64,000 bases of DNA from a virus: positions 62,001 through 126,000 of IMG/VR virus record IMGVR_UViG_3300033571_022897; one strand, given 5' to 3'. Of the stretch, positions 1 through 64,000 are shown in pieces. Under the pieces are notes generated by a model. It was not told the origin of the DNA. It did not search any database and was given only the letters and a program-made list of their open reading frames with translations. Position numbers and translations under genes: made by a program. The stretch's first letter is position 1. Every line of letters begins with the position of its first letter.

Positions 1-1
1 C

Positions 2-1093
2 CCCACCTTCCTATCATGGTCAGGCATCGATCTATTGAGTCACGATAATCCCTACTTTTACGGAAGATTCGGTCTATACGGTCAACGAGCTGCTAACTTC
101 ATAGTTCAGAACGCGGACTTAGTTCTTGTGTTAGGTAGTCGATTGGCTCTTCCCCACGTGGGATACGACTTCTCTCAGTTCGCAAGAGGTGCTAAGATCA
201 TCGTAGTAGACATTGACGAATTGGAGGCTAAGAAACATGACAGAGTGTACCACGTTTACGAAGATTGCAAAGATGTTTTGCAGACTTTGATGGAAGAACC
301 GTGGAAAATTTTTGGAGAAAAACCCAACTGGATTCAGTACTGTAATTCCATTAGATCGAAATACCCACTAGTTGATGATTATCACAAAGATAACGGATAT
401 ATAAATTCCTATAAGTTCATAGACAGAATGTCCGATTATTTGAAGGACGATCACATCGTTGTTACAGATATGGGTACAGCTCTGCTAAGCGGACACCAAA
501 CTATAAAACTTAAAGAGAACCAAACAATGTTCACTTCTTTGGGACTCGGAGAAATGGGATACGGATTACCTGGTGCATTAGGCGCCGCACTAGCTTGTCC
601 AAACAAACCAGTTCTTTGTATGAATTGTGATGGAGGTATGATGATGAATTTACAAGAGGCTCATACAATCATAGAGAACAATCTACCGGTGAAGATCATT
701 ATCTTCAACAATGACGGGTATCTCATGATCAAGCATACGCAAAAGATGTTGTTCAAGAACAATTACGTTAGCGTAGATAAGAGAACGGGTTTGGGATTAC
801 CGGACTTTAGTAAAGTCATGCCGGCTTTCGGATATGAATACGCAGACTTAAGGTCGTGGGAAGATTTTGATGATAAGATGAAATGGTTCATAGACAATCC
901 CAATGCGGCCGTCCTAGAAGTGTTCATGGACCCAGAACAGGATTTTATACCCAAAGTAAAAGGAGTATTGAAAGAGGATTTGACCATACTTGCTCCACCG
1001 ATAGAAGAGATGTCTCCGCTTCTGTCTATCGAACAAGTGAAGGACAGCATGATTGTACCTCTAAGTGAAAAGTCAAAACAGATAAAGAGATGA
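2..1093 (+). CDS. TPP-dependent enzyme, acetolactate synthase/YerE-like (5'-truncated)
   Basis: The reading frame is open from the first bases, so the gene starts before the window; the internal TTG at 35 is not a believable start. The visible 363 residues hold the end of the central domain (DNPYFYGRFGLYGQRAAN) and the C-terminal TPP-binding domain: LGLGEMGYGLPGALGAALA followed by CDGGMMMN with NND about 28 residues later, the GDG-x(25-30)-N thiamine diphosphate motif with Cys for the first Gly. The family condenses pyruvate-derived two-carbon units with keto acceptors; YerE homologues attach such a unit to a CDP-4-keto sugar. It overlaps the next gene by 4 nt and heads or continues a seven-gene unit of sugar and carbon enzymes. 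Family is clear; the acceptor is inference. Confidence 0.9.
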   Translation, partial: PTFLSWSGIDLLSHDNPYFYGRFGLYGQRAANFIVQNADLVLVLGSRLALPHVGYDFSQFARGAKIIVVDIDELEAKKHDRVYHVYEDCKDVLQTLMEEPWKIFGEKPNWIQYCNSIRSKYPLVDDYHKDNGYINSYKFIDRMSDYLKDDHIVVTDMGTALLSGHQTIKLKENQTMFTSLGLGEMGYGLPGALGAALACPNKPVLCMNCDGGMMMNLQEAHTIIENNLPVKIIIFNNDGYLMIKHTQKMLFKNNYVSVDKRTGLGLPDFSKVMPAFGYEYADLRSWEDFDDKMKWFIDNPNAAVLEVFMDPEQDFIPKVKGVLKEDLTILAPPIEEMSPLLSIEQVKDSMIVPLSEKSKQIKR

Positions 1094-1956
1094 TCAGAGT
1101 AGGAATAATAGGGACTGGAAATATAGGAGCGGATCTTTTGTTGAAGGTACTAAAGACTGACTACATAAAGCCTGTCATATTTGCAGGAAGGCGCTTAGAC
1201 TCCGATGGTATGAGAATAGCCAAAGAGCGCGGAGTTCCAGTAACTGATAAGGGCATACAGTACTTCATAGACAACCCAAAGTGTTGCGATGTCGTGTATG
1301 ATTGTACGAACGCTGATGACGCAAGAGAACACGCTAATGTATTCTCAGAACAGGGGATAAAAGTCATAGACCTTACGCCTTCTAAGGTAGGAGTCATGTG
1401 TTCGCCAAGCATAAATCCCAGTGCAGTACAGTTGAACGAGAATGTCAACATGATAACTTGCGGAGGACAGTCTGCAGTGCCCATGTTGAATCTGATTTCT
1501 AAGTATTGTAAAGATTTAAGATATGTGGAGATGGTATCCCAGATCTCATCCAATAGTGCAGGGATGGCGACAAGGATAAACATTGATTCTTACATACACA
1601 CAACAGAGAGCGCGATCAGGCAGTTTACAGGATGCGAAAACTGCAAGGTCATATTGAACCTGAACCCAGCAGAACCCTGCGTGGACATGCAAACCACCAT
1701 GTTTCTACAGTTTAAAGATATTGATTTCAACAAACTGGTGGAGGAGATCTATAAGAAAGTTAAGGAGTTGCAGCGATACATTCCGCATTACGAATTAGTA
1801 CTTCCTCCAGTTATAAACGACGACGTATTAGTGTTGAGCATAAAAGTTAGGGGATCAGGTGACTATTTGCCAGAATACGCAGGAAACCTTGACGTTATAA
1901 ATTGCGCAGCTATAGAATTAACTAGAATACTAAATGAAACAGATAATCATAACTGA
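1090..1956 (+). CDS. mhpF: Acetaldehyde dehydrogenase (acylating), MhpF/DmpF type
   Basis: 288 aa, slightly shorter than the usual ~310. N-terminal Rossmann motif GIIGTGNIGADLL and the catalytic-cysteine motif TCGGQSAVPM near residue 120 are those of the CoA- and NAD-dependent acetaldehyde dehydrogenases that convert acetaldehyde to acetyl-CoA. In cells this enzyme forms a channelling complex with 4-hydroxy-2-oxovalerate aldolase, and the next gene, overlapping by 23 nt, encodes exactly that partner. A degradative meta-cleavage role makes little sense in a phage; the surrounding epimerases and glycosyltransferase point to sugar or polysaccharide chemistry (inference). Confidence 0.9.
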   Translation: MIRVGIIGTGNIGADLLLKVLKTDYIKPVIFAGRRLDSDGMRIAKERGVPVTDKGIQYFIDNPKCCDVVYDCTNADDAREHANVFSEQGIKVIDLTPSKVGVMCSPSINPSAVQLNENVNMITCGGQSAVPMLNLISKYCKDLRYVEMVSQISSNSAGMATRINIDSYIHTTESAIRQFTGCENCKVILNLNPAEPCVDMQTTMFLQFKDIDFNKLVEEIYKKVKELQRYIPHYELVLPPVINDDVLVLSIKVRGSGDYLPEYAGNLDVINCAAIELTRILNETDNHN

Positions 1957-2932
1957 CTCGTCTTTGAGGGACGGTAATCACGCCGTTAAACACAGTCTAG
2001 ACTTCCACAGCGTAAAAAGATACTGTAAAGCCGCAGAGGAGTGCGGTATACCCATTGTAGAAGTCGGTCATGGAAACGGATTAGGAGCATCTTCCTTACT
2101 AATAGGAAAATCAAAGTATGCAGATAGAGAACTCCTAAGTTCTGCAAGAGAGATTTTAGTGAATAGTAAATTGGGAATACACATCATTCCCGGTATTGCT
2201 ACTATAAAGAAAGACATAGAACCCGCCATAGAGATAGGAGTAGATGTGTACAGAGTCGCCACTCATTGCACTGAAGCCACGTTGTCGAAGTCTCACATAG
2301 AATATCTCAAGTCAAAAAATAAAACTGTTTTTGGTGTTCTCATGATGTCTGCATTAGCAGACACTAAGACTCTATTAGATAACGCGAAGATCATGGAAGA
2401 ATACGGAGCCGAAGCCGTCATAATCATGGATTCTACTGGAACTTATTTACCGCACGATGTGAAGGAGAGGATTTCGGCTCTCAAGAATGGATTGAATATT
2501 GATATTGGATTTCATGCGCATGATAACTTGGGATTGGCAACAGCAAATTCCCTTGTAGCGGCAGAAGAAGGAGCTAAATACATAGACGCCTGCATAAGAG
2601 GATTCGGTGCGGGAGCGGGCAATGCTCATCTTGAAATGATAGTACCGGTATTGGAAAAGAGCGGATTCAAACTCAACGTGGATTTTAAGAGGATCATAAT
2701 AGAAGCAGACAGCGTTATGGAATATCTGATACCCTCAGCTCCCGTATCCACTCCTGTGAATGTATTGACCGGCTTAAATCGATTGTTCTCAGGTTTCGAA
2801 AAACCCATAATCAAAGCATCTAAACTTTATGGAGTTGAATACTCTTCGTTGATATTTGAATTGGGAAATAGAAAGCTGGTTGCAGGACAAGAGGATCTGA
2901 TATTAGAGGTTGCGCAAAAATTAAAGAAATGA
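1934..2932 (+). CDS. mhpE: 4-hydroxy-2-oxovalerate aldolase (MhpE/DmpG/BphI-like)
   Basis: 332 aa, full length for the family. The N-terminal SSLRDGNHAVKHS matches the catalytic TLRDGxHAxRH signature (Arg-Asp pair), and GFHAHDNLGLA near residue 190 carries the HxH divalent-metal ligands of the DRE-TIM metallolyase superfamily; GFGAGAGNAHLE follows. The reaction is reversible aldol cleavage/condensation giving pyruvate plus an aldehyde, paired with the upstream dehydrogenase. The ATG lies inside the end of mhpF and the stop overlaps the next gene by 4 nt, so translation is likely coupled. A substrate in a branched-sugar or acyl-sugar pathway is inferred from context. Confidence 0.9.
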   Translation: MKQIIITDSSLRDGNHAVKHSLDFHSVKRYCKAAEECGIPIVEVGHGNGLGASSLLIGKSKYADRELLSSAREILVNSKLGIHIIPGIATIKKDIEPAIEIGVDVYRVATHCTEATLSKSHIEYLKSKNKTVFGVLMMSALADTKTLLDNAKIMEEYGAEAVIIMDSTGTYLPHDVKERISALKNGLNIDIGFHAHDNLGLATANSLVAAEEGAKYIDACIRGFGAGAGNAHLEMIVPVLEKSGFKLNVDFKRIIIEADSVMEYLIPSAPVSTPVNVLTGLNRLFSGFEKPIIKASKLYGVEYSSLIFELGNRKLVAGQEDLILEVAQKLKK

Positions 2933-3843
2933 ACATACTCATTACAGGCGGCAACGGATTTCTTGGATCTAATTTAGTTAGAAGATTTTTGTTTGAGAAT
3001 CACAGTGTATACGTTGTATCGAACAATACCAATAACATAACTGATGTATTAGATCGTGTTAAGTATAGTAAAGGTCACACCAAAGATTTACCCGATCTTA
3101 AAGACGAGATAAGAGAATTCTCGCCTGACGCAGTGCTCCACCTCGGTTGGTCAGGAGGCAATAGGCATATAGACGTAAACGATCTAAAACAATTTCAAGA
3201 GAATATCGAACCGGGAATTCATTTTCTAAAGATACTAGGAGATCTTCCTATTCCTCCAAATTTCTATGGATTCGGAAGCTTTTCTGAATACGGTAATTAC
3301 AATCGTAAAATATCAGAGACGGATCAAGAGGATCCGATAAATCTATATGGATTGTCCAAGTACACGTTCAAAAACTATAGTAAGTTGATATGTAGCATGT
3401 ATGATATGGACTGGTCTTGGATCAGACCATGTTACACCTATGGTCCTTATGATGTGGATACAAGATTGATTCCTTTACTTATCAAAAAGTTTTCTAATCA
3501 CGAACACGTAATCTTAGACGATTGCGAAAAGAGACTAGACTATTTGTATGTAGACGATTTTGTAAACTACGTGTATACACTAGTGGTCAAAAAGAAGGTA
3601 GGAACATTCAACGTGTGTTCTGGAAAAGAATACTCTCTAAAAGATGTTATACTCAAAATCAAGAAGCTTACTAATTCCAAAAGCGAAATTACATTTGATC
3701 CTAGTTTGAATAGAACATACGTCTCTAAATATATCTGTGGAAACAATAGTAAGATAGTAAAAGCAACTAGCACTTCACCTAAAGTAAGTATAGAAGAAGG
3801 ACTCATGAATACCATAAATCACTATAAACAAAAAATAAAATGA
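2929..3843 (+). CDS. NAD-dependent sugar epimerase/dehydratase (extended SDR)
   Basis: 304 aa. Starts with the nucleotide-binding glycine motif ITGGNGFLGSNLVRRF and has the catalytic YGLSK (YxxxK) near residue 140, preceded by the Ser-containing FGSFSEYG. These are hallmarks of extended short-chain dehydrogenases acting on nucleotide sugars (epimerase, 4,6-dehydratase or 4-keto-reductase). It overlaps both neighbours by 4 nt. Exact sugar cannot be read from the sequence. A second SDR (4487-5275) follows two genes later, so the pathway probably has at least two sugar-modifying steps. Confidence 0.85.
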   Translation: MNILITGGNGFLGSNLVRRFLFENHSVYVVSNNTNNITDVLDRVKYSKGHTKDLPDLKDEIREFSPDAVLHLGWSGGNRHIDVNDLKQFQENIEPGIHFLKILGDLPIPPNFYGFGSFSEYGNYNRKISETDQEDPINLYGLSKYTFKNYSKLICSMYDMDWSWIRPCYTYGPYDVDTRLIPLLIKKFSNHEHVILDDCEKRLDYLYVDDFVNYVYTLVVKKKVGTFNVCSGKEYSLKDVILKIKKLTNSKSEITFDPSLNRTYVSKYICGNNSKIVKATSTSPKVSIEEGLMNTINHYKQKIK

Positions 3844-4478
3844 AAAACTTAGTAGTTGAAAAAGAGGGCGGTTGGATATGGCCGGCTTTGGATCAAATTA
3901 GTTGGGAATACCAGAACGAATTTCAAGATTTGGCTCAACATGTTTTGCCTCACGTAAAAGACAGAAGAGTGATGATTCAAGCGGGAGGAAACTGCGGATT
4001 CATGCTAAGTAAGTTTGTTGGAGAGTTTGAGCACGTGTATACGTTTGAACCAGATCCTGTCAATTTCTACTGTCTGAATCAAAATTTGCAAAACGAGAAT
4101 GTTATAAAATTACAAGCGTGCTTAGGAAAAGACAGAAATCCTGTGAGAACTCAACAACTATTTAGAGAAGGAAAACCGAATGATACGGGGGGAGTGCACG
4201 TATCAGGAGCAGGATATGTTCCATCTATTCTAATAGACGATTTGAATTTACCTTACTGCGATTTGATACAGTTAGACGTTGAGGGATACGAATACAACGC
4301 TATTCTAGGCGGTCTTCATACCATTAAAACCCATAAACCAGTTTTGTGCGTAGAGTTCTGTGAAAAGTGGTTAAATAAATACGATTCAGACTCAAACAAA
4401 CTCCTTGATTTGCTTAATTCGATGGGATACTCTATGGTAGAAGAACACGGAGTCGATAAGATCTTTACTTATAAATAG
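3840..4478 (+). CDS. FkbM-family methyltransferase
   Basis: 212 aa. SAM-binding region VMIQAGGNCGFMLSKFV (degenerate GxGxG) followed by VYTFEPDPVNFYCL, and the FkbM signature LIQLDVEGYEYNAILGG near residue 142. FkbM-type enzymes O-methylate sugars or similar acceptors; between two SDR genes and a glycosyltransferase it most likely methylates a glycan sugar (inference). The ATG overlaps the preceding stop (ATGA). Confidence 0.88.
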   Translation: MKNLVVEKEGGWIWPALDQISWEYQNEFQDLAQHVLPHVKDRRVMIQAGGNCGFMLSKFVGEFEHVYTFEPDPVNFYCLNQNLQNENVIKLQACLGKDRNPVRTQQLFREGKPNDTGGVHVSGAGYVPSILIDDLNLPYCDLIQLDVEGYEYNAILGGLHTIKTHKPVLCVEFCEKWLNKYDSDSNKLLDLLNSMGYSMVEEHGVDKIFTYK

Positions 4479-4486
4479 TCCAATCT

Positions 4487-5275
4487 ATGAAAGTACTTGT
4501 GACTGGAGCTAATGGATACATAGGGAAAAGCCTGTGTATAAATTTGTCTTCGAAATATGAGATAACTGCTATAACCAGAAAAGAGGTAGATCTTACGGAT
4601 TTTCAAGCTGTGAGTGAATACTTCAAAGACAAGTATTTTGATGTGGTTATTCACTGTGCTATAAGCGGTGGACGTAGATTGCAAGAAGACGGAATATCGG
4701 TTTTAGATGATAACATAAAGATGTTCTACAATCTAGAACACAACAAAAATCACTTCGGAAGGTTCATAAACTTCGGATCGGGCGCAGAGATATATCATAA
4801 GAACAAGTATTATGGCCTTAGTAAGAGTGTTATAAACCAATCAATAAGAACAAAGGAAAAATTCTACAACGTTAGGATATTCGCGGTGTTCGATCAAAAC
4901 GAATTAGACACCAGATTCATAAAGACTTGCATAACGAATTATCTTAATAGACAGGCCATAGTCATACACGCAGATAAGCACATGGATTTTTTCTATATGA
5001 AAGATCTAATAACTGTTGTAGATTACTACATAAGCAATGAAGATCCTCCATTTAAAGAGTTCAACTGCAGTTATGGAAAACCTATAACCCTTAAACAAAT
5101 TGCGTATCTCATAAATCACCTAGAAAATCATAAAGTACCAGTGATAGTAGAGTCCCAATCCATGGAAGTAGATTACATATCGCTGACAACCCAAAGAATT
5201 CTTGGATTAGATTACATAGGATTAGAGAGCGGCATAATAGAGACATATAACAATCTTACAAATGAAAAAAATTAG
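4487..5275 (+). CDS. NAD-dependent epimerase/dehydratase (SDR), reductase-like
   Basis: 262 aa, shorter than the first SDR. Motifs: VTGANGYIGKSL at the N-terminus, FGSGAEIY and the catalytic YGLSKSV near residue 105. Shortness and the compact N-terminal half resemble RmlD-like 4-keto-reductases, but this is only a suggestion. Overlaps the following glycosyltransferase by 14 nt. Confidence 0.82.
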   Translation: MKVLVTGANGYIGKSLCINLSSKYEITAITRKEVDLTDFQAVSEYFKDKYFDVVIHCAISGGRRLQEDGISVLDDNIKMFYNLEHNKNHFGRFINFGSGAEIYHKNKYYGLSKSVINQSIRTKEKFYNVRIFAVFDQNELDTRFIKTCITNYLNRQAIVIHADKHMDFFYMKDLITVVDYYISNEDPPFKEFNCSYGKPITLKQIAYLINHLENHKVPVIVESQSMEVDYISLTTQRILGLDYIGLESGIIETYNNLTNEKN

Positions 5276-6548
5276 TTTCATAATAAACGCATCAGTCAAT
5301 ACACTGAGTTATCTCAAGCTACTTCTGAATTCTCTTAAGACCAATCTGAGGTATTACGAACACGAGATCATAGTATTTGTCGATTCTGATAATGAGGGCA
5401 CAACAGAGTATTTGAAATCTATAAAATCTGATTATTACGATTTGAAGGTTATAACCCACTCATTAAAACCCTGCGTAGGATACTCTAGAAATAGCAATCT
5501 ATTGGTAGAACTAGCATCACACGATATAGTGAGTTATCTTCAATCAGACATGGTCGTCTGCAAAGATTACGATGTGGGTATATTAGAGGACATAGAAGAC
5601 AATTGCATACTTAGTTCTACTAGAATAGAACCTCCGTTACACGGACCCTCCGAAGTAACATTTACAGCAAACTTTGGGTTATATCCTAATACATTCAAAA
5701 ACGAAGAGTTTCTTCAGTACTCAGAATCTGTAAAGAGTACTAAGATAGTATCTCATTTCTTTGCGCCCTTTACTTTCTATAAAAAGGTGTGGTTGGATTG
5801 TGGAGGTTACGATACACTATTTAGAAAATCAAGAGAAGACTCAGATCTTTTACAGAGATTTGTACATAGCGGTGTTAAGATAAAGCAAACATACAAATCG
5901 AATGTTTATCATTTCACGTGTGTTGCATCAAGAGGTTTGAACTGGTTCGATAGATCTAATAAAGAAGCACAAGAAAAGCTGCAAATGCAGAACATAGCAG
6001 ACACTATTGAAATGAAGAAATTCATAAGAAAGTGGGGAGGATTCTCACACGGGGAGGAACAACTGTACAAATACGATATAGATCTTGTATTGTTAAATTC
6101 AAATGAACACAATACGGATATGTCTATAATACCAAACATCGAGCCATACTTCTCTAGAGTTTGGCTACAGTCTGAAGAGATAGTACAAAAGATAACATCA
6201 TTCTCTCAAAATGGAGAACACCTATACGCGAACACGCTTCTTAAGTTTACCGAAGAAGATTGGCAAAAATTCAGCAAGTACTACAATAGTACAGACTATT
6301 CAAAGATTTATAAATTCGGTGCACCAGAAGAGTGGAACATAAAGATAGAAGTGCCTGTTGAAGGGTTGGTCAGAGACAATTTCATAGTCTCCAATCCAGC
6401 GATCCTCAAGAGCATGATAAATGTTGAACCTGGTAGATACGAAACGGATTTTAATACAGTAATAGACATAAGGAACCATAAGCTTATTGATACCCCTGTA
6501 AAAGTGGAAAACCCCGTGTTTGATATGGAGCTCATACAAATACATTGA
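5262..6548 (+). CDS. Glycosyltransferase family 2-like protein
   Basis: 428 aa. The first ~230 residues form a GT-A-type domain: ISFIINASVNTLSYLKLLL, EIIVFVDSDNEGTTEYL, and a LQSDMVV stretch at the position of the DxD metal/nucleotide site; RKSREDSDLLQRF resembles the C-terminal ED motif of GT2 enzymes. The last ~170 residues match no domain I recognise. Last gene of the seven-gene unit, which ends just before a late-type promoter at 6564. Donor and acceptor unknown. Confidence 0.8.
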   Translation: MKKISFIINASVNTLSYLKLLLNSLKTNLRYYEHEIIVFVDSDNEGTTEYLKSIKSDYYDLKVITHSLKPCVGYSRNSNLLVELASHDIVSYLQSDMVVCKDYDVGILEDIEDNCILSSTRIEPPLHGPSEVTFTANFGLYPNTFKNEEFLQYSESVKSTKIVSHFFAPFTFYKKVWLDCGGYDTLFRKSREDSDLLQRFVHSGVKIKQTYKSNVYHFTCVASRGLNWFDRSNKEAQEKLQMQNIADTIEMKKFIRKWGGFSHGEEQLYKYDIDLVLLNSNEHNTDMSIIPNIEPYFSRVWLQSEEIVQKITSFSQNGEHLYANTLLKFTEEDWQKFSKYYNSTDYSKIYKFGAPEEWNIKIEVPVEGLVRDNFIVSNPAILKSMINVEPGRYETDFNTVIDIRNHKLIDTPVKVENPVFDMELIQIH

Positions 6549-6563
6549 TATTGCACCCAAATC

Positions 6564-6573
6564 CATATTTATA
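6564..6573 (+). promoter_or_regulatory. Late-type promoter motif CATATTTATA
   Basis: CATATTTATA lies 10 nt before the ATG at 6584. The same box precedes about twenty transcription units in this window on both strands, always in the orientation of the downstream gene. Confidence 0.65.
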
Positions 6574-6583
6574 ATAAAGAACA

Positions 6584-6892
6584 ATGGAACCAGCTACCCA
6601 TCCCAGATACACCATTACCCTAGAGGGGCAGAAGTATACTCTTCAATTTGACACTGAGGATTCGCCCACCAAGAGAGGCATCAATATGCAGATCGTTTTA
6701 CCTGAAGGCGAGATGGATCCTAGGAAAGTCCAAGAACTAGCCAGTAAAATAACTGTAGCACTCCAGAAAAAGTTAGCGAACTCAAATATCGCCGTTGACT
6801 ATAATGAAAGAAATCCCTACAAAAATGTTATAAGCTATATCATTCCGTTAAACTCTATATCAAAACTGATAATAAATTCTCTGAAGTCATAA
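6584..6892 (+). CDS. Hypothetical protein, 102 aa
   Basis: Not recognised. Soluble, mixed-charge protein without membrane segment or cysteines. It is the first gene behind the late-type box at 6564 and is followed by three more small genes in the same direction, so it probably belongs to one operon running to 8577. Confidence 0.7.
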   Translation: MEPATHPRYTITLEGQKYTLQFDTEDSPTKRGINMQIVLPEGEMDPRKVQELASKITVALQKKLANSNIAVDYNERNPYKNVISYIIPLNSISKLIINSLKS

Positions 6893-6907
6893 ACATGAAA
6901 AACAGTT

Positions 6908-7249
6908 ATGGAAAAAAGAAGAAAGGTTCGTGCTACCATATTGGGCATTGATAGCGTAGAGGAGGAGGATTTAAAAAAATCCTTGATACTAAAAGATCTG
7001 GTTATCAAAGAAACTCCTGAGGCAGTAGAAGAAGCGATAAGTAGCAGAAGTAACTTTGCCACTATATTTGAAGTAAACGATTCTGGAAATTATGTAGAGA
7101 TACATAAGAGAGATTGGATACCTGCTTTGCAAGCGTGTCTTATGTACTGTGTACAAAAAGAAAATTACGAAGCTTGTACAAAAATAAACAAGCTTATTGA
7201 TAAATTGAAATTGGTGAACAGCGCAATAAAAGTAAAGAAAAAGTCATGA
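6908..7249 (+). CDS. Hypothetical protein, 113 aa
   Basis: Not recognised. Acidic N-terminal half, then a helical C-terminal part with LQACLMYCVQKENYEACTK (three cysteines) and a lysine-rich tail. Its stop overlaps the next ATG (ATGA). Confidence 0.7.
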   Translation: MEKRRKVRATILGIDSVEEEDLKKSLILKDLVIKETPEAVEEAISSRSNFATIFEVNDSGNYVEIHKRDWIPALQACLMYCVQKENYEACTKINKLIDKLKLVNSAIKVKKKS

Positions 7250-7653
7250 ATGAACCTTATAAAAATCTTAAGATCACTATAGACGAGATACTAAATACAA
7301 ACTGCATAGTAAGAAGAAAGCGTAAATCTGAATCGGATAAGAACACAGAGATCTTCAAACAAGTCATAAATACTATAGAGTTCATAAACAATAGATCTTA
7401 CTTAGCAATGCACGAATTTGGCATGGATATGAATGCCTACGATGAAAAATTTCTTGAGGTTATAGATGCACTTTTATACACGATGTACGGAAAAGATTGT
7501 TACGAACTAATAAGCTTCTATCTATTCCACAGGATAAACGAAGATGGCACCATAAACCCAGTCATTGTCGAAGAGACGGGTCAAAAGATAGTGTTAGAAA
7601 ACCCTTACCAACTGTATGATCTCATAAAAGAGATCAATCCCAAAATAAAGTAA
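7246..7653 (+). CDS. Hypothetical protein, 135 aa (related to 42422-42754)
   Basis: Function unknown. The C-terminal half (ALLYTMYGKDCYELISFYLF ... DLIKEI) has the same spacing of aromatic and acidic residues as the protein at 42422 (MLFKEIYGEHGYDWISWFVY ... EYIEK), so the two look like distant copies of one family. Overlaps the next start by one base. Confidence 0.7.
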   Translation: MNEPYKNLKITIDEILNTNCIVRRKRKSESDKNTEIFKQVINTIEFINNRSYLAMHEFGMDMNAYDEKFLEVIDALLYTMYGKDCYELISFYLFHRINEDGTINPVIVEETGQKIVLENPYQLYDLIKEINPKIK

Positions 7654-8384
7654 TGTCAGAGGATCCCATAAAATACGGAGAACGCAAAGATTGGTACACT
7701 AACGGTCTGCAAATACCTGAGGAGAGGATCAGAGAGGCGATGTCAAAAACGCCTAGTAATAAAAAGGCGGCGCAATACTTAGAGGTGTCCTATCCGACCT
7801 ATAAGAAATATGCAAAAGCATACGTGGATATGGAAACAGGAAAAACCCTATTCGATCTTCACCAAAACCAGGCAGGAAGGGGAATAGTAGGTAGGACCTG
7901 GGTTGGAGGAAAAATGAGATTGAACTGGGACAATATACTCAGACCAAATCAACGCGCCACTCCAGAGAGGATAGAAAAACTCAAACATAATCTAAAGCAA
8001 CACCAAAAACTTGAAGAAAAATGTTATCGGTGTAATTTCAATGAGAGGCGAGTAGAAGATAATAAGATACCGCTAATACTCAATTTTAAGAATGGAGATA
8101 AGACAGATTGGACTGTACAGAACCTAGAATTTGTTTGTTACAATTGTGCGTATCTTCATTGTTTAGATTTCTATGAAGATTCCGTGGTGGATAAGGTAGA
8201 AAAGCTCAGCATTTTGGCCCCCCAAGGAAGGAAAGACAGGCAAAAGTTTTTGGAGCTGGATGATTTTTACATGGACCACGTAAACAAACTGGGCATTAGT
8301 ATAGAAGACTTACCAAGCCAAGAAAAAAATATTACAAATTCTGATATCAAGGACGATTTTTCAGACTTCATTGATTATGTATAA
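7653..8384 (+). CDS. HTH plus degenerate HNH/zinc-ribbon protein
   Basis: 243 aa. Residues ~25-55 (NKKAAQYLEVSYPTYKKYAKAY) look like a helix-turn-helix. Residues ~125-170 carry CYRC ... FKNGDKTDWTVQNLEFVCYNC, the layout of an HNH domain with a four-Cys zinc site, but the catalytic His of the first beta strand (normally LHHxDG) is Asn/Phe (LNFKNG). It may be an inactivated homing-endonuclease-type domain reused for DNA binding. Acidic C-terminal tail (DIKDDFSDFIDYV). Confidence 0.7.
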   Translation: MSEDPIKYGERKDWYTNGLQIPEERIREAMSKTPSNKKAAQYLEVSYPTYKKYAKAYVDMETGKTLFDLHQNQAGRGIVGRTWVGGKMRLNWDNILRPNQRATPERIEKLKHNLKQHQKLEEKCYRCNFNERRVEDNKIPLILNFKNGDKTDWTVQNLEFVCYNCAYLHCLDFYEDSVVDKVEKLSILAPQGRKDRQKFLELDDFYMDHVNKLGISIEDLPSQEKNITNSDIKDDFSDFIDYV

Positions 8385-8577
8385 TAAACGCATCATGAAA
8401 AATCAAAGTTGCCTCAAAAGAAGTATGAGGATTTTAGGATTGGGAATAAGGAAGGCGACTTCCTACAAAATGGTCAAAGGCCGATTGTCAAGAGGCATGT
8501 ACAGCGACGAGCTGTTACAATACAGATTAGATAGCTATAAAATTAAGGAAGAGCAGGTAAAGGAAGCTGAGGTTTGA
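8377..8577 (+). CDS. Small basic hypothetical protein, 66 aa
   Basis: Starts at the ATG inside the end of the previous gene. Many Lys/Arg in the first 40 residues (KRIMKNQSCLKRSMRILGLG), acidic tail. Its 3' end overlaps the convergent minus-strand gene by 35 nt, so the two operons meet tail to tail with no intergenic terminator visible. Confidence 0.55.
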   Translation: MYNKRIMKNQSCLKRSMRILGLGIRKATSYKMVKGRLSRGMYSDELLQYRLDSYKIKEEQVKEAEV

Positions 8578-9205
8578 AGGGGTTTTTTATATTCACTTTC
8601 CAAACCACCCCTCCCCCTAAGAAAGGCTGCATACCCATTCCATTGTTTGCGACTCCTATGTTTGCTATGTATATTCTATCCTTCTTAGTTTTATACAGCA
8701 ACGCTCCTGAAATAGCCGAAAGTATCTGTACGCGATTAACGTTCGCCATTGCTCCCACGTAGAATTCCGCTTTGGGCTTAGGGTGAATTGTGATGGTGTG
8801 AGTCACAGTGGGGATGCTATAGTTCCACACCACACTACGAGAAGAAATAGTGTTTCGAGTTACTACGTCCGTGATTATTCCGTAACCAAAGGATCTATTG
8901 ATACTATCTGGATATGGAATATTTAGAGTATCTATTGTCTGGTAATGCGCATAGTAATCCGCTAATATGGCGATAGTATCCACGGGTTCAGACTTTATAG
9001 AATCGTGAACCTCTATCGTATCAATCTTTGTTCTCCATTTAGGTATATATTTTGGCACTTCAACCTTGACCTCTTGAAACACCGTGTCTATCTTATGCTC
9101 TATTACTGGAGGTTGAGGTCCTTCGCAGCTATATATCGCGTAACCTAATACGGTTAAGAATAGTGTTATGCCTACGATGTTCTTTACGCTAATCAAAGCT
9201 TTCAT
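8543..9205 (-). CDS. Membrane-anchored protein of lysis-like cassette (spanin candidate)
   Basis: 220 aa. One N-terminal membrane segment (residues ~9-25) followed by SCEGPQPP, which could also serve as a weak lipobox; the rest is an extracytoplasmic-type domain with many repeats of ID(T/S) and V-rich strands. Last gene of a four-gene minus-strand block holding a holin-like protein and a peptidoglycan-hydrolase-like protein, so a spanin or other envelope-disrupting role is plausible but inferred from position only. Confidence 0.6.
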   Translation of the reverse strand: MKALISVKNIVGITLFLTVLGYAIYSCEGPQPPVIEHKIDTVFQEVKVEVPKYIPKWRTKIDTIEVHDSIKSEPVDTIAILADYYAHYQTIDTLNIPYPDSINRSFGYGIITDVVTRNTISSRSVVWNYSIPTVTHTITIHPKPKAEFYVGAMANVNRVQILSAISGALLYKTKKDRIYIANIGVANNGMGMQPFLGGGVVWKVNIKNPFKPQLPLPALP

Positions 9206-9495
9206 TACTCTGGATTTTTAATCTTCTTGAGCTCTTCGTGAATTCTGTATATCTGATAGTCGTGATACTGCAATCTATTCTTTAAATTCGAATCCTCAGT
9301 CTTTATATATTGTTCTAAAGTAGAATCCTTCTTTCTCAAGTGTATTTGCTCCTGTAGTATCAATGAATCAAAGTACATGTCTCGCTTGATGACTTGAACC
9401 TCCTCAGAACGGAGATAGTAATCGAACATGAATCCTGTGAATATCAATACCGCTAAAGTTCCTACAACAACCATTATAATCTCTCTTATTTTCAT
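9205..9495 (-). CDS. Single-pass membrane protein with coiled coil, 96 aa
   Basis: Residues ~6-28 (IIMVVVGTLAVLIFTGFMFDYYL) form a membrane segment, the rest is highly charged and helical (EEVQVIKRD ... EELKKIKN). Topology is like an inner-membrane spanin or a phage-lysis accessory protein. Its start overlaps the stop of the upstream holin-like gene and its stop overlaps the next start. Confidence 0.65.
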   Translation of the reverse strand: MKIREIIMVVVGTLAVLIFTGFMFDYYLRSEEVQVIKRDMYFDSLILQEQIHLRKKDSTLEQYIKTEDSNLKNRLQYHDYQIYRIHEELKKIKNPE

Positions 9496-9761
9496 TGTTG
9501 GTTTGTTAGATCTTTTATGCGTTGCTCTAACGCCTGATTTTTCTGTTCAAGATCTTTTAACAGTTGCGCAGAATCGTCGTCGCCTGTGATCTTCTTAATA
9601 GAACCCGCCATTGCGCCGAAGAGCACGGATACAAAAGCTATCAACAATTCTCTGTTGCTAGCTGGCATCTCGGTCGTCATCAACATGAAGAAGATGCTAA
9701 TGGCTATAGCCATAACTAATAGTGATCCCAAAAAGCTGGTTATGTTTTTAGAGCTGTTCAT
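9492..9761 (-). CDS. Holin-like membrane protein, 89 aa
   Basis: Two hydrophobic segments (residues ~9-27 and ~37-55) separated by a short polar turn, then a charged coiled-coil tail (LLKDLEQKNQALEQRIKDL). Size and two-segment topology fit class II holins. It sits directly after the hydrolase-like gene with a 4-nt overlap. Holin assignment is inference from topology and context. Confidence 0.6.
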   Translation of the reverse strand: MNSSKNITSFLGSLLVMAIAISIFFMLMTTEMPASNRELLIAFVSVLFGAMAGSIKKITGDDDSAQLLKDLEQKNQALEQRIKDLTNQQ

Positions 9762-10339
9762 ACGATGTCTTTGCTTTCTATGAGTGTATAAGTGAAGTCC
9801 TTTTGTTTGCAGGATTTGGCTAAGATCATGAAATCATTAAACTCCTTCTCCCTCTTGAATACTTGGCATCCTTCCGACCAATTTTCCACAACAGTGCTAT
9901 CCACACCAGCTTTGTGAATATTGATTCCAAAAACTCCCTCTTGAATCTTCTTTTCGTCATATTTAAGATCTTTATTAGCGTCCCTAAAAACTTTGACAGG
10001 CTTGTTTTGGCCCAATGCTTCGTATTTACCCTTGTGCAATCTGATTATGTGAGAATCAATGTATTGGCCAGGGACCAATCTTGCTACTCCATTCGGATTG
10101 CTGTGTTCGAGTACTGCTTTTCTTCCCGGATCTGTGGTGGCCATCCATTCGTAGTATTTCCAAACTCCGTTTTCTTTCAAAGAAACTGTTATTGTATCAT
10201 CGAAAGCATTTGTTACAGCATCACCGGGAACAGAATTTCTAACCCCGACGATGTTTATTTTATCTTCGAACCACTTGTAACCCTTCGCCTTCACAACCTT
10301 CTCAATCTTTTCTTTGGTGTATTTGAATGTTTGTGACAT
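9758..10339 (-). CDS. Putative peptidoglycan-active enzyme (L,D-transpeptidase/endolysin-like)
   Basis: 193 aa from MSQTFKY; an upstream in-frame ATG at 10360 lies within the promoter motif and is less likely. The motif GINIHKAG ... ENWSEGCQVF near residues 145-170 has the His and the S-x-GC cysteine arrangement of YkuD-like L,D-transpeptidase folds, used by several Bacteroidota phages as a lysis enzyme. First gene of the minus-strand lysis-like block. Alternative: a non-catalytic cell-wall-binding protein. Confidence 0.6.
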   Translation of the reverse strand: MSQTFKYTKEKIEKVVKAKGYKWFEDKINIVGVRNSVPGDAVTNAFDDTITVSLKENGVWKYYEWMATTDPGRKAVLEHSNPNGVARLVPGQYIDSHIIRLHKGKYEALGQNKPVKVFRDANKDLKYDEKKIQEGVFGINIHKAGVDSTVVENWSEGCQVFKREKEFNDFMILAKSCKQKDFTYTLIESKDIV

Positions 10340-10356
10340 AGTGGTATTGTTTTTTA

Positions 10357-10372
10357 ACATAAATATGTGACC
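10357..10372 (-). promoter_or_regulatory. Late-type promoter motif (minus strand)
   Basis: Read on the minus strand this is CACATATTTATGTT, about 20 nt before the chosen start of the lysis-like operon. It shows that the box keeps the orientation of the gene it serves. Confidence 0.6.
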
Positions 10373-10405
10373 TAAATTTTAGAATGGGGTGAAACGGCTG
10401 ATATT

Positions 10406-11095
10406 ATGACACTAGAGCTAATTATTTTAAAACTAGGCCTAGATTCATCATATTTAGATAAGAACACCTATGATATGGCAAAATTCATGCAAGGGTTATC
10501 TGACACCGAAAAGAATTTCGTTAAATTCGTGCGTTCCGAGTGTAAAAAATACGGAGTAAAACTTAAATTAGTACATAGGGAAAAGATTCGAGTGGGAAAA
10601 AGAATGTGGGGATCGGGATATTTTGACGAATCCGTTCCATCTTTAGCAGTTGCTGTTATGAAACCAGACTGGTTGTCTACACTAGTGCATGAATACTGTC
10701 ACTTGACACAGTGGGTGGATCAATGTAAAGAGTGGAAAAAGGCTGACAGACACGAGTCTTGTTGGAATATGGAAGTGTGGTTGATGGGAGAATCTGTTAA
10801 AAACCCGTATTTCCACATTAATAACATGAGAGATGTTGAACTCGATAACGAGAAACGCGCGGTACAATTAATAAAAGAACACGGATTAGAAATAAACACA
10901 GAAAAGTATATTCAACAAGCAAATGCGTATGTTAGTCTATACAACTACATGAAGTACACACGAAAATGGCCAGACATAAATAACAACCCGTGTTCAAATA
11001 AACTATTGATAAAAGGTATGCCTAAAACTTTTAGAATGAATCATTCGAAAATGAGTAGAAGAGTTTATAACCTATTTACAAAGTCAGCGAAATGA
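10406..11095 (+). CDS. Zincin-type metallopeptidase-like protein
   Basis: 229 aa. STLVHEYCHLTQWVDQ near residue 95 contains HExxH (HEYCH), the zinc-binding and catalytic motif of zincins; a third ligand could be Glu in DVELDNEKRAV about 40 residues later. No signal peptide. Divergently oriented from the lysis block, overlapping the next gene by 4 nt. The next gene is a smaller relative with the first His changed. Confidence 0.7.
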   Translation: MTLELIILKLGLDSSYLDKNTYDMAKFMQGLSDTEKNFVKFVRSECKKYGVKLKLVHREKIRVGKRMWGSGYFDESVPSLAVAVMKPDWLSTLVHEYCHLTQWVDQCKEWKKADRHESCWNMEVWLMGESVKNPYFHINNMRDVELDNEKRAVQLIKEHGLEINTEKYIQQANAYVSLYNYMKYTRKWPDINNNPCSNKLLIKGMPKTFRMNHSKMSRRVYNLFTKSAK

Positions 11096-11490
11096 AAAAA
11101 CAAAAGTTAACCAGAGGCCACGCTCTTAAAATACTGGAGTGGTGCAAGAACAGGTACGGAATGTCTAAATACAAGAAGAGTTATCCTCTGTTGGAATTTA
11201 GAAAAATGAGATACGCTGACGAAGAGGGGCAATTCGGATACTACGATGACATTGTCAATTTGATATTCATAAATAGAGAATTTCATAAACACGTGAATGA
11301 TTTGGCAAAGACCATCATAGAAGAGTATGTTCACTTTACGCAATCTGATAGAGAGTATCAAAGAGCAGCAAGAATGTATTCATATAGTAAAAATCCTCTT
11401 GAAATAAAAGCAAAATACAGAGCAAACATGGATTATAAAAAATGCGTAAAGGAGCTTAAAAAAATACATAAAACCTTCCAAACACTATAA
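11092..11490 (+). CDS. Zincin-like protein with altered active site
   Basis: 132 aa. IIEEYVHFTQSD occupies the place of LVHEYCHLTQW in the preceding protein, so HExxH has become EExxH and zinc catalysis is doubtful; NPLEIKAKYRAN keeps the downstream Glu helix. Probably a diverged tandem paralogue acting as a partner, immunity-type or binding protein (inference). Confidence 0.65.
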   Translation: MKKQKLTRGHALKILEWCKNRYGMSKYKKSYPLLEFRKMRYADEEGQFGYYDDIVNLIFINREFHKHVNDLAKTIIEEYVHFTQSDREYQRAARMYSYSKNPLEIKAKYRANMDYKKCVKELKKIHKTFQTL

Positions 11491-11506
11491 TAGTACCCAC
11501 AGAAAA

Positions 11507-11516
11507 CATATTTATA
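11507..11516 (+). promoter_or_regulatory. Late-type promoter motif CATATTTATA, 3 nt from ATG
   Basis: The box ends only 3 nt before the ATG at 11520. If it works like the Bacteroidota -7 element, the transcript would be leaderless. Confidence 0.65.
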
Positions 11517-11519
11517 ACC

Positions 11520-11735
11520 ATGAATACCATCATAGATTCTTTGGACCGTTTAGCAGAGACACATATTCCCGAAGGGGTTTCAAATCTGTATCACGTCCAT
11601 TGTAGGACTGCGTGGGTAGAAGCTGTATACGAGTTAGTAGAAGCAGGACACTTGTATCCTACGCGGGAGAATTTGTTGTTCATCGCAAAAAATTGGCAAT
11701 TAGTTTTGGAAAAAAAATTTTCAATGCTAAATTGA
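11520..11735 (+). CDS. Hypothetical protein, 71 aa
   Basis: Not recognised; helical soluble protein. Supported by the promoter box directly upstream and by a second gene 6 nt downstream. Confidence 0.65.
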   Translation: MNTIIDSLDRLAETHIPEGVSNLYHVHCRTAWVEAVYELVEAGHLYPTRENLLFIAKNWQLVLEKKFSMLN

Positions 11736-11741
11736 CCCATA

Positions 11742-12023
11742 ATGGACGGAGAAATAGACATCTTATCACTATTTGTTGGAACAATGCAATACGGGATACT
11801 CGGAGTGGTAGCTTTAACTTTGGCCTATTTTGCCAAAAATCAATGGAAAAGATTGGAACAAAAAAACAAAGAACTCGAAGAGAAGGTCGATAAACTCCAA
11901 GAGGACATGCGAACTCTTTTGACAGAGGACAGATCGCGAATGGCGATACTCGTACAGGACAACACTAAAGCCATGCAAGAGCTATCTAGAATAGTGTTGG
12001 AATACATAGTCAATAAGGAGTAA
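11742..12023 (+). CDS. Membrane protein with coiled coil, 93 aa
   Basis: One membrane segment (residues ~9-29, LSLFVGTMQYGILGVVALTLA) then a long heptad-rich helix (QKNKELEEKVDKLQEDM). Same design as 44704-45111. Possible envelope or lysis accessory; not assignable further. Confidence 0.65.
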   Translation: MDGEIDILSLFVGTMQYGILGVVALTLAYFAKNQWKRLEQKNKELEEKVDKLQEDMRTLLTEDRSRMAILVQDNTKAMQELSRIVLEYIVNKE

Positions 12024-12148
12024 AATAACCTGTTGATAACCAACGGGTTGTGCAACCGCTTGGTTGCCAATAGGAATAATTTTAGGGGGCCTATGTCCGG
12101 ATTCTGGCCTTTCGCGTACATTTACACTGTTATCAATCAATAAAGGTT
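12024..12148 (+). promoter_or_regulatory. Repeated operon-head element, copy 1
   Basis: One of four copies (others at 18381, 34903, 53126). Order: inverted repeat AACCAA ... GGTTGTGCAACC ... TTGGTT (palindrome core GTTGTGCAAC at 12047-12056), the block GGGGGCCTATGTCCGGA at 12085-12101, then the -7 box TACATTTAC at 12117-12125 and the leader AATAAAGGTTATG. The palindrome is a good candidate for an operator bound by a dimeric regulator. Confidence 0.8.
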
Positions 12149-12376
12149 ATGATACAGACGACAACCCCCCAAATGGACGCCCTCAAAGTGCTAGACTACT
12201 TCAGATCTCGCGGTCTGAACGCCACCGCCAATACCTTCCTCTGGAGGGTGGGGGCTGCACCGGAACTGGAAGGTAATCTGGTTCCCTGCTGGTTGGTCAA
12301 AGACTTCTGCAGCGCACTCTCACCATATTTGTACGAGGAGCTGGAATGCGAAGTACCCGCTTACAATAAATTCTGA
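12149..12376 (+). CDS. Hypothetical protein, 75 aa
   Basis: First gene behind copy 1 of the repeated promoter element, with the AATAAAGGTTATG leader. Contains FRSRGLNATANTFLWRVG, perhaps a small nucleic-acid-binding helix pair, but I do not recognise the family. G+C is higher than in the preceding genes. Confidence 0.75.
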   Translation: MIQTTTPQMDALKVLDYFRSRGLNATANTFLWRVGAAPELEGNLVPCWLVKDFCSALSPYLYEELECEVPAYNKF

Positions 12377-12396
12377 TCAATCAACTAATAAAAGTT

Positions 12397-12696
12397 ATGA
12401 AAAACATAGGCATCGAACTCACAGCACTGGAACAGCAAGTTTTAGAAGCATACATCAGCGGACTGTACGCAGAACCCGGTTTCTCGGACGTAGACGTAAA
12501 CGATCTCGCAGCCATGACCAAGATCAGCACTAAAACCATCAGAGGTGCGCTCTCTTCCCTGGTCAAAAAAGGCATTGTGACTGTCAACGATAACGGTGCA
12601 GGCTACCAAATCATCGATCTCAACGTCCAGCATTGGCACTTGGTCAACGAGAGTTGGGCACAAGAAGCCGAGTTTTTCCTTAACCGTAACAAATAA
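12397..12696 (+). CDS. Winged-helix/HTH transcription regulator candidate
   Basis: 99 aa. LTALEQQVLEAYISG ... VNDLAAMTKISTKTIRGALSSLVKKGIVTVND has the helix-turn-helix plus wing order of MarR/IclR-type winged helices, with a recognition helix TKTIRGALSSLVKKG. As the second gene of an element-controlled operon it could be the regulator acting on the palindromes (inference). ATG preceded by the AATAAAAGTTATG leader. Confidence 0.75.
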   Translation: MKNIGIELTALEQQVLEAYISGLYAEPGFSDVDVNDLAAMTKISTKTIRGALSSLVKKGIVTVNDNGAGYQIIDLNVQHWHLVNESWAQEAEFFLNRNK

Positions 12697-12699
12697 TCC

Positions 12700-12810
12700 A
12701 TGATCTTAGCATTCATCTTCATCGCCGCAGCATACGTGCTCAGCAAGACTACACCTCCCCCACATCACGATACGTGGGAGCAAATTCAAACCAAAATCGA
12801 CCGCAAATGA
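12700..12810 (+). CDS. Small single-pass membrane protein, 36 aa
   Basis: MILAFIFIAAAYVLSKTT then a polar His/Trp-containing tail. Starts 3 nt after the previous stop and overlaps the next ATG (ATGA), which supports it despite its size. Confidence 0.55.
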   Translation: MILAFIFIAAAYVLSKTTPPPHHDTWEQIQTKIDRK

Positions 12811-13019
12811 ACCCATACTTAGATACCAACTACGTAGATCGCACCGAACAGATCGAGTCCGACTTCGAACCCACACTGCACGACGTTAAAGTGGATCCCG
12901 AGTTCTATGCAGAGCTAGTCAACGACCTACTCTACCACTGGGTGTACGGCACTAATGAGACAGCGTTAATGTTTATGGCAAAGCAAGTATTGTTAGACAG
13001 ACACCACCAAAACCAATAA
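12807..13019 (+). CDS. Hypothetical protein, 70 aa
   Basis: Start chosen at the ATG overlapping the preceding stop. Acidic, no motif recognised (DNYVDRTEQIESDFEP-type N-terminus, helical C-terminus). Confidence 0.65.
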   Translation: MNPYLDTNYVDRTEQIESDFEPTLHDVKVDPEFYAELVNDLLYHWVYGTNETALMFMAKQVLLDRHHQNQ

Positions 13020-13023
13020 CGCT

Positions 13024-13239
13024 ATGGAATTCACACCGCAAGGATACCTTACGCTCAGCAACTCGCACGCTCTCCTGATCCAGATCAACGACACCACCGA
13101 AGAGGTCTACTATCGGTACTCTGACGAAGACGGTGTTGCAACCACTTCGGAGATCGGCTGCGACGAGGAGGGAGAACCCTGGTTCAGGGTCGAGAACGGC
13201 AACCAATACTACTTGTCCGAATTCATGAAAATAGTTTAA
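13024..13239 (+). CDS. Hypothetical acidic protein, 71 aa
   Basis: Begins 4 nt after the previous stop. Predicted beta-rich and strongly acidic (YYRYSDEDGVATTSEIG). Family not recognised. Confidence 0.65.
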   Translation: MEFTPQGYLTLSNSHALLIQINDTTEEVYYRYSDEDGVATTSEIGCDEEGEPWFRVENGNQYYLSEFMKIV

Positions 13240-13254
13240 TCAAAAATAAAAGTT

Positions 13255-13707
13255 ATGGCAAAACAAACACTCAAAAGTCGTCTACTCGATCGCATTCGTA
13301 AGGAAGGTAAAGAGGAAGGCGTTACGTACAAAGAGATCGTCACACACATTCTCAAACTCAAGAACGGAGAAGACTACCAAGTCGATTGGAAATCTAACGA
13401 CCGTGGATACTTCGCAGATGCTCTTAGAAAGGGATCCGGAATTCAACGTCGAACCTATTGGCAGAGTTTCACAGCGATTATGGGAGGCTATCTTGTAAAC
13501 GGTGGAGGCACAGAAGGTTTTGTAAGAACGTACAACAAGAAGTACGTGGCTAGAACTTTCACAAAGCGAGAAAGACTTGAATACCAGCGTCGTAAACTCG
13601 CTACTCAAATTATGTACACACAAAACGCAAACGAAATACGTGACATAGTTAACAGGTACGAGAGAACTTTGCAGAGGATAGAGAAAGAGTTTGAACAATC
13701 CAAATAA
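13255..13707 (+). CDS. Hypothetical protein, 150 aa, paralogue of 13710-14060
   Basis: Leader AAATAAAAGTTATG. Shares with the next gene the frame TLKSRLLDRIRKEG ... YKEIVTHILKL ... DRG ... GGYLVNGGGTEGF, so they arose by tandem duplication. The C-terminal ~50 residues are a charged coiled coil missing from the shorter copy. The HTH-like N-terminus suggests a small DNA-binding or winged-helix protein (weak inference). Confidence 0.72.
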   Translation: MAKQTLKSRLLDRIRKEGKEEGVTYKEIVTHILKLKNGEDYQVDWKSNDRGYFADALRKGSGIQRRTYWQSFTAIMGGYLVNGGGTEGFVRTYNKKYVARTFTKRERLEYQRRKLATQIMYTQNANEIRDIVNRYERTLQRIEKEFEQSK

Positions 13708-13709
13708 TC

Positions 13710-14060
13710 ATGAGCAAAAAAACTTTAAAACAGTCTCTCGTTGATCGCATGATCGCGGAAGGCAACAAAGGAATACGTTATACTGACGTGATCATTCACA
13801 TCAAAAAAATATGGACTGGCGACGAGAAAGTCGAGTACAACTGGAAAAAAGACCGTGGAATTTCGGGTACAAACTTGTCGAGGTCTCATTTCGCTGGAAT
13901 AGGCGGCGGATACTTGGTCAACGGTAGCGGAACTTGCGGACTTTACTGCGAAAACAAGAAGTGGTACGCCAAGTATTTCACTCAAGAAGAGATGGAAGAG
14001 CGCAAACAATTTTTGAAGGCCCGTAGGGATAGGTATAAAACCTTATCACCCAAGATTTAA
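13710..14060 (+). CDS. Hypothetical protein, 116 aa, paralogue of 13255-13707
   Basis: Starts 2 nt after its sibling. Conserved frame: TLKQSLVDRMIAEG, YTDVIIHIKKI, KKDRG, GGGYLVNGSGTCGLY. Function unknown. Confidence 0.72.
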   Translation: MSKKTLKQSLVDRMIAEGNKGIRYTDVIIHIKKIWTGDEKVEYNWKKDRGISGTNLSRSHFAGIGGGYLVNGSGTCGLYCENKKWYAKYFTQEEMEERKQFLKARRDRYKTLSPKI

Positions 14061-14061
14061 A

Positions 14062-14094
14062 TTGTTGCATTAGTCCAAAATCCTGTACATTAGC
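14062..14094 (+). promoter_or_regulatory. Bacteroidota-type promoter
   Basis: TTGTTG at 14062-14067, 18 nt, then TACATTAGC at 14086-14094, followed by the ATCAATCAATAAAAGTTATG leader of the 14117 gene. Confidence 0.6.
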
Positions 14095-14116
14095 ACCGTA
14101 TCAATCAATAAAAGTT

Positions 14117-14461
14117 ATGACAAACGCATTTGAAACCGCACGCGAAAACGTTCGCAACTCAGTCTCCTCAATTTTCTCCAAGTCAGACGTACTGCAATTG
14201 CTGCACGACACAGAGACCTCCGCGGAGACCAGCAAACCGAATTTATCAACTTACACCGTAGATGAGGTGCACCAATTGGTTCACAGTATCATGACGCGAG
14301 TCGTGGATGCCGTGGAAGGATTCGACTTTGCCAACGATGTGGGTTTGGACCTGGTTGGGAACGAGATCTTCGTTGAAATCACACCGCATAGACTCGTCGC
14401 ATTGCTTGAGAACGAAATCGTAGATGCTGCAGGAACACTCGGTGTCGGCACAAAAGAATGA
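14117..14461 (+). CDS. Hypothetical protein, 114 aa
   Basis: Own promoter and AATAAAAGTTATG leader. Acidic helical protein (EVHQLVHSIMTRVVDAVEGF); not recognised. Confidence 0.7.
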   Translation: MTNAFETARENVRNSVSSIFSKSDVLQLLHDTETSAETSKPNLSTYTVDEVHQLVHSIMTRVVDAVEGFDFANDVGLDLVGNEIFVEITPHRLVALLENEIVDAAGTLGVGTKE

Positions 14462-14464
14462 TGT

Positions 14465-14662
14465 ATGCACAAAAAATTATATAAAACTGCAGACGTGATT
14501 AGGTTTTTGTATAACTACGATTGCATTTCCACAGCAGACAGCATCAAAAAAATCGCAGACTCGGCAGAGTTCATCGATTCAAAAACTGTGGAGAAGAACC
14601 TGATCAAGGATCTATACCAACATTTGAAAGAGACTTTAAATCAATACACTTACGCAAAATAA
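14465..14662 (+). CDS. Hypothetical protein, 65 aa
   Basis: Short helical protein (KTADVIRFLYNYDCISTADSI). Position between two well-supported genes with 3-5 nt gaps supports it. Confidence 0.6.
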   Translation: MHKKLYKTADVIRFLYNYDCISTADSIKKIADSAEFIDSKTVEKNLIKDLYQHLKETLNQYTYAK

Positions 14663-14667
14663 AAGTT

Positions 14668-15126
14668 ATGGGATTAGACATGTATTTTTACAAGAAGACC
14701 TACATATCCAACGAAGAGTGGATCAAACCGGAATTCAGAACAAAGGTAACGATCGAACGCAACGGGCAAGAGGTTGACTCTACAAACATTCGTTACATTG
14801 TGGAAGAGGCTGGTTACTGGCGTAAAGCCAACGCCATTCACAGGTGGTTCGTCGAAAACATCCAAGACGGACAAGACGATTGCGACGAGTACGTAGTATC
14901 TATAGAAAAGCTGAAACAGCTGAAGAAGGATTGCGAATTGGCCCTTAGCAGTAAAGTGGTGGCCGAAAACGTCATGCCCACCCAATCTGGTTTCTTCTTC
15001 GGTAGCACAGATTACGATGAGTACTACGAGGAGGATCTGAGGAACACCATAGCCATTGTCGATAAGGCGCTGGCAGATTACGATAAGGAATTTGCAGTCA
15101 GTTTCCACTACTCGTCTAGCTGGTGA
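14668..15126 (+). CDS. Conserved phage protein (MGLDMYxxK family)
   Basis: 152 aa from the ATG preceded by AATAAAAGTTATG; the frame is open further upstream but those codons overlap another gene. MGLDMYFYKK at the start and YWRKANAIHRWFVENIQDGQDDC in the middle are the signature of a small protein often seen in phage and prophage genomes, of unknown function. Overlaps the following lipoprotein by 4 nt. Confidence 0.8.
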   Translation: MGLDMYFYKKTYISNEEWIKPEFRTKVTIERNGQEVDSTNIRYIVEEAGYWRKANAIHRWFVENIQDGQDDCDEYVVSIEKLKQLKKDCELALSSKVVAENVMPTQSGFFFGSTDYDEYYEEDLRNTIAIVDKALADYDKEFAVSFHYSSSW

Positions 15127-15362
15127 AAAAGTTTATACTTTTGGCGTGCATGATCATGGTATCGTGCGCGTCTTCCAATAAAGTCAGGAAGAAAAAGACT
15201 TACATAAACGACCTCACTGAAAAGTATAGGTTGTACGGAGTTAAGGACAATTCGTACTTTTACTTCATGATCGACAGCTCGGGAGGACCACACTTAGTAA
15301 AGACTCACTCATTCAATCCCAGTAAAGTTATTTGGATAGAAAAGTTGCAGAAAAAAAATTGA
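15123..15362 (+). CDS. Small lipoprotein
   Basis: 79 aa, GTG start. KKFILLACMIMVSCASS is a signal peptide with lipobox MVSC (cleavage before Cys ~15). Mature part is basic then beta-rich. Phage lipoproteins commonly act in superinfection exclusion or lysis; no direct evidence here. Five lipoprotein genes occur in the window. Confidence 0.7.
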   Translation: MKKFILLACMIMVSCASSNKVRKKKTYINDLTEKYRLYGVKDNSYFYFMIDSSGGPHLVKTHSFNPSKVIWIEKLQKKN

Positions 15363-15365
15363 TAT

Positions 15366-15722
15366 ATGAAAGAACAACCATTCGACGTTCAACCCTCTCA
15401 GTTGAGCATAAATCTAGCCATAATAACATTGACATCTTTTGTGATGTTCGTAATACTCAAAGTTGGAGACGTCATAGATTGGAGTTGGTGGTGGATTACT
15501 AGTCCACTGTGGATAGCCGTGATCATAAATATATTCGCTGTCATCGGCATGTATCTGTCGTTGTTCATGCTTAAAAGAAGTTTAAAAAATCTCGCACGAT
15601 TAGTGCAAGAAGAGAAATTGAAACATACTTATTATGGTAAAAACCAAAAAGATGAAAACCAAGAAATCAAAACCGGCCAAGAAAGCCGCCAAGATAGTAG
15701 CAAAACCCAAGAAGCAAGTTAA
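15366..15722 (+). CDS. Two-pass membrane protein, 118 aa
   Basis: Membrane segments at residues ~16-36 and ~44-68 (WIAVIINIFAVIGMYLSLFML), then a long polar tail rich in Gln, Glu and Lys. The last 89 nt overlap the next gene in another frame. Function unknown. Confidence 0.65.
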   Translation: MKEQPFDVQPSQLSINLAIITLTSFVMFVILKVGDVIDWSWWWITSPLWIAVIINIFAVIGMYLSLFMLKRSLKNLARLVQEEKLKHTYYGKNQKDENQEIKTGQESRQDSSKTQEAS

Positions 15723-15984
15723 GGTTAAAAATAAATCTACGCCTAAACAGAATGAGGAACCTTCACAACCTATGAGAACCTGTAAAGTTTGCGGAGAAGT
15801 CATAAACCCTAAACGGGTGCAACTGGGATACCAAGAAACATGCGTGAAGCATTCCACGGCGGAGAGGTTTGTAGCGGCCATATCAACAGTAAACATGGAA
15901 GGGGATACAGAGATATCCATAATTAGGGATCCTAAAGTGGCAGAAGAATTGGAGCAATTACACTATATTTATCAGTATAGGTAA
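15634..15984 (+). CDS. Lys-rich protein with zinc ribbon
   Basis: 116 aa. Residues 1-45 are extremely basic (KTKKMKTKKSKPAKKAAKI), like histone tails. Residues ~48-75, CKVCGEVINPKRVQLGYQETC, form a two-CxxC-type zinc-binding site like DksA/TraR fingers. The basic part is encoded inside the preceding gene in a shifted frame, so the region is dual-coding. A nucleic-acid-binding role is likely. Confidence 0.7.
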   Translation: MVKTKKMKTKKSKPAKKAAKIVAKPKKQVKVKNKSTPKQNEEPSQPMRTCKVCGEVINPKRVQLGYQETCVKHSTAERFVAAISTVNMEGDTEISIIRDPKVAEELEQLHYIYQYR

Positions 15985-15995
15985 ACCAATACACC

Positions 15996-16190
15996 ATGCC
16001 AAAACTAGACAAACTATCCCCAGATAAGAGACAACAGTTGAAGGAGTATTTCGATTCTCTAAAAGAGATACACCGAGAGATTTCAGAGATACTGTCCGAA
16101 GTCAACATAAGTTTGAGAGAGACTTCATCGGGTGGTAATAATTCCAAAGATCTGACTCTTAAGACTGAACGTCGTAACAAGAAGGCATGA
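15996..16190 (+). CDS. Small coiled-coil protein, 64 aa
   Basis: Charged single helix (KRQQLKEYFDSLKEIHREIS) with a basic tail. Overlaps the next start by 4 nt. Confidence 0.6.
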   Translation: MPKLDKLSPDKRQQLKEYFDSLKEIHREISEILSEVNISLRETSSGGNNSKDLTLKTERRNKKA

Positions 16191-16405
16191 ATATGATTAC
16201 ACAAAAATACTTTCTGGCTAAGGTGCAATTCATTACTGAAGATGAAAGGAGCGGTAAATTGAAAAAGGTCATGGTCCAATACTTGGTAGACGCCATGAGC
16301 TGCACTGAAGCAGAAGCACGAGTGGTTAAATACCTAGACGGGGTATCCAACTACGAAGTGAAATCCGTGGCGGAATCTCCGGTTTCGGCCGTGATAAACG
16401 CATAA
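16187..16405 (+). CDS. DUF4494-like protein
   Basis: 72 aa. YFLAKVQFITEDERSGKLKK then VQYLVDAMSCTEAEARVVKYL matches the core of DUF4494, a small family found mainly in Bacteroidota and their phages. This is one of the host-range hints in the window. Ends 5 nt before the tmRNA. Confidence 0.75.
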   Translation: MNMITQKYFLAKVQFITEDERSGKLKKVMVQYLVDAMSCTEAEARVVKYLDGVSNYEVKSVAESPVSAVINA

Positions 16406-16410
16406 CACAC

Positions 16411-16805
16411 GGGGGCGACTGGAATTGACAGGTGATGTCGATTGCTACTTGCAAGCCGAGTTAGATGGAAACTCGAAAATCCCCTATCATCGAATAAACG
16501 CAGAGGAAATCTCAGCATTCACCTTCGAGGACGCAATGGCCTTCGTTGGTGCAGAGGAATACGCACTAGCGGCGTGACCTTACCCCGGTCCGGCATCGGG
16601 GAGTTAAAAAGCCGGAAAAAGGTTTTCTTGGTAGTCGTAAAACCAAGTGGTGGACCATGGAGAAATCCGGAGCCCAGTATGGCGTAGCGGCCAAGTCGAA
16701 CCGTTACCACCGTCAGTTCGAGCGGTGTGAGAATTCGAACTAAGCTTGTGAACGATAGTAGGGATTGGATTATTCTGGACGTGGGTTCGAATCCCACCGC
16801 CTCCA
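16411..16805 (+). ncRNA. ssrA: tmRNA (ssrA)
   Basis: Starts GGGGGCGACTGGAATTGACA, the tmRNA 5' tRNA-like signature, and ends with a T-arm GTGGGTTCGAATCCCAC and the acceptor strand CGCCTCC, which pairs with GGGGGCG (one G-U), discriminator A. CCA is not encoded. Inside, a short reading frame from GCA at 16500 to TGA at 16575-16577 gives 25 codons whose tag ends GAEEYALAA, the classic (Y)ALAA degron. The GC-rich stems between 16578 and 16740 fit the pseudoknot region. Length 395 nt. It would rescue stalled ribosomes with a phage-specific tag; the tag is much longer than the usual ~9-11 residues of Bacteroidota. Confidence 0.93.
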
Positions 16806-16817
16806 CTAGGTCATTAT

Positions 16818-16984
16818 AAAGTGGGATGTGTGAGAAAAACCACGCCAAGTCTATCCCTTTCCGCCGAACAGGTGAGGGGTCAGGCAACCGTTGCAACGGA
16901 GAACGATCCAAGTGTGAGTTCTCGCTAGACGGCGGAGGTATAATAAAGCACTTAGGGGCTGGGACGCTGGCCCTACCCACCTTT
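16818..16984 (+). ncRNA. Candidate structured RNA downstream of tmRNA
   Basis: About 165 nt with nested complementarity: closing GTGGG (16821-16825) with CCCAC (16976-16980) extended by AAA/TTT; CCGCCG (16861-16866) with CGGCGG (16930-16935); hairpin CCGTTGCAACGG (16888-16899); GAGAAC/GTTCTC (16899-16904, 16918-16923); AGGG/CCCT (16954-16957, 16971-16974). GGGAT (16823) can alternatively pair with ATCCC (16853), so a switch is possible. No convincing ORF. Class not recognised; could be a stand-alone ncRNA or a leader of the thioredoxin gene. Confidence 0.5.
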
Positions 16985-17043
16985 ACTAAAAACTTGGATT
17001 TTATAGTTTGTAAATAATTTGTTTAATTCATAGAAAAAACACA

Positions 17044-17307
17044 ATGCTAATACTATACTTTACTGCTACGTGGTGCGGACCGTGCAAAATGTTCGGACCT
17101 ATCGTTAATCAAGTCCAGTCTGAATTACCTAATGTCAATATATCCAAAGTGGATGTAGACGCAGCCGTAAATCAGCAGATCGTGTCAACGTATAGAGTAA
17201 ATTCGGTACCGACCATGGTCTTTGTTAAAGACGGAGTGGAACTGTTCAGAAAAAGTGGAGCGATGAGCAAACAGGAGTTAGTTACAACAATTCAACGGTA
17301 TGCTTGA
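17044..17307 (+). CDS. trxA: Thioredoxin
   Basis: 87 aa, minimal thioredoxin fold. FTATWCGPCKMFGP carries the active-site WCGPCK; the cis-proline segment is SVPTMVFV. Reduces disulfides using host thioredoxin reductase; T4-like phages use such proteins with their ribonucleotide reductase, and T7 uses the host one for polymerase processivity. Follows the structured-RNA candidate and overlaps the next gene by 8 nt. Confidence 0.92.
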   Translation: MLILYFTATWCGPCKMFGPIVNQVQSELPNVNISKVDVDAAVNQQIVSTYRVNSVPTMVFVKDGVELFRKSGAMSKQELVTTIQRYA

Positions 17308-17731
17308 AACAATCTATTATCTGAAATACAAGATCGGTGACTTCATGCGATCAGTTCCTTACGGCTTAAGAAATCTAATAAAGTGGAGGAAGACCATTTG
17401 GAACGATAGAGACTACGATTATTATTACATTTACGAGATCCTAAAAAAGAAACTGGAATTTGTAGCAGAACACACCGAAAAGCATTCTATGCTTGAGAAC
17501 TCTGAACAACATGCTAAAGACATACGAGAGTGCATAAGATTGATCCACGCCTTGCAACACGAAGAGTTTGAAACTCAGGCTGCGGAGAAGTGCATATCAA
17601 CATCGCTCTATGATAACATGTCTAACGAAGAGTTCAAACAGGTTTTTGAAGAAGCACAAAAGAAAACAGACGAAGCAAAATCAAAACTTTTTGATACACT
17701 CAAAAATAAAATAGAACACTGGTGGGACTGA
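17300..17731 (+). CDS. Hypothetical helical protein, 143 aa
   Basis: Not recognised. Basic, aromatic N-terminus (YKIGDFMRSVPYGLRNLIKW) then a long charged helical region. Translation likely coupled to thioredoxin. Confidence 0.7.
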   Translation: MLETIYYLKYKIGDFMRSVPYGLRNLIKWRKTIWNDRDYDYYYIYEILKKKLEFVAEHTEKHSMLENSEQHAKDIRECIRLIHALQHEEFETQAAEKCISTSLYDNMSNEEFKQVFEEAQKKTDEAKSKLFDTLKNKIEHWWD

Positions 17732-17955
17732 ATAGTTATAATAAAGTCGTGGACGACATAATAAACGAGATACGTTACATACAAAGTACACCGTATTCGA
17801 ATTGGATTTCGGCTATGGGTAAGAAGTTAAGAGTAGACAAATTACACAGAAAATTAGATGACATCGGATACAGAGGAGAAAGACCACCAAGAAACTGGAA
17901 CCAACTATCAAACACAGAAAAAGACAACGACTATGAAAGCCATATTGGAATTTGA
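17722..17955 (+). CDS. Hypothetical protein, 77 aa
   Basis: GTG start inside the end of the previous gene. Contains VDKLHRKLDDIGYRGERPPRNWNQLSN; family not recognised. Overlaps the next gene by 23 nt. Confidence 0.6.
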   Translation: MGLNSYNKVVDDIINEIRYIQSTPYSNWISAMGKKLRVDKLHRKLDDIGYRGERPPRNWNQLSNTEKDNDYESHIGI

Positions 17956-18166
17956 ACTGCCGGACGATGAACAGTATTTCGAAGTTGCCGCTAAAGGAAA
18001 AGATCTGTACCTAGTTTTGTGGGAAATGGACCAATACCTTCGCGCTAAGTTGAAATACGGAGACGATACCATGAGCGATGAAACTTACAAAGCTTTAGAG
18101 GATGCAAGGGATCACTTGCGTAATTTGATGGATGAGCACGGTGTCAACTACGAAATGTTGAGATAG
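17933..18166 (+). CDS. Hypothetical protein, 77 aa
   Basis: Start taken at MKAILEFELPDDEQ, which gives a compact N-terminal beta strand; FEVAAKGKDLYLVLWEMDQYLRAKLKYG then two helices. Resembles small phage proteins of unknown role with the E(F/L)xLPDDxxE opening. Confidence 0.7.
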   Translation: MKAILEFELPDDEQYFEVAAKGKDLYLVLWEMDQYLRAKLKYGDDTMSDETYKALEDARDHLRNLMDEHGVNYEMLR

Positions 18167-18170
18167 TAGC

Positions 18171-18359
18171 ATGAGAAGCAAAGCACTCAAACGCAAAACC
18201 CTAACTGATCTGGAATGCCTGGACGGAAAATATAACGTAGGCAGTTTGGTAACATTAGATTGGCCGTGGGTCAGCAGGGAAGAGGCAGAAGAGATCTTGG
18301 ACATATCTAATGCTGAGGTCGATGCCATATTGGAATACGTCCTCGAGATGAGAGACTGA
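18171..18359 (+). CDS. Hypothetical protein, 62 aa
   Basis: Contains SREEAEEILDISNAEVDAIL, an acidic helix pair that could be a small HTH-like unit. Last gene before copy 2 of the repeated element. Confidence 0.6.
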   Translation: MRSKALKRKTLTDLECLDGKYNVGSLVTLDWPWVSREEAEEILDISNAEVDAILEYVLEMRD

Positions 18360-18380
18360 AATCGAAATTAATCTTACTGG

Positions 18381-18480
18381 AAACCAAGCAGTTACATAAC
18401 TCGTTGGTTGTCAACGCGAAAGATTTAGGGGCCCCTATGTCCCGTATCGTGGATTTTGCGGATATTTACCCTGTAATTGA
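18381..18480 (+). promoter_or_regulatory. Repeated operon-head element, copy 2
   Basis: AACCAA (18382) ... GTTACATAAC (18391-18400) ... TTGGTT (18404-18409), then GGGGCCCCTATGTCC (18428-18442) and the -7 box GATATTTAC (18461-18469). Core bases differ from copy 1 while the hairpin arms are kept, which points to conserved structure or dyad. Heads the RadA-like operon. Confidence 0.8.
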
Positions 18481-19464
18481 ATGACTAACCAACCAAAATC
18501 CAATATGGCAAAGAAAAGCCTCACTTACGCCCAGCAGTACTACATCAAGATGAAAGCCAAAAAGGCCGGTATGTCCGTCGAGGACTACATGTCCTCAGAT
18601 ATGTACAACGGGGGTAAGCGCACTGTACGCGAAAAATCCGTAGGCTTCTCACCGAGGAACCTGATCACTGAACGCAACATCGTTTTCGACCGAGTGCGTT
18701 CGCTGAGCGAGCTCAACGTCAACGACGATATGCTCCGACTCAACAAGACTGGCCTCGCTCTCGACTCAATGTTCTCACACGAGGGCGGCATACCTGTAGG
18801 CACCAATATCATGTGCACAGGCGACCCCGGTGTAGGTAAAACTACGGTGCTCATGCACGCACTGTCCAATCTGCAGTCCAAAAATCCCGACCTCAAGTGT
18901 CTGTTCATCAGCGCCGAGATGTCCAAAATCCAGGTGTTCAAGTACATGAAGCGTTTCCCAGCATTCGCTAACCTCGAGACGCTGTTCACCAGCGATTACC
19001 TCGACTGCAACATGAAGGACGTCATCGAACAGCTGCTAGACAAAGGCTACGACTACATACTCATGGACTCCATCGTCGAAGTGCTCGACTCAGTCAAAGA
19101 GGATTGCCATTGGTCACAGGGCCAGGCAGAAAAGTGGCTCATCGAGCTCTGCGTCAAGCACAACGAAGCACGCAACAAAGCGAGTAAGTATACTACCTTC
19201 CTCCTCATCCAACAGGTGACCAAAGCGGGTGTGTTCGTGGGCTCTAACAAGATGAAGCACATCACCGACGCCCACCTCGAGATCAAGCGCGAGAGCGAGC
19301 GAGACGGCGGTGGCACTTACCTCTTCTTTGCTAAGAACAGGAACGGCCGTGCAGGTGTTAGGTACCCCTTCCAACTGGCATCTTCAGCGATCTACTACGA
19401 TCAGGAAATCCCATCAGAGGTTTTGCAAGGTGATCGCATTCTTGTATTGGAAAACCAAATCTAA
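18481..19464 (+). CDS. RadA/Sms-like RecA-fold ATPase
   Basis: 327 aa; MAKKSLTY at 18505 is an alternative start. Residues ~100-290 form a RecA-type core: Walker A GDPGVGKTT, Walker B YDYILMDSIVEV, and the KNRNG sequence corresponding to the RadA KNRFG motif. The N-terminal zinc finger and C-terminal Lon-like domain of bacterial RadA are absent, so this is a minimal version, likely a branch-migration helicase or recombination mediator for phage DNA replication. First gene behind copy 2 of the repeated element. Confidence 0.85.
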   Translation: MTNQPKSNMAKKSLTYAQQYYIKMKAKKAGMSVEDYMSSDMYNGGKRTVREKSVGFSPRNLITERNIVFDRVRSLSELNVNDDMLRLNKTGLALDSMFSHEGGIPVGTNIMCTGDPGVGKTTVLMHALSNLQSKNPDLKCLFISAEMSKIQVFKYMKRFPAFANLETLFTSDYLDCNMKDVIEQLLDKGYDYILMDSIVEVLDSVKEDCHWSQGQAEKWLIELCVKHNEARNKASKYTTFLLIQQVTKAGVFVGSNKMKHITDAHLEIKRESERDGGGTYLFFAKNRNGRAGVRYPFQLASSAIYYDQEIPSEVLQGDRILVLENQI

Positions 19465-19469
19465 TAGGC

Positions 19470-19802
19470 ATGAACACGATAGTCACCATAGAGTCTCACC
19501 TGCCAGCAGCAAGCTTCGAATTAGACGGTAAGTATTGGCTGGCATGCGGAGCACAGTGGATAGAAGTGGACCACGTATACACACCAGAGGAGTTGAAGCA
19601 AGCGTGGAAGCATAAGCCACAAGTATTCGATCAACCGATCAAGAAACAAAAGACAGAGGAGAAAATCCACAAAGTAATGGGTAGCACAGGCAAAGTGTAC
19701 ACTGTCAAACTCAAAGAAGGTAAGTGGAGCTGTAACTGCCCAGCTTCCGAGTTCCACAGGCACACTGAATGTAAGCACATCAAACAAATAAAAAGCATAT
19801 GA
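19470..19802 (+). CDS. SWIM zinc-finger protein
   Basis: 110 aa. The C-terminal WSCNCPASEFHRHTECKHI is a SWIM domain (CxC-x(n)-CxH), used for DNA, RNA or protein binding. N-terminal half is a small beta-rich region. Adjacent to the RadA-like ATPase; SWIM proteins partner RecA/Rad51 paralogues in cells (Shu complex, SWSAP1-SWS1), so a joint recombination role is possible. Confidence 0.82.
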   Translation: MNTIVTIESHLPAASFELDGKYWLACGAQWIEVDHVYTPEELKQAWKHKPQVFDQPIKKQKTEEKIHKVMGSTGKVYTVKLKEGKWSCNCPASEFHRHTECKHIKQIKSI

Positions 19803-20107
19803 AAAGGTTATTAGGCAACGTGAACTTCGCAAACGAAAACTGCAATGTATACATTTACCGAGGATCTGCGGGATTCGATGATAACTTCCGCATCATACTC
19901 GAGTCAGCCGAAGATGGTATGCCTGTAGCAACAGCTTCCACTTGGACAGACAAGTTGGAACGCGGAGAGTTCGCCATAAAGGACTACAGCGAGAACGAGG
20001 GAATGCTCGACTGTCTCGTAGAGGCACAGATCGTTGAGCGTCCTCACAGACGAGTGCAATCGGGTTTCGTAGAGTTACCCATAGTAAAGTTAAATACAAA
20101 AAAATAA
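19799..20107 (+). CDS. Conserved phage hypothetical protein, 102 aa
   Basis: Contains IKDYSENEGMLDCLVEAQIV, a stretch I associate with small conserved phage proteins of unknown role. Overlaps the SWIM gene by 4 nt. Confidence 0.7.
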   Translation: MKRLLGNVNFANENCNVYIYRGSAGFDDNFRIILESAEDGMPVATASTWTDKLERGEFAIKDYSENEGMLDCLVEAQIVERPHRRVQSGFVELPIVKLNTKK

Positions 20108-20110
20108 AAT

Positions 20111-20404
20111 ATGAACAGATCAGGAATTTGTCCAATCTGCAACGGCACAGGCCGAACCCCAGCGTGCGTAGAATCAAGAAAATACGGATGGTACGGATAC
20201 AATAAAGAGACCGATACCAAGCGGTGTAACAACTGTGGTACCCACGGCATGTATTCTCCTCCGCCCGATGGTCGAGTAGAACTTCGTAAGGACAACGGAC
20301 AACCGTGCGTACACGAGTTCTTAAGCGAACAAATAGGCAGATGTTACCATCGATACACGTGTAAAAATTGTGAAGCTTCCTATACGATAGACTCAGGAGA
20401 CTAG
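20111..20404 (+). CDS. Multi-cysteine zinc-binding protein, 97 aa
   Basis: CPICNGTGRTPAC at the N-terminus is a DnaJ-type CxxCxGxG half-finger; CNNCG in the middle and CKNCEASY at the end supply further pairs. Likely two zinc sites. Function unknown. Confidence 0.7.
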   Translation: MNRSGICPICNGTGRTPACVESRKYGWYGYNKETDTKRCNNCGTHGMYSPPPDGRVELRKDNGQPCVHEFLSEQIGRCYHRYTCKNCEASYTIDSGD

Positions 20405-20413
20405 AACAATTTT

Positions 20414-20490
20414 GGGCCCTTAGCTCAGCAGGTTAGAGCAAATGACTCATAATCATTAGGTCGATGGTTCGAACCCATCAGGGCCCACCA
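20414..20490 (+). tRNA. tRNA-Met (CAT), CCA encoded
   Basis: Acceptor GGGCCCT with AGGGCCC, D-arm TTAGCTCAGCAGGTTAGAGCA, anticodon arm AATGA-CTCATAA-TCATT (anticodon CAT), T-arm GATGG-TTCGAAC-CCATC. The 3' CCA is in the DNA (20488-20490), unlike the other tRNAs here. Could instead be a lysidine-modified Ile2 tRNA. Confidence 0.95.
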
Positions 20491-20524
20491 AAAATTAAAA
20501 TTTTCAAACGCCATTCTAATTCAG

Positions 20525-20533
20525 TATATTTAC
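20525..20533 (+). promoter_or_regulatory. Promoter -7 box TATATTTAC
   Basis: TATATTTAC 20 nt before the ATG at 20554, with the ACAAACAAAGGTTATG leader. Same class as the boxes in the repeated element. Confidence 0.65.
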
Positions 20534-20553
20534 AGAGTAAACAAACAAAGGTT

Positions 20554-20994
20554 ATGTCACAAGAAACAACAATCATCTCCGACGTAAAGTCAAAAGGTCC
20601 TCACGCGAAATTGAAGGGCGACAGATTGAATTGTGCGGTATTGGCGCTGAGTTCCGCCTTTGATCTGCCTTACGATAAGGCAGACGAACACGCCACACGC
20701 GCATGGAAACGTAAGCGCCGTCACACGACCAAGACAAGAGCCATACTGGAAACGCTTGAATCAAAGGAGCCAGTGTTCGGTAAAACAGTCAAAAAAATCG
20801 ATTGCGTCAACGAATATCAGACGCCTAAAAAGCTTGTAAAGTGTAGGAGTAAGCTATACACGTTCCTCAACAAACACACCGAGGGTACATACTACGTGTT
20901 GGTCAGGAACCACTGCACGGTCATTAAGAACGGAAAGTTGTTGGACAACACCAAACTCGGTATGACGATAGAACGTGCATTCAAAATCGATTGA
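20554..20994 (+). CDS. Putative papain-like cysteine hydrolase
   Basis: 146 aa. LNCAVLALSSAFDLPYDKA near residue 30 places a Cys at the start of a helix, and YYVLVRNHCTVIKNGKLLDN near residue 115 supplies His and Asn/Asp, the order of C39/papain-like enzymes and their inactive kin. No signal peptide. Function unknown; a protease or amidase is possible. Confidence 0.6.
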   Translation: MSQETTIISDVKSKGPHAKLKGDRLNCAVLALSSAFDLPYDKADEHATRAWKRKRRHTTKTRAILETLESKEPVFGKTVKKIDCVNEYQTPKKLVKCRSKLYTFLNKHTEGTYYVLVRNHCTVIKNGKLLDNTKLGMTIERAFKID

Positions 20995-20995
20995 T

Positions 20996-21220
20996 ATGGA
21001 CGTAGTGCTGTGCAACAAGTGCGAGGGTCGAGGATCCTTCCTTCTTAGAGAACACGACGGTTGTGAAGAGCGTATGTGTAAGAAGTGCTCAGGTACCGGT
21101 AGGCTTCTCACCAAGCAATACACGGTAGAGATACCCTTCGGCAGTAAACCTCAGCAGTACATTCACGCAGACAAAACTATCATAGAAACAATAATGGAAT
21201 TAAACATTTTGACACGATGA
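20996..21220 (+). CDS. DnaJ-type zinc-finger protein, 74 aa
   Basis: Start at the ATG 1 nt after the preceding stop. CNKCEGRGSF and CKKCSGTGRL are paired CxxCxGxG repeats binding one zinc, as in the DnaJ cysteine-rich domain. Confidence 0.75.
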   Translation: MDVVLCNKCEGRGSFLLREHDGCEERMCKKCSGTGRLLTKQYTVEIPFGSKPQQYIHADKTIIETIMELNILTR

Positions 21221-21522
21221 AAAAATCACAATTTAAATACTGCACAAGGCCCGGCTTTCAAATGACGTTCGAAAACGGATGGACCGTATCGGTGCAGTGG
21301 CACAGCGGAGCATATTGCGATCGCAGAGGTTTAGATTACGCTCCAGGTAGCGAAGAGTTTGGAGATTCTTATACTGCTGAGATCGCAGCGTGGGACTCAG
21401 AAGGCAATTGGTACGACTTCGGATCAGATCAAGTGCTGGGTTACCAAACTCCAGAACAGGTCGTAACATTCATGCAATACGTAAAACAATTTTCTAAAAA
21501 CCAAATAAACACACAATCATGA
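21217..21522 (+). CDS. Conserved phage hypothetical protein, 101 aa
   Basis: FQMTFENGWTVSVQWHSGAYCD ... AEIAAWDSEGNWYDFG is a beta-rich pattern typical of a small phage family of unknown function. Overlaps its neighbours by 4 nt on each side. Confidence 0.72.
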   Translation: MKKSQFKYCTRPGFQMTFENGWTVSVQWHSGAYCDRRGLDYAPGSEEFGDSYTAEIAAWDSEGNWYDFGSDQVLGYQTPEQVVTFMQYVKQFSKNQINTQS

Positions 21523-21617
21523 ATTCAGAATCAATCATCATGTTCGTATTTGTAGGTATCATCGTAATTTCTACGCCGATCATTATCTACTTTGCAGACA
21601 AAGAGAATCGTCGATAA
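21519..21617 (+). CDS. Tiny single-pass membrane protein, 32 aa
   Basis: ATG overlaps the preceding stop. IIMFVFVGIIVISTPIIIYF is a membrane segment, followed by the charged end ADKENRR. Confidence 0.55.
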   Translation: MNSESIIMFVFVGIIVISTPIIIYFADKENRR

Positions 21618-21630
21618 TGTTTTATCGCGT

Positions 21631-21639
21631 ATATTTATA
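21631..21639 (+). promoter_or_regulatory. Late-type promoter motif ATATTTATA
   Basis: ATATTTATA 17 nt before the ATG at 21656; separates the early-type block from the following unit. Confidence 0.6.
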
Positions 21640-21655
21640 AATAAATAAGTTTCAT

Positions 21656-22006
21656 ATGGAAGATAAAGATAAGACAGTTTTTGACGCTTTGACAAGTTGG
21701 ATCTCGGAATTGCAAGAGTCCAAAAAGAAAAAAACGATCAACAAACAGGAAGTCATCGATAAGATCAACTCGGTCTTTAACGATAAACAGACTGTCGAGG
21801 TAAATATACTCGTAGACGCGCCTACTAAATTTGAAGGTCTAAGTAAGGACCAAGTAAGCGTATTTCTTAAGATATTCGATGGATATAAGGCGGATTTGGA
21901 TAGGAAATCCGGTGGCTCTGCGACCGTGATAAAGACTACACCCCACCCTGAAGGGTTTGAAGAGATAACTCCGATTCCCAATTTAAGACCCACACCTCCA
22001 ATCTGA
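21656..22006 (+). CDS. Hypothetical protein, 116 aa
   Basis: Acidic and helical with a lysine-rich stretch (ELQESKKKKTINKQEVIDKI), Pro-rich C-terminus. Not recognised; linked to the methyltransferase 2 nt downstream. Confidence 0.7.
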   Translation: MEDKDKTVFDALTSWISELQESKKKKTINKQEVIDKINSVFNDKQTVEVNILVDAPTKFEGLSKDQVSVFLKIFDGYKADLDRKSGGSATVIKTTPHPEGFEEITPIPNLRPTPPI

Positions 22007-22008
22007 GT

Positions 22009-22845
22009 ATGCCAATAAACTACGATAAAAATATAGAAGGTTGGTTTAACTTCAGCGAGATTTATCAAGAAGCGGTGGAAGCAGCTCCCCAAGAAGGAGC
22101 CCATTTCGTGGAACTGGGCGTTTTGAAAGGCGCATCTACTTCGTATATGGCGAGTTTGATATATGATTCCAAAAAGAATATTCGCTTCGATGCAGTAGAT
22201 TGGTTCAAGGGTTCTGAAGAACACAAGACAATGTCTGGAGTTTTTCCAGCTGGATTAGATGATGAAACTACACGCACGGCTTGGCTCTACGAATTAGCGA
22301 AAAGCAATTTAAAACCCGCCATAGATTTAGGCATAGTGAACCTGGTAAAGAAATCAGTTAAAGAAGCCATAGTAGAATACCCTGACCAGAGTTTGGATTT
22401 TGTGTATCACGATGCGGGTCACGAGTACGAAGATCTCATGGAAGAACTTCCTGTGATATGGAAGAAGATTAAGCCTGGCGGTTACTTAGCCGGCCACGAT
22501 TATTCAAATTGGGGATTTATTGGTGTTTCCCGAGCCGTGAATCTTTTCGCAGAGAGAGCAGGCCGATTACATGTAACATTTAGATCAGGAGAAGATACAT
22601 GGATCATAAGGAAACCATTAACAGATAACGAAAATTCTAAACTAGAAACAATTCCTCAAACCGATTCCAAGGAAATCATACTTAATAATTTAAAAGCTTG
22701 CATAAAAATGTTAGAGCAGTTCACTGTTCAACAATCCTCTCCGCACCAACAAGACGAGATTCAAGAAATACAGTCCCAAGAAATTCTTGAACCTAAAACA
22801 AAGCCTATATCCGAAGATGCGCAAGAGTTTTCATATTTGATCTAG
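22009..22845 (+). CDS. Class I SAM methyltransferase (Methyltransf_24-like)
   Basis: 278 aa. FVELGVLKGASTSYMASLI is the SAM-binding motif, FDAVDWFKGS the second acidic strand, and DFVYHDAGHEYEDLMEELPVIWKKIKPGGYLAGHDY the DxGHxYxxV-type motif of methyltransferases associated with glycosylation loci and macrolide O-methylation. Residues beyond ~205 are a low-complexity Gln/Glu tail. Likely methylates a sugar. Confidence 0.85.
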   Translation: MPINYDKNIEGWFNFSEIYQEAVEAAPQEGAHFVELGVLKGASTSYMASLIYDSKKNIRFDAVDWFKGSEEHKTMSGVFPAGLDDETTRTAWLYELAKSNLKPAIDLGIVNLVKKSVKEAIVEYPDQSLDFVYHDAGHEYEDLMEELPVIWKKIKPGGYLAGHDYSNWGFIGVSRAVNLFAERAGRLHVTFRSGEDTWIIRKPLTDNENSKLETIPQTDSKEIILNNLKACIKMLEQFTVQQSSPHQQDEIQEIQSQEILEPKTKPISEDAQEFSYLI

Positions 22846-22990
22846 TATCAAATTGAGAAATCAAGTGTACCATAATGGTACTATAAAAAGTATAACGTTT
22901 ATTTTTGCGCACTAATAACGACTTTTTAAGATTGGAACGGTTTTTCTATATATTTAATTAGCGTAAAACAACATAACAACACATCAACAA

Positions 22991-23953
22991 ATGAAAAAAT
23001 TAATCTCGTTATTCGTATTGGCCATTGCGGCCATTTCCTGTCAAGAGGATACATCCCTCTTTGAAAAGCAAACCCCTAAGTTCGATCAGATCAATGCAGC
23101 CAGCGGTGCACCAGTTACCAACTACACCACTGCAGCATCCTACGTAAACTCTTACAGCTTCAGCTCGGACTTCAAGACAGTGACCATCACAGTCGACAAG
23201 AGCTCAGCCAGTGCCAAAGCCATCAGTCACATGGTGTTCAAGTTCAACGGTGTCCTTAGCGGCACCGGTTGTACGAGCGGTCCTCTCACTCTGTCCAACA
23301 TCACTGCTTTCACCGCAAACGGTGTGGACATGATGGGATTCCTCGGCACCACCGAAGGTCAGAACGATTGCTACGGCATGTTGGCGGATCCGATCGTTAA
23401 ACTCGGTCAAGGATTCTCTGATCCGATTGTGGTATTTGTAATCACGTTCGACGTACCTGTATTGGACGGCACATTCCTCATCAAAGCAGGATCTGCAAAC
23501 TCCCCGACCGGTGGAGGCTGTTTCGGTCTCAACAACACTAACTACAGCTTCTCACGCACTTGCGTAGTTGATCTTCCTAAGTGTTACCAAGAAGATACTG
23601 GTTGGGCAGCAGGATCTCGCTACGTTACTCGAGGCAATTGGGCCACATATACCACTTATACATCAGGCGCAACAGTTAACATCTACGCAGGTCAGAACAA
23701 ATGGGCTGGCACTGCAACCATGTCAGCTGTGACAAACGGCAATGTGACAATAACTATTGCTCTTAACGAAGGCTGGAGCCTACAAGAAGTGAGCAATCCC
23801 GTTAAAGTGCAGGGATACAGTGTAGCACCCACCGGTAATCCTTCACCAGGTAGATTCTCATCGAAAGGCGCGTCTCTCACTGTGACAGTTCCCTTTGCAA
23901 ATTACTACGGCATCCACCTCGATGTTAAGCAATTAGTTGAATGTCCTCAATAA
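22991..23953 (+). CDS. Large secreted lipoprotein, 320 aa
   Basis: KKLISLFVLAIAAISCQEDTS is a lipoprotein signal with cleavage before Cys17 and a Gln-Glu-Asp after it, resembling the acidic export signal of Bacteroidota surface lipoproteins. The mature part is Thr/Ser/Gly-rich beta sandwich material with paired cysteines (TGCTSG, QNDCYG, GGCFGL, RTCVVD). Higher G+C than neighbours. It could coat the infected cell (receptor masking) or be a virion protein; unknown. Confidence 0.75.
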   Translation: MKKLISLFVLAIAAISCQEDTSLFEKQTPKFDQINAASGAPVTNYTTAASYVNSYSFSSDFKTVTITVDKSSASAKAISHMVFKFNGVLSGTGCTSGPLTLSNITAFTANGVDMMGFLGTTEGQNDCYGMLADPIVKLGQGFSDPIVVFVITFDVPVLDGTFLIKAGSANSPTGGGCFGLNNTNYSFSRTCVVDLPKCYQEDTGWAAGSRYVTRGNWATYTTYTSGATVNIYAGQNKWAGTATMSAVTNGNVTITIALNEGWSLQEVSNPVKVQGYSVAPTGNPSPGRFSSKGASLTVTVPFANYYGIHLDVKQLVECPQ

Positions 23954-24042
23954 ACGAAGAAAGAGAGAAGGAGCTACTCAAGATTTTAGAAAACATAGTT
24001 TTCATGGTCTTAGTGGTAGAGCCTAAAGTTGAACAACGCTAA
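23941..24042 (+). CDS. Small hypothetical protein, 33 aa
   Basis: ATG overlaps the end of the lipoprotein gene in another frame; acidic N-terminus then IVFMVLVVEP. The stop lies just before the terminator. Weakly supported. Confidence 0.35.
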   Translation: MSSINEEREKELLKILENIVFMVLVVEPKVEQR

Positions 24043-24046
24043 AGCG

Positions 24047-24076
24047 AGAGGAGCCAAAAAGCTCCTCTTTCTTTTT
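24047..24076 (+). terminator. Rho-independent terminator
   Basis: Stem AGAGGAGC / GCTCCTCT with a CAAAAA loop, followed by TTCTTTTT. Ends the lipoprotein unit. Confidence 0.9.
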
Positions 24077-24081
24077 GTCTG

Positions 24082-24091
24082 ATATTTATTT
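24082..24091 (+). promoter_or_regulatory. Late-type promoter motif ATATTTATT
   Basis: GATATTTATT directly after the terminator and 15 nt before the ATG of a tagged protein. Confidence 0.6.
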
Positions 24092-24105
24092 GTATACAAG
24101 ACGCC

Positions 24106-24465
24106 ATGATAAAATTAATGTCTCTATTAAATGAATTGGATTTTGGATTCGGTATGGGTACAACAGAACCGGACTACGAAGATAAGACAATAGAGGTGAC
24201 TATCAATGATGGTCTTCAAATAAGAAAACCTGTGAAGGTTAAGGGCCAAGCGCACGTAGGGAAATTACCCGGAACAGATCTTCCTATAATATCAATGATG
24301 GTACACAAATTGGGAGATAAGCTGGAGTACAAAATAGTTTGGAATTCAAAACAGAAGACATATAATCTATTAGGAAATGATAGGGCTGTATTTGAACCAG
24401 AGAATGATGAAGCATTGAATATGTTCTTAAAATTAAGAAAGAAGAGAGAAAAAACTTCTGCGTAA
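24106..24465 (+). CDS. Tagged protein 1: MIKLMSLLNE leader, unknown body
   Basis: 119 aa. The first 10 residues MIKLMSLLNE form a short amphipathic segment ending in L-N-E, shared in pattern by twelve other proteins of this window with unrelated bodies. Proposed prohead-protease cut after Glu10. Body: acidic, beta-rich, with IEVTINDGLQIRKPVKVKG and a lysine-rich end; not recognised. Late-type motif upstream. Confidence 0.75.
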   Translation: MIKLMSLLNELDFGFGMGTTEPDYEDKTIEVTINDGLQIRKPVKVKGQAHVGKLPGTDLPIISMMVHKLGDKLEYKIVWNSKQKTYNLLGNDRAVFEPENDEALNMFLKLRKKREKTSA

Positions 24466-24469
24466 AAAC

Positions 24470-24760
24470 ATGAAAGCTTTTATTTTTGTAGTATTAATAA
24501 CCTTGTTTTCTGGATGCGCTGCATTCGTTGGTGTGTACGACGAAGACGGTATGTATTCCACCATGAATCGCAGAGTACAGATCAGACCCAGATATTCTCC
24601 CTTTTACTATCCGTCTTATTATTATGATCCGTATAGATTCTATTATCCATACAGTATAAATGCGCCCAACGTGATCATAATAAAACCCAATGAGAGCCAC
24701 AATAGCGGAGTTCAGAGGCATAATTATTCAGGACCAAGAAGAGGATCAAGAAATAAATGA
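24470..24760 (+). CDS. Tyr-rich lipoprotein, 96 aa
   Basis: KAFIFVVLITLFSGCAAF is a signal with lipobox FSGC. Mature part is unusually rich in Tyr/Pro (SPFYYPSYYYDPYRFYYPY), then Asn/Arg-rich. Envelope-located; function unknown. Confidence 0.7.
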   Translation: MKAFIFVVLITLFSGCAAFVGVYDEDGMYSTMNRRVQIRPRYSPFYYPSYYYDPYRFYYPYSINAPNVIIIKPNESHNSGVQRHNYSGPRRGSRNK

Positions 24761-24772
24761 TTAATTTAAAAT

Positions 24773-25633
24773 ATGAAAGATTTCTTCTTTGCGTATACGG
24801 TTATAGGCCCGAAAAGAATTAGACGCATACAAAATACACTAACAAATTTTCCAAAGAATTCTAACATACTGATTGTAACGAATACGCCTGAGATGTTCGA
24901 TGGTGTTTCGACAGATTGCAACTTATACGTCGTAAACATAGAGGATTTAAGAACAGACAAGAATCGAGAGCAAGAACCTTTGATCTGTTCCACAAACGAT
25001 GAGGAGTACGATGCAATATACAATTCTCGTATACACACTCGCGAGAGATTTCCAGGTCCAGTCATCAGACACGCTATGTTTTGGTTACTTAAAAACAATG
25101 CAACCAAATTTGCACTCATAGATCCGGGTTGTGCGCCTTTACGGGCAACAGAGGTGATCAATGATCTATCGAACACCACTTCCCACCAAAACATAATACT
25201 ATTAAATCCGCTGGGAAACATTCAAAGTGGAACAAATTTAAAATACATGATAGAGAGCGCGAACTGTTTAGACATCGTAGAGTCTTGCGGTGTAGACCTC
25301 AGTGAACCTAAAACCGCTTCTTTTAGATGGAGATTGGATAATCAAACAGACGACGTAAAATTAGAGAAAACAGTGGGGAGCGAGGGTTACATGTACGGAT
25401 ATTGGTTCAACAACAAAGAGAGATTGGATCTCTACTATCATCTATGGAATTCGATATCAGAGAGGATCGTAGAAACAGGCAAATCTCACGGGTGTTTGGA
25501 AGGAACGGGTTGGTCTATAGAGCAAGCAGCGGATATGGTCAATAATGTATTCGCATTTCATTTCGATACGCTTTTAGCAGGTCACAACGATATTATAAAA
25601 CACGTATACACAAGTCTTTGGCCGAAGACATAA
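24773..25633 (+). CDS. Glycosyltransferase-like protein, paralogue A
   Basis: 286 aa. FFFAYTVIGPKRIRRIQNTL, ILIVTNTPEMFD, then RFPGPVIRHAMFWLLKNNATKFALIDPGCAP: the same order of blocks occurs in 55027-56127, more distantly in 47345-48316. The layout (VxTNTP strand, hydrophobic strand ending in an acidic turn) fits a GT-A-type fold similar to GT6/GT8, but no DxD is obvious, so donor-sugar activity is unproven. Starts the second sugar block. Confidence 0.6.
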   Translation: MKDFFFAYTVIGPKRIRRIQNTLTNFPKNSNILIVTNTPEMFDGVSTDCNLYVVNIEDLRTDKNREQEPLICSTNDEEYDAIYNSRIHTRERFPGPVIRHAMFWLLKNNATKFALIDPGCAPLRATEVINDLSNTTSHQNIILLNPLGNIQSGTNLKYMIESANCLDIVESCGVDLSEPKTASFRWRLDNQTDDVKLEKTVGSEGYMYGYWFNNKERLDLYYHLWNSISERIVETGKSHGCLEGTGWSIEQAADMVNNVFAFHFDTLLAGHNDIIKHVYTSLWPKT

Positions 25634-25647
25634 TAAATGCTGAAACA

Positions 25648-25657
25648 CATATTTATA
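25648..25657 (+). promoter_or_regulatory. Late-type promoter motif CATATTTATA
   Basis: CATATTTATA 29 nt before the ATG of the RfbH-like gene, with an ACACTAAAACGTTATG leader. Confidence 0.6.
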
Positions 25658-25686
25658 GCCAGATAGGTCAAAAACACTAAAACGTT

Positions 25687-26970
25687 ATGATAGATCCACA
25701 AAACATAAACAATCTTGTAGGCAATCACGTCGCTCCCTACATATACAACAGCAAGAGCTTCGTTCCAGGGAAAACTACCGTATATTATTCCGGCCCTTAT
25801 TGGGACAACAGAGAGGTTTCTGCCGCGATAGACACTTTTTTAAACGGAAAATGGATAACTGCAGGAAGTTCTGTTCACAAATTCGAACACAGTTTTGGAA
25901 AACGATTCAATTCTAAATACAATCTAATGGTAAACTCAGGTTCCTCAGCGAACCTGGTTTTAATAGCAGCGTTAAAAAAGAGATTCGGTTGGGAAGACGA
26001 TGATGAGATCATCGTATCGCCCGTTGGATTCGCTACAACTATATCTGTCATATATCAAAACAGACTAAAACCGATGTTCGTCGACATAGAGTGGGACACT
26101 CTTAACTTTGATCTTGATGCAGTAGAGAAGAAGATAACGAAGAGAACAAAAGCCATATTCATTTCTCCAGTTTTGGGAAACCCTCCAGATTTTGATAGAC
26201 TCTTACAGATGGCAGAGAAATACGGGATACTGTTGGTCGGGGACAATTGTGATAGTTTGGGTTCTAAGTGGAGAGGCAAATACCTCAACGAATACTACGT
26301 AGCATTTTCCAACTCATTTTATCCGGCCCATCACATATCTACTGGAGAGGGTGGCATGGTTTGTACCAACGACGAACAACTTCATAAGACGATGATGAGC
26401 ATCGCATGGTGGGGAAGGGATTGCTACTGCGTTGGATCTGCCAATCTATTGGCTTGCGGAACTTGCGGTAAAAGGTTCGATAAGTGGTTGGATACCTACG
26501 AAGGCGTGATAGATCATAAGTATGTGTTCTCAAACATGGGATACAACTTGAAACCTCTAGATTTGCAGGGCGCCATAGGTTCTGTGCAGTTAGAAAAGTT
26601 GGACGAGATAGAACATAACAGAAAGAATTCAAAAAACACCATAGAGAGGATATTCACAGAGAACATAGAAGGCATATCCACGCCCAAAACCCTTGAGCAC
26701 GCCGATCCTTGCTGGTTCGGAACTCCGTTCATTTGCGAAAAGCCCGGTCTTAAGCATCGGTTGGTGGAATACTTAGAAGAAAATAAAATACAGACAAGGA
26801 ACTACTTCGCTGGAAACATACTGCTCCACCCTGGATACAGCTTCCTCGACAACAGTTCAGAATATCCAGAGGCCAACAAAGTGTTGGATAAGGTGTTTTT
26901 CATCGGCGCTGCGCCGCACTATAACGAGAACGTATTCTCATACATCGAAGAGGTAATAAAGAAATTTTAG
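25687..26970 (+). CDS. rfbH: CDP-4-keto-6-deoxyglucose 3-dehydrase (E1, RfbH/DdhC-like)
   Basis: 427 aa, full length. DegT/DnrJ aminotransferase fold: VNSGSSANLVLIAAL, GDNCDSLGSKW, and SNSFYPAHHISTGEGGMV, where His replaces the PLP-binding Lys, the hallmark of the PMP-dependent dehydrases rather than aminotransferases. RDCYC ... CGTCGKRFDKW supplies the cysteines of the [2Fe-2S] cluster. The enzyme removes the 3-OH of CDP-4-keto-6-deoxyhexose on the way to 3,6-dideoxy sugars (tyvelose, abequose, ascarylose, yersiniose). No CDP-glucose synthase or 4,6-dehydratase is recognised nearby, so host or outside-window genes must supply substrate. Confidence 0.92.
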   Translation: MIDPQNINNLVGNHVAPYIYNSKSFVPGKTTVYYSGPYWDNREVSAAIDTFLNGKWITAGSSVHKFEHSFGKRFNSKYNLMVNSGSSANLVLIAALKKRFGWEDDDEIIVSPVGFATTISVIYQNRLKPMFVDIEWDTLNFDLDAVEKKITKRTKAIFISPVLGNPPDFDRLLQMAEKYGILLVGDNCDSLGSKWRGKYLNEYYVAFSNSFYPAHHISTGEGGMVCTNDEQLHKTMMSIAWWGRDCYCVGSANLLACGTCGKRFDKWLDTYEGVIDHKYVFSNMGYNLKPLDLQGAIGSVQLEKLDEIEHNRKNSKNTIERIFTENIEGISTPKTLEHADPCWFGTPFICEKPGLKHRLVEYLEENKIQTRNYFAGNILLHPGYSFLDNSSEYPEANKVLDKVFFIGAAPHYNENVFSYIEEVIKKF

Positions 26971-26971
26971 A

Positions 26972-27670
26972 TTGGATCCTATCATCATCTTAGGGGACGG
27001 CATGTTGGGAACTTGCCTACACGAGAGGAGCGGTTGGGAGTTGCTATCCAGAAAGCGCGATGGTTTCGATTTACAAAATATAGAAGCGCACGCGAACCGA
27101 TTCGAGGGTAAAATCGCAGTGGTGAATTGCATAGCTCACACTAAAACTTACTCCAACGACGACAACCACATGAAGGTGAATTACGAGTTTGTGATAAAAT
27201 TGGTGGATCTGTGTCTAAGTAAGAACATCAAACTGGTACACATCAGCACGGGTTACGTATACACAAACAATCGAAACAATCCAACAGAAGAAGACACACC
27301 AATTCCTCAAGACACTGAATATGCAAGAACTAAACTCATGACCGACGAATATGTAAGAAGGAATATGGAGAATTATGTTATAATAAGATCAGTGCATAAG
27401 ATGAAACCTTTTCCCTACGATAACGCTTTTGTGGATCACACGGGTAATTTCTGCTACGTTGACGAAGTGGCTGATTTTATTATAGAGTGTGTTGAAAGGG
27501 ATTTTAAAGGGGTATATAATGTGGGTAAGAACACAATGTCCATGTATGAATTTGCAAAGACAACGAAACCGGACGTGAAACCATCAATTAGACCACCAGA
27601 AATGCCTGAGACGGTTACGTTCGATTGTTCAAAGTATACTAACAAAACAAATGCGATATGGAAAGGATAA
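26972..27670 (+). CDS. RmlD-like nucleotide-sugar reductase (SDR)
   Basis: 232 aa, TTG start 1 nt after rfbH. IIILGDGMLGTCL is a degenerate Rossmann motif; VVNCIAHT, LVHISTGYVYT and YARTKLMTDEY (YxxxK) follow in the order of dTDP-4-keto-rhamnose reductases. Probably reduces a 4-keto deoxysugar, in line with its position behind rfbH. Overlaps the next gene by 13 nt. Confidence 0.8.
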   Translation: MDPIIILGDGMLGTCLHERSGWELLSRKRDGFDLQNIEAHANRFEGKIAVVNCIAHTKTYSNDDNHMKVNYEFVIKLVDLCLSKNIKLVHISTGYVYTNNRNNPTEEDTPIPQDTEYARTKLMTDEYVRRNMENYVIIRSVHKMKPFPYDNAFVDHTGNFCYVDEVADFIIECVERDFKGVYNVGKNTMSMYEFAKTTKPDVKPSIRPPEMPETVTFDCSKYTNKTNAIWKG

Positions 27671-28632
27671 CAATATATCACAACAGCGACGGATCAAGAG
27701 ATTTCCACTTCCTGTTGAATCAGATAGCTACGCACATGGAAAAAAATATGGGTGCCACTTGGTTGAGGACTTACGATACAGACATAGAGTGGTTGTCTCA
27801 CAACGCTGGAGATAGAATGGCTTTTTTACGGGTGTTGGACTGCGAAATACTTATACACTACCACGACAGGGACTCTTACGTGGGAATGACATTTGGTGAT
27901 TACCACACAGAAATGACTTCGTTCTTTATAATGAGGAACAGTTCTAAAGATCTATTACTTTGCTCGCAGTATTCGAACACGGCTCTTGCGCAAGAGGACG
28001 TAAAGAATTACGTAAAGTTTCGTTGGTTCCCGTCTCTGTATGTGAAATCAAACTACAAAGTGCCGAAAGGATCAGAATTGGTGGATCACGACGAGTACTA
28101 TAAGAAGCGGCAGTCGACACAGGAATACATAGATAAGTTCATATTCCGAGGTAACGTGCACTCAATGGGAAGGGGATCTGCAATTGCCCTTGAAGGGAAC
28201 CGATGGTTCGAGGGTCCTCATTCGATGGGAGCGTACCACTTCGAAGAACTCACCAAATACAAAGTCGGTCTCTGCATACCCGGTATGGGAGAGCTGTGTT
28301 ACAGGGATATAGAATACATGGCCATAGGAATACCGATGATGAAGTTTGAGTACGTTACACAACTGAACCCACCCCTTGTACCCAATCACCACTACATCAG
28401 CATAGATCGCATAGATACTGAACAGGATTGGCAAGTATCCGGTGGAATAATAGCGGCGGAAAGAAACGGGGGAGAGCGCCAAGTTTCTGCCTATTTGAAA
28501 AGGTTTCTCGAAGTAAAGGACGATAAAGAATTCCTGGACAAGATTTCTAACAACGCGAGGGAATACTACGAAACTTACCTGCACCCCGATACCAGGCTTC
28601 AACACGCTCTTCGGTTGATGGAGATAATCTGA
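27658..28632 (+). CDS. Glycosyltransferase-like protein (GT-B style C-terminus)
   Basis: 324 aa. The C-terminal half KVGLCIPGMGELCYRDIEYMAIGIPMMKFEY has the R-x-x-E-x-M-A-x-G-x-P pattern of exostosin/GT90-type enzymes, in which a nucleotide sugar is bound; the N-terminal half is unrecognised. End of the rfbH unit; likely transfers the deoxysugar made by the preceding two genes. Confidence 0.6.
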   Translation: MERITIYHNSDGSRDFHFLLNQIATHMEKNMGATWLRTYDTDIEWLSHNAGDRMAFLRVLDCEILIHYHDRDSYVGMTFGDYHTEMTSFFIMRNSSKDLLLCSQYSNTALAQEDVKNYVKFRWFPSLYVKSNYKVPKGSELVDHDEYYKKRQSTQEYIDKFIFRGNVHSMGRGSAIALEGNRWFEGPHSMGAYHFEELTKYKVGLCIPGMGELCYRDIEYMAIGIPMMKFEYVTQLNPPLVPNHHYISIDRIDTEQDWQVSGGIIAAERNGGERQVSAYLKRFLEVKDDKEFLDKISNNAREYYETYLHPDTRLQHALRLMEII

Positions 28633-28648
28633 TTATCCAAACCGAGGA

Positions 28649-28658
28649 CGTATTTATA
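28649..28658 (+). promoter_or_regulatory. Late-type promoter motif CGTATTTATA
   Basis: Precedes the six-gene tagged-protein operon (28682-31494) by 23 nt. Confidence 0.6.
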
Positions 28659-28681
28659 AGAGTATTCAATAGAGAAAGATA

Positions 28682-29242
28682 GTGATAAGACTAATAGATT
28701 TACTAAAGGAGATGTCTCTGCACAGGTCAAACGCCTGGGAAGAATACGATCTGAAATCCATAGATCCCCAAACCCTTGAAAACATGTTCGCCTACTACAA
28801 ATCCTCTTACGAGGCTGAGGGATTGGACCTGTCTGTCAATTCGCCGCAAGAACTGCAAGCGGATTACAAGGCTGTGGCTATGATAGACGTGGACAGGGAT
28901 AAACAACCCGATTCGTTCATAATATACAAACCCACCCCGTACGGAAACAAGATATCGTTACTGTTCACCAACAGGGCTCCCGGTGCGGCGAAGGCCGTCA
29001 TACTCAAGATGATAGAACTCGTGAACACATCAGGTTGGTTCTTAGAAGCCTCTAAGAAAACAGAGGACATACTTTCTAAATCGGGCGCACCAGTTATAGA
29101 CGACGAAGACACTATCAAAGGAATCATAGGACCAAAGAAAGCAGCAACAGTCAGATTCAAGAAAGACGGATACTACGAGAGGGAGCTTGGCGCTGTGCCT
29201 GGTAAGTTCATAACAAAGAGACTGTACGGAATATCTAAGTAA
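28682..29242 (+). CDS. Tagged protein 2: MIRLIDLLKE leader
   Basis: 186 aa, GTG start chosen because it restores the shared leader MIRLIDLLKE (proposed cut after Glu10). Body has AVAMIDVDRDKQPDSFIIYK and LLFTNRAPGAAKAVILKMI, a mixed alpha/beta domain vaguely like GNAT folds; no motif allows a function. First gene of the operon. Confidence 0.72.
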   Translation: MIRLIDLLKEMSLHRSNAWEEYDLKSIDPQTLENMFAYYKSSYEAEGLDLSVNSPQELQADYKAVAMIDVDRDKQPDSFIIYKPTPYGNKISLLFTNRAPGAAKAVILKMIELVNTSGWFLEASKKTEDILSKSGAPVIDDEDTIKGIIGPKKAATVRFKKDGYYERELGAVPGKFITKRLYGISK

Positions 29243-29256
29243 AACCAAATCGAACC

Positions 29257-29556
29257 ATGATAAAATTAATCGATCTATTGAAGGAGCAAGAGCCCAACGA
29301 CCAAATGTGGAACAGAAACTTTCCCGACGATAAGGGCGAAGAGAGACGGCAACTCGTCAAGACTCTGCAACCCCTGATAGGTCAATACGGGATCAAGCCA
29401 AACGAGGTACGTACGCTATCGTTCGTTGGCAACAAAGCCAAAGTAATGAAAGTAAAGAAGGCACTCATGGCCATGGGAGTGTACGATAAGTTCAGCGTAC
29501 CGATGGCCGTTGAACCCGGAACTTGGATAACCGAGTACGAACCGCAATCCTATTGA
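29257..29556 (+). CDS. Tagged protein 3: MIKLIDLLKE leader
   Basis: 99 aa. Leader MIKLIDLLKE then QEPNDQMWNRNF. Body: charged, with VRTLSFVGNKAKVMKVKKAL; not recognised. Separated from its neighbours by 14 and 4 nt. Confidence 0.72.
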   Translation: MIKLIDLLKEQEPNDQMWNRNFPDDKGEERRQLVKTLQPLIGQYGIKPNEVRTLSFVGNKAKVMKVKKALMAMGVYDKFSVPMAVEPGTWITEYEPQSY

Positions 29557-29560
29557 TCGA

Positions 29561-30205
29561 GTGATCAAGCTGGAGAACATACTGAGAAGGAAACTTGTGA
29601 AAGAGAGCCGCATAGTAGAAGCGGACTCGTTCAAAGGCAAGGACATAATCAGTGTGGACATACAGCAGGAATACCAAAGCTATTTCACTTTCAAGCCCTC
29701 GGATTGGGGCAGGTTCCTCACCAAAAACTGGGAGGGCAACAACATCGTGTTCCTCTACAACGGCGAATCTATGGGCATGACAGACGAGGGAGGATACAAA
29801 GACTGGTTGCTCAACTACATAGACTACGAACTGCTTGACGACGCAACCTATTACGACAAGGGTTATGCGTACTTCAGGTTCTGCATGGACGAGGGCATAG
29901 ACGACGAGTTGACCGTAAAGTTCGTGAGGTTCATGCTGGCCAACGGCATCAACGATTCCAGGGATTTGGACAAAGAGGCGTGGAACAGGTTCGTGAAAGA
30001 GACAGGAGCAAACGCACAGGACATAAGGGACCTTTTAGAGACAGCCGACGACATGATCAATATACCCGATCTGATGGAGGAACTGAAGCGTTACTCAAAC
30101 CCTCTACTCATGGGCGGAGGCATAAACGAGTGCCTAAAAGAGGTGGAATTGGCGATGATGGCGCTGAACAAGCCCTACACGATATATAAGAGATTCACTT
30201 ACTGA
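29561..30205 (+). CDS. Tagged protein 4: MIKLENILRRKLVKE leader
   Basis: 214 aa, GTG start. Leader ends at VKE (residue 15). Body: DIISVDIQQEYQSYF, a central acidic helical part and LLMGGGINECLKEVELAMMA near the C-terminus; the DxxQ strand and GGGxNECL strand look like a Rossmann-like hydrolase fold, but no family is recognised. Confidence 0.7.
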   Translation: MIKLENILRRKLVKESRIVEADSFKGKDIISVDIQQEYQSYFTFKPSDWGRFLTKNWEGNNIVFLYNGESMGMTDEGGYKDWLLNYIDYELLDDATYYDKGYAYFRFCMDEGIDDELTVKFVRFMLANGINDSRDLDKEAWNRFVKETGANAQDIRDLLETADDMINIPDLMEELKRYSNPLLMGGGINECLKEVELAMMALNKPYTIYKRFTY

Positions 30206-30206
30206 T

Positions 30207-30809
30207 ATGATAAAGCTAGAGAACATCGCAAAATCGATCAAGGAGGACAAAGAAGACATATCCTTCGAGATAGACACACAGAAAGTACCTGTAAAACCTG
30301 GAGTGCTTTCGCACGAGATCATAACCATAGGAACTTTCGAGATACCCGAAGTGGGAACGGTACAGTTCCAACCGTACCGCCTGATATTCGGAGCGAACAG
30401 CTTGGCGATATTCGACGCGTTCAAAACGAACGAGGTGGCGGGTCTAACAAGACAGGAGTGCGAAGAGCACATAAAGAACCTACCGAACGGGGACGAGACC
30501 AACAACGCTTACATAGCGGGACTCAGCAACTGGGCCGGTGATCAGGCGTTCCAGTTCTTCAACGTGGCAAGGATCAAGAAACCGGGAATGGCCAACAGAG
30601 TGCTGTCCCACGAGTCGCTCCACGTAGCACGGATGCTTATCAGCCTGTTCAAGAACGATTTCCTCAGACAGAACCAAGGCAAACCCGATTGGTGGAAGGA
30701 CGAGAGAGCGGCATTCACAAACATGCAGGACGAGAACGAAGAGTTCTTCGCAGAGACGCTAGAGCGAGTTACAGGAGTGGCGTACAGCCGCTGGCAGAAG
30801 GTATCATGA
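30207..30809 (+). CDS. Tagged protein 5: leader plus HExxH metallopeptidase-like body
   Basis: 200 aa. Leader MIKLENIAKSIKE (cut proposed after Glu13). The body has NRVLSHESLHVARMLIS near residue 135, i.e. HExxH (HESLH), and ENEEFFAETLERVTG about 40 residues on, which can give the third Glu ligand: a zincin-type metallopeptidase signature. If injected with DNA it could act on a host protein early in infection (inference). Overlaps the next gene by 4 nt. Confidence 0.75.
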   Translation: MIKLENIAKSIKEDKEDISFEIDTQKVPVKPGVLSHEIITIGTFEIPEVGTVQFQPYRLIFGANSLAIFDAFKTNEVAGLTRQECEEHIKNLPNGDETNNAYIAGLSNWAGDQAFQFFNVARIKKPGMANRVLSHESLHVARMLISLFKNDFLRQNQGKPDWWKDERAAFTNMQDENEEFFAETLERVTGVAYSRWQKVS

Positions 30810-31291
30810 TAAAACTGGTAGACTTACTCAACGAGCTCAACGTTCCCAAATCGGAGGACGCGTATCCACTGACTCCGCTGCCGGGATCTACAGATTATCC
30901 GTCTCTGTTGATCAACAAGTACAGGTTCACCAATAGGAAGGGCGACGATATGACAGTGGCCGTCAACTTCGATACAAGAGACGAGGAATTGTATGTCGTG
31001 TTTTATAAGACAAGCGAGGAGGAGAGCGATGACGATGATAAGTATGCTGGAGAAACGGGCTCAGGAGATATGTTGAAAGTATTGGCCACCGTAGTCGAAG
31101 CCGTGAAGAGAACAGTAGAAAAACTTGGAGGAATGGATAAGGTGCGCAAGATCCACATAGAACCCGCGGACGAGAGAAGGTTCAACATATACATGCACTA
31201 CGCTCAGACCCTGTTCCCCGACTTCGTGGTTAAAAGGGTTGGAAAGTGGATGAGTATGCTCAACAGAAACTACAAACCCATAGAAGCATGA
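30806..31291 (+). CDS. Tagged protein 6: MIKLVDLLNE leader
   Basis: 161 aa. The frame is open further upstream, but the ATG in the ATGA overlap restores the leader and gives normal coupling. Body: MTVAVNFDTRDEELYVVFYK, an acidic loop (EEESDDDDK) and HIEPADERRFNIYMHYAQ, which resembles the C-terminal part of a small phage domain of unknown function. Confidence 0.75.
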   Translation: MIKLVDLLNELNVPKSEDAYPLTPLPGSTDYPSLLINKYRFTNRKGDDMTVAVNFDTRDEELYVVFYKTSEEESDDDDKYAGETGSGDMLKVLATVVEAVKRTVEKLGGMDKVRKIHIEPADERRFNIYMHYAQTLFPDFVVKRVGKWMSMLNRNYKPIEA

Positions 31292-31494
31292 TCAAACTTA
31301 CAACCATACTCAAAGAGGTGTCCGAGCAGCAGAGCAGGGACATGGTAACGGGAATAGCCGACATACTGCGCGACGTGAAGGACAAAGAGAACAGGAAGGC
31401 GATCGCTAAAAGGATGGTCAAGAAGTTCGATAGGGAAGGAGTCAAGTACGACGAGCAGGAGTTCATGAAGATGTGCGATATCCCGAAGGAATAG
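31288..31494 (+). CDS. Tagged protein 7: MIKLTTILKE leader, short helical body
   Basis: 68 aa. Start in the ATGA overlap. Leader MIKLTTILKE then a charged helical body (DILRDVKDKENRKAIAKRMV). Size is like the small T4 internal proteins. Confidence 0.72.
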   Translation: MIKLTTILKEVSEQQSRDMVTGIADILRDVKDKENRKAIAKRMVKKFDREGVKYDEQEFMKMCDIPKE

Positions 31495-31503
31495 ATATTT
31501 ATT
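31494..31503 (+). promoter_or_regulatory. Late-type promoter motif GATATTTATT
   Basis: Overlaps the last base of the previous gene, 24 nt before the ATG at 31528. Confidence 0.55.
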
Positions 31504-31527
31504 AATACAGATTTAAAAATCAGAACG

Positions 31528-32436
31528 ATGAAGAAGGAATTCAACTACAATAGGTACCTCAAGAACAACAGACTGCTGAAGGAGAACGCAGACATGGAAG
31601 AGGGTAACTACGGCAGCTACGGCGGTGCTTACGCAAGCAGGTACGACGGCGACATAGACAGTTCTCCACGACCCAAGTCGAACATGACTGCCAAAAAATT
31701 GAACAAGCTAAACTTGGTCAAGACGCTCTTAGCAGCCACAAAGACCAAATCAGAGTACGGTTATCCTATTCTCAACAAGGGTTGGGCTTCCGGATTCATG
31801 AAGTATATACAGATCGTAGAAGATATAGTAAAAGCGGGAGAAGACAAATTCAATCCTGAAAAGGTGATGAGACTTTCCGATAGGGTTGAAAACCTGCCCG
31901 GTGGTTGGGAATCCGCTAGGTCTGCAGGAAAGGAATGGACCAAAATGGAGATCGCAACGTCTGCACTGGCCGGAGCCCTGTACGAAGGAGAGTGGATAGA
32001 ACTGATCAAGTATTGGAACAACCTGTGTACAAGCGTTGATGCCTTTAAAGCGCCTGCTCCCAAGGGCATGAAAGAGGGATGGAGAGAGGACGCAGGCATA
32101 TACCCTACCAAGAGTTGGAAGGACATAGACGCGGACATGGACGCAGAGCGAGAGGAACTCAGGAATTCAGACGTAGTAAAGAACGCGGCCGCAAAAATAG
32201 GGAGCTTGGTATCCAACGAAGAGGGATTCTCCGCAGAAGACCTTACGTCCGTGCTCAGCACAGCGAACCTGACCCCACTGGAGTTCGAACAAGCCGCCCA
32301 AATAGGAGGATTGGAACTCGATACGATACAGTACATGGACGACGAGTTCGCGGACTACGAGGTATTGAACCAGAACTACATCGATCAAGGTGCAGCGATA
32401 GCCTTCGAAGGTGGTAAATTCCACAGCATAGGTTAA
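31528..32436 (+). CDS. Tagged protein 8: RLLKE-type leader, 302 aa
   Basis: Leader FNYNRYLKNNRLLKEN (cut proposed after Glu19), the same subtype as 46946. Next comes a Gly/Tyr-rich linker (GNYGSYGGAYASRYDG) and a helical body with NLPGGWESARSAGKEW and a long acidic C-terminal part. No enzyme motif seen. Ends before a strong terminator. Confidence 0.72.
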   Translation: MKKEFNYNRYLKNNRLLKENADMEEGNYGSYGGAYASRYDGDIDSSPRPKSNMTAKKLNKLNLVKTLLAATKTKSEYGYPILNKGWASGFMKYIQIVEDIVKAGEDKFNPEKVMRLSDRVENLPGGWESARSAGKEWTKMEIATSALAGALYEGEWIELIKYWNNLCTSVDAFKAPAPKGMKEGWREDAGIYPTKSWKDIDADMDAEREELRNSDVVKNAAAKIGSLVSNEEGFSAEDLTSVLSTANLTPLEFEQAAQIGGLELDTIQYMDDEFADYEVLNQNYIDQGAAIAFEGGKFHSIG

Positions 32437-32460
32437 TCACAACCCACCAAAAAGATAAAG

Positions 32461-32487
32461 AGGGATCCCGCAAAGGTCCCTTTTTTT
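32461..32487 (+). terminator. Rho-independent terminator
   Basis: AGGGATC / GGTCCCT stem (one T-G pair), loop CCGCAAA, then seven T. Ends the tagged-protein region. Confidence 0.88.
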
Positions 32488-32526
32488 ATTACCAAATTGT
32501 TAACGCACGACCGCCCATAATTCCCC

Positions 32527-32536
32527 CATATTTATA
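32527..32536 (+). promoter_or_regulatory. Late-type promoter motif CATATTTATA
   Basis: Ends 5 nt before the lpxH-like ATG; AGGAGA in between is one of few possible Shine-Dalgarno-like sequences here. Confidence 0.65.
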
Positions 32537-32541
32537 GGAGA

Positions 32542-33210
32542 ATGAGAATAGAAGCGTTGTTCCTGTCCGACATCCACTTGGGATCTAAGGGTTGTAAGGC
32601 CGAGGAAGTCCTATCGATACTGAAGAAGTACGACCCCGAGTACCTGTTCCTGGTCGGAGACATAGTGGACGGATGGTTACTAAAGAAGCGGTTCTACTGG
32701 CCGCAGTCCCACACGAACGTACTGAGGAAGATACTGTCCCACTCGAAACACGAAACGAAAGTCATCTACATTCCGGGCAATCACGACGAGTTCATGAGGG
32801 ACTACTGCGACACCCACTTCGGCAACATTGAGGTGCACAGGGAGTACGTGTGGAAAGGTACATTGATAACCCACGGCGACCTGTACGACGGAGTGGTAGG
32901 GATGAAGTGGATAGGGATAATAGGAAGTTTGGGTTACGACGCGGCGATCGCCTTCGACAACACCTTCAAGACGAAGGTGTCCAAGTTCCTGAAGAGGTCT
33001 GTGAAGGAGGCAGTGAAGTTCGTAACAGGGTTCGAGGAGGAGTTGGCAAGGCAGGCGAAGAAGAGGGGCTGCCACACCGTCATATGCGGGCACATACACC
33101 AGCCCGAGGACAGGGACATCAACGGCACCAGGTACATAAACACAGGGGATTGGATAGAGAACAAATCTTACGTAACATATGACAAAGGAAAGTACAAAGT
33201 CCACAGGTGA
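32542..33210 (+). CDS. lpxH: UDP-2,3-diacylglucosamine hydrolase-like metallophosphoesterase
   Basis: 222 aa. Complete calcineurin-type metal-site series: FLSDIHLGS (DxH), LVGDIVDGW (GD), IPGNHDEFM (GNHD), THGDLYDG and CGHIHQPE (GHxH). Residues FYWPQSHTNVLRKI and the helical insert match LpxH-type enzymes, which hydrolyse UDP-2,3-diacylglucosamine in lipid A synthesis, or relatives with unknown phosphodiester substrates. Coupled by a 32-nt overlap to a GT2. Lipid A modification by the phage is inference. Higher G+C than the first 12 kb. Confidence 0.82.
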   Translation: MRIEALFLSDIHLGSKGCKAEEVLSILKKYDPEYLFLVGDIVDGWLLKKRFYWPQSHTNVLRKILSHSKHETKVIYIPGNHDEFMRDYCDTHFGNIEVHREYVWKGTLITHGDLYDGVVGMKWIGIIGSLGYDAAIAFDNTFKTKVSKFLKRSVKEAVKFVTGFEEELARQAKKRGCHTVICGHIHQPEDRDINGTRYINTGDWIENKSYVTYDKGKYKVHR

Positions 33211-33919
33211 ACTGCTCACAGTAGTAATACCGTCAAAGAACGAGGGAGATACATTATACGAGTGCCTGTACCACCTACAGAACCAGACGGACATAGAGGG
33301 GACCAAGGTAGTAGTAGCAGACTCATCCACCGAAAACGAATCCAAACAGTGGATAGAGCGGGCGAGGAAGGAGTTCAAAGGGAGGATACGAATAGAAACA
33401 ACAGAAGGAGGGTACCCAGCCCAAGCAAGACTCACAGGGAGCCTACGAGTAAGGACAGAACACGTACTGTTCATGGACGCGGATACAATGCTACACAACC
33501 CGAACACAATAGCACAGAGCCTAAGTAGGATGAGAGAGGGAGGATACCACCTACTGACAACGACAATAGAGACGGACAGACCCTACAGGTGGGTGTACAA
33601 GGCGTTCTACCTGTGCCAACTCCTGGCCAAACACGTACTCGGAACGAGCTTCGCGCCGGGAGGGTACCAACTCTGGAACACGGAAGCCTACTGGAACACG
33701 GGAGGTTGGAGGCCCGACGAGCTGTTCGCCGAGGACTACAGCATAAGCAAGAGGGTAGAACCGAAGAGGTTCCGCGTAGAGGGGATCAAAGGGGTGTACA
33801 CGTCCGCAAGGAGGTTCCGCAACAAGGGGGTGACCTACATGCTCAAGCTCATGGTCAAGTCCTACCTGCACCGCAACGACCCCGAGTTCTTCAAGAAGAG
33901 CCACGGCTACTGGGACTAG
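33179..33919 (+). CDS. Glycosyltransferase family 2
   Basis: 246 aa. LLTVVIPSKNEGDTLYECL, GTKVVVADSSTENES and the DxD-type HVLFMDADTMLHN are typical GT2 motifs; ELFAEDYSISKRVEP holds the ED catalytic motif. The C-terminal half lacks clear membrane segments. Forms a two-gene unit with the LpxH-like enzyme, suggesting an envelope lipid or lipid A substrate. Confidence 0.85.
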   Translation: MTKESTKSTGELLTVVIPSKNEGDTLYECLYHLQNQTDIEGTKVVVADSSTENESKQWIERARKEFKGRIRIETTEGGYPAQARLTGSLRVRTEHVLFMDADTMLHNPNTIAQSLSRMREGGYHLLTTTIETDRPYRWVYKAFYLCQLLAKHVLGTSFAPGGYQLWNTEAYWNTGGWRPDELFAEDYSISKRVEPKRFRVEGIKGVYTSARRFRNKGVTYMLKLMVKSYLHRNDPEFFKKSHGYWD

Positions 33920-34155
33920 CAAACGTATTGTTCGCAACTTGTTCGATTGTATGCAAGCGGAAGGCGGGCCGGAGCAAACAGGGAGCGTGCGGAAATGAAG
34001 AGGTCCCTGGAGGGAGTGCGGAACCGGGAACGAGACTCTATAGGGGGGAATACTCCCGATTTGACAGTGTGACAAAGAGAAAAAGAATACTCGCGTACGC
34101 GCACAAATAGTTTCCCGACCGTCAACGAAGACTTTCGCAGTAGGAGGACATCGCG
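33920..34155 (+). other. Intergenic region without clear gene
   Basis: 266 nt separate the GT2 stop from the next ATG. It is purine-rich, with short complementary pieces such as TCCCTGGAGGGA near 34007, and only unconvincing ORFs under 30 codons. A promoter box closes it at 34156. Confidence 0.5.
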
Positions 34156-34164
34156 TACATTTAC
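34156..34164 (+). promoter_or_regulatory. Promoter -7 box TACATTTAC
   Basis: Preceded by CGCG as in the repeated element (CGCGTACATTTAC), 21 nt before the ATG at 34186. Confidence 0.65.
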
Positions 34165-34185
34165 TTTAAGAAAACCGAAACTCCA

Positions 34186-34449
34186 ATGGCAGACTACACC
34201 AACGGCGGCAAGATACGAGTGTCATCGAGCGCCGTACCCGAATCCAGACCCACCTACGAGGAGTGGATCCGCATGTACAACATCAACGAGACCGCCTACC
34301 AAAACGACCCCGACGGGAGGGCCAAGGCGGAGAGGATCATGAATAAAGTTGGGATCCAGTACGACAACCGCACGGTTTGGGAGATCGTGACGGGCACGAT
34401 GGTGTCCGAGTCCAGGAATTTTGTGAAAAAAATCACAGACCAAGAATGA
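34186..34449 (+). CDS. Hypothetical protein, 87 aa
   Basis: Own promoter box. RPTYEEWIRMYNINETAY then a helical end; not recognised. Confidence 0.65.
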   Translation: MADYTNGGKIRVSSSAVPESRPTYEEWIRMYNINETAYQNDPDGRAKAERIMNKVGIQYDNRTVWEIVTGTMVSESRNFVKKITDQE

Positions 34450-34512
34450 AGATTGTACTTTAGCAGCAGGATTTAGTATATTACATACATGTTAAACAAA
34501 CAAATACAAGTT

Positions 34513-34758
34513 ATGAAGACTACTTCAAATCGCCCCGAGAGCTACCAAAAACTGACTTACATTCAGAAAGTGGCCCGGATCAACCGCCGGTTTCGTACCG
34601 GTGACGTGTCTGCCATCGCAGAACAGGCTGGTTACTCCAGCACCCACGTCTCTGACGTGTTGAGTGGCAAGTACTTCAACGAGCGCCTTGTGAACCAAGC
34701 GTGGGACATCGCCCGCAACCGGATCAGCAACGCCGTGAAGCTCGACAAAGCCGCGTAA
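34513..34758 (+). CDS. Helix-turn-helix DNA-binding protein, 81 aa
   Basis: Start at the ATG preceded by AAATACAAGTTATG; an in-frame ATG at 34489 is upstream. FRTGDVSAIAEQAGYSSTHVSDVLSGKY is a clean helix-turn-helix (recognition helix SSTHVSDVLSG). Followed by three GC-rich hairpins and copy 3 of the repeated element, so it is a candidate regulator of those sites. A TATATTAC box lies at 34477. Confidence 0.75.
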   Translation: MKTTSNRPESYQKLTYIQKVARINRRFRTGDVSAIAEQAGYSSTHVSDVLSGKYFNERLVNQAWDIARNRISNAVKLDKAA

Positions 34759-34775
34759 GCAGCGTAACGGAAAAA

Positions 34776-34839
34776 CCGCCCGGGATGGAGTTAACCTGGC
34801 GGTACCGGGCCGGCGGAAGGTGTAGGAGCCCCGCTGGCC
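34776..34839 (+). ncRNA. Two GC-rich hairpins before a terminator
   Basis: CCGCC (34776-34780)/GGCGG (34798-34802), then GGCCGGCGG (34808-34816)/CCGCTGGCC (34831-34839), 9 bp with one G-U. Together with the terminator hairpin they make a compact ~115-nt structured RNA or a strong insulated 3' end. Confidence 0.45.
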
Positions 34840-34844
34840 ACCCT

Positions 34845-34889
34845 AAGGGGATGGGGAAGGCCATGTTGCCGGTACCCTCCCCTTTTTTT
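34845..34889 (+). terminator. Rho-independent terminator
   Basis: AAGGGGA (34845-34851) pairs with TCCCCTT (34878-34884), inner GGG/CCC, followed by seven T. Confidence 0.85.
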
Positions 34890-34902
34890 ATTCCTGTTGG
34901 GT

Positions 34903-35000
34903 ACCAAGCAGTTGCGCAACGCGCTGACCGCCAACGAGAAAGATTTGCGGGCCCCTATGTCCGGATTCCGGCCTTTCGCGTATATTTACCCTGTAATTGA
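34903..35000 (+). promoter_or_regulatory. Repeated operon-head element, copy 3
   Basis: Perfect palindrome GTTGCGCAAC (34911-34920), block GGGCCCCTATGTCCGGA (34949-34965), then -7 box TATATTTAC (34981-34989). Bases 34954-34989 are nearly identical to copy 1. The outer hairpin arm seen in copies 1, 2 and 4 is weak here. Confidence 0.8.
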
Positions 35001-35011
35001 AGCTAGAGACT

Positions 35012-35299
35012 ATGGAAATCAAGATCACCATCAAGAACGCCTTAACCAAATTGACAGAGTTAGAGGTCGTAGCGCCGCTGCGGCCGGAGGAAAACGTGGA
35101 CAACATCCACAGGATCCTGAGCGAGGGATATCCCGATTGTTTCGTGAATATCTCTGTGAGCGACGGCAGCTTCATCGCCGGCCAACCGTACAACATGGCG
35201 GCCGACGAGCGCCGCTTGGAGAAGGGCACCATAACCTGGCAGGGATACCTCGAGAAGTGGTACCCCAACCTGGCCGAGAACGCCGAAACCATCGACTGA
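35012..35299 (+). CDS. Hypothetical protein, 95 aa
   Basis: First gene behind copy 3. Helical N-terminus (ITIKNALTKLTELEVVAPL); not recognised. Confidence 0.7.
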   Translation: MEIKITIKNALTKLTELEVVAPLRPEENVDNIHRILSEGYPDCFVNISVSDGSFIAGQPYNMAADERRLEKGTITWQGYLEKWYPNLAENAETID

Positions 35300-35319
35300 G
35301 CAACCAACCCATTAGCTAT

Positions 35320-35580
35320 ATGACAACAGCACAACAGGAGTACGACAAGAGAAAGGACAACTACAGCACCAACTGCGCCCGCATGGTGGGATTCTTCACC
35401 GCCTGCATGGACGTCTACGGACGGGAACTCATGAAGGAGAAGCCGGTGTGGACCGCACAGGAGATGGGCGAGAAGATGGTCAACATGGGCAAGCTGATCG
35501 ACCTCTGGTTCGAGAAGCGGTACGAAGGCCCGTACATGAGCGCGGACATCGCCGCAATGCTCGAAGCACCGAAATCTTAA
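35320..35580 (+). CDS. Hypothetical protein, 86 aa
   Basis: Starts at MTTAQQEYDKRKDNY. Helical, with WTAQEMGEKMVNMGKLIDLWF. Not recognised. Confidence 0.68.
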   Translation: MTTAQQEYDKRKDNYSTNCARMVGFFTACMDVYGRELMKEKPVWTAQEMGEKMVNMGKLIDLWFEKRYEGPYMSADIAAMLEAPKS

Positions 35581-35605
35581 ATTTTACTTTCAACCCTAAA
35601 TCGTT

Positions 35606-35613
35606 TACATTAC
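35606..35613 (+). promoter_or_regulatory. Promoter-like TACATTAC box
   Basis: TTTACATTACATCTAAATAAAGGTTATG directly upstream of the DUF932 gene; same class as the 14086 promoter. Confidence 0.5.
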
Positions 35614-35628
35614 ATCTAAATAAAGGTT

Positions 35629-36432
35629 ATGACAAACAAACTCAATCCCCAAACAATCACTTCGCTCAGCCTCGAGGAGGCAGCTAAGCGCGCGCCCGCT
35701 ATCATGGCCACCCGGCCTGCGGACTACATCAACCTCAACAGGTACAAGTTCACACCCACCACAGAGGTCATCGACCACATGCAGGACCTCGGTTACGTGT
35801 TGACCGGTGCCAAGCAGAGCAAGACCAGCGTGCCGCTCCGCCGCGACTTCGGTACCCACATCGTCACCTTCCAACACCCTAAGCTGTACATCAAGGACAG
35901 CGAGGGCGGAGTGGAGGCGAGGCCTACCATCGTAGTACTGAACAGCCACGACGGCAGCCGCCCGATCCAATTCGAGATGGGCATGTTCCGCCTCGTCTGC
36001 TCGAACGGCCTCATGGTCAAGACGCAGGACTTCGGCAGCATCCGCGAACGCCACACCAAGTACACCTTCCCGCAACTGAAGGAGCTCGTAGACAGCAAGA
36101 TCAGTGCCTTACCCAAGGTAGTAGAGAAGATCAACGACTGGAGCAGCAAGGTAATGACACCTAAGGAGCAATCCCAGTTCGCCATCGATGCACTGCTCAT
36201 GCGGTTGGGCGACGATCGCCAGCCCGAGAACTACGAGATCCAGTCCATCCTCACCCCTAAGAGGGACGCCGACAAGGGCAACAGCCTGTGGAAGACCTTC
36301 AACGTGGTGCAGGAGAACCTGATCAAGGGCGGCTTCGACCTCAACGAGCGCGTAGCACGCGGCATAACCAACCCCGTGCAGGACATGGTCCTCAACCAGG
36401 ACCTGTGGCAGCTCGCGGAGAAGTACGCCTAA
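35629..36432 (+). CDS. DUF932-like phage/plasmid protein
   Basis: 267 aa. IQFEMGMFRLVCSNGLMVKTQDFG near residue 110 is the DUF932 (TIGR03299-type) core, with the RxxCxNGL motif. DUF932 proteins are common early phage and plasmid genes of unknown biochemical role. Followed immediately by the phased TAGC array. Confidence 0.85.
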   Translation: MTNKLNPQTITSLSLEEAAKRAPAIMATRPADYINLNRYKFTPTTEVIDHMQDLGYVLTGAKQSKTSVPLRRDFGTHIVTFQHPKLYIKDSEGGVEARPTIVVLNSHDGSRPIQFEMGMFRLVCSNGLMVKTQDFGSIRERHTKYTFPQLKELVDSKISALPKVVEKINDWSSKVMTPKEQSQFAIDALLMRLGDDRQPENYEIQSILTPKRDADKGNSLWKTFNVVQENLIKGGFDLNERVARGITNPVQDMVLNQDLWQLAEKYA

Positions 36433-36451
36433 GCGTGGCTGCGGTGGACCG

Positions 36452-36531
36452 CTAGCGGTGCGTTAGCGGTTCACTAGCGGTCGCTAGCGAATCACTAGCA
36501 AGTGCTAGCGCAACACTAGCACCGAACTAGC
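36452..36531 (+). repeat. Helically phased array of eight TAGC cores
   Basis: YTAGCR units with TAGC starting at 36453, 36464, 36475, 36485, 36496, 36506, 36517 and 36528: spacings 11, 11, 10, 11, 10, 11, 11. The mean of ~10.7 bp puts all units on one face of B-DNA. The palindromic CTAG core suits a cooperative DNA-binding protein; origin, centromere-like or silencer site are options. It lies in a 228-nt gap with no ORF, followed by a G-run (GGGGGCCCTAAGGGGGGGCC). Confidence 0.8.
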
Positions 36532-36632
36532 GCCCCGCCAAAGGAACAATTGTTGTAGACAGGGGGCCCTAAGGGGGGGCCTGCCTCGCTTAATCAAACT
36601 CGCCAACATTGGAAAATTTTTAACAGGAAAAA

Positions 36633-36642
36633 CGTATTTATG
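36633..36642 (+). promoter_or_regulatory. Late-type promoter motif CGTATTTATG
   Basis: 18 nt before the ATG at 36661. Confidence 0.55.
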
Positions 36643-36660
36643 AATATACACCCAAAGACT

Positions 36661-36783
36661 ATGAAAACCAAACAGAACAAACCAAAGACCAAACTCGGTT
36701 CGATCATCGCCAACCACATCGCACTGATCAACGAAGCCACCAAAGGCACCCAGGACGCATCGAAAAAATCCAAAGGCGAATGA
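36661..36783 (+). CDS. Small basic protein, 40 aa
   Basis: MKTKQNKPKTKLGSIIANHI ... basic end KKSKGE. Behind a promoter box and coupled (ATGA) to the next gene. Confidence 0.55.
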   Translation: MKTKQNKPKTKLGSIIANHIALINEATKGTQDASKKSKGE

Positions 36784-36959
36784 ACGACCTGACGACTAAG
36801 GAACTGATGGAGCTCAGGTGGGTGATCGAGGAATACGTACCGGTGAAGTCAGACTTGCTTCGCGAGACGCTCCTCAAGATCGACGCCCAATTGGAGAAGG
36901 AGGGGTACGTGTTGGAGCTCAGGGCGTTTCAGTCGGAGTGGAAGATAAGCAAAAAGTAA
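36780..36959 (+). CDS. Hypothetical protein, 59 aa
   Basis: Helical, MNDLTTKELMELRWVIEEYV; not recognised. ATG overlaps the previous stop. Confidence 0.6.
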   Translation: MNDLTTKELMELRWVIEEYVPVKSDLLRETLLKIDAQLEKEGYVLELRAFQSEWKISKK

Positions 36960-36963
36960 CGGT

Positions 36964-37185
36964 ATGCAAAACGCAATGGACTTCGCTTTCTACTTCGGCC
37001 TGGTGGCCGTGATCATGGGCTTTCTATCGTGGGCGTGGGTGAACGGCATAGACCGTGCGATGCGCGACTTTCCCGACTACCGCGGAGAGGACCTGCTCGA
37101 CGAGTTTCCAGCCCGGGAAAAAGGCACCGAAACCGCAAAAACGCACGGGCAGGCAGGGGAAAAACCGGGCGCAGACAAACAGTAA
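36964..37185 (+). CDS. Membrane protein, 73 aa
   Basis: One membrane segment (FYFGLVAVIMGFLSWAWV) and a polar charged tail. Start 4 nt after the previous stop. Confidence 0.6.
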   Translation: MQNAMDFAFYFGLVAVIMGFLSWAWVNGIDRAMRDFPDYRGEDLLDEFPAREKGTETAKTHGQAGEKPGADKQ

Positions 37186-37195
37186 ACACACGTAC

Positions 37196-37432
37196 ATGAA
37201 TACGATCAACAGGATAGACACACCGATCAGACAGCTGATGGAGCGAGTGAACGCAGCGGCCAGGTGGGCTCGCAGCGACGACGATAGGCACGTGCTTGGC
37301 CTTGTGGCCGAAGAGTGCGAAAAGCTCTTGCACACGGAGCGCGAGCACATCGAAGGGGCGTGGCGCGACGGCCAGTCCGGGGTCACGAACCAATCAGGCG
37401 CACAGTACTACGATAAAACATACGGCAAATGA
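37196..37432 (+). CDS. Hypothetical protein, 78 aa
   Basis: From MNTINRIDTPIRQLMERVNAA. Helical with charged middle; not recognised. Coupled by ATGA to the next gene. Confidence 0.62.
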   Translation: MNTINRIDTPIRQLMERVNAAARWARSDDDRHVLGLVAEECEKLLHTEREHIEGAWRDGQSGVTNQSGAQYYDKTYGK

Positions 37433-37554
37433 GGTACGTTGAGGTTTTTTTGGGTGTAGCGTTTTCGCTCATAGCGCTTGGCTGCTGTGCGGCCCTTGTG
37501 TTCGCTGTTGTGGCCGATCTTTTCGGTTGGTACGATAAACCCAAGAAGCCGTGA
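37429..37554 (+). CDS. Small membrane protein, 41 aa
   Basis: VFLGVAFSLIALGCCAALVFAV is one membrane segment; ends in KPKKP. Overlaps neighbours by 4 nt and 1 nt. Confidence 0.58.
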   Translation: MRYVEVFLGVAFSLIALGCCAALVFAVVADLFGWYDKPKKP

Positions 37555-37709
37555 TGCACCTCATAGAACTTCTAGCGCAGGTGGCGGTTTTCGCCGTGCT
37601 TGCGTTCGTCTGCCTCGGTGCATTCATGTGCATATACGTGTTCGTGTTCCTGCCCTTTGTGTGGATCACTTCGTGGGTATTTTCTAGGATCAAACGCATG
37701 CTGCAGTGA
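37554..37709 (+). CDS. Small membrane protein, 51 aa
   Basis: Almost entirely hydrophobic (VFAVLAFVCLGAFMCIYVFV), basic end FSRIKRMLQ. Could be a lysis-inhibition, holin-like or exclusion protein; unproven. Confidence 0.58.
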   Translation: MHLIELLAQVAVFAVLAFVCLGAFMCIYVFVFLPFVWITSWVFSRIKRMLQ

Positions 37710-38254
37710 AACGCATAACGCCAGAAGAGACGAAGTACTACGTGCGCCTCACGCGCAACGAACACAACTGGCACGGTAAGGCCGTCGCCTACACGATGCT
37801 TCCCAGCTCCGACCCAGTTAGGGCAGCGGAAGGATGGGAGGACCTCGAGTACTACATGGAGGGCATACTCGATCCGAGTTACTCTTCCAAACCGCCCGAG
37901 TGGGTGTACGTGTTGGTCAACAAGGGGGTACCCGGCATCTGCAAGATCGGCATGACCACCACTTCCGTACCGCAGCGCGTGCGTGAGATCAACTCCGCGA
38001 CGGGCGTGATAACGCCGTGGTTCGCGGTGTACCAGTACAAGTGCATCAATTCCTACGCTCTAGAACAGGCTGTGCACCAACACTTCGAGGACTTGGGTTA
38101 CAGGGTCAACCCGAACCGGGAAGGCTTCGAGATACCGAGCGACATGGCGATACAGATCATCGAGGCGTTGGGAGAGAGGCTTACCGTGCACCCTCAAGAG
38201 TTCGGTGGCGCACAGCCGCAGGGAGAAACTTCCGATCTGACCGGGTCCGAGTGA
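37706..38254 (+). CDS. T5orf172/GIY-YIG-type nuclease domain protein
   Basis: 182 aa, GTG start. WVYVLVNKGVPGICKIGMTT (GIY-YIG-like strands), RVREINSATGV and YALEQAVHQHFEDLGYRV with the Glu of the active site are the T5orf172 pattern. Such domains nick or process DNA; acts possibly in phage DNA metabolism or host degradation. Overlaps the next ATG by one base. Confidence 0.82.
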   Translation: MKRITPEETKYYVRLTRNEHNWHGKAVAYTMLPSSDPVRAAEGWEDLEYYMEGILDPSYSSKPPEWVYVLVNKGVPGICKIGMTTTSVPQRVREINSATGVITPWFAVYQYKCINSYALEQAVHQHFEDLGYRVNPNREGFEIPSDMAIQIIEALGERLTVHPQEFGGAQPQGETSDLTGSE

Positions 38255-38727
38255 TGGGTCTGCGCGTAGATAAGTTGGGTCCCCACAACGCGGCTACCGC
38301 CCTGCGGTTGGCGACCAAGGTAGTGTCCTCTCTCAGGGGCATCTACTCGAAAGAGGCTATCGCGGGCGAGATCGAACCTCTCAACTGGTCAAGGCTGCAC
38401 AACCCCGATTACTTGGACTTGGTCCTGTTTAGGGACTCGCGCTGCGTCGGCTTCTGCTTCTGCGAGATCGAAGGCGGTGTGGCCTTCCTGCGTTGGTTGG
38501 GCGTCGAGCCCGCCGAACTGGGCACGGGCGCCGCTCGCTACCTTTTCGAGGATTTATTGCGCAAGTGCCGGAACTTGGGCGTTCGCAAGGTCTGGTTCGA
38601 CACCAATGCGGCCAACGTTAGGGCCATCAATTTCTTCGAGTCGTACGGGTGCGCTAAGTTCGGGACCGTGGAAGACTTCTGGTACGGGCACAGCTACCAC
38701 TTCTGGGAAAAGAGATTAAGCGAATGA
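38254..38727 (+). CDS. GNAT-family N-acetyltransferase
   Basis: 157 aa from the ATG in the TGATG overlap. FLRWLGVEPAELGTGAARYLFEDLL is a GNAT motif A with a partly altered RxxGxG/A loop, and VWFDTNAANVRAINFFESYGC motif B. Substrate unknown. Confidence 0.78.
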   Translation: MGLRVDKLGPHNAATALRLATKVVSSLRGIYSKEAIAGEIEPLNWSRLHNPDYLDLVLFRDSRCVGFCFCEIEGGVAFLRWLGVEPAELGTGAARYLFEDLLRKCRNLGVRKVWFDTNAANVRAINFFESYGCAKFGTVEDFWYGHSYHFWEKRLSE

Positions 38728-38764
38728 CCGAAAACGAATAGTTTACATTTCTCATAAAAATCGT

Positions 38765-38773
38765 TACATTTAC
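38765..38773 (+). promoter_or_regulatory. Promoter -7 box TACATTTAC
   Basis: A second TACATTT box sits at 38744. Precedes the lipoprotein gene. Confidence 0.6.
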
Positions 38774-38803
38774 AGTATGTTAAACAAAACCAAAACAAAC
38801 GCA

Positions 38804-38938
38804 ATGAAAAAAATTGTAATCGCGCTGGCCCTGGCATTCGCCGCGGCAGCGTGCACACCGAAGGCGACCGAAGGCGCCAACGATTCCACAGCTGTGAGCG
38901 TGGACACCGTTAAAGTTGACACCGTAAACGCACAGTGA
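38804..38938 (+). CDS. Small lipoprotein, 44 aa
   Basis: KKIVIALALAFAAAACTPKA is a textbook lipoprotein signal (AAAC); an in-frame ATG at 38777 would add nine polar residues and is less likely. Mature peptide is short with repeated VDTV. Confidence 0.68.
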   Translation: MKKIVIALALAFAAAACTPKATEGANDSTAVSVDTVKVDTVNAQ

Positions 38939-38940
38939 TC

Positions 38941-39102
38941 ATGAACCAACAGTACGCAATAGTCACAGCTACGAACGTGGCCGAGCTCGAGAAGCAGGTC
39001 ACCGCTAGGTTGTCGAAGGGGTGGGAACTGGCGGGATCGCTGGTCTACGTCGCAGAAAGCGGGCAGTTTATCCAACCGCTGGTCTACAAACCGAAAGAGT
39101 AA
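38941..39102 (+). CDS. DUF1737-like protein, 53 aa
   Basis: YAIVTATNVAELEKQVTARL then GWELAGSL and QPLVYK: matches the small DUF1737 fold (two helices and a hairpin) of unknown function. Confidence 0.75.
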   Translation: MNQQYAIVTATNVAELEKQVTARLSKGWELAGSLVYVAESGQFIQPLVYKPKE

Positions 39103-39108
39103 TCGAGC

Positions 39109-39354
39109 ATGAGAAAGCGTTACGAAGAGAACCCCCTGACCAAACAGCCCGGGGGCGCCACACTGGTATTCACGTTCAACGATCGGCCAACAGAGGTTCG
39201 AAGGAACGTCAAGGTCCCGAAGCGTTACGTTGAAACCGTCTTGGACACGTTGGTTACAGAGAACAGCGTATCGTCGTTGGTATCTGTGTACAACAAGTCC
39301 GACGACCGTTACGAGTACGTTCGTCAACAACCCGACGTATCATCGCAGTTGTGA
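39109..39354 (+). CDS. Hypothetical protein, 81 aa
   Basis: Beta-rich (ATLVFTFNDRPTEV) with basic residues; not recognised. Overlaps the next gene by 4 nt. Confidence 0.6.
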   Translation: MRKRYEENPLTKQPGGATLVFTFNDRPTEVRRNVKVPKRYVETVLDTLVTENSVSSLVSVYNKSDDRYEYVRQQPDVSSQL

Positions 39355-39587
39355 ACTCGTCGCTATTCGCGGAGAACCTCGTTCTGAAGTCGAAGGAAGC
39401 GTTGCAGGGTTCCGTCAAGGACGGGACCGACCTGCACGCCCTCGCAGTACAAGAGTGCCTTGCTTTTTGTGAACTCACGCTTCGCGTGATAAATGCAAAC
39501 TGTGGGGGCACTCGAGTACCGGGGTTCGAAGAGGTGTCATTTTGGGAAAAAGTTACCAACGAAATCAAGAACCGTGAACGACGCTAG
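39351..39587 (+). CDS. Hypothetical protein, 78 aa
   Basis: GTG start in a GTGA overlap. Helical; KEALQGSVKDGTDLHALAVQ. Not recognised. Confidence 0.55.
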   Translation: MNSSLFAENLVLKSKEALQGSVKDGTDLHALAVQECLAFCELTLRVINANCGGTRVPGFEEVSFWEKVTNEIKNRERR

Positions 39588-39801
39588 TTTCAACACAGTC
39601 TACGTTCCCGTCATAGTGTTCTCTTGCATGATCGGGATCTTCATCTACGAACTCATACTCGGCCGCAACAACCGTCGGGGACCGAGCAAGAACCCCGAGA
39701 GGTGTGTCCACTCGGTGCGCAACGCTAAGGCGAGGAAAAACGAACGTATACGCATTTATAGGATCTCGGGTCGACGTGGAACAGTGGGAGATAACCAATA
39801 A
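39574..39801 (+). CDS. Small membrane protein, 75 aa
   Basis: GTG start overlapping the previous gene. TVYVPVIVFSCMIGIFIYELIL is a membrane segment; long Arg/Asn-rich cytoplasmic-type tail. Start uncertain. Confidence 0.45.
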   Translation: MNDASFNTVYVPVIVFSCMIGIFIYELILGRNNRRGPSKNPERCVHSVRNAKARKNERIRIYRISGRRGTVGDNQ

Positions 39802-39982
39802 AGCGTGGTTCAAGTCCATCAACGACGCGCGCGATAAGTGGAAGGCTATGGAAGAATCCGAACGCAAGGCCGCTTTTGATAAGTGGCGCGCTAAGAATCC
39901 TACTGACTTCCGTCGAGATTGGGACTTCAAACTGATATCGATATGCAAGCACGCGGTGAAGGACATACTCACCGAAAGTTGA
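39776..39982 (+). CDS. Hypothetical protein, 68 aa
   Basis: GTG start near a CATTTATAGG box at 39752; the frame is open further upstream. Trp-rich helical protein (EEWEIT-like opening, DARDKWKAMEESERKAAFDK). Resembles a small HMG-like or helical DNA-binding unit only by charge pattern. Confidence 0.5.
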   Translation: MEQWEITNKAWFKSINDARDKWKAMEESERKAAFDKWRAKNPTDFRRDWDFKLISICKHAVKDILTES

Positions 39983-40008
39983 AATTTTTCTTATAGGAAA
40001 AAGTCGAA

Positions 40009-40017
40009 TACATTTAC
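40009..40017 (+). promoter_or_regulatory. Promoter -7 box TACATTTAC close to ATG
   Basis: Ends 4 nt before the ATG at 40022, implying a leaderless or near-leaderless mRNA. Confidence 0.62.
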
Positions 40018-40021
40018 TTAT

Positions 40022-40210
40022 ATGAGCAAGGCTAAAGTGAAGTTGAACGGCAACAGGGGAGCTTTCCACTGTTCGCAGTGCAGCGTAGCTATCAAGGATA
40101 GCTATCACTGGAACGAGGACGAGTGGTCTTACGCGAAGACGGGCAAGCCGAAGATAAAGGCGATGTTCTGCGAGGAGTGCTCTTATTCTAGAAAACAAAG
40201 AAACAAATAA
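40022..40210 (+). CDS. Zinc-ribbon protein, 62 aa
   Basis: FHCSQCSV and MFCEECSYS give two CxxC pairs about 35 residues apart. Basic. Family not recognised. Confidence 0.68.
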   Translation: MSKAKVKLNGNRGAFHCSQCSVAIKDSYHWNEDEWSYAKTGKPKIKAMFCEECSYSRKQRNK

Positions 40211-40211
40211 C

Positions 40212-40475
40212 ATGGCAGAATTCAGCAAACAATACGTAGAAAATTACATGCGCGATTTTGAGAGTTGGGACTTCGATCTCGATGCGGAGTTTTCCAAACT
40301 ATCTCCGGGTCAGTACGAACCCATGATATGCGAGGGTTTCGGCTTCATCGCGATCATAAAACAGTTGGACGGATCTCTCATGTGTCTGTACAAGAATCAC
40401 AAGACTGGGGAATTCAAGGAAGTGACGTACGAGTCTCTGACCGATACAACTCACGAAGACATCTGGACAGAGTGA
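40212..40475 (+). CDS. Hypothetical acidic protein, 87 aa
   Basis: Begins 1 nt after the previous stop. Acidic; FESWDFDLDAEFSKLSPGQY. Ends 6 nt before tRNA-Leu. Confidence 0.65.
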   Translation: MAEFSKQYVENYMRDFESWDFDLDAEFSKLSPGQYEPMICEGFGFIAIIKQLDGSLMCLYKNHKTGEFKEVTYESLTDTTHEDIWTE

Positions 40476-40481
40476 GTGGAT

Positions 40482-40567
40482 GCCTGGATGGCGGAACAGG
40501 TATACGCGCAAGACTTAAAATTTTGTGGGCAGTAATGCTCGTACGGGTTCGATTCCCGTTCCAGGTA
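40482..40567 (+). tRNA. tRNA-Leu (TAA)
   Basis: Acceptor GCCTGGA/TCCAGGT, anticodon arm CAAGA-CTTAAAA-TTTTG (anticodon TAA), long variable arm, T-arm ACGGG-TTCGATT-CCCGT. Reads UUA. Confidence 0.95.
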
Positions 40568-40585
40568 CAACGATAATTATATAGG

Positions 40586-41221
40586 ATGGCAACACCTTAC
40601 AAAATACAATACGACACGACGCTCTATCCCTTTAGAGAGGTTATAAAGAGCGTTTTAAACGAGTCTTCGTTAGAGAAGCTTCACGAAAAACAGTCTTACG
40701 AACTGTTCGAAGTGGCTAAAGAGTCTAAGACCGTTTGGCACCCCATGTATTACACTAAGTACGAGCAGGAAATTTATCCGCTATACAAGCAGTTCTTGCA
40801 AGAGGTAATCAAACCCCACTTTCAATTCTCTTCTATGGTGTATCAAAAGATTCCCACTTTCAGGATACACCTTCACGGAAACGTGGGAGTGGGAGGTTGG
40901 CACAAGGATCGCGATTACAACCACACACAGGGCGAGATCAACTGTTGGTTGCCGTTTACAGACACCTACGGTACGAACACCATATGGATGGAATCGGAAG
41001 AGGACAAAGGCGATTACAAACCCTACGACGTGAAGTACGGAGAGGTTTTGATATTCGACGGCGTTAACTTGTATCACGGTAACAAAACAAACGAAGAGGA
41101 CTCTACGCGTGTATCTTTCGATTTTAGGGTCGTAGAAGAGGGCAAATTCAATCCTTCAAAAAAGAGCAGCGTGGTAAACTCTGTTCAATTCACTATAGGA
41201 AGTTATTTCGAAAAAATGTAA
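40586..41221 (+). CDS. 2-oxoglutarate/Fe(II) oxygenase-like protein
   Basis: 211 aa. GGWHKDRDYNHTQGEINCWL supplies HxD, and LYHGNKTNEEDSTRVSFDFRV the distal His and the 2OG-binding Arg, in the double-stranded beta-helix order PFRIHLHGN ... NCWLPFTD ... LIFDG. Phage members hydroxylate proteins, sugars or nucleobases; substrate unknown. Confidence 0.82.
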   Translation: MATPYKIQYDTTLYPFREVIKSVLNESSLEKLHEKQSYELFEVAKESKTVWHPMYYTKYEQEIYPLYKQFLQEVIKPHFQFSSMVYQKIPTFRIHLHGNVGVGGWHKDRDYNHTQGEINCWLPFTDTYGTNTIWMESEEDKGDYKPYDVKYGEVLIFDGVNLYHGNKTNEEDSTRVSFDFRVVEEGKFNPSKKSSVVNSVQFTIGSYFEKM

Positions 41222-41234
41222 AAACACAATAGTT

Positions 41235-41333
41235 ATGAAAACGTTAGCAATATACTTGATCATCGCTGTCGTAGCATCGGCGCTGATAATTACTTTTAAT
41301 CACAATGCTACTGATAAGCTCGATAAAGAATGA
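41235..41333 (+). CDS. Tiny membrane protein, 32 aa
   Basis: MKTLAIYLIIAVVASALIIT then a charged end (DKLDKE). Leader ACAATAGTTATG; coupled (ATGA) to the phosphatase gene. Confidence 0.55.
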   Translation: MKTLAIYLIIAVVASALIITFNHNATDKLDKE

Positions 41334-42040
41334 AGACCGTCGTCGTGGGCGATATTCACGGTCGCACCGTTTGGAAGGAAATCTTCCACAAAGAATGGGA
41401 CGCGGACCGTGTTGTATTCGTAGGTGACTACTTCGATTCTTTCGACATTCCAGGCATAGACCAACTCAGGAACTTCGAGGACATAATCAAGTTCAAGAAG
41501 GAATCGGGTAAAGACGTCGTGATGCTCATCGGCAACCACGATCTGCACTATTTCCCGGAGATCGGGTACACAGGCACAAGCGGGTTTCAAAGGAACATGT
41601 ACACTTCGATAAGCAACGCTATCAACGAGAACCGCCAACACCTGCAGATGTGTTACGCTCAGGACGGTTTCCTGTTCTCGCACGCAGGCATCAGCACAAA
41701 GTGGCTGAAGCGTGTTTTCAAGAAGGCGTGGAACGTGAACAACGTGGTAGAAAAGGTGAACGAACTTTTCGCAACCAAACCGAGATGGTTCAACTTTCCC
41801 GACCACTGCTTCGATCCGTACGGTGACAACGTAGACCAGACTCCGGTGTGGATCAGACCGCGCAGTTTGAAGATCGCGAACAACAACACGAACCTGTACA
41901 GGAAATACATTCAAGTCGTAGGTCACACCCACAGGAACGGAATAGAATTCAGCGGTCGTACATACTTTGTGGATACCTTCGATACAGGAAACGAATACTT
42001 GACTATTGTCGACGGAAAGGTTATATTAGCATCATTATGA
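41330..42040 (+). CDS. Calcineurin-like phosphoesterase (PPP type)
   Basis: 236 aa. VVVGDIHGRTVW, VFVGDYFDSF, LIGNHDLHY and VVGHTHRNG are the DxH / GDxxD / GNHD / GHTH metal-site motifs of serine/threonine-phosphatase-like phosphoesterases, as in phage lambda PP and ApaH. Substrate unknown (protein phosphate, Ap4A or a cyclic nucleotide). Confidence 0.86.
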   Translation: MKTVVVGDIHGRTVWKEIFHKEWDADRVVFVGDYFDSFDIPGIDQLRNFEDIIKFKKESGKDVVMLIGNHDLHYFPEIGYTGTSGFQRNMYTSISNAINENRQHLQMCYAQDGFLFSHAGISTKWLKRVFKKAWNVNNVVEKVNELFATKPRWFNFPDHCFDPYGDNVDQTPVWIRPRSLKIANNNTNLYRKYIQVVGHTHRNGIEFSGRTYFVDTFDTGNEYLTIVDGKVILASL

Positions 42041-42420
42041 GCGAATTCAAAATAGACTTCTTTGAGCTGGCTTTCTTAGCGGAAGCCTGCATTCCACCGA
42101 GGCCCATCGCTAGAACCATGTTTTGGCACAACCTCACCGAAAGGTATTGGCACCATATGACCGAAGGGGAGAGGGCGCACCTGTTCGAGTGGTTGAACAA
42201 GAACGAAACATTCAAAGAAAGCTTGGAGAACAACGCAGACACGCAGGTCTTTCATGCAAGGTTCGATCCAGAAAACCAGTACTTGGTTTCAAACGACGAC
42301 GCGGAAGAGAAGGTGCGAGCGTTCAAAATGGGGGATCGCTACTACGTCGGAATCAATCGATGGATAGCGGAGGAGTATATAACGGCTGTAGAAAAGTTTG
42401 TACCTAAAAGAGAGTATTGA
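42037..42420 (+). CDS. Conserved hypothetical protein, 127 aa
   Basis: Start in the ATGA overlap. FFELAFLAEACIPPRPIARTMFW then YWHHMTEGERAHLFEWLNKN is a pattern I connect with small Bacteroidota-phage proteins; function unknown. Confidence 0.7.
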   Translation: MSEFKIDFFELAFLAEACIPPRPIARTMFWHNLTERYWHHMTEGERAHLFEWLNKNETFKESLENNADTQVFHARFDPENQYLVSNDDAEEKVRAFKMGDRYYVGINRWIAEEYITAVEKFVPKREY

Positions 42421-42421
42421 T

Positions 42422-42754
42422 ATGAAATACGAAGACTTTGAAAAGGTCCTGTCGATGATGAACGAACAGGACTCGAAGGTGCACCAGTTGTACAAGAACA
42501 AGATCGACATAGCGGAGTTCTTGGACCCGTACCACGCTATAATAACCATGCTCTTCAAAGAAATTTACGGGGAACATGGCTACGATTGGATAAGTTGGTT
42601 CGTTTACGAGAATGGATTTGGTTACGCTGGATTGGAGGCGTACGACGAAAACAAGAACCTGATATGCCAGGACGTTAAGGGACTTTGGGAATACATAGAA
42701 AAAAATCACTCATGGAAAAAGAAAAACCCCGTAGGTTCACGTATTCAACCGTAG
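42422..42754 (+). CDS. Hypothetical protein, 110 aa (related to 7246-7653)
   Basis: From MKYEDFEKVLSMM. IYGEHGYDWISWFVYENGFG parallels the 7246 protein. Overlaps the next gene by 43 nt. Confidence 0.7.
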   Translation: MKYEDFEKVLSMMNEQDSKVHQLYKNKIDIAEFLDPYHAIITMLFKEIYGEHGYDWISWFVYENGFGYAGLEAYDENKNLICQDVKGLWEYIEKNHSWKKKNPVGSRIQP

Positions 42755-43131
42755 GTTACGGGGTGATGACTTTGCTCGGAGAGAGGTACCGAATGGGTCG
42801 CATAGAGATCTTCGATAGGGAAGACGACTCAGGTTACCAAGTTTCCGAGGGAGTATACTGCATGCCGTTCGGAGCGGCGACGAAGTTCGAGGACTTCATC
42901 GAGTCCCTAGAAACGGATTTGCCCATTCACATTGACATGGGATCACACGAGTGGTGCGCGGAAGAGTGTGCTAAAGATTTGGGATTAGGTAGCGCAGAGG
43001 ATCTTAGGGATCCCGAAAAGGTGGCGCAATACAGAAAGAAGGAGAACGACGAATACGCGAAGGAGCGTGGCTACAAAGATTGGGAAGATCTCGTAAACAA
43101 TACCGAATGGATGAAAAACAACAAACTATGA
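42712..43131 (+). CDS. Hypothetical protein, 139 aa
   Basis: Start at MEKEKPRRFTYSTVGYG inside the previous gene. Beta-rich N-terminal half, charged C-terminal helices (KKENDEYAKERGYKDWEDLV). Not recognised. Confidence 0.62.
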   Translation: MEKEKPRRFTYSTVGYGVMTLLGERYRMGRIEIFDREDDSGYQVSEGVYCMPFGAATKFEDFIESLETDLPIHIDMGSHEWCAEECAKDLGLGSAEDLRDPEKVAQYRKKENDEYAKERGYKDWEDLVNNTEWMKNNKL

Positions 43132-43379
43132 AACAGACAGCACTACAACAACTCATAGCATGGGGTGATGAAAAGTTAAAAAATGAACCAATGAAACACC
43201 TCTCGTTTGCTGAAGTGATCGATAAAGCTGAAGAACTTTTGGAGGTGGAGAAAGAACAGATGAAGCTTATGTTTGATTGCGGAAGGCAGTATCAATTGAC
43301 TGGAGAAGGAACATTCACACAGGTTCACAACGAAATATACAACAATGAGATTCACACAACAAAAGACACTGAAGGATAA
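43128..43379 (+). CDS. Conserved phage hypothetical protein, 83 aa
   Basis: ATGA start. Helical EELLEVEKEQMKLMFDCGRQ followed by YQLTGEGTFTQVHNEIY, a motif seen in small Bacteroidota-phage proteins of unknown role. Confidence 0.72.
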   Translation: MKQTALQQLIAWGDEKLKNEPMKHLSFAEVIDKAEELLEVEKEQMKLMFDCGRQYQLTGEGTFTQVHNEIYNNEIHTTKDTEG

Positions 43380-43554
43380 TTACATTAAGGGTGTCACAAA
43401 AGTTGATGTTATGTTCCTATGGTGGCCCGCAACTATTGACGGAGAAACCCGATGGTTGGAACTGGCCACGATAGAATACAAAGTCGATTTTGAAGACACT
43501 GCATTTTTCGGTCGGATATATAAATGGATTCCTTGGAATTTTTTAAACCAATAA
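43345..43554 (+). CDS. Hypothetical protein, 69 aa
   Basis: Overlaps the previous gene by 35 nt. Beta-rich, Trp-rich (VMFLWWPATIDGETRWLEL). Probably genuine since it fills the gap to the next start. Confidence 0.55.
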   Translation: MRFTQQKTLKDNYIKGVTKVDVMFLWWPATIDGETRWLELATIEYKVDFEDTAFFGRIYKWIPWNFLNQ

Positions 43555-43559
43555 GTGTC

Positions 43560-43952
43560 ATGAAAGCGAGCGATGTTCAGGAAGGCGGAAGCCACTACAA
43601 GCGTTACGTCATACAACCCACAGAGTTCATATTCAAGAACGGTTTGGGTTTCATAGAGGGTAACGTGATCAAGTACGTGATGCGTCACAGGGAAAAGAAC
43701 GGAAAGCACGACCTTCTCAAAGCCAAACACTACATAGACCTTTTGTTGGAATACGAATACCCAGATAAAGAAGCCCCAGTGTTGGAATCGGTAGACATCA
43801 AAGACTTAGGATCTTTGGCTGAAAAGCGTGGGGGTTCGAGTCCCTCCTGGGGTACGGATAATTTTTCGAAGTCGTTGGAAGAGATGATTAAAGAAGTTCC
43901 CAACGATTTCACCTTAGGCAAGAAGGTCAGAGAGAAGTACGGAAAACACTAA
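43560..43952 (+). CDS. DUF3310 protein with an in-frame tRNA inside
   Basis: 130 aa. DVQEGGSHYKRYVIQPTEFI ... GFIEGNVIKYVMRHREKNGK ... KAKHYIDLLLEYEY is a complete DUF3310 domain (small phage protein related in use to nucleotide kinases). Residues ~72-98 are encoded by a tRNA-Leu gene on the same strand, which contains no stop in this frame; a plausible native tail (EEMIKEVPNDFTLGKKVREK) follows. RNase P/Z maturation of the tRNA would cut this mRNA. Confidence 0.8.
   Translation: MKASDVQEGGSHYKRYVIQPTEFIFKNGLGFIEGNVIKYVMRHREKNGKHDLLKAKHYIDLLLEYEYPDKEAPVLESVDIKDLGSLAEKRGGSSPSWGTDNFSKSLEEMIKEVPNDFTLGKKVREKYGKH
43773..43854 (+). tRNA. tRNA-Leu (TAG), nested in the DUF3310 ORF
   Basis: Acceptor GCCCCAG/CTGGGGT (first pair G-U), anticodon arm AAAGA-CTTAGGA-TCTTT (anticodon TAG), variable arm, T-arm GGGGG-TTCGAGT-CCCTC. 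82 nt, not a multiple of three. Reads CUA. Confidence 0.9.
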
Positions 43953-43958
43953 CAACAC

Positions 43959-44031
43959 AGCCATGTGGCGCAACGGTCAGCGCAGGACTCTTATACAGTC
44001 AAGGTTGTTGGTTCAAATCCAGCCGTGGCTA
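43959..44031 (+). tRNA. tRNA-Ile (TAT)
   Basis: Acceptor AGCCATG/CGTGGCT, D-stem GCGC/GCGC, anticodon arm GGACT-CTTATAC-AGTCA (anticodon TAT; outer G-A mismatch), T-arm GTTGG-TTCAAAT-CCAGC. Reads AUA, a very common codon in the A/T-rich genes here. Confidence 0.88.
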
Positions 44032-44036
44032 CAAAC

Positions 44037-44110
44037 GGTCTCATAGCTCAATCGGATAGAGCAACTGCCTTCTAAGCAGTAGGTTTCGCGTTCGAGTCGC
44101 GATGGGATCA
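44037..44110 (+). tRNA. tRNA-Arg (TCT)
   Basis: Acceptor GGTCTCA/TGGGATC with two G-U pairs, anticodon arm ACTGC-CTTCTAA-GCAGT (anticodon TCT), T-arm TCGCG-TTCGAGT-CGCGA. Reads AGA. Confidence 0.93.
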
Positions 44111-44124
44111 CTAAATTTTATCAT

Positions 44125-44280
44125 ATGAAAAGGATATTGTTCTTGTGCATGTTTTTATTGTCCTCCTGTGTTGTAGAATACAAGGTAGTAAGCGACGAGT
44201 GTAGATCTCTAAAAAATAGAGGTTCAGAGGACGACGATGATTTACGGGTAGTAAAAGTTTACAAGATTAAAATCAAGTGA
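44125..44280 (+). CDS. Small lipoprotein, 51 aa
   Basis: MKRILFLCMFLLSSCVVEYK: signal peptide with lipobox LSSC. The mature part is charged with an acidic patch (SEDDDD). Between tRNA genes. Confidence 0.65.
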   Translation: MKRILFLCMFLLSSCVVEYKVVSDECRSLKNRGSEDDDDLRVVKVYKIKIK

Positions 44281-44287
44281 TACGTAT

Positions 44288-44297
44288 CATATTTATG
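44288..44297 (+). promoter_or_regulatory. Late-type promoter motif CATATTTATG
   Basis: 20 nt before the ATG at 44318. Confidence 0.58.
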
Positions 44298-44317
44298 GGT
44301 AAGATGACAGACACATT

Positions 44318-44515
44318 ATGAAAATCAATAACTATAAAGATCTCATCCTAGTGTTTTCTTCACTCATGATGTTGCTGTTAGCATTGGAAGTTATGATGCT
44401 TAGAAATAATATCTCAGACTTGGAAAAAGAAAGATACAAATTAAGCAATAAATTAGAACATTGTAGAACGTACCAATTTTACGATTTAAGCGTAAGAGGT
44501 ACAATAGAGAAGTAA
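44318..44515 (+). CDS. Membrane protein with coiled coil, 65 aa
   Basis: LILVFSSLMMLLLALEVMML is a membrane segment; NISDLEKERYKLSNKLEH a heptad helix. FtsL/spanin-like topology. Its stop codon is the triplet directly before tRNA-Thr. Confidence 0.6.
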   Translation: MKINNYKDLILVFSSLMMLLLALEVMMLRNNISDLEKERYKLSNKLEHCRTYQFYDLSVRGTIEK

Positions 44516-44588
44516 GCCTCCTTAGCTCAGCTGATAGAGCATCTGATTTGTACTCAGAAAGTCGTGGGTTTGAATCCTACAGGAGGCT
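44516..44588 (+). tRNA. tRNA-Thr (TGT)
   Basis: Acceptor GCCTCCT/AGGAGGC, anticodon arm TCTGA-TTTGTAC-TCAGA (anticodon TGT), T-arm GTGGG-TTTGAAT-CCTAC. Begins on the base after the upstream TAA. Confidence 0.93.
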
Positions 44589-44592
44589 CAGA

Positions 44593-44664
44593 GGTCGATT
44601 CGTCTAACGGTTAGGACGTCAGATTTTCATTCTGATAATAGGGGTTCGATTCCCCTATCGACTA
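44593..44664 (+). tRNA. tRNA-Glu (TTC)
   Basis: Acceptor GGTCGAT/ATCGACT, anticodon arm TCAGA-TTTTCAT-TCTGA (anticodon TTC), T-arm AGGGG-TTCGATT-CCCCT. Confidence 0.94.
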
Positions 44665-44703
44665 CAACACCGCTGTTCTTTGACATATAGGAGAAAACAA
44701 ACC

Positions 44704-45111
44704 ATGGAACAATTACTATTTTTTGGTCTGGGCGTGGTCACGGTCACAGCGTTAGCTTTGATTGTGGGTGCGGTTAGGCTACAGAAGCAAGTCGTGAATC
44801 TGCAACACGAGATGAAAAGTTTGCAGAAACAAGCAGAGAACCAAGAAAGATACTTCGAAGACAGGTTTAGAATTCTTGAAGAGGTATCAAATACTGTAGA
44901 TAGGCGGATAGACGCGGAGACTCGAGAGCTGTACAGCACCATCGATTCCAGATTCGACAAACTGGACAATCGATTGGGTCGAGATCTTGATGATATCAGC
45001 AGAGAATCACAAGCTATGTATTCCGCTATTGAAAGACGCATCGATGAAACTTTGCTGTCTGTTGATGTAGCGGAGTTGAAGTCGAAAAATAAATCTATCA
45101 CTAATAATTAA
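44704..45111 (+). CDS. Membrane-anchored coiled-coil protein, 135 aa
   Basis: Start at MEQLLFFGLG. One membrane segment (LLFFGLGVVTVTALALIVGA) then a long heptad helix with repeated (R/D)RRIDxETxxLYS-like units (TVDRRIDAETRELYSTIDSR, SAIERRIDETL). Could be a scaffold, tail or membrane tether; unknown. Confidence 0.68.
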   Translation: MEQLLFFGLGVVTVTALALIVGAVRLQKQVVNLQHEMKSLQKQAENQERYFEDRFRILEEVSNTVDRRIDAETRELYSTIDSRFDKLDNRLGRDLDDISRESQAMYSAIERRIDETLLSVDVAELKSKNKSITNN

Positions 45112-45151
45112 AACAGTCTAAGGGGCGGCGGTGTTTTTTATTCTCCTCTCA

Positions 45152-45161
45152 CATATTTATA
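45152..45161 (+). promoter_or_regulatory. Late-type promoter motif CATATTTATA, 2 nt from ATG
   Basis: The tightest spacing in the window (ATG at 45164); a leaderless transcript is implied. Confidence 0.62.
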
Positions 45162-45163
45162 CA

Positions 45164-45388
45164 ATGCCAAATAAAAAGTCTATGAAAGAAATTAGGAACG
45201 CAAAAGTAGAACAGATTAAAAAGATGCTCGTTGGTGCGATCATCGAGTCGGTTGAACCTACTAAAAATAACAACGGTTTACGCATAAGAACGAGGTCTTT
45301 TATTCGAACAGGGGATTACTATAAGGCGGATGTGAACGTAGAATACGAGAACGATAAGGGTTGCATAAACGTAACCTTTACTGAATGA
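45164..45388 (+). CDS. Hypothetical protein, 74 aa
   Basis: Start defined by the promoter box. Basic helix then beta strands (ADVNVEYENDKGCINVTF). Overlaps the next gene by 4 nt. Confidence 0.65.
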   Translation: MPNKKSMKEIRNAKVEQIKKMLVGAIIESVEPTKNNNGLRIRTRSFIRTGDYYKADVNVEYENDKGCINVTFTE

Positions 45389-45810
45389 AACGAAAACCGA
45401 AAGAAAAGAAACATTTCACACCGGTACCGAGAGTCAAAACATACACAGTTACATCGATAAAAAACCTCGGTACGGAGGATTTCATTGAAATCGTACACGG
45501 TCTGTCAGACGACTTGCACTACAGAACGGCGGACTCAGAGAATTTTAAATGCTCATTTTGGAACCTAAAGCCCGAGGATCCGTTTCACAAACGATTCTTT
45601 TACGACGATAGGGGCAACAAACACTACTCTATGGAATTCGAACAGATAGGCGACGGAGATCCGTACGCGACGGTCGACCTTGTGATAGTCCAGGCCACCA
45701 TGTTCGATTTAGAGAATAAAGTCAGGGAGACCGCAAAAAATTATATGTTCATCGGTAACCCCATGCAAGAATCCTACCAGGCTGCCCTGGAATACTGGAC
45801 CGAGTTCTAA
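45385..45810 (+). CDS. Hypothetical protein, 141 aa
   Basis: Basic N-terminus (KRKPKEKKHFTPVPRVK), beta-rich body with aromatic residues; not recognised. Confidence 0.65.
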   Translation: MKRKPKEKKHFTPVPRVKTYTVTSIKNLGTEDFIEIVHGLSDDLHYRTADSENFKCSFWNLKPEDPFHKRFFYDDRGNKHYSMEFEQIGDGDPYATVDLVIVQATMFDLENKVRETAKNYMFIGNPMQESYQAALEYWTEF

Positions 45811-45836
45811 ATCTTTCCCATCTGGGGGAATTGCGC

Positions 45837-45892
45837 TACATTTGTAGGATAGCGCTGTACACAGGCAATTAAGTTTTGGGTACATATTTATC
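45837..45892 (+). promoter_or_regulatory. Double promoter before endolysin: TACATTTG and CATATTTAT
   Basis: TACATTTG (45837-45844) is the exact Bacteroidota TAnnTTTG box; TACATATTTATC (45881-45892) is the late-type box. The endolysin may thus have both a host-type and a late promoter. Confidence 0.6.
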
Positions 45893-45914
45893 AAAACACT
45901 AAACCAAAAAAGAT

Positions 45915-46619
45915 ATGAAAACACAATTTCTAAAAACTATGGTGTTGTGCTTGCCGTTGTTGTTTATTACTACGTACTTCGGTCTCTCCATGGACGTTAA
46001 CAGGGAACACAAGGCTAGGATAGAGGCTTTGAAGAAGCAAAGGTACGATGAATTTATGGAGTGTTACAGAGGCGTTAGGGCGTGGGAAGGTAACTATTGT
46101 AATCTGATATACGATAAGGGCGGAGAGACTTACGGCGGAATAACTAGGAACTTTCACCCAAATTGGGAAGGTTGGGCCGTCATAGATTCCTACAAAAGGT
46201 GGAACAGAGTGGAGTGGAACGATTCCATACCTGGAGTAGAGAAACTAGTCGAAGAGTACTATTGGAATGTTTATAACGAAAAGCAATTCTACCTCATAGA
46301 GAACTGGCTTGTAAGAAAATACGTATTCGATTACAGAAATTCGGGGCCTGTGGCGTACAAGCACATCAAGGAGGTTCTAAATTATCACGGTTTTAGAGTT
46401 GGGAAAAAGGCAGATTTGGACTATAAAACCATAAACGCACTAAATAAAATCAACCCCATAGTGTTTATACTTCACCTAAAAGAACTGCGTGAGGACTTCT
46501 ACATGAGAGTCGTCGACCGGCGTCCAGAGATGGAAATATATCTACGCGGATGGTTGAGAAGAGCCAGGGACATCGCTAACGGTCCGCATATTTATAGCAG
46601 TACAATGGGTTTATCGTAG
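45915..46619 (+). CDS. GH108-type endolysin (N-acetylmuramidase)
   Basis: 234 aa. N-terminal signal-anchor (LKTMVLCLPLLFITTYFGL), then FMECYRGVRAWEGNYCN with the catalytic Glu and DKGGETYGGITRNFHP, the conserved substrate motif of GH108 lysozymes. The C-terminal peptidoglycan-binding_3-like part has GWLRRARDI. The hydrophobic N-terminus suggests a signal-arrest-release endolysin. The holin-like gene follows. Confidence 0.85.
   Translation: MKTQFLKTMVLCLPLLFITTYFGLSMDVNREHKARIEALKKQRYDEFMECYRGVRAWEGNYCNLIYDKGGETYGGITRNFHPNWEGWAVIDSYKRWNRVEWNDSIPGVEKLVEEYYWNVYNEKQFYLIENWLVRKYVFDYRNSGPVAYKHIKEVLNYHGFRVGKKADLDYKTINALNKINPIVFILHLKELREDFYMRVVDRRPEMEIYLRGWLRRARDIANGPHIYSSTMGLS
46587..46596 (+). promoter_or_regulatory. 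Late-type promoter motif CATATTTATA inside the endolysin 3' end
   Basis: Lies in the last codons of the endolysin gene, 76 nt before the holin ATG; the HIYSS codons carry it. Confidence 0.45.
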
Positions 46620-46672
46620 TTTGCGTTTAAAGGGTTCCGCAAAGGTTGTGGAAACACTAAACAAAAACTACA

Positions 46673-46924
46673 ATGAAACAATTTTTTCACGATCTATTTA
46701 ACGATTCAAACAGTATCAACGAGAAAGCAGTCATAGGGTTCGCTTCTTTCTGTGTGATGATCATCTTCGCAGTGGCTGACATCATCACCGGCGCTTTGAA
46801 CCAGGAGCTGGTGGTCAACGAATTCATATTCGACGCTTTCAAATGGATAACCATCGCGTGCTTCGGTATTGCTTCTGTGGACAAGTACATAAACAAAACG
46901 AAAGGCACATCAGAAGAATCTTAA
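46673..46924 (+). CDS. Holin-like protein, 83 aa
   Basis: Two membrane segments (AVIGFASFCVMIIFAVADII and FDAFKWITIACFGIASVDKY) with a charged C-terminal tail. Directly behind the GH108 endolysin, the usual holin position. Confidence 0.75.
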   Translation: MKQFFHDLFNDSNSINEKAVIGFASFCVMIIFAVADIITGALNQELVVNEFIFDAFKWITIACFGIASVDKYINKTKGTSEES

Positions 46925-46930
46925 AATCCA

Positions 46931-46940
46931 CATATTTATA
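46931..46940 (+). promoter_or_regulatory. Late-type promoter motif CATATTTATA
   Basis: 5 nt before the ATG of a tagged protein (46946). Confidence 0.65.
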
Positions 46941-46945
46941 AGTGT

Positions 46946-47323
46946 ATGAAAAACAACTTCAATTTAGTGAAGTATCTGTCCAAGGGTAACAGGCTTCTAA
47001 AAGAAAACATCGGCGGGATAGTAACGCTGAAACCCATCAATTCGGTAGACACCCTCAGGGAAACTTACGGTGCCGAGATGGAGGACGAACCTGTTTCTGA
47101 TTATCCAGACATGGGCGCCGCTCCTGATCCGGGTGACATGCCCATCGGTACTTCCAAAAACAGATTGGATTCCATAGTCACTAAGATGAAGCAACTCGCA
47201 ATGGCGTACAAGTCGGGAGACACTTCTGTGGTTCCCCAGTTGAAGGCGCTCAGCGCAGAAAAACGCAGACTTGAAGCTGAGCTCCTGGACGTCGGTCAGG
47301 ACGACAGCGATGCGGGTTTTTAA
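46946..47323 (+). CDS. Tagged protein 9: RLLKE-type leader, 125 aa
   Basis: Leader FNLVKYLSKGNRLLKEN matches 31528 (cut proposed after Glu20). Body is acidic, Pro/Asp-rich (SDYPDMGAAPDPGDMP) and ends in a charged helix. No domain recognised. Confidence 0.72.
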   Translation: MKNNFNLVKYLSKGNRLLKENIGGIVTLKPINSVDTLRETYGAEMEDEPVSDYPDMGAAPDPGDMPIGTSKNRLDSIVTKMKQLAMAYKSGDTSVVPQLKALSAEKRRLEAELLDVGQDDSDAGF

Positions 47324-47344
47324 TTTGAATATTTTAAATAGTTT

Positions 47345-48316
47345 ATGGCTTCTATATTGAGGGAAAGAATACTCATCGGTGCGGTAGCGTGTGGACCCAC
47401 TTACAGAGAGTCAGCTTACAAACAGCTTAACGATTACTACTTTGACGATGATAACGTTTACTACTATGTTTTAACTGACGATAAGGGTTTTTTCGATTCT
47501 TTACAAAGAAAGAATTTAGTTGTAAAGCAATTAGAGGAGTATTACTCAATTTTTCCAGAAATAGAGAAGCACGAGACATTTTTAAAAAGTACCAGCGCAG
47601 AAGATTACGCAACGAAGTTCTTAGAGACTGGGTGGAAATTTCCATTTTCTACTTACAGGTTTATTCTTCATCACGCAATAGAGTTAGAAATCACTAACGT
47701 CGCATTAATGTGCACAGACGCTTTTGTTAGATTGGACACCATGTCTACTGTGAACAATTTCTTCGATAGAAAAAATCGTCTTTATTGTGCTGTGTCTCTT
47801 TGGGACGAATACATTTGGAACGGTAACATTACGGAAGTTTTAAGGCGTTTACAATTCGAACACAATTTGATCATGAACTCCACTGTTATGCGAGTGTACG
47901 ATCAAGCGGGCAGAATAATAATAGCTAGAGATTTAGACCAACTCAAAAAGCTTTTCGAGATTTGGCACGATGTGACAGTTCATTTATGGAAACACAATTT
48001 TCAAAGGTTGTTTTACGGACCTTACGTAGTGCACGACGAATACATTCTAGCGCCTATATACCACGTTTTGGGAATAAACAAAGATCCCGAACCTCCAGAA
48101 CAAGAGGGCTATTGGATCAATTGCGCGGGTCAGTTGATTACTGTAAAACACAACGCACTCAGAGAAAGGTTCTTTTCGGTAATAGGAGGCAATCCTAAAA
48201 ACGCGGAAATGATGAAGGGCGCTACGAGTTACGAAGAGTTTTTACAAATCAACGGTCTGACAGAGGAAGACGTTGAAAACATATGCGGTTGGAAAAATTT
48301 CTGCGAGAACAAGTGA
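47345..48316 (+). CDS. Glycosyltransferase-like protein, paralogue C
   Basis: 323 aa. RILIGAVACGPTYRESAYKQ, YYYVLTDDKGFFDSL, FPFSTYRFILHHAIELEITN and VALMCTDAFVRLD follow the block order of 24773 and 55027 (VLTNTP, YRYPSAIFRYAMSW, MVIDIGC). LCTDA may act as the acidic metal site of a GT-A fold. Donor unknown. Confidence 0.6.
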   Translation: MASILRERILIGAVACGPTYRESAYKQLNDYYFDDDNVYYYVLTDDKGFFDSLQRKNLVVKQLEEYYSIFPEIEKHETFLKSTSAEDYATKFLETGWKFPFSTYRFILHHAIELEITNVALMCTDAFVRLDTMSTVNNFFDRKNRLYCAVSLWDEYIWNGNITEVLRRLQFEHNLIMNSTVMRVYDQAGRIIIARDLDQLKKLFEIWHDVTVHLWKHNFQRLFYGPYVVHDEYILAPIYHVLGINKDPEPPEQEGYWINCAGQLITVKHNALRERFFSVIGGNPKNAEMMKGATSYEEFLQINGLTEEDVENICGWKNFCENK

Positions 48317-48340
48317 TCATTCACTAGAAATATAAATTTG

Positions 48341-48369
48341 TTGGATTTTAGGCTATTTTGTATATTAGC
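48341..48369 (+). promoter_or_regulatory. Bacteroidota-type promoter
   Basis: TTG at 48341, 17 nt, then TATATTAGC at 48361-48369; AATAAGAGTTATG leader before the glycosylase. Confidence 0.62.
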
Positions 48370-48383
48370 CTATAATAAGAGTT

Positions 48384-49148
48384 ATGAAGTTACCTATATC
48401 TCCCTACAACACTCGACAGGAAGAATACAGAGAAGATCCTTGGAAGATGCTCATGGTCTGTTTCATGCTGAACCAGACTTCCCACAAACAGGTCGATAAG
48501 GTTAGGCACGAGTTCTTCAATAGGTATCCCAACGCACAGTCCTTCTTAGACTCAGACGAATCCGAAATCGTAGAGCTGATCAAGCCTCTGGGATTCTATA
48601 ATCGTCGCGTCAAGGCGTGGAAGGAATTCTGCAGTCAGTGGATAGCACTAGGTACAGACGCACCCTCGCTCGCCCAGCTCATCGAAATGAAGGGCATAGG
48701 CAAATACGCGTTGGACTCTTGGAAAGTCTTCCAGCTCTACGAGTACGATACGGAGGTTGAGGATCACGTGCTCAACTGGTACGTTGAGTGGGCCAAACAG
48801 GAAGTTGAATGTATCAAGCGCGAGGGAAAAGAATACACTCCCCACGTTGTGTACTACCTGCACTACTACGACGAGGACCGATTCATGGATCCCGCGTGGA
48901 TGAAGCACGGCGATTACGCATCGTGCGTGATGGCCAGAACTGCGAACGAGGCGATAGAGAAAGTTAAAGCCATAGCGGATAGACAATCCGACGGTCGCAC
49001 TCACGTAAAGATAGTGGGAGTTTGCAAAGGCGAACCCGGTTGGGTCAACGAAGAGACACCCATATTCACAGACGAGGCGGAGTACCGTAAGCGCAAGGAA
49101 CAAGTAATCAGAATGATCAATTCACCGTTTTTAAACCAATTCAAATAG
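48384..49148 (+). CDS. HhH-GPD DNA glycosylase, MBD4-like
   Basis: 254 aa. MLMVCFMLNQTSHKQVDKV, GFYNRRVKAWKEF and the helix-hairpin-helix IEMKGIGKYALDSWKVF, followed by DTEVEDHVLNWYVEW, match the MBD4/thymine-glycosylase arm of the endonuclease III superfamily (catalytic Asp expected in VEDHVLNWY). No Fe-S cysteines. The C-terminal ~110 residues are an extra domain. It may repair or, as in phage base-hypermodification systems, process modified bases. Confidence 0.78.
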   Translation: MKLPISPYNTRQEEYREDPWKMLMVCFMLNQTSHKQVDKVRHEFFNRYPNAQSFLDSDESEIVELIKPLGFYNRRVKAWKEFCSQWIALGTDAPSLAQLIEMKGIGKYALDSWKVFQLYEYDTEVEDHVLNWYVEWAKQEVECIKREGKEYTPHVVYYLHYYDEDRFMDPAWMKHGDYASCVMARTANEAIEKVKAIADRQSDGRTHVKIVGVCKGEPGWVNEETPIFTDEAEYRKRKEQVIRMINSPFLNQFK

Positions 49149-49149
49149 T

Positions 49150-50253
49150 ATGTTAAAACCAAACAGTTTCGAAGAGTGTAATTGCGACAGCTTAAGCAAG
49201 TACCCGTTGTTTCACTACTTCACGGATTTCGAAAAAGAGAAGTCCATAAAAATAGGAATATGCGCGTTGATCGGTAAGATCAGCAAACAGATATCGTCTC
49301 ACAAGGCGGGTTGGGCGCACATGATCGCCAACCAACTGAAGACGGCGGGTTACGACAACGTGACTGTCATAAACAGGGTCGAGGACGATTGGTCGAACTA
49401 CGACGTGATACTCATCGACCACGGCATGGAATACAAAGGCGCGTTCAACATTTTCGGAGGAGCGAACAACGAGTTATACATGCAGATCTGCAGGTTGTTC
49501 AGAATGTCCTACAACACTAGACTGTACTCGCTCAACATCAACATGCCCGATGTATCGGAACTGGTGAAAGTCAGGTTGAGAACCGGAACTGATCTATTCA
49601 AAAAGCTTGAGAGTTCCATAGACAGGATCAAGGACATCTGTTCACGAATACCTCGAATAGACTTCGTGGACAGGAGCGACAAACAGATACTCGGCGATTC
49701 CCACTCGTTCAGTCTCTACAGACCGGGTTGGAACGTTACTCGCTACGACGGTCTCACTCTTCACGGGGTTTTGGAACGCCGCATCAGTAATTTCCTGCTT
49801 CCGCAAACGAAGAACCTCATGGTTTACTTCGGTAACATCGACGTTCGACACCACCTCATGCGTCAGCAGGATCCCATAGCATCGATAGACAAACTCATGG
49901 CCGATTACGAGCTTCAGCTCAAGGATCTGAACATGGAATCGATCACTGTGTCTCACGTGTTGCCGGTCGAGAACGAAAGTCGTAAGATCCCTAAGACGGG
50001 TTGGTACAAGAAATCTGCATACTTCGGAACTCAGAAAGATCGTGCAGCGTTGTCGTTCTACATCAACAAGAAGATAGACGCGATGTGCGAACTCAACGGT
50101 TGGTCGGTGTACAAAGTTCCAACGAATTTCTTCAACGCAGAAGGCGAACTCACGTTCGACGTGATGGAGAAACCGCAGTCTGTGCACATATCGAGGGAGT
50201 TCCACTACTGGGACTACGAAGAGAACAAGCCCAACGCAAGAATAACACAGTAA
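49150..50253 (+). CDS. SGNH-hydrolase-like protein, 367 aa
   Basis: Residues ~175-200 ILGDSHSFSLYRPG carry a GDS(H) block and FGNIDVRHH a later N/H block, the layout of SGNH/GDSL hydrolases; the N-terminal ~170 residues look Rossmann-like (KIGICALIGKISKQ, VILIDHGMEYKG). Function unknown. Tandem with the glycosylase (1 nt gap). Confidence 0.6.
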   Translation: MLKPNSFEECNCDSLSKYPLFHYFTDFEKEKSIKIGICALIGKISKQISSHKAGWAHMIANQLKTAGYDNVTVINRVEDDWSNYDVILIDHGMEYKGAFNIFGGANNELYMQICRLFRMSYNTRLYSLNINMPDVSELVKVRLRTGTDLFKKLESSIDRIKDICSRIPRIDFVDRSDKQILGDSHSFSLYRPGWNVTRYDGLTLHGVLERRISNFLLPQTKNLMVYFGNIDVRHHLMRQQDPIASIDKLMADYELQLKDLNMESITVSHVLPVENESRKIPKTGWYKKSAYFGTQKDRAALSFYINKKIDAMCELNGWSVYKVPTNFFNAEGELTFDVMEKPQSVHISREFHYWDYEENKPNARITQ

Positions 50254-50255
50254 TC

Positions 50256-51266
50256 ATGGACATAGTATACAACAACACTTGCGAAGTAGAATTCAAAGGC
50301 AAGAAACCCAAAGACAGTTGGATGAAGGATTGGCCGCTCGAGGATCGGGTGGAAAAGTTCTTCGAGTTTTGCAGAGTATTCGACGATCGACAGGACTCTC
50401 TTCTAAACCAAGAGTACCAAATCTTCTCTCACCGCCTGCACTGGCACGAGCATCCCTTCTGTCAGTACATGCAGAACATTACGGACAACGAGCAGAGGAT
50501 GTTCCTTACGTTGGTGTTCTCCTTCACTAACGAACACTGGGGGACTTTCATGAAGCTGTACAACGAGGGCGTCGATGCTACTCGTGAACACTTCGTTGAC
50601 AACCGACACGCTCGCAACGACCTCTTCCAGATCTATTATCCGAAAGGCACCAACGTAAAAGAGTGGGTGCTTGATGGTCCTAAAAGAGCTGCGAAGGATT
50701 TGAAGTATCTGTTCGACGACATAGAAAAGAGCCAGCACGATTTCAGGGAAAAGCGCAGACCCTATACGATGATGGAATTCGCCAAGAAGTTGGAGAAATA
50801 CTTCAAAGAAAACCAGGGTTTCCGTTCGCCTCTGTACCCGTGCAAGAACACCGCGCGCTACATCGCGATGTCGTACCCACACTTGGTCGACCCAGAATCC
50901 ATCCTCTTCGGTGGAACGGGCCACTTTGACGGTCTTCACCAGATATTCGGTGGAACTAACCTAAACGGAAAGGTGAAGTACAGCATAAACCACAACGGGC
51001 AATTCATAGCTGAGAACAAATACGCGCACACTTGGTTGCAGCAGATGGACTACCTTGTGAATCACCCCAAAAACCCGATGGTGGCTCAGAAGTACCTGAA
51101 CGTGGAGGATAAGACGTGTTTCTTTTGGAAGCACATAGCCATATCCCACGGGGAGAAGCGGCCAACGAAGAACATACCTTACACTTGGATATTCCCGGAC
51201 AACTTCAGTTTGTCTAACAATTCCCAATTTTTACAGGGTATAGGATCTCGAAATCTTATGTACTAG
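50256..51266 (+). CDS. Hypothetical protein, 336 aa
   Basis: Starts 2 nt after the previous stop, MDIVYNNTCEVEFKG. Helical and aromatic, His-rich (SHRLHWHEHPFCQYMQ, FGGTGHFDGLHQIFGG). No family recognised with confidence; the operon with an HhH glycosylase and an SGNH-like protein suggests nucleic-acid base chemistry. Confidence 0.7.
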   Translation: MDIVYNNTCEVEFKGKKPKDSWMKDWPLEDRVEKFFEFCRVFDDRQDSLLNQEYQIFSHRLHWHEHPFCQYMQNITDNEQRMFLTLVFSFTNEHWGTFMKLYNEGVDATREHFVDNRHARNDLFQIYYPKGTNVKEWVLDGPKRAAKDLKYLFDDIEKSQHDFREKRRPYTMMEFAKKLEKYFKENQGFRSPLYPCKNTARYIAMSYPHLVDPESILFGGTGHFDGLHQIFGGTNLNGKVKYSINHNGQFIAENKYAHTWLQQMDYLVNHPKNPMVAQKYLNVEDKTCFFWKHIAISHGEKRPTKNIPYTWIFPDNFSLSNNSQFLQGIGSRNLMY

Positions 51267-51268
51267 CA

Positions 51269-51278
51269 CATATTTATT
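51269..51278 (+). promoter_or_regulatory. Late-type promoter motif CATATTTATT
   Basis: 18 nt before the ATG of the next tagged protein. Confidence 0.6.
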
Positions 51279-51296
51279 GGTATAAATCTGTAATAA

Positions 51297-51815
51297 ATGA
51301 AAACCAGGGAAGTAAAAAAATTACAAAAGATCGCGGGCATTTTAAAAGAAAACGCGAACATCGTTTCAGAAGCTCTTATGAGAATCGAATGGGAAGACCT
51401 TGATCACACTGATATCAGCGGTCAGGCCATGGAAATGGAAATTATCGAATTGATCGATAGAGTAGAAGAAACAATACAATTCGAATTGACTAACGATGCC
51501 ACCGTTAGCCAACTGAACCGTGAGAATCCTAGACAGGCCGCTGCACAGATCAGACTACTCATAAAGCGACTTTGGTTACAAAAAATACAAGAGTGGAGTG
51601 CAACGAATAGAGGAATGAACGAGATGTTCGGAGACGATTGGCACCCTGAAACTACGGCCGATACGGTTCAGGCACCCCAAGCAGGAACTGAGGAAGACGT
51701 GTTGGCCGCCATGATCACTGCCCTGCAAGACGCTGGCTTCTCTAAGCAAGACATCGAACAACTTTCTCACACCATTTCAAACGATCCAAAAGTATTGGAC
51801 TTCGGGGATTTTTAA
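51297..51815 (+). CDS. Tagged protein 10: REVKKLQKIAGILKE leader
   Basis: 172 aa. Leader ends ILKEN at residues 15-19, nearly identical to 54729 although the bodies differ. Body: acidic, helical, with Gln-rich stretches (AAMITALQDAGFSKQDIEQL). No enzyme motif. Confidence 0.74.
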   Translation: MKTREVKKLQKIAGILKENANIVSEALMRIEWEDLDHTDISGQAMEMEIIELIDRVEETIQFELTNDATVSQLNRENPRQAAAQIRLLIKRLWLQKIQEWSATNRGMNEMFGDDWHPETTADTVQAPQAGTEEDVLAAMITALQDAGFSKQDIEQLSHTISNDPKVLDFGDF

Positions 51816-51823
51816 ATATCAAA

Positions 51824-52786
51824 ATGATGAAGAACATAAACCTTTTAAACTTACTAAGCAAAGCTCTTAAAGAGGCCGAGGAACCAAAACCTGATTCTGA
51901 AAAAGCTCCTGTTAAATCAGACCAAGAGGCTGCATCTAAACTGAAGCGTGCTTTTCAGGATCCCAAGGTTTCTGGTTTCGTGCAAAAGTTTAGAGCGATA
52001 GCTCAGGATCCAAAAGTACAGGCCGTACTCGCGGCTGGTAAAGGCGATAAAAAGGGACCTGAGGACGAGCAGTTAGTTTACGAGAGGGTAATGATACCAG
52101 TGTTAAACCTAAAACCTACACAGAACGAGATAGGTTTCGATCAGAGCGTAATGGGTCTTTTGACCGACGAGTATAAGAGTTTGAAAAGCATACTCGACGG
52201 AACCAATCCGGATGTGGGCGGGGAAATCGTAATTTATAACTCTATGTACGTCATAGACGGTCACCACCGTTGGAGCTCTGTTTTTGCTGGTAATCCTAAA
52301 GCAAAGATGGCGGCTTTCAACATAAAGGGTAAGTTAAAACCCACAGAGGTGTTGAAAGCTGTTCACGCAGCCATCGCTATAATAGCTAAGAGAGTTCCCA
52401 CTGCAGAGCCGAAGGGCATAAACATCCTGAACGGGATATCTTACGAAAAGGTACTGGAGAAGGTCAACAAGAATCTATCTAAGGAAGCTAAGACGATTTG
52501 GGCGGAAAACGGTCAGAAGAGCAACGAAGAGATCGCAAAGTACATCAACACCAACTTACAGAAATTAATATCAATGAACAAACCTGTTCCCGGTGCGCCT
52601 GGCAGAATAGACATGCCGCAGACCGACGCTAAAGGTACGGGTGTGATAAAAAATAAGTTAGATTTGCTTTCGAAAGGCGTGGTGAATTTTAACGAACCCG
52701 CTCCAAACGATAAACAAATTAAAGAGACACTGCAGCGCAGGGCAGGCATAAAACTTTCAACTCAAAATGCTGACAGCGAACAATAA
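51824..52786 (+). CDS. Tagged protein 11: leader plus ParB/sulfiredoxin-like body
   Basis: 320 aa. Leader NINLLNLLSKALKE (cut proposed after Glu17). The body has VIYNSMYVIDGHHRWSSVFA near residue 140, the DGHHR box of the ParB N-terminal/sulfiredoxin superfamily, which includes nucleases and CTPases. The last 25 codons are a duplicate of the start region of the next ORF (73-bp repeat), so the stop at 52784-52786 may be secondary. Confidence 0.75.
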   Translation: MMKNINLLNLLSKALKEAEEPKPDSEKAPVKSDQEAASKLKRAFQDPKVSGFVQKFRAIAQDPKVQAVLAAGKGDKKGPEDEQLVYERVMIPVLNLKPTQNEIGFDQSVMGLLTDEYKSLKSILDGTNPDVGGEIVIYNSMYVIDGHHRWSSVFAGNPKAKMAAFNIKGKLKPTEVLKAVHAAIAIIAKRVPTAEPKGINILNGISYEKVLEKVNKNLSKEAKTIWAENGQKSNEEIAKYINTNLQKLISMNKPVPGAPGRIDMPQTDAKGTGVIKNKLDLLSKGVVNFNEPAPNDKQIKETLQRRAGIKLSTQNADSEQ

Positions 52787-52856
52787 ACAAATTAAAGAGG
52801 CACTACAACGCAGGGCCGGCATAAAACTTCCAACTCAAAATCCTGAGGTGCAGAGT
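52711..52856 (+). repeat. 73-bp tandem duplication with frameshift
   Basis: TAAACAAATTAAAGAG starts at 52711 and again at 52784; the units match over ~60 bp with mostly third-position changes (KQIKE(T/A)LQRRAGIKL in both). 73 is not a multiple of three, so the ParB-like ORF ends in unit 2 and the following ORF takes over in another frame. Confidence 0.85.
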
Positions 52857-53123
52857 TGGCTCTCAACGCCCATCGGACAGAAGTACGTTCAACTCGTGCA
52901 GATTCTCATGGCTGCAGAGGAAAACATGACCGCTTTCATAGATAGTCACGCAGCTGGAACGCCGATGAGTCCGAAAGAGAGAGCACAATACATGGCGATT
53001 CAAAAGGCTTCCGATAACGCGAACAAGAACGAGATAGCTTTTCGTAGAAAGTACGTCGTTCCGCAGGCAGAAAAGCTGTTAATGTCTTGGACAGACTTCA
53101 TGGACGCTGCCAAACAGGCGTAA
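52767..53123 (+). CDS. Downstream half of split tagged protein, 118 aa
   Basis: Begins MLTANNKQIKEALQRRAGIK, repeating the C-terminal segment of the previous protein, then a helical body (QKYVQLVQILMAAEENMTAF) with an Ala/Lys-rich end. Either a separate protein born by duplication or the original C-terminus of the ParB-like protein now out of frame. Confidence 0.62.
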   Translation: MLTANNKQIKEALQRRAGIKLPTQNPEVQSWLSTPIGQKYVQLVQILMAAEENMTAFIDSHAAGTPMSPKERAQYMAIQKASDNANKNEIAFRRKYVVPQAEKLLMSWTDFMDAAKQA

Positions 53124-53125
53124 AA

Positions 53126-53250
53126 AATAACGCGCTGACGGCCAATGAGTTGTGCAACTGATTGGTAACCAATAAGAATAATTTTAGGGGGCCTATGTCC
53201 GGATATGCAAGATTTCGGTAGTTTTACTATGTAATCAATCAATAAAGGTT
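53126..53250 (+). promoter_or_regulatory. Repeated operon-head element, copy 4
   Basis: CCAAT (53142) ... GTTGTGCAAC (53149-53158) ... ATTGG (53161-53165), then AGGGGGCCTATGTCCGGA (53186-53203) and -7 box TAGTTTTAC (53219-53227), leader AATAAAGGTTATG. Arms differ from copy 1 but still pair. Confidence 0.8.
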
Positions 53251-53445
53251 ATGACAACAGTAAGACATTTAATGCTAGACCTCACAGACGTAGAAACCGC
53301 AGAACAGGCTCAGGACTGGGCGATCGATCTGGACAAAGCGTACAACGCGGGTCTGGTCAGCGAAAAGGCCTACGAACTTCTGCAAGGCGAACTTCAAGTC
53401 CACGCCCGTTTCGAGAACATTGAACTTACCACCGTTAACCAATAA
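53251..53445 (+). CDS. Hypothetical protein, 64 aa
   Basis: First gene behind copy 4. Acidic helical (DVETAEQAQDWAIDLDKAY). Not recognised. Confidence 0.7.
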   Translation: MTTVRHLMLDLTDVETAEQAQDWAIDLDKAYNAGLVSEKAYELLQGELQVHARFENIELTTVNQ

Positions 53446-53450
53446 GAGTC

Positions 53451-53672
53451 ATGAAACACCTCAGCTTATTTCAAGCCAGCAAAGTAGCGGAGTACATCCG
53501 CGCCAACAGCGATCGCTTCCCCTACGCTGCACACGTCGCAAGGGAAATTGAACTCTTCTCGCGCAAGGACGGTATGGTATACCACTTCGTTGTGAAGGAC
53601 TCTCTCGGTGATGAGCCGATGCCAGAGATCGAAGCCAACTGTGTAATGTATTTTGAATTAGAAAAAGCCTAA
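53451..53672 (+). CDS. Hypothetical protein, 73 aa
   Basis: AATAAGAGTCATG leader. Small alpha/beta protein (HLSLFQASKVAEYIRANSDR). Not recognised. Confidence 0.68.
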   Translation: MKHLSLFQASKVAEYIRANSDRFPYAAHVAREIELFSRKDGMVYHFVVKDSLGDEPMPEIEANCVMYFELEKA

Positions 53673-53684
53673 CCAATAAGAGTC

Positions 53685-53891
53685 ATGACAACGATAACCA
53701 AACTCAGCAGATACAAAGATAACCTCAGCATCATCAACGAGAACGGGGAGACCTACGTGCAGTCCTACTCATCGCGCGTGGCCAAAGTGGAGGGTCCCTT
53801 CCTACGCCAACTAGGTTGGTGGAGCACAACCACCCAGAAGCACATCAACTACGCTGCAAGCCAACTGGGACTGGAGCTGATCCGTAAGTGA
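53685..53891 (+). CDS. Hypothetical protein, 68 aa
   Basis: AATAAGAGTCATG leader. Beta strands with TYVQSYSSRVAKVEG then a helical end (HINYAASQLGLELI). Not recognised. Confidence 0.68.
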   Translation: MTTITKLSRYKDNLSIINENGETYVQSYSSRVAKVEGPFLRQLGWWSTTTQKHINYAASQLGLELIRK

Positions 53892-53917
53892 GAACGAACC
53901 AAAAACAAGCAAAAGCC

Positions 53918-54073
53918 ATGAAAACAGTTTGGAAATCAGTATCGATCGAGGATCTCATCAAAGCTTTGCAAAAAGCACAAGACACGGGCGCAAAAACTGC
54001 CCAAGTCAACGGAACAGTAATGGTTCCCGATAACGGCAATCTCATCTTGATAAGTACAGAAAAACAATCGTAA
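53918..54073 (+). CDS. Hypothetical protein, 51 aa
   Basis: MKTVWKSVSIEDLIKALQKA; a GTG start at 53888 would add ten residues. Not recognised. Confidence 0.58.
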   Translation: MKTVWKSVSIEDLIKALQKAQDTGAKTAQVNGTVMVPDNGNLILISTEKQS

Positions 54074-54095
54074 ACGTAATCAACCAATAAAAGTT

Positions 54096-54503
54096 ATGAA
54101 ACAAGCCAACCTCAAACAGCAAATCGAAGCATTCAAAAACGGTCAGTTCCTCGAGTCAGACGGGGCCGTAGACACCGGTTGCTTCAACTTCTACGACTGG
54201 TTCTGTAAGGACACCAGCCTCAGGAACAAGGCGCGTCGACTCTTCGGCAACGTCAAGACTTTCCTCAAGCACAATCCCGAGATCGATCCGACCAAGTACT
54301 ACGTGTTCTTCAAGAACAACTGTTCTATGGCCTACGGACTCTACGACGACTTCAGGATCTGCGACATGGAAACTCAAGACGTGATTTGGAACGTGACGCC
54401 CAGATCAGCACACTCAGGAATGGCCGAGGTGTGGGGCAGAGTCAACGATTTCAAAGCTCCGCTCAAACAGGCAGAAACTTTCAAAAAGCTGTTTAGCAAC
54501 TAA
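54096..54503 (+). CDS. Hypothetical protein, 135 aa
   Basis: AATAAAAGTTATG leader. FNFYDWFCKDTSLRNKARRL and KYYVFFKNNCSMAYGLYDDF; family not recognised. Confidence 0.7.
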   Translation: MKQANLKQQIEAFKNGQFLESDGAVDTGCFNFYDWFCKDTSLRNKARRLFGNVKTFLKHNPEIDPTKYYVFFKNNCSMAYGLYDDFRICDMETQDVIWNVTPRSAHSGMAEVWGRVNDFKAPLKQAETFKKLFSN

Positions 54504-54507
54504 AACC

Positions 54508-54636
54508 GTGGATCACAACTCGTTCAACGCTCTGTTCGTCGTGCTCACCGTAATGTCCGCCGTGTTCGTCCCCATATTAGCCAACAGGCATATTTATAGG
54601 CATGACAAAAGCAGAAAAAAAGTACAAAAGCCGTAA
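54508..54636 (+). CDS. Small membrane protein, 42 aa
   Basis: GTG start. NALFVVLTVMSAVFVPILA is a membrane segment, then a basic tail (RHDKSRKKVQK). The tail codons overlap the promoter box and the next ORF in another frame. Confidence 0.4.
   Translation: MDHNSFNALFVVLTVMSAVFVPILANRHIYRHDKSRKKVQKP
54589..54598 (+). promoter_or_regulatory. Late-type promoter motif CATATTTATA
   Basis: 3 nt before the ATG at 54602; leaderless arrangement as at 11507. Confidence 0.6.
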
Positions 54637-54700
54637 GCGCATACAAAAGGTCAATCGCAAGATCAACCAGCGAAAGGGCATTCACCGAAAGCACACATAA
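54602..54700 (+). CDS. Highly basic micro-protein, 32 aa
   Basis: MTKAEKKYKSRKRIQKVNRK and a similar remainder: about half Lys/Arg. Its own late-type box on each side supports it. Could bind DNA in the capsid or RNA. Confidence 0.6.
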   Translation: MTKAEKKYKSRKRIQKVNRKINQRKGIHRKHT

Positions 54701-54710
54701 CATATTTATT
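54701..54710 (+). promoter_or_regulatory. Late-type promoter motif CATATTTATT
   Basis: Abuts the previous stop, 18 nt before the ATG of a tagged protein. Confidence 0.6.
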
Positions 54711-54728
54711 TCCATAAACGTAAAACAA

Positions 54729-55019
54729 ATGGCAAGATTACGCGAAGTGAAGAAACTTCAAAAAACCGCGGGCATTCTTAATGAAAACTTAGGAGCTGCA
54801 GAAGCAGCTGATTACAGCGAAGCGGCATTCAACATCGATAAGTTCATGCCAGACGACGAAACAATAGCGATGGAGTACTTCAACTTAAAAGATGAGGGTG
54901 ACGTAGAGCAACTAGTGGGCTTCTTAGAACAAGAGGCTGACATGGAAGTTCTAGACCGTTACATGCCAGAGGGCGGAACACTAGAGGGATTCGCAGAATA
55001 CTTGATCAACAATATCTAA
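54729..55019 (+). CDS. Tagged protein 12: REVKKLQKTAGILNE leader
   Basis: 96 aa. Leader ends ILNEN (residues 15-19), near-identical to 51297. Body: very acidic, AAEAADYSEAAFNID and DEGDVEQLVGFLEQEADMEV; unrelated to the 51297 body. Converges with the minus-strand gene; 7 nt between stops. Confidence 0.73.
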   Translation: MARLREVKKLQKTAGILNENLGAAEAADYSEAAFNIDKFMPDDETIAMEYFNLKDEGDVEQLVGFLEQEADMEVLDRYMPEGGTLEGFAEYLINNI

Positions 55020-55026
55020 GAGAAAT

Positions 55027-56127
55027 TTAGATCTTATCGAATCCGTCTATTATTATGTTAGCCACTTCGCGTCCGTAAATCGCCTCTATCTCGTCTTTGT
55101 TCGCCTTTAAAAACTCCTCTCTGTTGTTCGCATCCGTAGGAGTTCCAATGGAACCAAGTTTCGGAAAAAACGCTGGGGCTTTATTTATCACCCAATCGTT
55201 TTCCGGTTGGTAGAAGTGTGTGACTATGCCGAAATAAGAAGACAGAGTTGTGTTGTAGTATCTGCACAGTAGCGTGGCCAAATACGCAAAAATGGCCTCG
55301 AACTCTACGTAGTAAGTACCTCCTGGTCTTATGTATCCCACTTCGTAACCGGTCTTAACGTAATCGTTCCAAAAATCTAGAGCGGTCTTAATTATGTTTA
55401 TGTCGTGCACGTAGAAACCGTAACCGAATCCGTCAGAAGTCATGCACACGTACTCTTTGATCCCGTCCTCTTCTCCGGATTGCAATACAGGCATTTTTTC
55501 TGGATACGTGTTTATGTCGAAGTTGGGAACGTATTTCTTGAAAAGCTCGTGGAGTTGAGAATCTTTCGACAGTATCGCGTGTTTTAGTGGATCTGTGGGA
55601 GAATCGCCTGTAGGGCCCCAAATATTCGTGATCATGAGGTTGTGTCCCTCTTTGAACTTTTTGGTCAACAAGTCGAAACCGTTCTTTGTTATTTGTTCGT
55701 AACCAGGGAAACCTATCTTGCACCCTATGTCTATGACCATGAATTTTGTGACGTTGTGCTCAATGGCCCAACTCATAGCGTATCTGAATATCGCTGAGGG
55801 ATACCTGTAAGTCTCTTCGGTGTACAACCTTTTGTATTCCATCATGTAGGCTGTTTCGTCCTGTATGTCTAAGACCCTCTCGTACTTTCTGCTCCATTCG
55901 GGACGGTGCTTTTCGAGATCGTCTACTATCAAATTGAAGTTCTCTGGTTTAACATCGTTTAGTAGTTTCGGGGTATTTGTTAGTACAACCACATTTGTGC
56001 CGTCAGGCATGTAGGGAAAGTACTTGATCAACGGCCTAACGTAGTTGTCCCCAGTGAGAACGTAGAAAAAGTAGAAATCTTTCCAGTCTTCTATGTTGTT
56101 AACGAAAAAATCCTTTTTTAGTTCCAT
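55027..56127 (-). CDS. Glycosyltransferase-like protein, paralogue B
   Basis: 366 aa. FYFFYVLTGDNYVRPLIKYF, NVVVLTNTPKLLNDV, DDLEKHRPEWSRKYERVL, YRYPSAIFRYAMSWAIEHNVTKFMVIDIGCKIG: the closest relative of 24773 in this window, with ~80 extra residues. GT-A-like fold assumed. Transcribed away from 54729. Confidence 0.62.
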   Translation of the reverse strand: MELKKDFFVNNIEDWKDFYFFYVLTGDNYVRPLIKYFPYMPDGTNVVVLTNTPKLLNDVKPENFNLIVDDLEKHRPEWSRKYERVLDIQDETAYMMEYKRLYTEETYRYPSAIFRYAMSWAIEHNVTKFMVIDIGCKIGFPGYEQITKNGFDLLTKKFKEGHNLMITNIWGPTGDSPTDPLKHAILSKDSQLHELFKKYVPNFDINTYPEKMPVLQSGEEDGIKEYVCMTSDGFGYGFYVHDINIIKTALDFWNDYVKTGYEVGYIRPGGTYYVEFEAIFAYLATLLCRYYNTTLSSYFGIVTHFYQPENDWVINKAPAFFPKLGSIGTPTDANNREEFLKANKDEIEAIYGREVANIIIDGFDKI

Positions 56128-56187
56128 GTATTTTTATGTTTATGGTTACAAAATTAATTTAAGTGAGCTGCCATGCGCTTTATGGGA

Positions 56188-56706
56188 TCACTTCACCTGG
56201 CTGTATAACGTATCTATGGACCCGGAATTGTGATACTCTGGGTTAGACGGATGCAGTTCTGGGTTGGCTTTAACGTCTCTCTTAAAGAACCTTCCTGCTA
56301 TCGAATCGTTGTAGGCGTCGGTGTGTAGCACTTCCAACTTAAACTGCCAGTATTCTTCGTAGTAGGTCAATTGTTTCTTGGTGAAACACACCTCGAGTAT
56401 CTCCTTTGTGAAGTGTTTCTGGCCAAGGGATTCTATGTCCCTAAGCAGCGGCACGTTGCTGCCGTTGTACTCGAGCCAATTGCTCTCTTTGACCACCTTC
56501 TTTTTCTTGGGTACCCGACCGGGTTTTTCCCACTCGGAGATCTCCTTCTTCGTGAGCTTTTTCGTGAGCCTGTTCTGTAGCGATTTTTTCCCTATGTATA
56601 TCCTTCCGTTGGTGGTGTTCGTGATCATGTACACGAAACCGACTGCTTTATCTGGGAATTGGGAAGCTTCTGTTATTTCTTTACCTTTGTACAACCATTT
56701 ATTCAT
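56188..56706 (-). CDS. GIY-YIG endonuclease-like protein
   Basis: 172 aa. GFVYMITNTTNGRIYIGKKS is the GIY-YIG core (GFVY ... YIG), with basic residues after it (KKLTKKEISEW) and QKHFTKEILEVCF, YYEEYWQFK (Glu metal ligand) later, as in Seg-type phage endonucleases. Likely a free-standing homing or DNA-processing nuclease. Confidence 0.78.
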   Translation of the reverse strand: MNKWLYKGKEITEASQFPDKAVGFVYMITNTTNGRIYIGKKSLQNRLTKKLTKKEISEWEKPGRVPKKKKVVKESNWLEYNGSNVPLLRDIESLGQKHFTKEILEVCFTKKQLTYYEEYWQFKLEVLHTDAYNDSIAGRFFKRDVKANPELHPSNPEYHNSGSIDTLYSQVK

Positions 56707-56713
56707 GCGTTAC

Positions 56714-57451
56714 TTATTTAGTCATTAACTTTTTTACCAAATCAACGTGGCCTTCTCCCGCTATAATGATTGGGATTTTTCCGCTTGAAGAAATCTCTCT
56801 TTGTTTTTTAAGTAAATTAAAATCCCTTGCAAGGTTGAAAGCAACTTGAATGGTATTAACTCCCGTTTCCACATCTCCGTTATCTTCGGGAAAAGATAGT
56901 CGATAAAGCGTATCTATGTCTTGGGGAGTTGGATCCTGCCAATCCTCTATAGGAGGAAATCCCGCTTTTTTCGCGGATTGCTGTAAAAAGATCTTGCCTT
57001 CTTCATCCAGAAAATGGTTTGGAGACATGGTATCTGTTCCTTCTCCCTGTCCTATCATGCTTGCCCAGTTACCGGCTTTTATCTTGCTTTGTGATAGACC
57101 TGTTTGATCCCTTTGAGATTTGTACAGATCCGATTGCTCGTTGTGAACGTCTAATTCGTCCCCGTCCCATGTATCAATGGACGCTCCCATTTCTTCGAAT
57201 TTTGGGACAGCGTAATTCATCTCGTCGTGAAACTGTAAATCGCCATCTTCGTTATTCGCTCCGCCTTCTCCAACGAATACAACGTCTTTCCACATTTCTT
57301 CTGGAACTGTTTTTTTAACGTAATCTACTATGTCATCGATAGCTTTGTGATCTCTGTGAATAACGCCAAAAAGATATCCTCCACCACTAAATTTAATGGT
57401 TTTAACTGGAGGGGAAGCGACCTCCAACAATATATCCATAAGCTTTATCAT
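56714..57451 (-). CDS. Tagged protein 13: MIKLMDILLE leader, TraB/ChaN-like body
   Basis: 245 aa from the ATG 2 nt behind the late-type box; an upstream in-frame start would precede the promoter and is rejected. Leader MIKLMDILLE (cut proposed after Glu10). Body: YLFGVIHRDHKAIDDIVDYV, VVFVGEGGANNEDGD and C-terminal IPIIIAGEGHVDLVKKLM, the GEG/GEGH spacing of the EreA/ChaN/TraB-like fold, whose members act as peptidases or bind haem-like ligands. Function unproven. Confidence 0.75.
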   Translation of the reverse strand: MIKLMDILLEVASPPVKTIKFSGGGYLFGVIHRDHKAIDDIVDYVKKTVPEEMWKDVVFVGEGGANNEDGDLQFHDEMNYAVPKFEEMGASIDTWDGDELDVHNEQSDLYKSQRDQTGLSQSKIKAGNWASMIGQGEGTDTMSPNHFLDEEGKIFLQQSAKKAGFPPIEDWQDPTPQDIDTLYRLSFPEDNGDVETGVNTIQVAFNLARDFNLLKKQREISSSGKIPIIIAGEGHVDLVKKLMTK

Positions 57452-57453
57452 GG

Positions 57454-57463
57454 TTATAAATAT
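57454..57463 (-). promoter_or_regulatory. Late-type promoter motif GATATTTATAA (minus strand)
   Basis: Minus-strand GATATTTATAACCATG; fixes the start of the 57451 gene. Confidence 0.65.
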
Positions 57464-57750
57464 CAACTGTCCCAACGAACGACGAAAGTCACATCAGTGT
57501 TTGCAGGAATCGGATGAGGAGAGGATAGCTTACCGACCACAAGCAGATCATCCGAGTCGTTATATAGGCCGATAGCTGTAGCGTAAGGGTGGAAATCCGA
57601 TCCAGTAATGGCATTGATGTATGACCCGGTTGTACCAGCTTGGGTCGCGCTGTTGTTTAGTGTGTAATTGAAATCGTTCTCCGAAACCCTGCACCGAACG
57701 GTGTTTTCGTATATCGTTGTTTCTGCAAGAAATCCTAGCGAGTATGACAT
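57463..57750 (-). CDS. Small virion-structural-type protein, 95 aa
   Basis: SYINAITGSDFHPYATAIGLYNDSDDLLVVGKLSSPHPIP is a conserved stretch I associate with small structural proteins near fibre genes of T4-like marine phages; beta-rich. Likely a virion component. Confidence 0.68.
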   Translation of the reverse strand: MSYSLGFLAETTIYENTVRCRVSENDFNYTLNNSATQAGTTGSYINAITGSDFHPYATAIGLYNDSDDLLVVGKLSSPHPIPANTDVTFVVRWDS

Positions 57751-57768
57751 ATTATTTGCTTTAATTTA

Positions 57769-58722
57769 TCAAGATGGACAAGGACCAAGAGCGTTATACA
57801 ACTCTACATTTACTAATTGTGCTCCGCTAGGACCGCTGTTTGTGGACCCTCCAGTAGATAGCCAATAAGACCCATCAGAAGTGGCTTTAAATACGGTAGC
57901 TTGTGTTGTTATTCCATCGGAACTTTGTCCGCTTACAAAGCCGAAATATCCTTCTGGAACTCCTTGGGTGTATGCGTATTTTCCGGTGGTACACGATTGT
58001 ATGAAATACCACAATTTTGGATTCAATCCCGGACAGAATTTATTTGTTTTGTATAACTTTCCTACGGCAGGATTTTCTGGTACACCTGTAGCTATTTGAT
58101 AGATTTGATTGTCATCTACATCTCTGATATATTTGTAATCGTATACAGGTATAGTTCTAGAGGAATCATAGAATATTCGTCCGTATTGATACAAGTACCC
58201 CGTAGATATGTAGACTACGGTCGTATCGACTTTTTGACAAACTTCGTCTGTGCTCTGTCCCAACACTACGCGAACGTTTCCTCCAGTCATGGGTATTATA
58301 GAAACTGTAGGACTCGGGGTAACAGTTAGGCTCGGAGTTATTGTAGGCGTTACGCTGATGCTTGGTGTCAAAGTGGGAGATATGCTTATTGTAGGAGTTA
58401 CAGTAATACTAGGAGTTACGCTAATCGTAGGCGTAGCGCTAGGAGTTGCGGGAGGCAACGAACCTAAATAAGCGTCTGTATAAGTCTTACAATCCCAACA
58501 ATCGGTCTTTATTCTAATTATGGAAGTACCCCGTGGTACAACGTGAGACGTATAACCAGAGAGTAGAGTTCCCCTAGGTATGTTTATTTCGAACGGTTCG
58601 CTAAAGCCGTCTAAATTAGAATACAGATTGAATGGACCCACAGGACCCTTGGTGTCGCCTACGTAATCTCCGAAGGTTGCCGTGATCTTAACTGAGTATT
58701 CCGTGTATTCGTAGAATGGCAT
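57769..58722 (-). CDS. PT-repeat fibre-like protein, short form (317 aa)
   Basis: Three parts: an N-terminal domain (1-~90; YSNLDGFSEPFEINIPRGTLLSG, RIKTDCWDC) shared with the two following proteins; a TPTISV-type hexapeptide region (~92-145); and a C-terminal domain (~146-317) with YQIATGVPENPAV and aromatic strands. Looks like a virion adhesin: anchor, stalk, variable tip. Confidence 0.72.
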   Translation of the reverse strand: MPFYEYTEYSVKITATFGDYVGDTKGPVGPFNLYSNLDGFSEPFEINIPRGTLLSGYTSHVVPRGTSIIRIKTDCWDCKTYTDAYLGSLPPATPSATPTISVTPSITVTPTISISPTLTPSISVTPTITPSLTVTPSPTVSIIPMTGGNVRVVLGQSTDEVCQKVDTTVVYISTGYLYQYGRIFYDSSRTIPVYDYKYIRDVDDNQIYQIATGVPENPAVGKLYKTNKFCPGLNPKLWYFIQSCTTGKYAYTQGVPEGYFGFVSGQSSDGITTQATVFKATSDGSYWLSTGGSTNSGPSGAQLVNVELYNALGPCPS

Positions 58723-58739
58723 ATCTTAATCTATTATTT

Positions 58740-59714
58740 TTATGGACAAGGAACGCCTTCATCAGAACCTGCGGAGTAAATTCTAAAAGTTCTGCTTAAG
58801 CTTGTACTGGATGTTATAGTTGCAGACCATGGAGTACTCTTTCCGCAATATGCGCCTGTACCAGTGGGACAAACTCCGGCCGAGGTGCCAGCTCCATCGA
58901 ATTTTATATCTGCTCCACCGTTGTCTGTTATACCCACGTAAAGTGTGTTACCAGATAAGAAATCTGTTATCACCCCTATGGACAAACAGGTCGTATTAGA
59001 ACTACCTGTTCCCAATTCCGTCCAACTTCCAGCCCCTATTTTATACCATATTCTAGGGGGTATACCGATATTTATTATGTCATCTACAGACTGGTATATA
59101 GTGATTTGAGGATTCGGAGGAGTTATGGTTGGAGTTCTACTTATCGTCGGAGTTATAGTTATTGTCGGTGTCACGCTTATAGTAGGAGTTTTCGTAACAC
59201 TCGGAGTGATGCTTATAGTAGGAGTGACGCTTATGGTAGGAGTAATAGTTGCGGTTACACTTATAGTGGGAGTTACGGTTCTAGTAGGACTGATGCTTAT
59301 AGTAGGAGTGATAGTTGGAGTTACACTTATACTAGCTGTTCTAGTAGGAGTTAAGCTTATAGTGGCAGTTTTAGTAACGCTAATCGTGGGAGTTAAGCTT
59401 ATAGTGGCTGTTATAGAAGGAGTTATAGAAGGCGTCAGACTTATGGTTTGAGTAGGAGTAATTGTCGGTGTGGGACTGGGTTGCACTAGATACACTATTG
59501 CCGAATTGTAACATGTGGGACCTTTAGAGATCAGTTTTAAATTTGTTGCGTAATCGGGAATGTTAGAAATTATGAAACCAGCCAATAAGTCGGTCTTTTT
59601 AGCATTTACGTACACAGGTACACAGTATCCGTCCGCGTTGGAATACACGTCGATATAATCCCCGACATCGGCTCCTACTGTTCTTAGTGTTACTACGGCT
59701 GCTACTGTTGACAT
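58740..59714 (-). CDS. PT-repeat fibre-like protein, middle form (324 aa)
   Basis: N-terminal shared domain (1-~78; SNADGYCVPVYVNAKKTDLLAG), TPTISV repeats (~79-198), C-terminal tip domain (~200-324; YQSVDDIINIGIPPRIWYKI and an end GVPCP). A late-type box lies upstream at 59718. Same architecture as the neighbours. Confidence 0.74.
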   Translation of the reverse strand: MSTVAAVVTLRTVGADVGDYIDVYSNADGYCVPVYVNAKKTDLLAGFIISNIPDYATNLKLISKGPTCYNSAIVYLVQPSPTPTITPTQTISLTPSITPSITATISLTPTISVTKTATISLTPTRTASISVTPTITPTISISPTRTVTPTISVTATITPTISVTPTISITPSVTKTPTISVTPTITITPTISRTPTITPPNPQITIYQSVDDIINIGIPPRIWYKIGAGSWTELGTGSSNTTCLSIGVITDFLSGNTLYVGITDNGGADIKFDGAGTSAGVCPTGTGAYCGKSTPWSATITSSTSLSRTFRIYSAGSDEGVPCP

Positions 59715-59717
59715 CTA

Positions 59718-59730
59718 TTTATAAATATAT
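59718..59730 (-). promoter_or_regulatory. Late-type promoter motif (minus strand)
   Basis: Minus-strand ATATATTTATAAATAGATG; the box ends 3-5 nt before the ATG at 59714. Confidence 0.6.
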
Positions 59731-59750
59731 TTGAATTTATTTCTCATCAT

Positions 59751-62700
59751 TTAGCAGATTATGTTACCATCAGCTGTTATGTATATGTAGTTAGCTCCGG
59801 GCTCTGGTAAGAACGATACTACACATTCATTTCCTCCAGTAGTTGGACATCCCGCGCCGAATCCTACGTTTGCTTGTAATCTTTGATTTCCAGCGCCAGC
59901 GCTATCTGTCGTGAAATCTATAGTTTTATTTGCTGCTGGAGTGAGAGTGGCAACTAAATTACAGGATGTCGATAGAGATTGTATAAAGGTAGTAGTACTA
60001 TCTATAGTATAGTACAGATCTGCTGCTCCATTGTTATATTTAGCGTATACGTATACTGTTGGAGGAGCAGGTGGCGTGCTAGTTATACTGATAGTCGGAG
60101 TCCTAGTAGGAGTTATGCTTATCGTAGGAGTTAAACTCTTTGTTAGGGTTATTGTGGGCGTTCTAGTCGGTGTTATACTGATAGTGGGAGTGATAGTTTT
60201 TGTAACGCTTATCGTGGGAGTTGTTGTAATTGAAGGCGTCCTAGATATAGTAGGCGTTGGAGTAGGAGGTATGTTACAAGCAGTGTTTATAACTACAGTA
60301 ACAGTCGAGTTATTCGCTACTACAAACGTACTACCGTTTACGTATGAAACTCCGTTAACCTCCACTTGATTGACTTTTTGATAACCGTAAGAAGTACCCA
60401 CAGAACAACCAGTTCCTACAGTATCTCCATTTACGAATTTAGCACCGCTTTGTCCTGGGGTCCAAGTAATTGCTCCACCAGCTCCTTGACCCGGTTGAGT
60501 GTTATCTCCTCCCAAACAATTACATAGGTCCGTATCAGTTCCTCCTACCCAAACTGTAGCGTAAGATCCGCTAACACTGAGAGTCTCTGCTACTGGATCT
60601 GATAGCGTCCATGTAAATCTTCCTGTTCCCCTATCGTAAGACGTGTAAGTTAAAGTTACGTTATCTTTGTAATCGGTGGGAGAAGGCGTCGGTGTTAATG
60701 AGACAGTCGGGGTTGTCGTTGGAGTTAGGCTTATAGTAGCAGTTCTAGTAGGAGTTACAGTAGGGGTAGGACTAGGAGCAGGTATACAAGCCGTGTTTAT
60801 TGAAACTGTTACCGTAGACTGACCGTCCTGCGTTACCCAAGATTGTCCATTACTTTTCACGTCTCCGTTTGTGGATCCGTGATTTATGGTCATAGAATTG
60901 TCTTTAGCGTGAGAATAAGTGTTAGTAACACCTAAACCAGCAACGCTTTTAGTTCCCGCTTCTCCCTGAAGCCACGTTACAGTAGCGAGTATATAGGATC
61001 CTCCAGCTGCATTAGTACATGTGCTTCCATCGCTATACGTAGTGACTGACGCATAAGTTATCGTAATGTCTTCTCCAACCGCAGTATTTAAATTAAAATA
61101 GAAAGTGTCGTTTGTATTATCGAAGGACACGAACGATAGTGTGGCATCGGTAGCGTAGTCAGTAGGAGAAGGCGTTACTGTCACAGAAGGAGTTCTTGTT
61201 GTCGTAGGAGAAACTGTGGGGGTTCTTGATATGGTAGGAGTTATGCTAGGAGTAAGGCTGATTGTAGGTGTTAAGCTTATTGTCGGCGTTAAGCTTATTG
61301 TTGGAGTGCGAGTTACTGTTGCAGTAATGCTGATTGTAGGAGTTAAACTTATGGTAGGCGTAACGCTAATGGTACGTGTAACGCTTATGGTGGGAGTCAC
61401 GGTTTTTGTTACACTTATAGTGGGAGTTAAACTTATAGTTGCTGTTGCTGTTACAGTAGGAGTTATGCTGATGGTTGGAGTTGGCGTTATGGTCCGAGTT
61501 ATGCTTATAGTAGGCGTAGAGGTTACAGTCGGCGTTACACTTATGGTTGGAGTTGCCGTAGCGGTTTGAGTTACGCTTATTGTAGGAGTAATAGTTGGCG
61601 TAGCGGTGACAGTTGCTGTTTGTGTTATGCTTATGGTCGGGGTAGTTGTAACAGTTTGAGTTACACTTATGGTTGGAGTAACGGTTGTGGTAGGAGTGAC
61701 ACTGATAGTGGGAGTAGCTGTTTTGGTTACACTAATGGTCGGCGTAATAGTCGTTGTAGGAGTGATGCTTATCGTAGGAGTAACACTTATGGTAGGAGTT
61801 GCTGTAGCAGTTTGAGTTATGCTAATAGTAGGAGTAACACTTATGGTAGGAGTTGCTGTAGCAGTTTGAGTTATGCTAATAGTAGGAGTAACAGTCTTAG
61901 TCACACTAATAGTAGGAGTGACACTGATAGTGGGAGTAATTGTTACTGTAGCAGTGATGCTAATAGTGGGAGTTAAGCTTATTGTTGGAGTTACACTTAT
62001 AGTTGGTGTTAAACTTATGGTCGGAGTGATGCTTATAGTCGGAGTAACCGTTTTAGTAACACTAATTGTAGGCGTAATGCTTATAGTTGGAGTGGTGGTC
62101 CTAGTCGGTGTTATGCTAATAGTTGGCGTACTTGTTATTGAGGGAGTTACGCTGATGGTGGGAGTAATGGTAATGGTAGGCGTTATACTTATGGTCGGAG
62201 TTACTGTCTTAGTTACGCTTATGGTTGGCGTTAAACTAATAGTAGGAGTTAAGCTTATAGTAGCAGTTCTAGTAGGCGTAATGCTTATAGTAGGAGTTAC
62301 ACTTATTGTAGCGGTCACGCTCAGGAAAGGCGTTAATGTAACAGTGGGAGTTACACTTATAGTCGGTGTTAAACTTATGGTAGGAGTTCTACTTGGAGTG
62401 ATGCTTATAGTGGGAGTTACGCTTATGGTAGGAGTAACCGTTGTGGTTACACTTATAGTGGGAGTGACGCTTGTTGTAGGAGTGACAGTTTTTGTTACGC
62501 TTATCGTTGGAGTAGTGCTAATTGTGGGAGTGATAGTTTTTGTAACGCTTATTGTCGGTGTAACGCTAATCGTAGGTGTTCTAGTTGGAGTAATGCTGAT
62601 TGTGGGCGTTACACTAATAGTTGGCGTTACACTTATGGTGGGAGTTGCGGTATTAGTTACACTAATAGTAGGAGTTAAGCTGATAGTTTGAGTTACGCTT

Positions 62701-63332
62701 ATGGTCGGAGTGACGCTTATTGTCGGCGTTACACTCGCACCAGGGGATACAGTTATTGATGGAGTAATGCTGATGGTTGGGGTAATGGTTACCGTAGGCG
62801 TAATGCTTATTGTGGGAGTGACACTAATTGTTTGGGTAACGCTTATGGTGGGTGTAGCGGTTTGAGTAACTGTAACGGTTTGAGTTACACTAATTGTCGG
62901 AGTTAAGCTGGGGGTAGCTGTAAATGTTATTGAGGGGGTTAGAGTTATGCTCGGGCTCGGTGTTGACGTGACGCTTACGCTTATGGTAGGAGTTATAGTG
63001 GGTGTTATGCTGATAGTGGGAGTAACAGAGGTCGTAACACTGGGAGATACGCTCACTGTTGGGGTAACTGAGGGGCTCGCATTAACGGAGACTAGATATA
63101 AATCTAAACAATTGGTACAACCTTCGCAATGAGCACAAACTCGTATTATGCTGGTGTCGGGAGGAACTGTATTACAAGTATATCCGCTTAACAAATACGC
63201 AGTGGGAATCTTTCTTACTATGGGCATTTTAAAGCCATCGCCATTAACAAAAATATCGCAATACTCAGAGCTCACATCGAGTCCAGCTGAGCTTAGGGTT
63301 ATTGTTACCGATTTGTATTTAGCGTCTGCCAC
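59751..63332 (-). CDS. Giant PT-repeat fibre-like protein, 1193 aa
   Basis: Residues 1-~82: shared N-terminal domain (FVNGDGFKMPIVRKIPTAYL, CEGCTNC). ~83-722: about 105 hexapeptides of the type TPTISV / TPTISI, with K, Q, R and A variants. ~725-850 and ~884-1017: two related beta-sandwich domains (both begin DY..(D/N)(A/V)TLS or TLTYTSY and end INTAC). Short PT links between them. ~1089-1193: C-terminal tip (YVYAKYNNGAADLYYT ... YITADGNIIC). Likely trimeric fibre or surface adhesin that contacts the host; no signal peptide. Repeat copies differ mostly at third codon positions, so the protein, not the DNA, is under selection. Confidence 0.82.
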   Translation of the reverse strand: MADAKYKSVTITLSSAGLDVSSEYCDIFVNGDGFKMPIVRKIPTAYLLSGYTCNTVPPDTSIIRVCAHCEGCTNCLDLYLVSVNASPSVTPTVSVSPSVTTSVTPTISITPTITPTISVSVTSTPSPSITLTPSITFTATPSLTPTISVTQTVTVTQTATPTISVTQTISVTPTISITPTVTITPTISITPSITVSPGASVTPTISVTPTISVTQTISLTPTISVTNTATPTISVTPTISVTPTISITPTRTPTISVTPTISVTKTITPTISTTPTISVTKTVTPTTSVTPTISVTTTVTPTISVTPTISITPSRTPTISLTPTISVTPTVTLTPFLSVTATISVTPTISITPTRTATISLTPTISLTPTISVTKTVTPTISITPTITITPTISVTPSITSTPTISITPTRTTTPTISITPTISVTKTVTPTISITPTISLTPTISVTPTISLTPTISITATVTITPTISVTPTISVTKTVTPTISITQTATATPTISVTPTISITQTATATPTISVTPTISITPTTTITPTISVTKTATPTISVTPTTTVTPTISVTQTVTTTPTISITQTATVTATPTITPTISVTQTATATPTISVTPTVTSTPTISITRTITPTPTISITPTVTATATISLTPTISVTKTVTPTISVTRTISVTPTISLTPTISITATVTRTPTISLTPTISLTPTISLTPSITPTISRTPTVSPTTTRTPSVTVTPSPTDYATDATLSFVSFDNTNDTFYFNLNTAVGEDITITYASVTTYSDGSTCTNAAGGSYILATVTWLQGEAGTKSVAGLGVTNTYSHAKDNSMTINHGSTNGDVKSNGQSWVTQDGQSTVTVSINTACIPAPSPTPTVTPTRTATISLTPTTTPTVSLTPTPSPTDYKDNVTLTYTSYDRGTGRFTWTLSDPVAETLSVSGSYATVWVGGTDTDLCNCLGGDNTQPGQGAGGAITWTPGQSGAKFVNGDTVGTGCSVGTSYGYQKVNQVEVNGVSYVNGSTFVVANNSTVTVVINTACNIPPTPTPTISRTPSITTTPTISVTKTITPTISITPTRTPTITLTKSLTPTISITPTRTPTISITSTPPAPPTVYVYAKYNNGAADLYYTIDSTTTFIQSLSTSCNLVATLTPAANKTIDFTTDSAGAGNQRLQANVGFGAGCPTTGGNECVVSFLPEPGANYIYITADGNIIC
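61160..63085 (-). repeat. ~18-bp-period coding repeat array (TPTISV hexads)
   Basis: About 105 units of 6 codons inside the 1193-aa protein. DNA units diverge at synonymous sites, which argues against recent slippage. Smaller arrays occur in the three neighbouring fibre genes. Confidence 0.9.
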
Positions 63333-63335
63333 TTT

Positions 63336-64000
63336 TTAACAAGTTTGAGTAGTTTGTTGAGGGAAACCCTGGCCTGTGTAACTAACACTACCCAGTTTTG
63401 CACAAAAAGTATCTCTAGGCACTACAAGTGCATTTGATATACTAACTCCTGAACAATCAATATAATTTACTATTATATTTGCCGAATAACTTGCATTCTG
63501 GTATCTTATGCAATTGATTTTGGTCGTATAAGTAACTGTGAAATTTCCATTAACATTAGTGAAAGTGTAAGATCCTATTCCAGATCCAACGCTCGCAGAT
63601 CTAGTTCCTCCGCTATCTGTTATTTGTAACACACTTATTAATGTACCTGTTGCAACAGCTATATAAACTTCTGCATTTACAATAGCTGCCCCTCCAGCCG
63701 TTCCAGACAATTGATTACACGAAGTATTCGGTAAATCTTGAGAAGCTAACACTATAAATCCTCCGTTAGGATTTTCAGAAACCCTATTTCTGTATTTTAA
63801 ATTTACGTATCTATCGCTAGGGGTTGCTGTCAAAGTTCCACAAAGATTCCAAGCGTTAGTTGGAGAAACGCTAATTGAAGGAGTTATGGATATCGTTGGT
63901 GTTTTTGTTACAGTGATAGTTGGTGTAATACTTATGGTTGGAGTTACGCTTATAGTCGGAAGTGGGGTGTTGGTTATACTAATTGTAGGAGTAAGACTCA
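63336..64000 (-). CDS. Fourth PT-repeat protein, C-terminal part (truncated by window end)
   Basis: The frame stays open to 64000 on the minus strand, so the start lies beyond the window; the internal TTG at 63833 is not the start. Visible part: PT repeats (SLTPTISITNTPLPTISV...) then a tip domain (residues from ~NAWNLCGTL to the end QTTQTC) with VNLKYRNRVSENPNGGF. Only 3 nt separate its stop from the start of the giant protein. Confidence 0.8.
   Translation of the reverse strand, partial: SLTPTISITNTPLPTISVTPTISITPTITVTKTPTISITPSISVSPTNAWNLCGTLTATPSDRYVNLKYRNRVSENPNGGFIVLASQDLPNTSCNQLSGTAGGAAIVNAEVYIAVATGTLISVLQITDSGGTRSASVGSGIGSYTFTNVNGNFTVTYTTKINCIRYQNASYSANIIVNYIDCSGVSISNALVVPRDTFCAKLGSVSYTGQGFPQQTTQTC

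Follow-up and report, generated by a model that had tools for sequence, protein, structure and literature searches.

Candidate capsid-targeting leaders on a varied set of proteins encoded by a T4-type phage

What is the function of a short N-terminal segment that recurs on otherwise dissimilar proteins within one stretch of phage DNA? The stretch in question, here called the window, comprises 64,000 nucleotides (bases 62001-126000 of the 183,411-base virus record IMGVR_UViG_3300033571_022897), and a preliminary description of it proposed that thirteen of its proteins share a tag of the type that directs T4 internal proteins into the head. Beyond the window, the same 183-kb T4-type genome encodes a terminase, a gp20-type portal, an S77 prohead protease and a gp23-type major capsid protein (the portal and capsid protein being identified by profile match), along with a contractile sheath, a tail tube and baseplate wedge proteins. 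The virus is a T4-type myovirus, and its host is probably a bacterium of the Bacteroidota. By capsid protein, identity to the nearest cultured relatives is 53% for Flavobacterium phage immuto and 47% for Microcystis phage Mel-JY01, with Rhodothermus phage RM378 more distant at 35%; no DNA-level relatives of the window were found among phage records.

Leaders and the proteins behind them

All thirteen open reading frames were found to begin where the preliminary description placed them, with the leaders that it quoted. The N-terminal tags are real, but they are not a single tag: three related leader forms can be distinguished, each about 10-20 residues long and ending in [L/I]xE, with V in place of L or I in some. 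Leader A, MI[K/R]Lxx[L/I]LxE, is found on the plus strand in the genes at 24106-24465 (119 residues; MIKLMSLLNE, then L), 28682-29242 (186 residues; MIRLIDLLKE, then M), 29257-29556 (99 residues; MIKLIDLLKE, then Q), 30806-31291 (161 residues; MIKLVDLLNE, then L) and 31288-31494 (68 residues; MIKLTTILKE, then V), and on the minus strand in the gene at 56714-57451 (245 residues; MIKLMDILLE, then V), where the MIKL start lies at 57451 and the longest open reading frame starts at 57475. The first of these has an orthologue in relative G002 that begins MIKLESLLNE. Looser versions of leader A occur at 29561-30205 (plus strand, 214 residues; MIKLENILRRKLVKE, then S) and 30207-30809 (plus strand, 200 residues; MIKLENIAKSIKE, then D), and perhaps at 51824-52786 (plus strand, 320 residues; NLLNLLSKALKE, then A); with their loose leaders, these three are the weakest members of the set. 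Leader B, [F]N..YL..NRLLKEN, begins the plus-strand genes at 31528-32436 (302 residues; FNYNRYLKNNRLLKE, then N) and 46946-47323 (125 residues; FNLVKYLSKGNRLLKE, then N), and leader C, KLQKxAGILxEN, those at 51297-51815 (172 residues; KKLQKIAGILKE, then N) and 54729-55019 (96 residues; KKLQKTAGILNE, then N), also on the plus strand. Some local features of the window can be recorded here. The stop codon of 30207-30809 overlaps the start at 30806, and the beginning of 52767-53123 (NNKQIKEALQRRAGIKLPTQN) repeats the end of 51824-52786 (NDKQIKETLQRRAGIKLSTQN): a leader-C-like piece lacking Glu is duplicated here. A tmRNA gene at 16411-16806 has an unusually long predicted tag peptide of 25 residues, AEEISAFTFEDAMAFVGAEEYALAA.

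The common ending [LIV]-x-E, on which the original proposal was built, has fared unevenly. The bare motif falls within residues 8-26 of 34% of the N-termini and in 21-33% of other stretches, and with a frequency so near background it was dropped as evidence for tags. The fuller leaders are a different matter. M-I-[K/R]-L starts were counted in 8 of about 224 genes (seven found by script, plus 31288) versus 1 of 1377 internal ATG or GTG codons (p=1e-6), and the core of leader C occurs 20 times in seven genomes versus 1.15 times in shuffled proteins. Those seven genomes, this one and six relatives that include the cultured phage immuto, all carry the same leaders; immuto has about 10 tagged genes, among them gp231 (MIKLIDLLTE, then S), gp083 (RMQKLAGIITE, then S) and gp076 (KILKE, then N), and the tagged set varies widely from relative to relative. 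The search for more tagged genes that had been proposed also turned up a further clear case outside the window, at genome position 163689 (RMQKLAGILSEG) within the head operon, which brings the genome to at least 14; those at 153191 and 155700 are probably tagged too. Some longer proteins (loci L326, L137, L182 and others) also have motifs of the leader A or C type internally or C-terminally, perhaps as cut or binding sites.

Behind the leaders, the proteins are indeed unrelated, as had been claimed: all-against-all BLAST of the sequences after residue 18 gave a best E value of 0.055. Clues to their functions within the window are limited to three of them. The 51824 protein has a weak ParB-like nuclease match, and its homologue in Mel-JY01 (41% identity) begins with another leader, MGILKQLLKE. 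The 30207 protein has a HESLH motif of the zincin-like HExxH type at residue 135; its single-sequence fold prediction reached a pLDDT of 38, so the zincin reading is drawn from that motif. The 30806 body is DUF6934-like, with a match below the curated cut-off, and has tagged homologues in relative G004 and in immuto. Pfam and PHROGs searches with the other window bodies gave nothing or sub-threshold matches, and none of the window bodies matches a known internal protein. No relatives were found for 28682 and 51824 in the viral contigs searched, nor for 30207, 31528 and 30806 in the phage records searched. The predicted structure of the 57451 protein is confident (pLDDT 90.6) from about residue 16 and disordered over residues 1-12, and comparison of the model with solved structures gave no convincing match. 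This body recurs in 62 other viral contigs, inside longer proteins of about 300-1200 residues; where their starts can be seen, these mostly open with other leader-like segments, in some cases followed by a nucleotidyltransferase motif. Leader-like motifs between modules would suggest that the long tagged proteins are cut into pieces, and none was seen in the eight examined, the N-terminal leader excepted (two).

A much larger pool of tagged proteins emerges from viral contigs at large. Exact leader patterns that include the Glu retrieved at least 199 distinct closed bodies in at least 124 clusters, of which at least 93 have a single member (two leader scans). In two clusters, homologous bodies from different phages bear leader A in one case and leader C in the other, an exchange of leaders on related cargo. 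Enzyme-like cargo consists of zeta-toxin/AAA kinases, together with weak NT5C, ParB and ART matches. At least 20 of the tagged proteins form one cluster of zeta-toxin-type kinases, and in G004 a leader stands directly before a complete domain of this type, with the match beginning at residue 13. A role for the tagged proteins as effectors is a reasonable expectation rather than a result, since the hints from the window cargo are thin.

A protease, a scaffold tail and a late-type element

The preliminary description made its proposal depend on a gp21/S77-type prohead protease, and the genome encodes one (E=1.9e-23). Aligned with T4 gp21, it keeps the catalytic His and Ser motifs, GEL[N/D]HP and [V/I]SSR, and a prohead protease is carried by 13 of 14 related records. 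A probable substrate site can be recognized in the capsid protein: among 81 related sequences E62 is never replaced and residue 60 is always V or I, directly before the mature domain. This conserved [VI]xE site fits cleavage of the gp21 type, like that of T4 gp23 (FLTE, then A). Does the Glu of the leaders behave like part of such a site? When a leader-A pattern ending ahead of the Glu was scanned over viral and cellular collections, position 10 was occupied by Glu in 86 of 102 viral matches versus 5 of 38 cellular ones (p=6e-15, counting distinct N-terminal matches among those listed, with some loci shared with an earlier scan that required Glu). With the leader-C pattern stripped of its Glu, position 11 was Glu in 28 of the 34 matches listed; that set includes loci collected earlier with a Glu-requiring pattern, so the leader-A figure is the cleaner of the two.

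A further resemblance links the leaders to the head. The protein between the protease and gp23, for which a profile search gave no match, is by its position the candidate scaffold (the gp22 role), and it ends in SRWQKIAGIK. The form R-[WM]-x-x-x-AG-[IL] is kept in all seven aligned genomes and in all 34 distinct scaffold tails among 51 relatives. By sequence, leader C (KRMQKLAGIxxE) amounts to this tail plus a cut site, and in some viral contigs the scaffold C-terminus is itself leader C. Across the seven genomes, [SNT]R[WM]Q with K, V, Q, I or T as the next residue is confined to scaffold tails and the extreme C-terminus of the 30207 protein, SRWQKVS, which resembles the tail. Leader A in turn resembles the capsid protein N-terminus, MANLVQSLLxE. 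T4 gp24 (MAKINELLRE, then S) and gp22 (MLKEQLIAE) also start in the leader A form; these are the vertex protein and a core protein, structural components rather than accessory cargo. The two resemblances together suggest that the tags may imitate contacts between core and shell. We consider it an even bet that they are portable decoys, with leader C modelled on the scaffold tail and leader A on the N-terminal tip of the capsid propeptide, and if so, any protein given either peptide would be built into the prohead. The idea is limited to this clade, because the C-terminus of T4 gp22 (SVYAKVASRF) has no such tail match.

The tagged genes may also be expressed late. An element, ATATTTAT, lies on the plus strand at 24082-24089 upstream of 24106, at 31495-31502 upstream of 31528, at 46932-46939 upstream of 46946, at 51270-51277 upstream of 51297 and at 54702-54709 upstream of 54729, and on the minus strand at 57456-57463, immediately upstream of the MIKL start at 57451; a late-promoter-like TATTTATA lies at 28651-28658 (plus strand), upstream of the tagged run 28682-31494. 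Genome-wide, ATATTTAT is found 12-38 bases ahead of sheath, tube, terminase, head and tagged genes, and it is a putative late promoter. In this genome it stands ahead of 7 of 13 tagged genes (twelve from the window, leaving out 31288, plus 163689) versus 25 of 210 other genes (p=6e-4); of the six tested genes without an element of their own, four belong to the run behind 28682. Because it was on tagged genes that the element first drew attention, the relatives provide the fairer test, and in the six relatives alone it precedes 12 of 42 tagged genes versus 142 of 1210 others (p=0.003), a signal that comes mainly from G004 and G007, with no separate enrichment in immuto, Mel-JY01, G002 and G009. 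As side observations, ATATTTAT closely resembles the T4 late promoter core, TATAAATA, in reverse complement; a search of the genome for a sigma factor gave no Sigma70_r2 match, and a gene at genome positions 141551-142297, guessed to be gp55-like, had no PHROGs match.

Packaging, delivery and the alternatives

The capsid-targeting proposal emerges from this analysis well supported: the protease, the additional tagged genes, the position of the Glu, the exchange of leaders and the late-type element all fit it. It is very probable, as judged from sequence evidence, that the leaders are T4-type capsid-targeting sequences, and the tagged proteins would accordingly be packaged, cut and delivered. 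On this reading, the tagged proteins would be made late in infection, alongside the head proteins, and the leader would bind the assembling prohead core, perhaps through mimicry of the scaffold C-tail or of the capsid N-terminus. The tagged protein would then be enclosed as the gp23-type shell closes, and the gp21-type protease would cut after [L/I/V]-x-E to release the mature protein. This protein would remain with the DNA for delivery to the next host and could act there at once, for example in counter-defence, as an enzyme or in host take-over.

A different fate is imaginable for proteins that enter the prohead. T4 gp67 and gp68 are core proteins that are cut up and lost at maturation, and the tagged proteins might likewise be core or assembly factors that are never delivered. 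Leader C does occur on head-operon proteins near the protease and scaffold in many relatives, and [L/I]xE sites are also present in T4 core proteins. Against this, the cargo of at least 124 clusters is too diverse and too often enzyme-like, and its make-up changes widely from one relative to the next, as that of conserved assembly factors would not; we therefore regard such a role as improbable for the set. Still harder to sustain is the suggestion that the leaders are amphipathic helices with some other job, such as membrane contact, oligomerisation or translation control, and that the Glu is incidental. The leaders are short and amphipathic and the bare motif is common, as this explanation would have it, but a helix needs no Glu at a set place, and the Glu is fixed in viral and not in cellular leaders of the same pattern. 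The likeness of leader C to the scaffold tail and of leader A to the capsid N-terminus, and the nearly constant presence of the protease in related records, likewise speak against it. The least credible alternative is that a loose motif was matched by chance and the genes were selected by eye. The near-background frequency of bare [LIV]xE is what such selection would give, but the excess of M-I-[K/R]-L starts and of leader-C cores, and the recurrence of the same leaders across independent genomes, refute it where the leader is full; taken singly, 29561, 30207 or 51824 could still be such a case.

Relation to known packaged proteins

Packaging by a T4-style capsid-targeting sequence is thus the best reading, a system of known kind that is here expanded and in a new variant. 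What is new is the number of tags, the three leader forms, their spread in environmental phages and the match to the scaffold tail; no earlier report of these was found in the open-access literature searched. Loading foreign proteins with the T4 capsid-targeting peptide is a decades-old practice, and to our knowledge the peptide's recognition partner is little understood; a tag that matches the phage's own scaffold tail makes the recognition question directly testable. We know of hardly any packaged proteins in phages of environmental bacteria. Used as a label, the tags single out hundreds of phage proteins that lack annotation and are probably packaged. Counter-defence proteins are likely to be among them, as are enzymes that act as soon as infection begins, and the tagged genes of the cultured relative immuto make the prediction testable now.

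Among other phages, many head proteins of phiKZ and SPN3US, including ejection proteins, are cut C-terminal to Glu by the prohead protease (PMC5694885, PMC9026906); the motif there is S/A-x-E or A-x-E, mostly after long propeptides, whereas here about 10-20 residues precede an [L/I/V]-x-E site. Polyvalent proteins of the phage P1 DdrB type, with their ParB, metallopeptidase and ART domains, have been predicted to be multi-domain effectors that are packaged (PMC5512222). The resemblance to these lies in the 57451 domain, which elsewhere forms part of tagged proteins as long as about 1200 residues; by length and context, only these relatives of 57451 seem to have the polyvalent make-up of two or more effector domains per chain. 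Searches among the window proteins gave no multi-domain match and, unlike polyvalent proteins, they look single-domain and are linked by the leader rather than by common domains.

The closest parallel is with T4 itself. There, a leader of ten residues suffices for packaging, residues 4 and 7 serving in targeting and residues 8 and 10 in processing, and substrates are cut after L/I-x-E (PMC9026906). The internal proteins of the T-even phages have nothing in common but the leader; Ip1-3 inhibit distinct type IV restriction enzymes (PMC12373910, PMC3012670). The proteins described here resemble T4 IPI, IPII, IPIII and Alt in the short N-terminal leader with its hydrophobic-x-Glu site and in the accompanying gp21-type protease and gp23-type head, and they resemble the internal proteins in having unrelated bodies with the leader alone in common. 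They differ in that the tagged genes are more numerous and the leaders come in three forms, one of which is like the scaffold tail.
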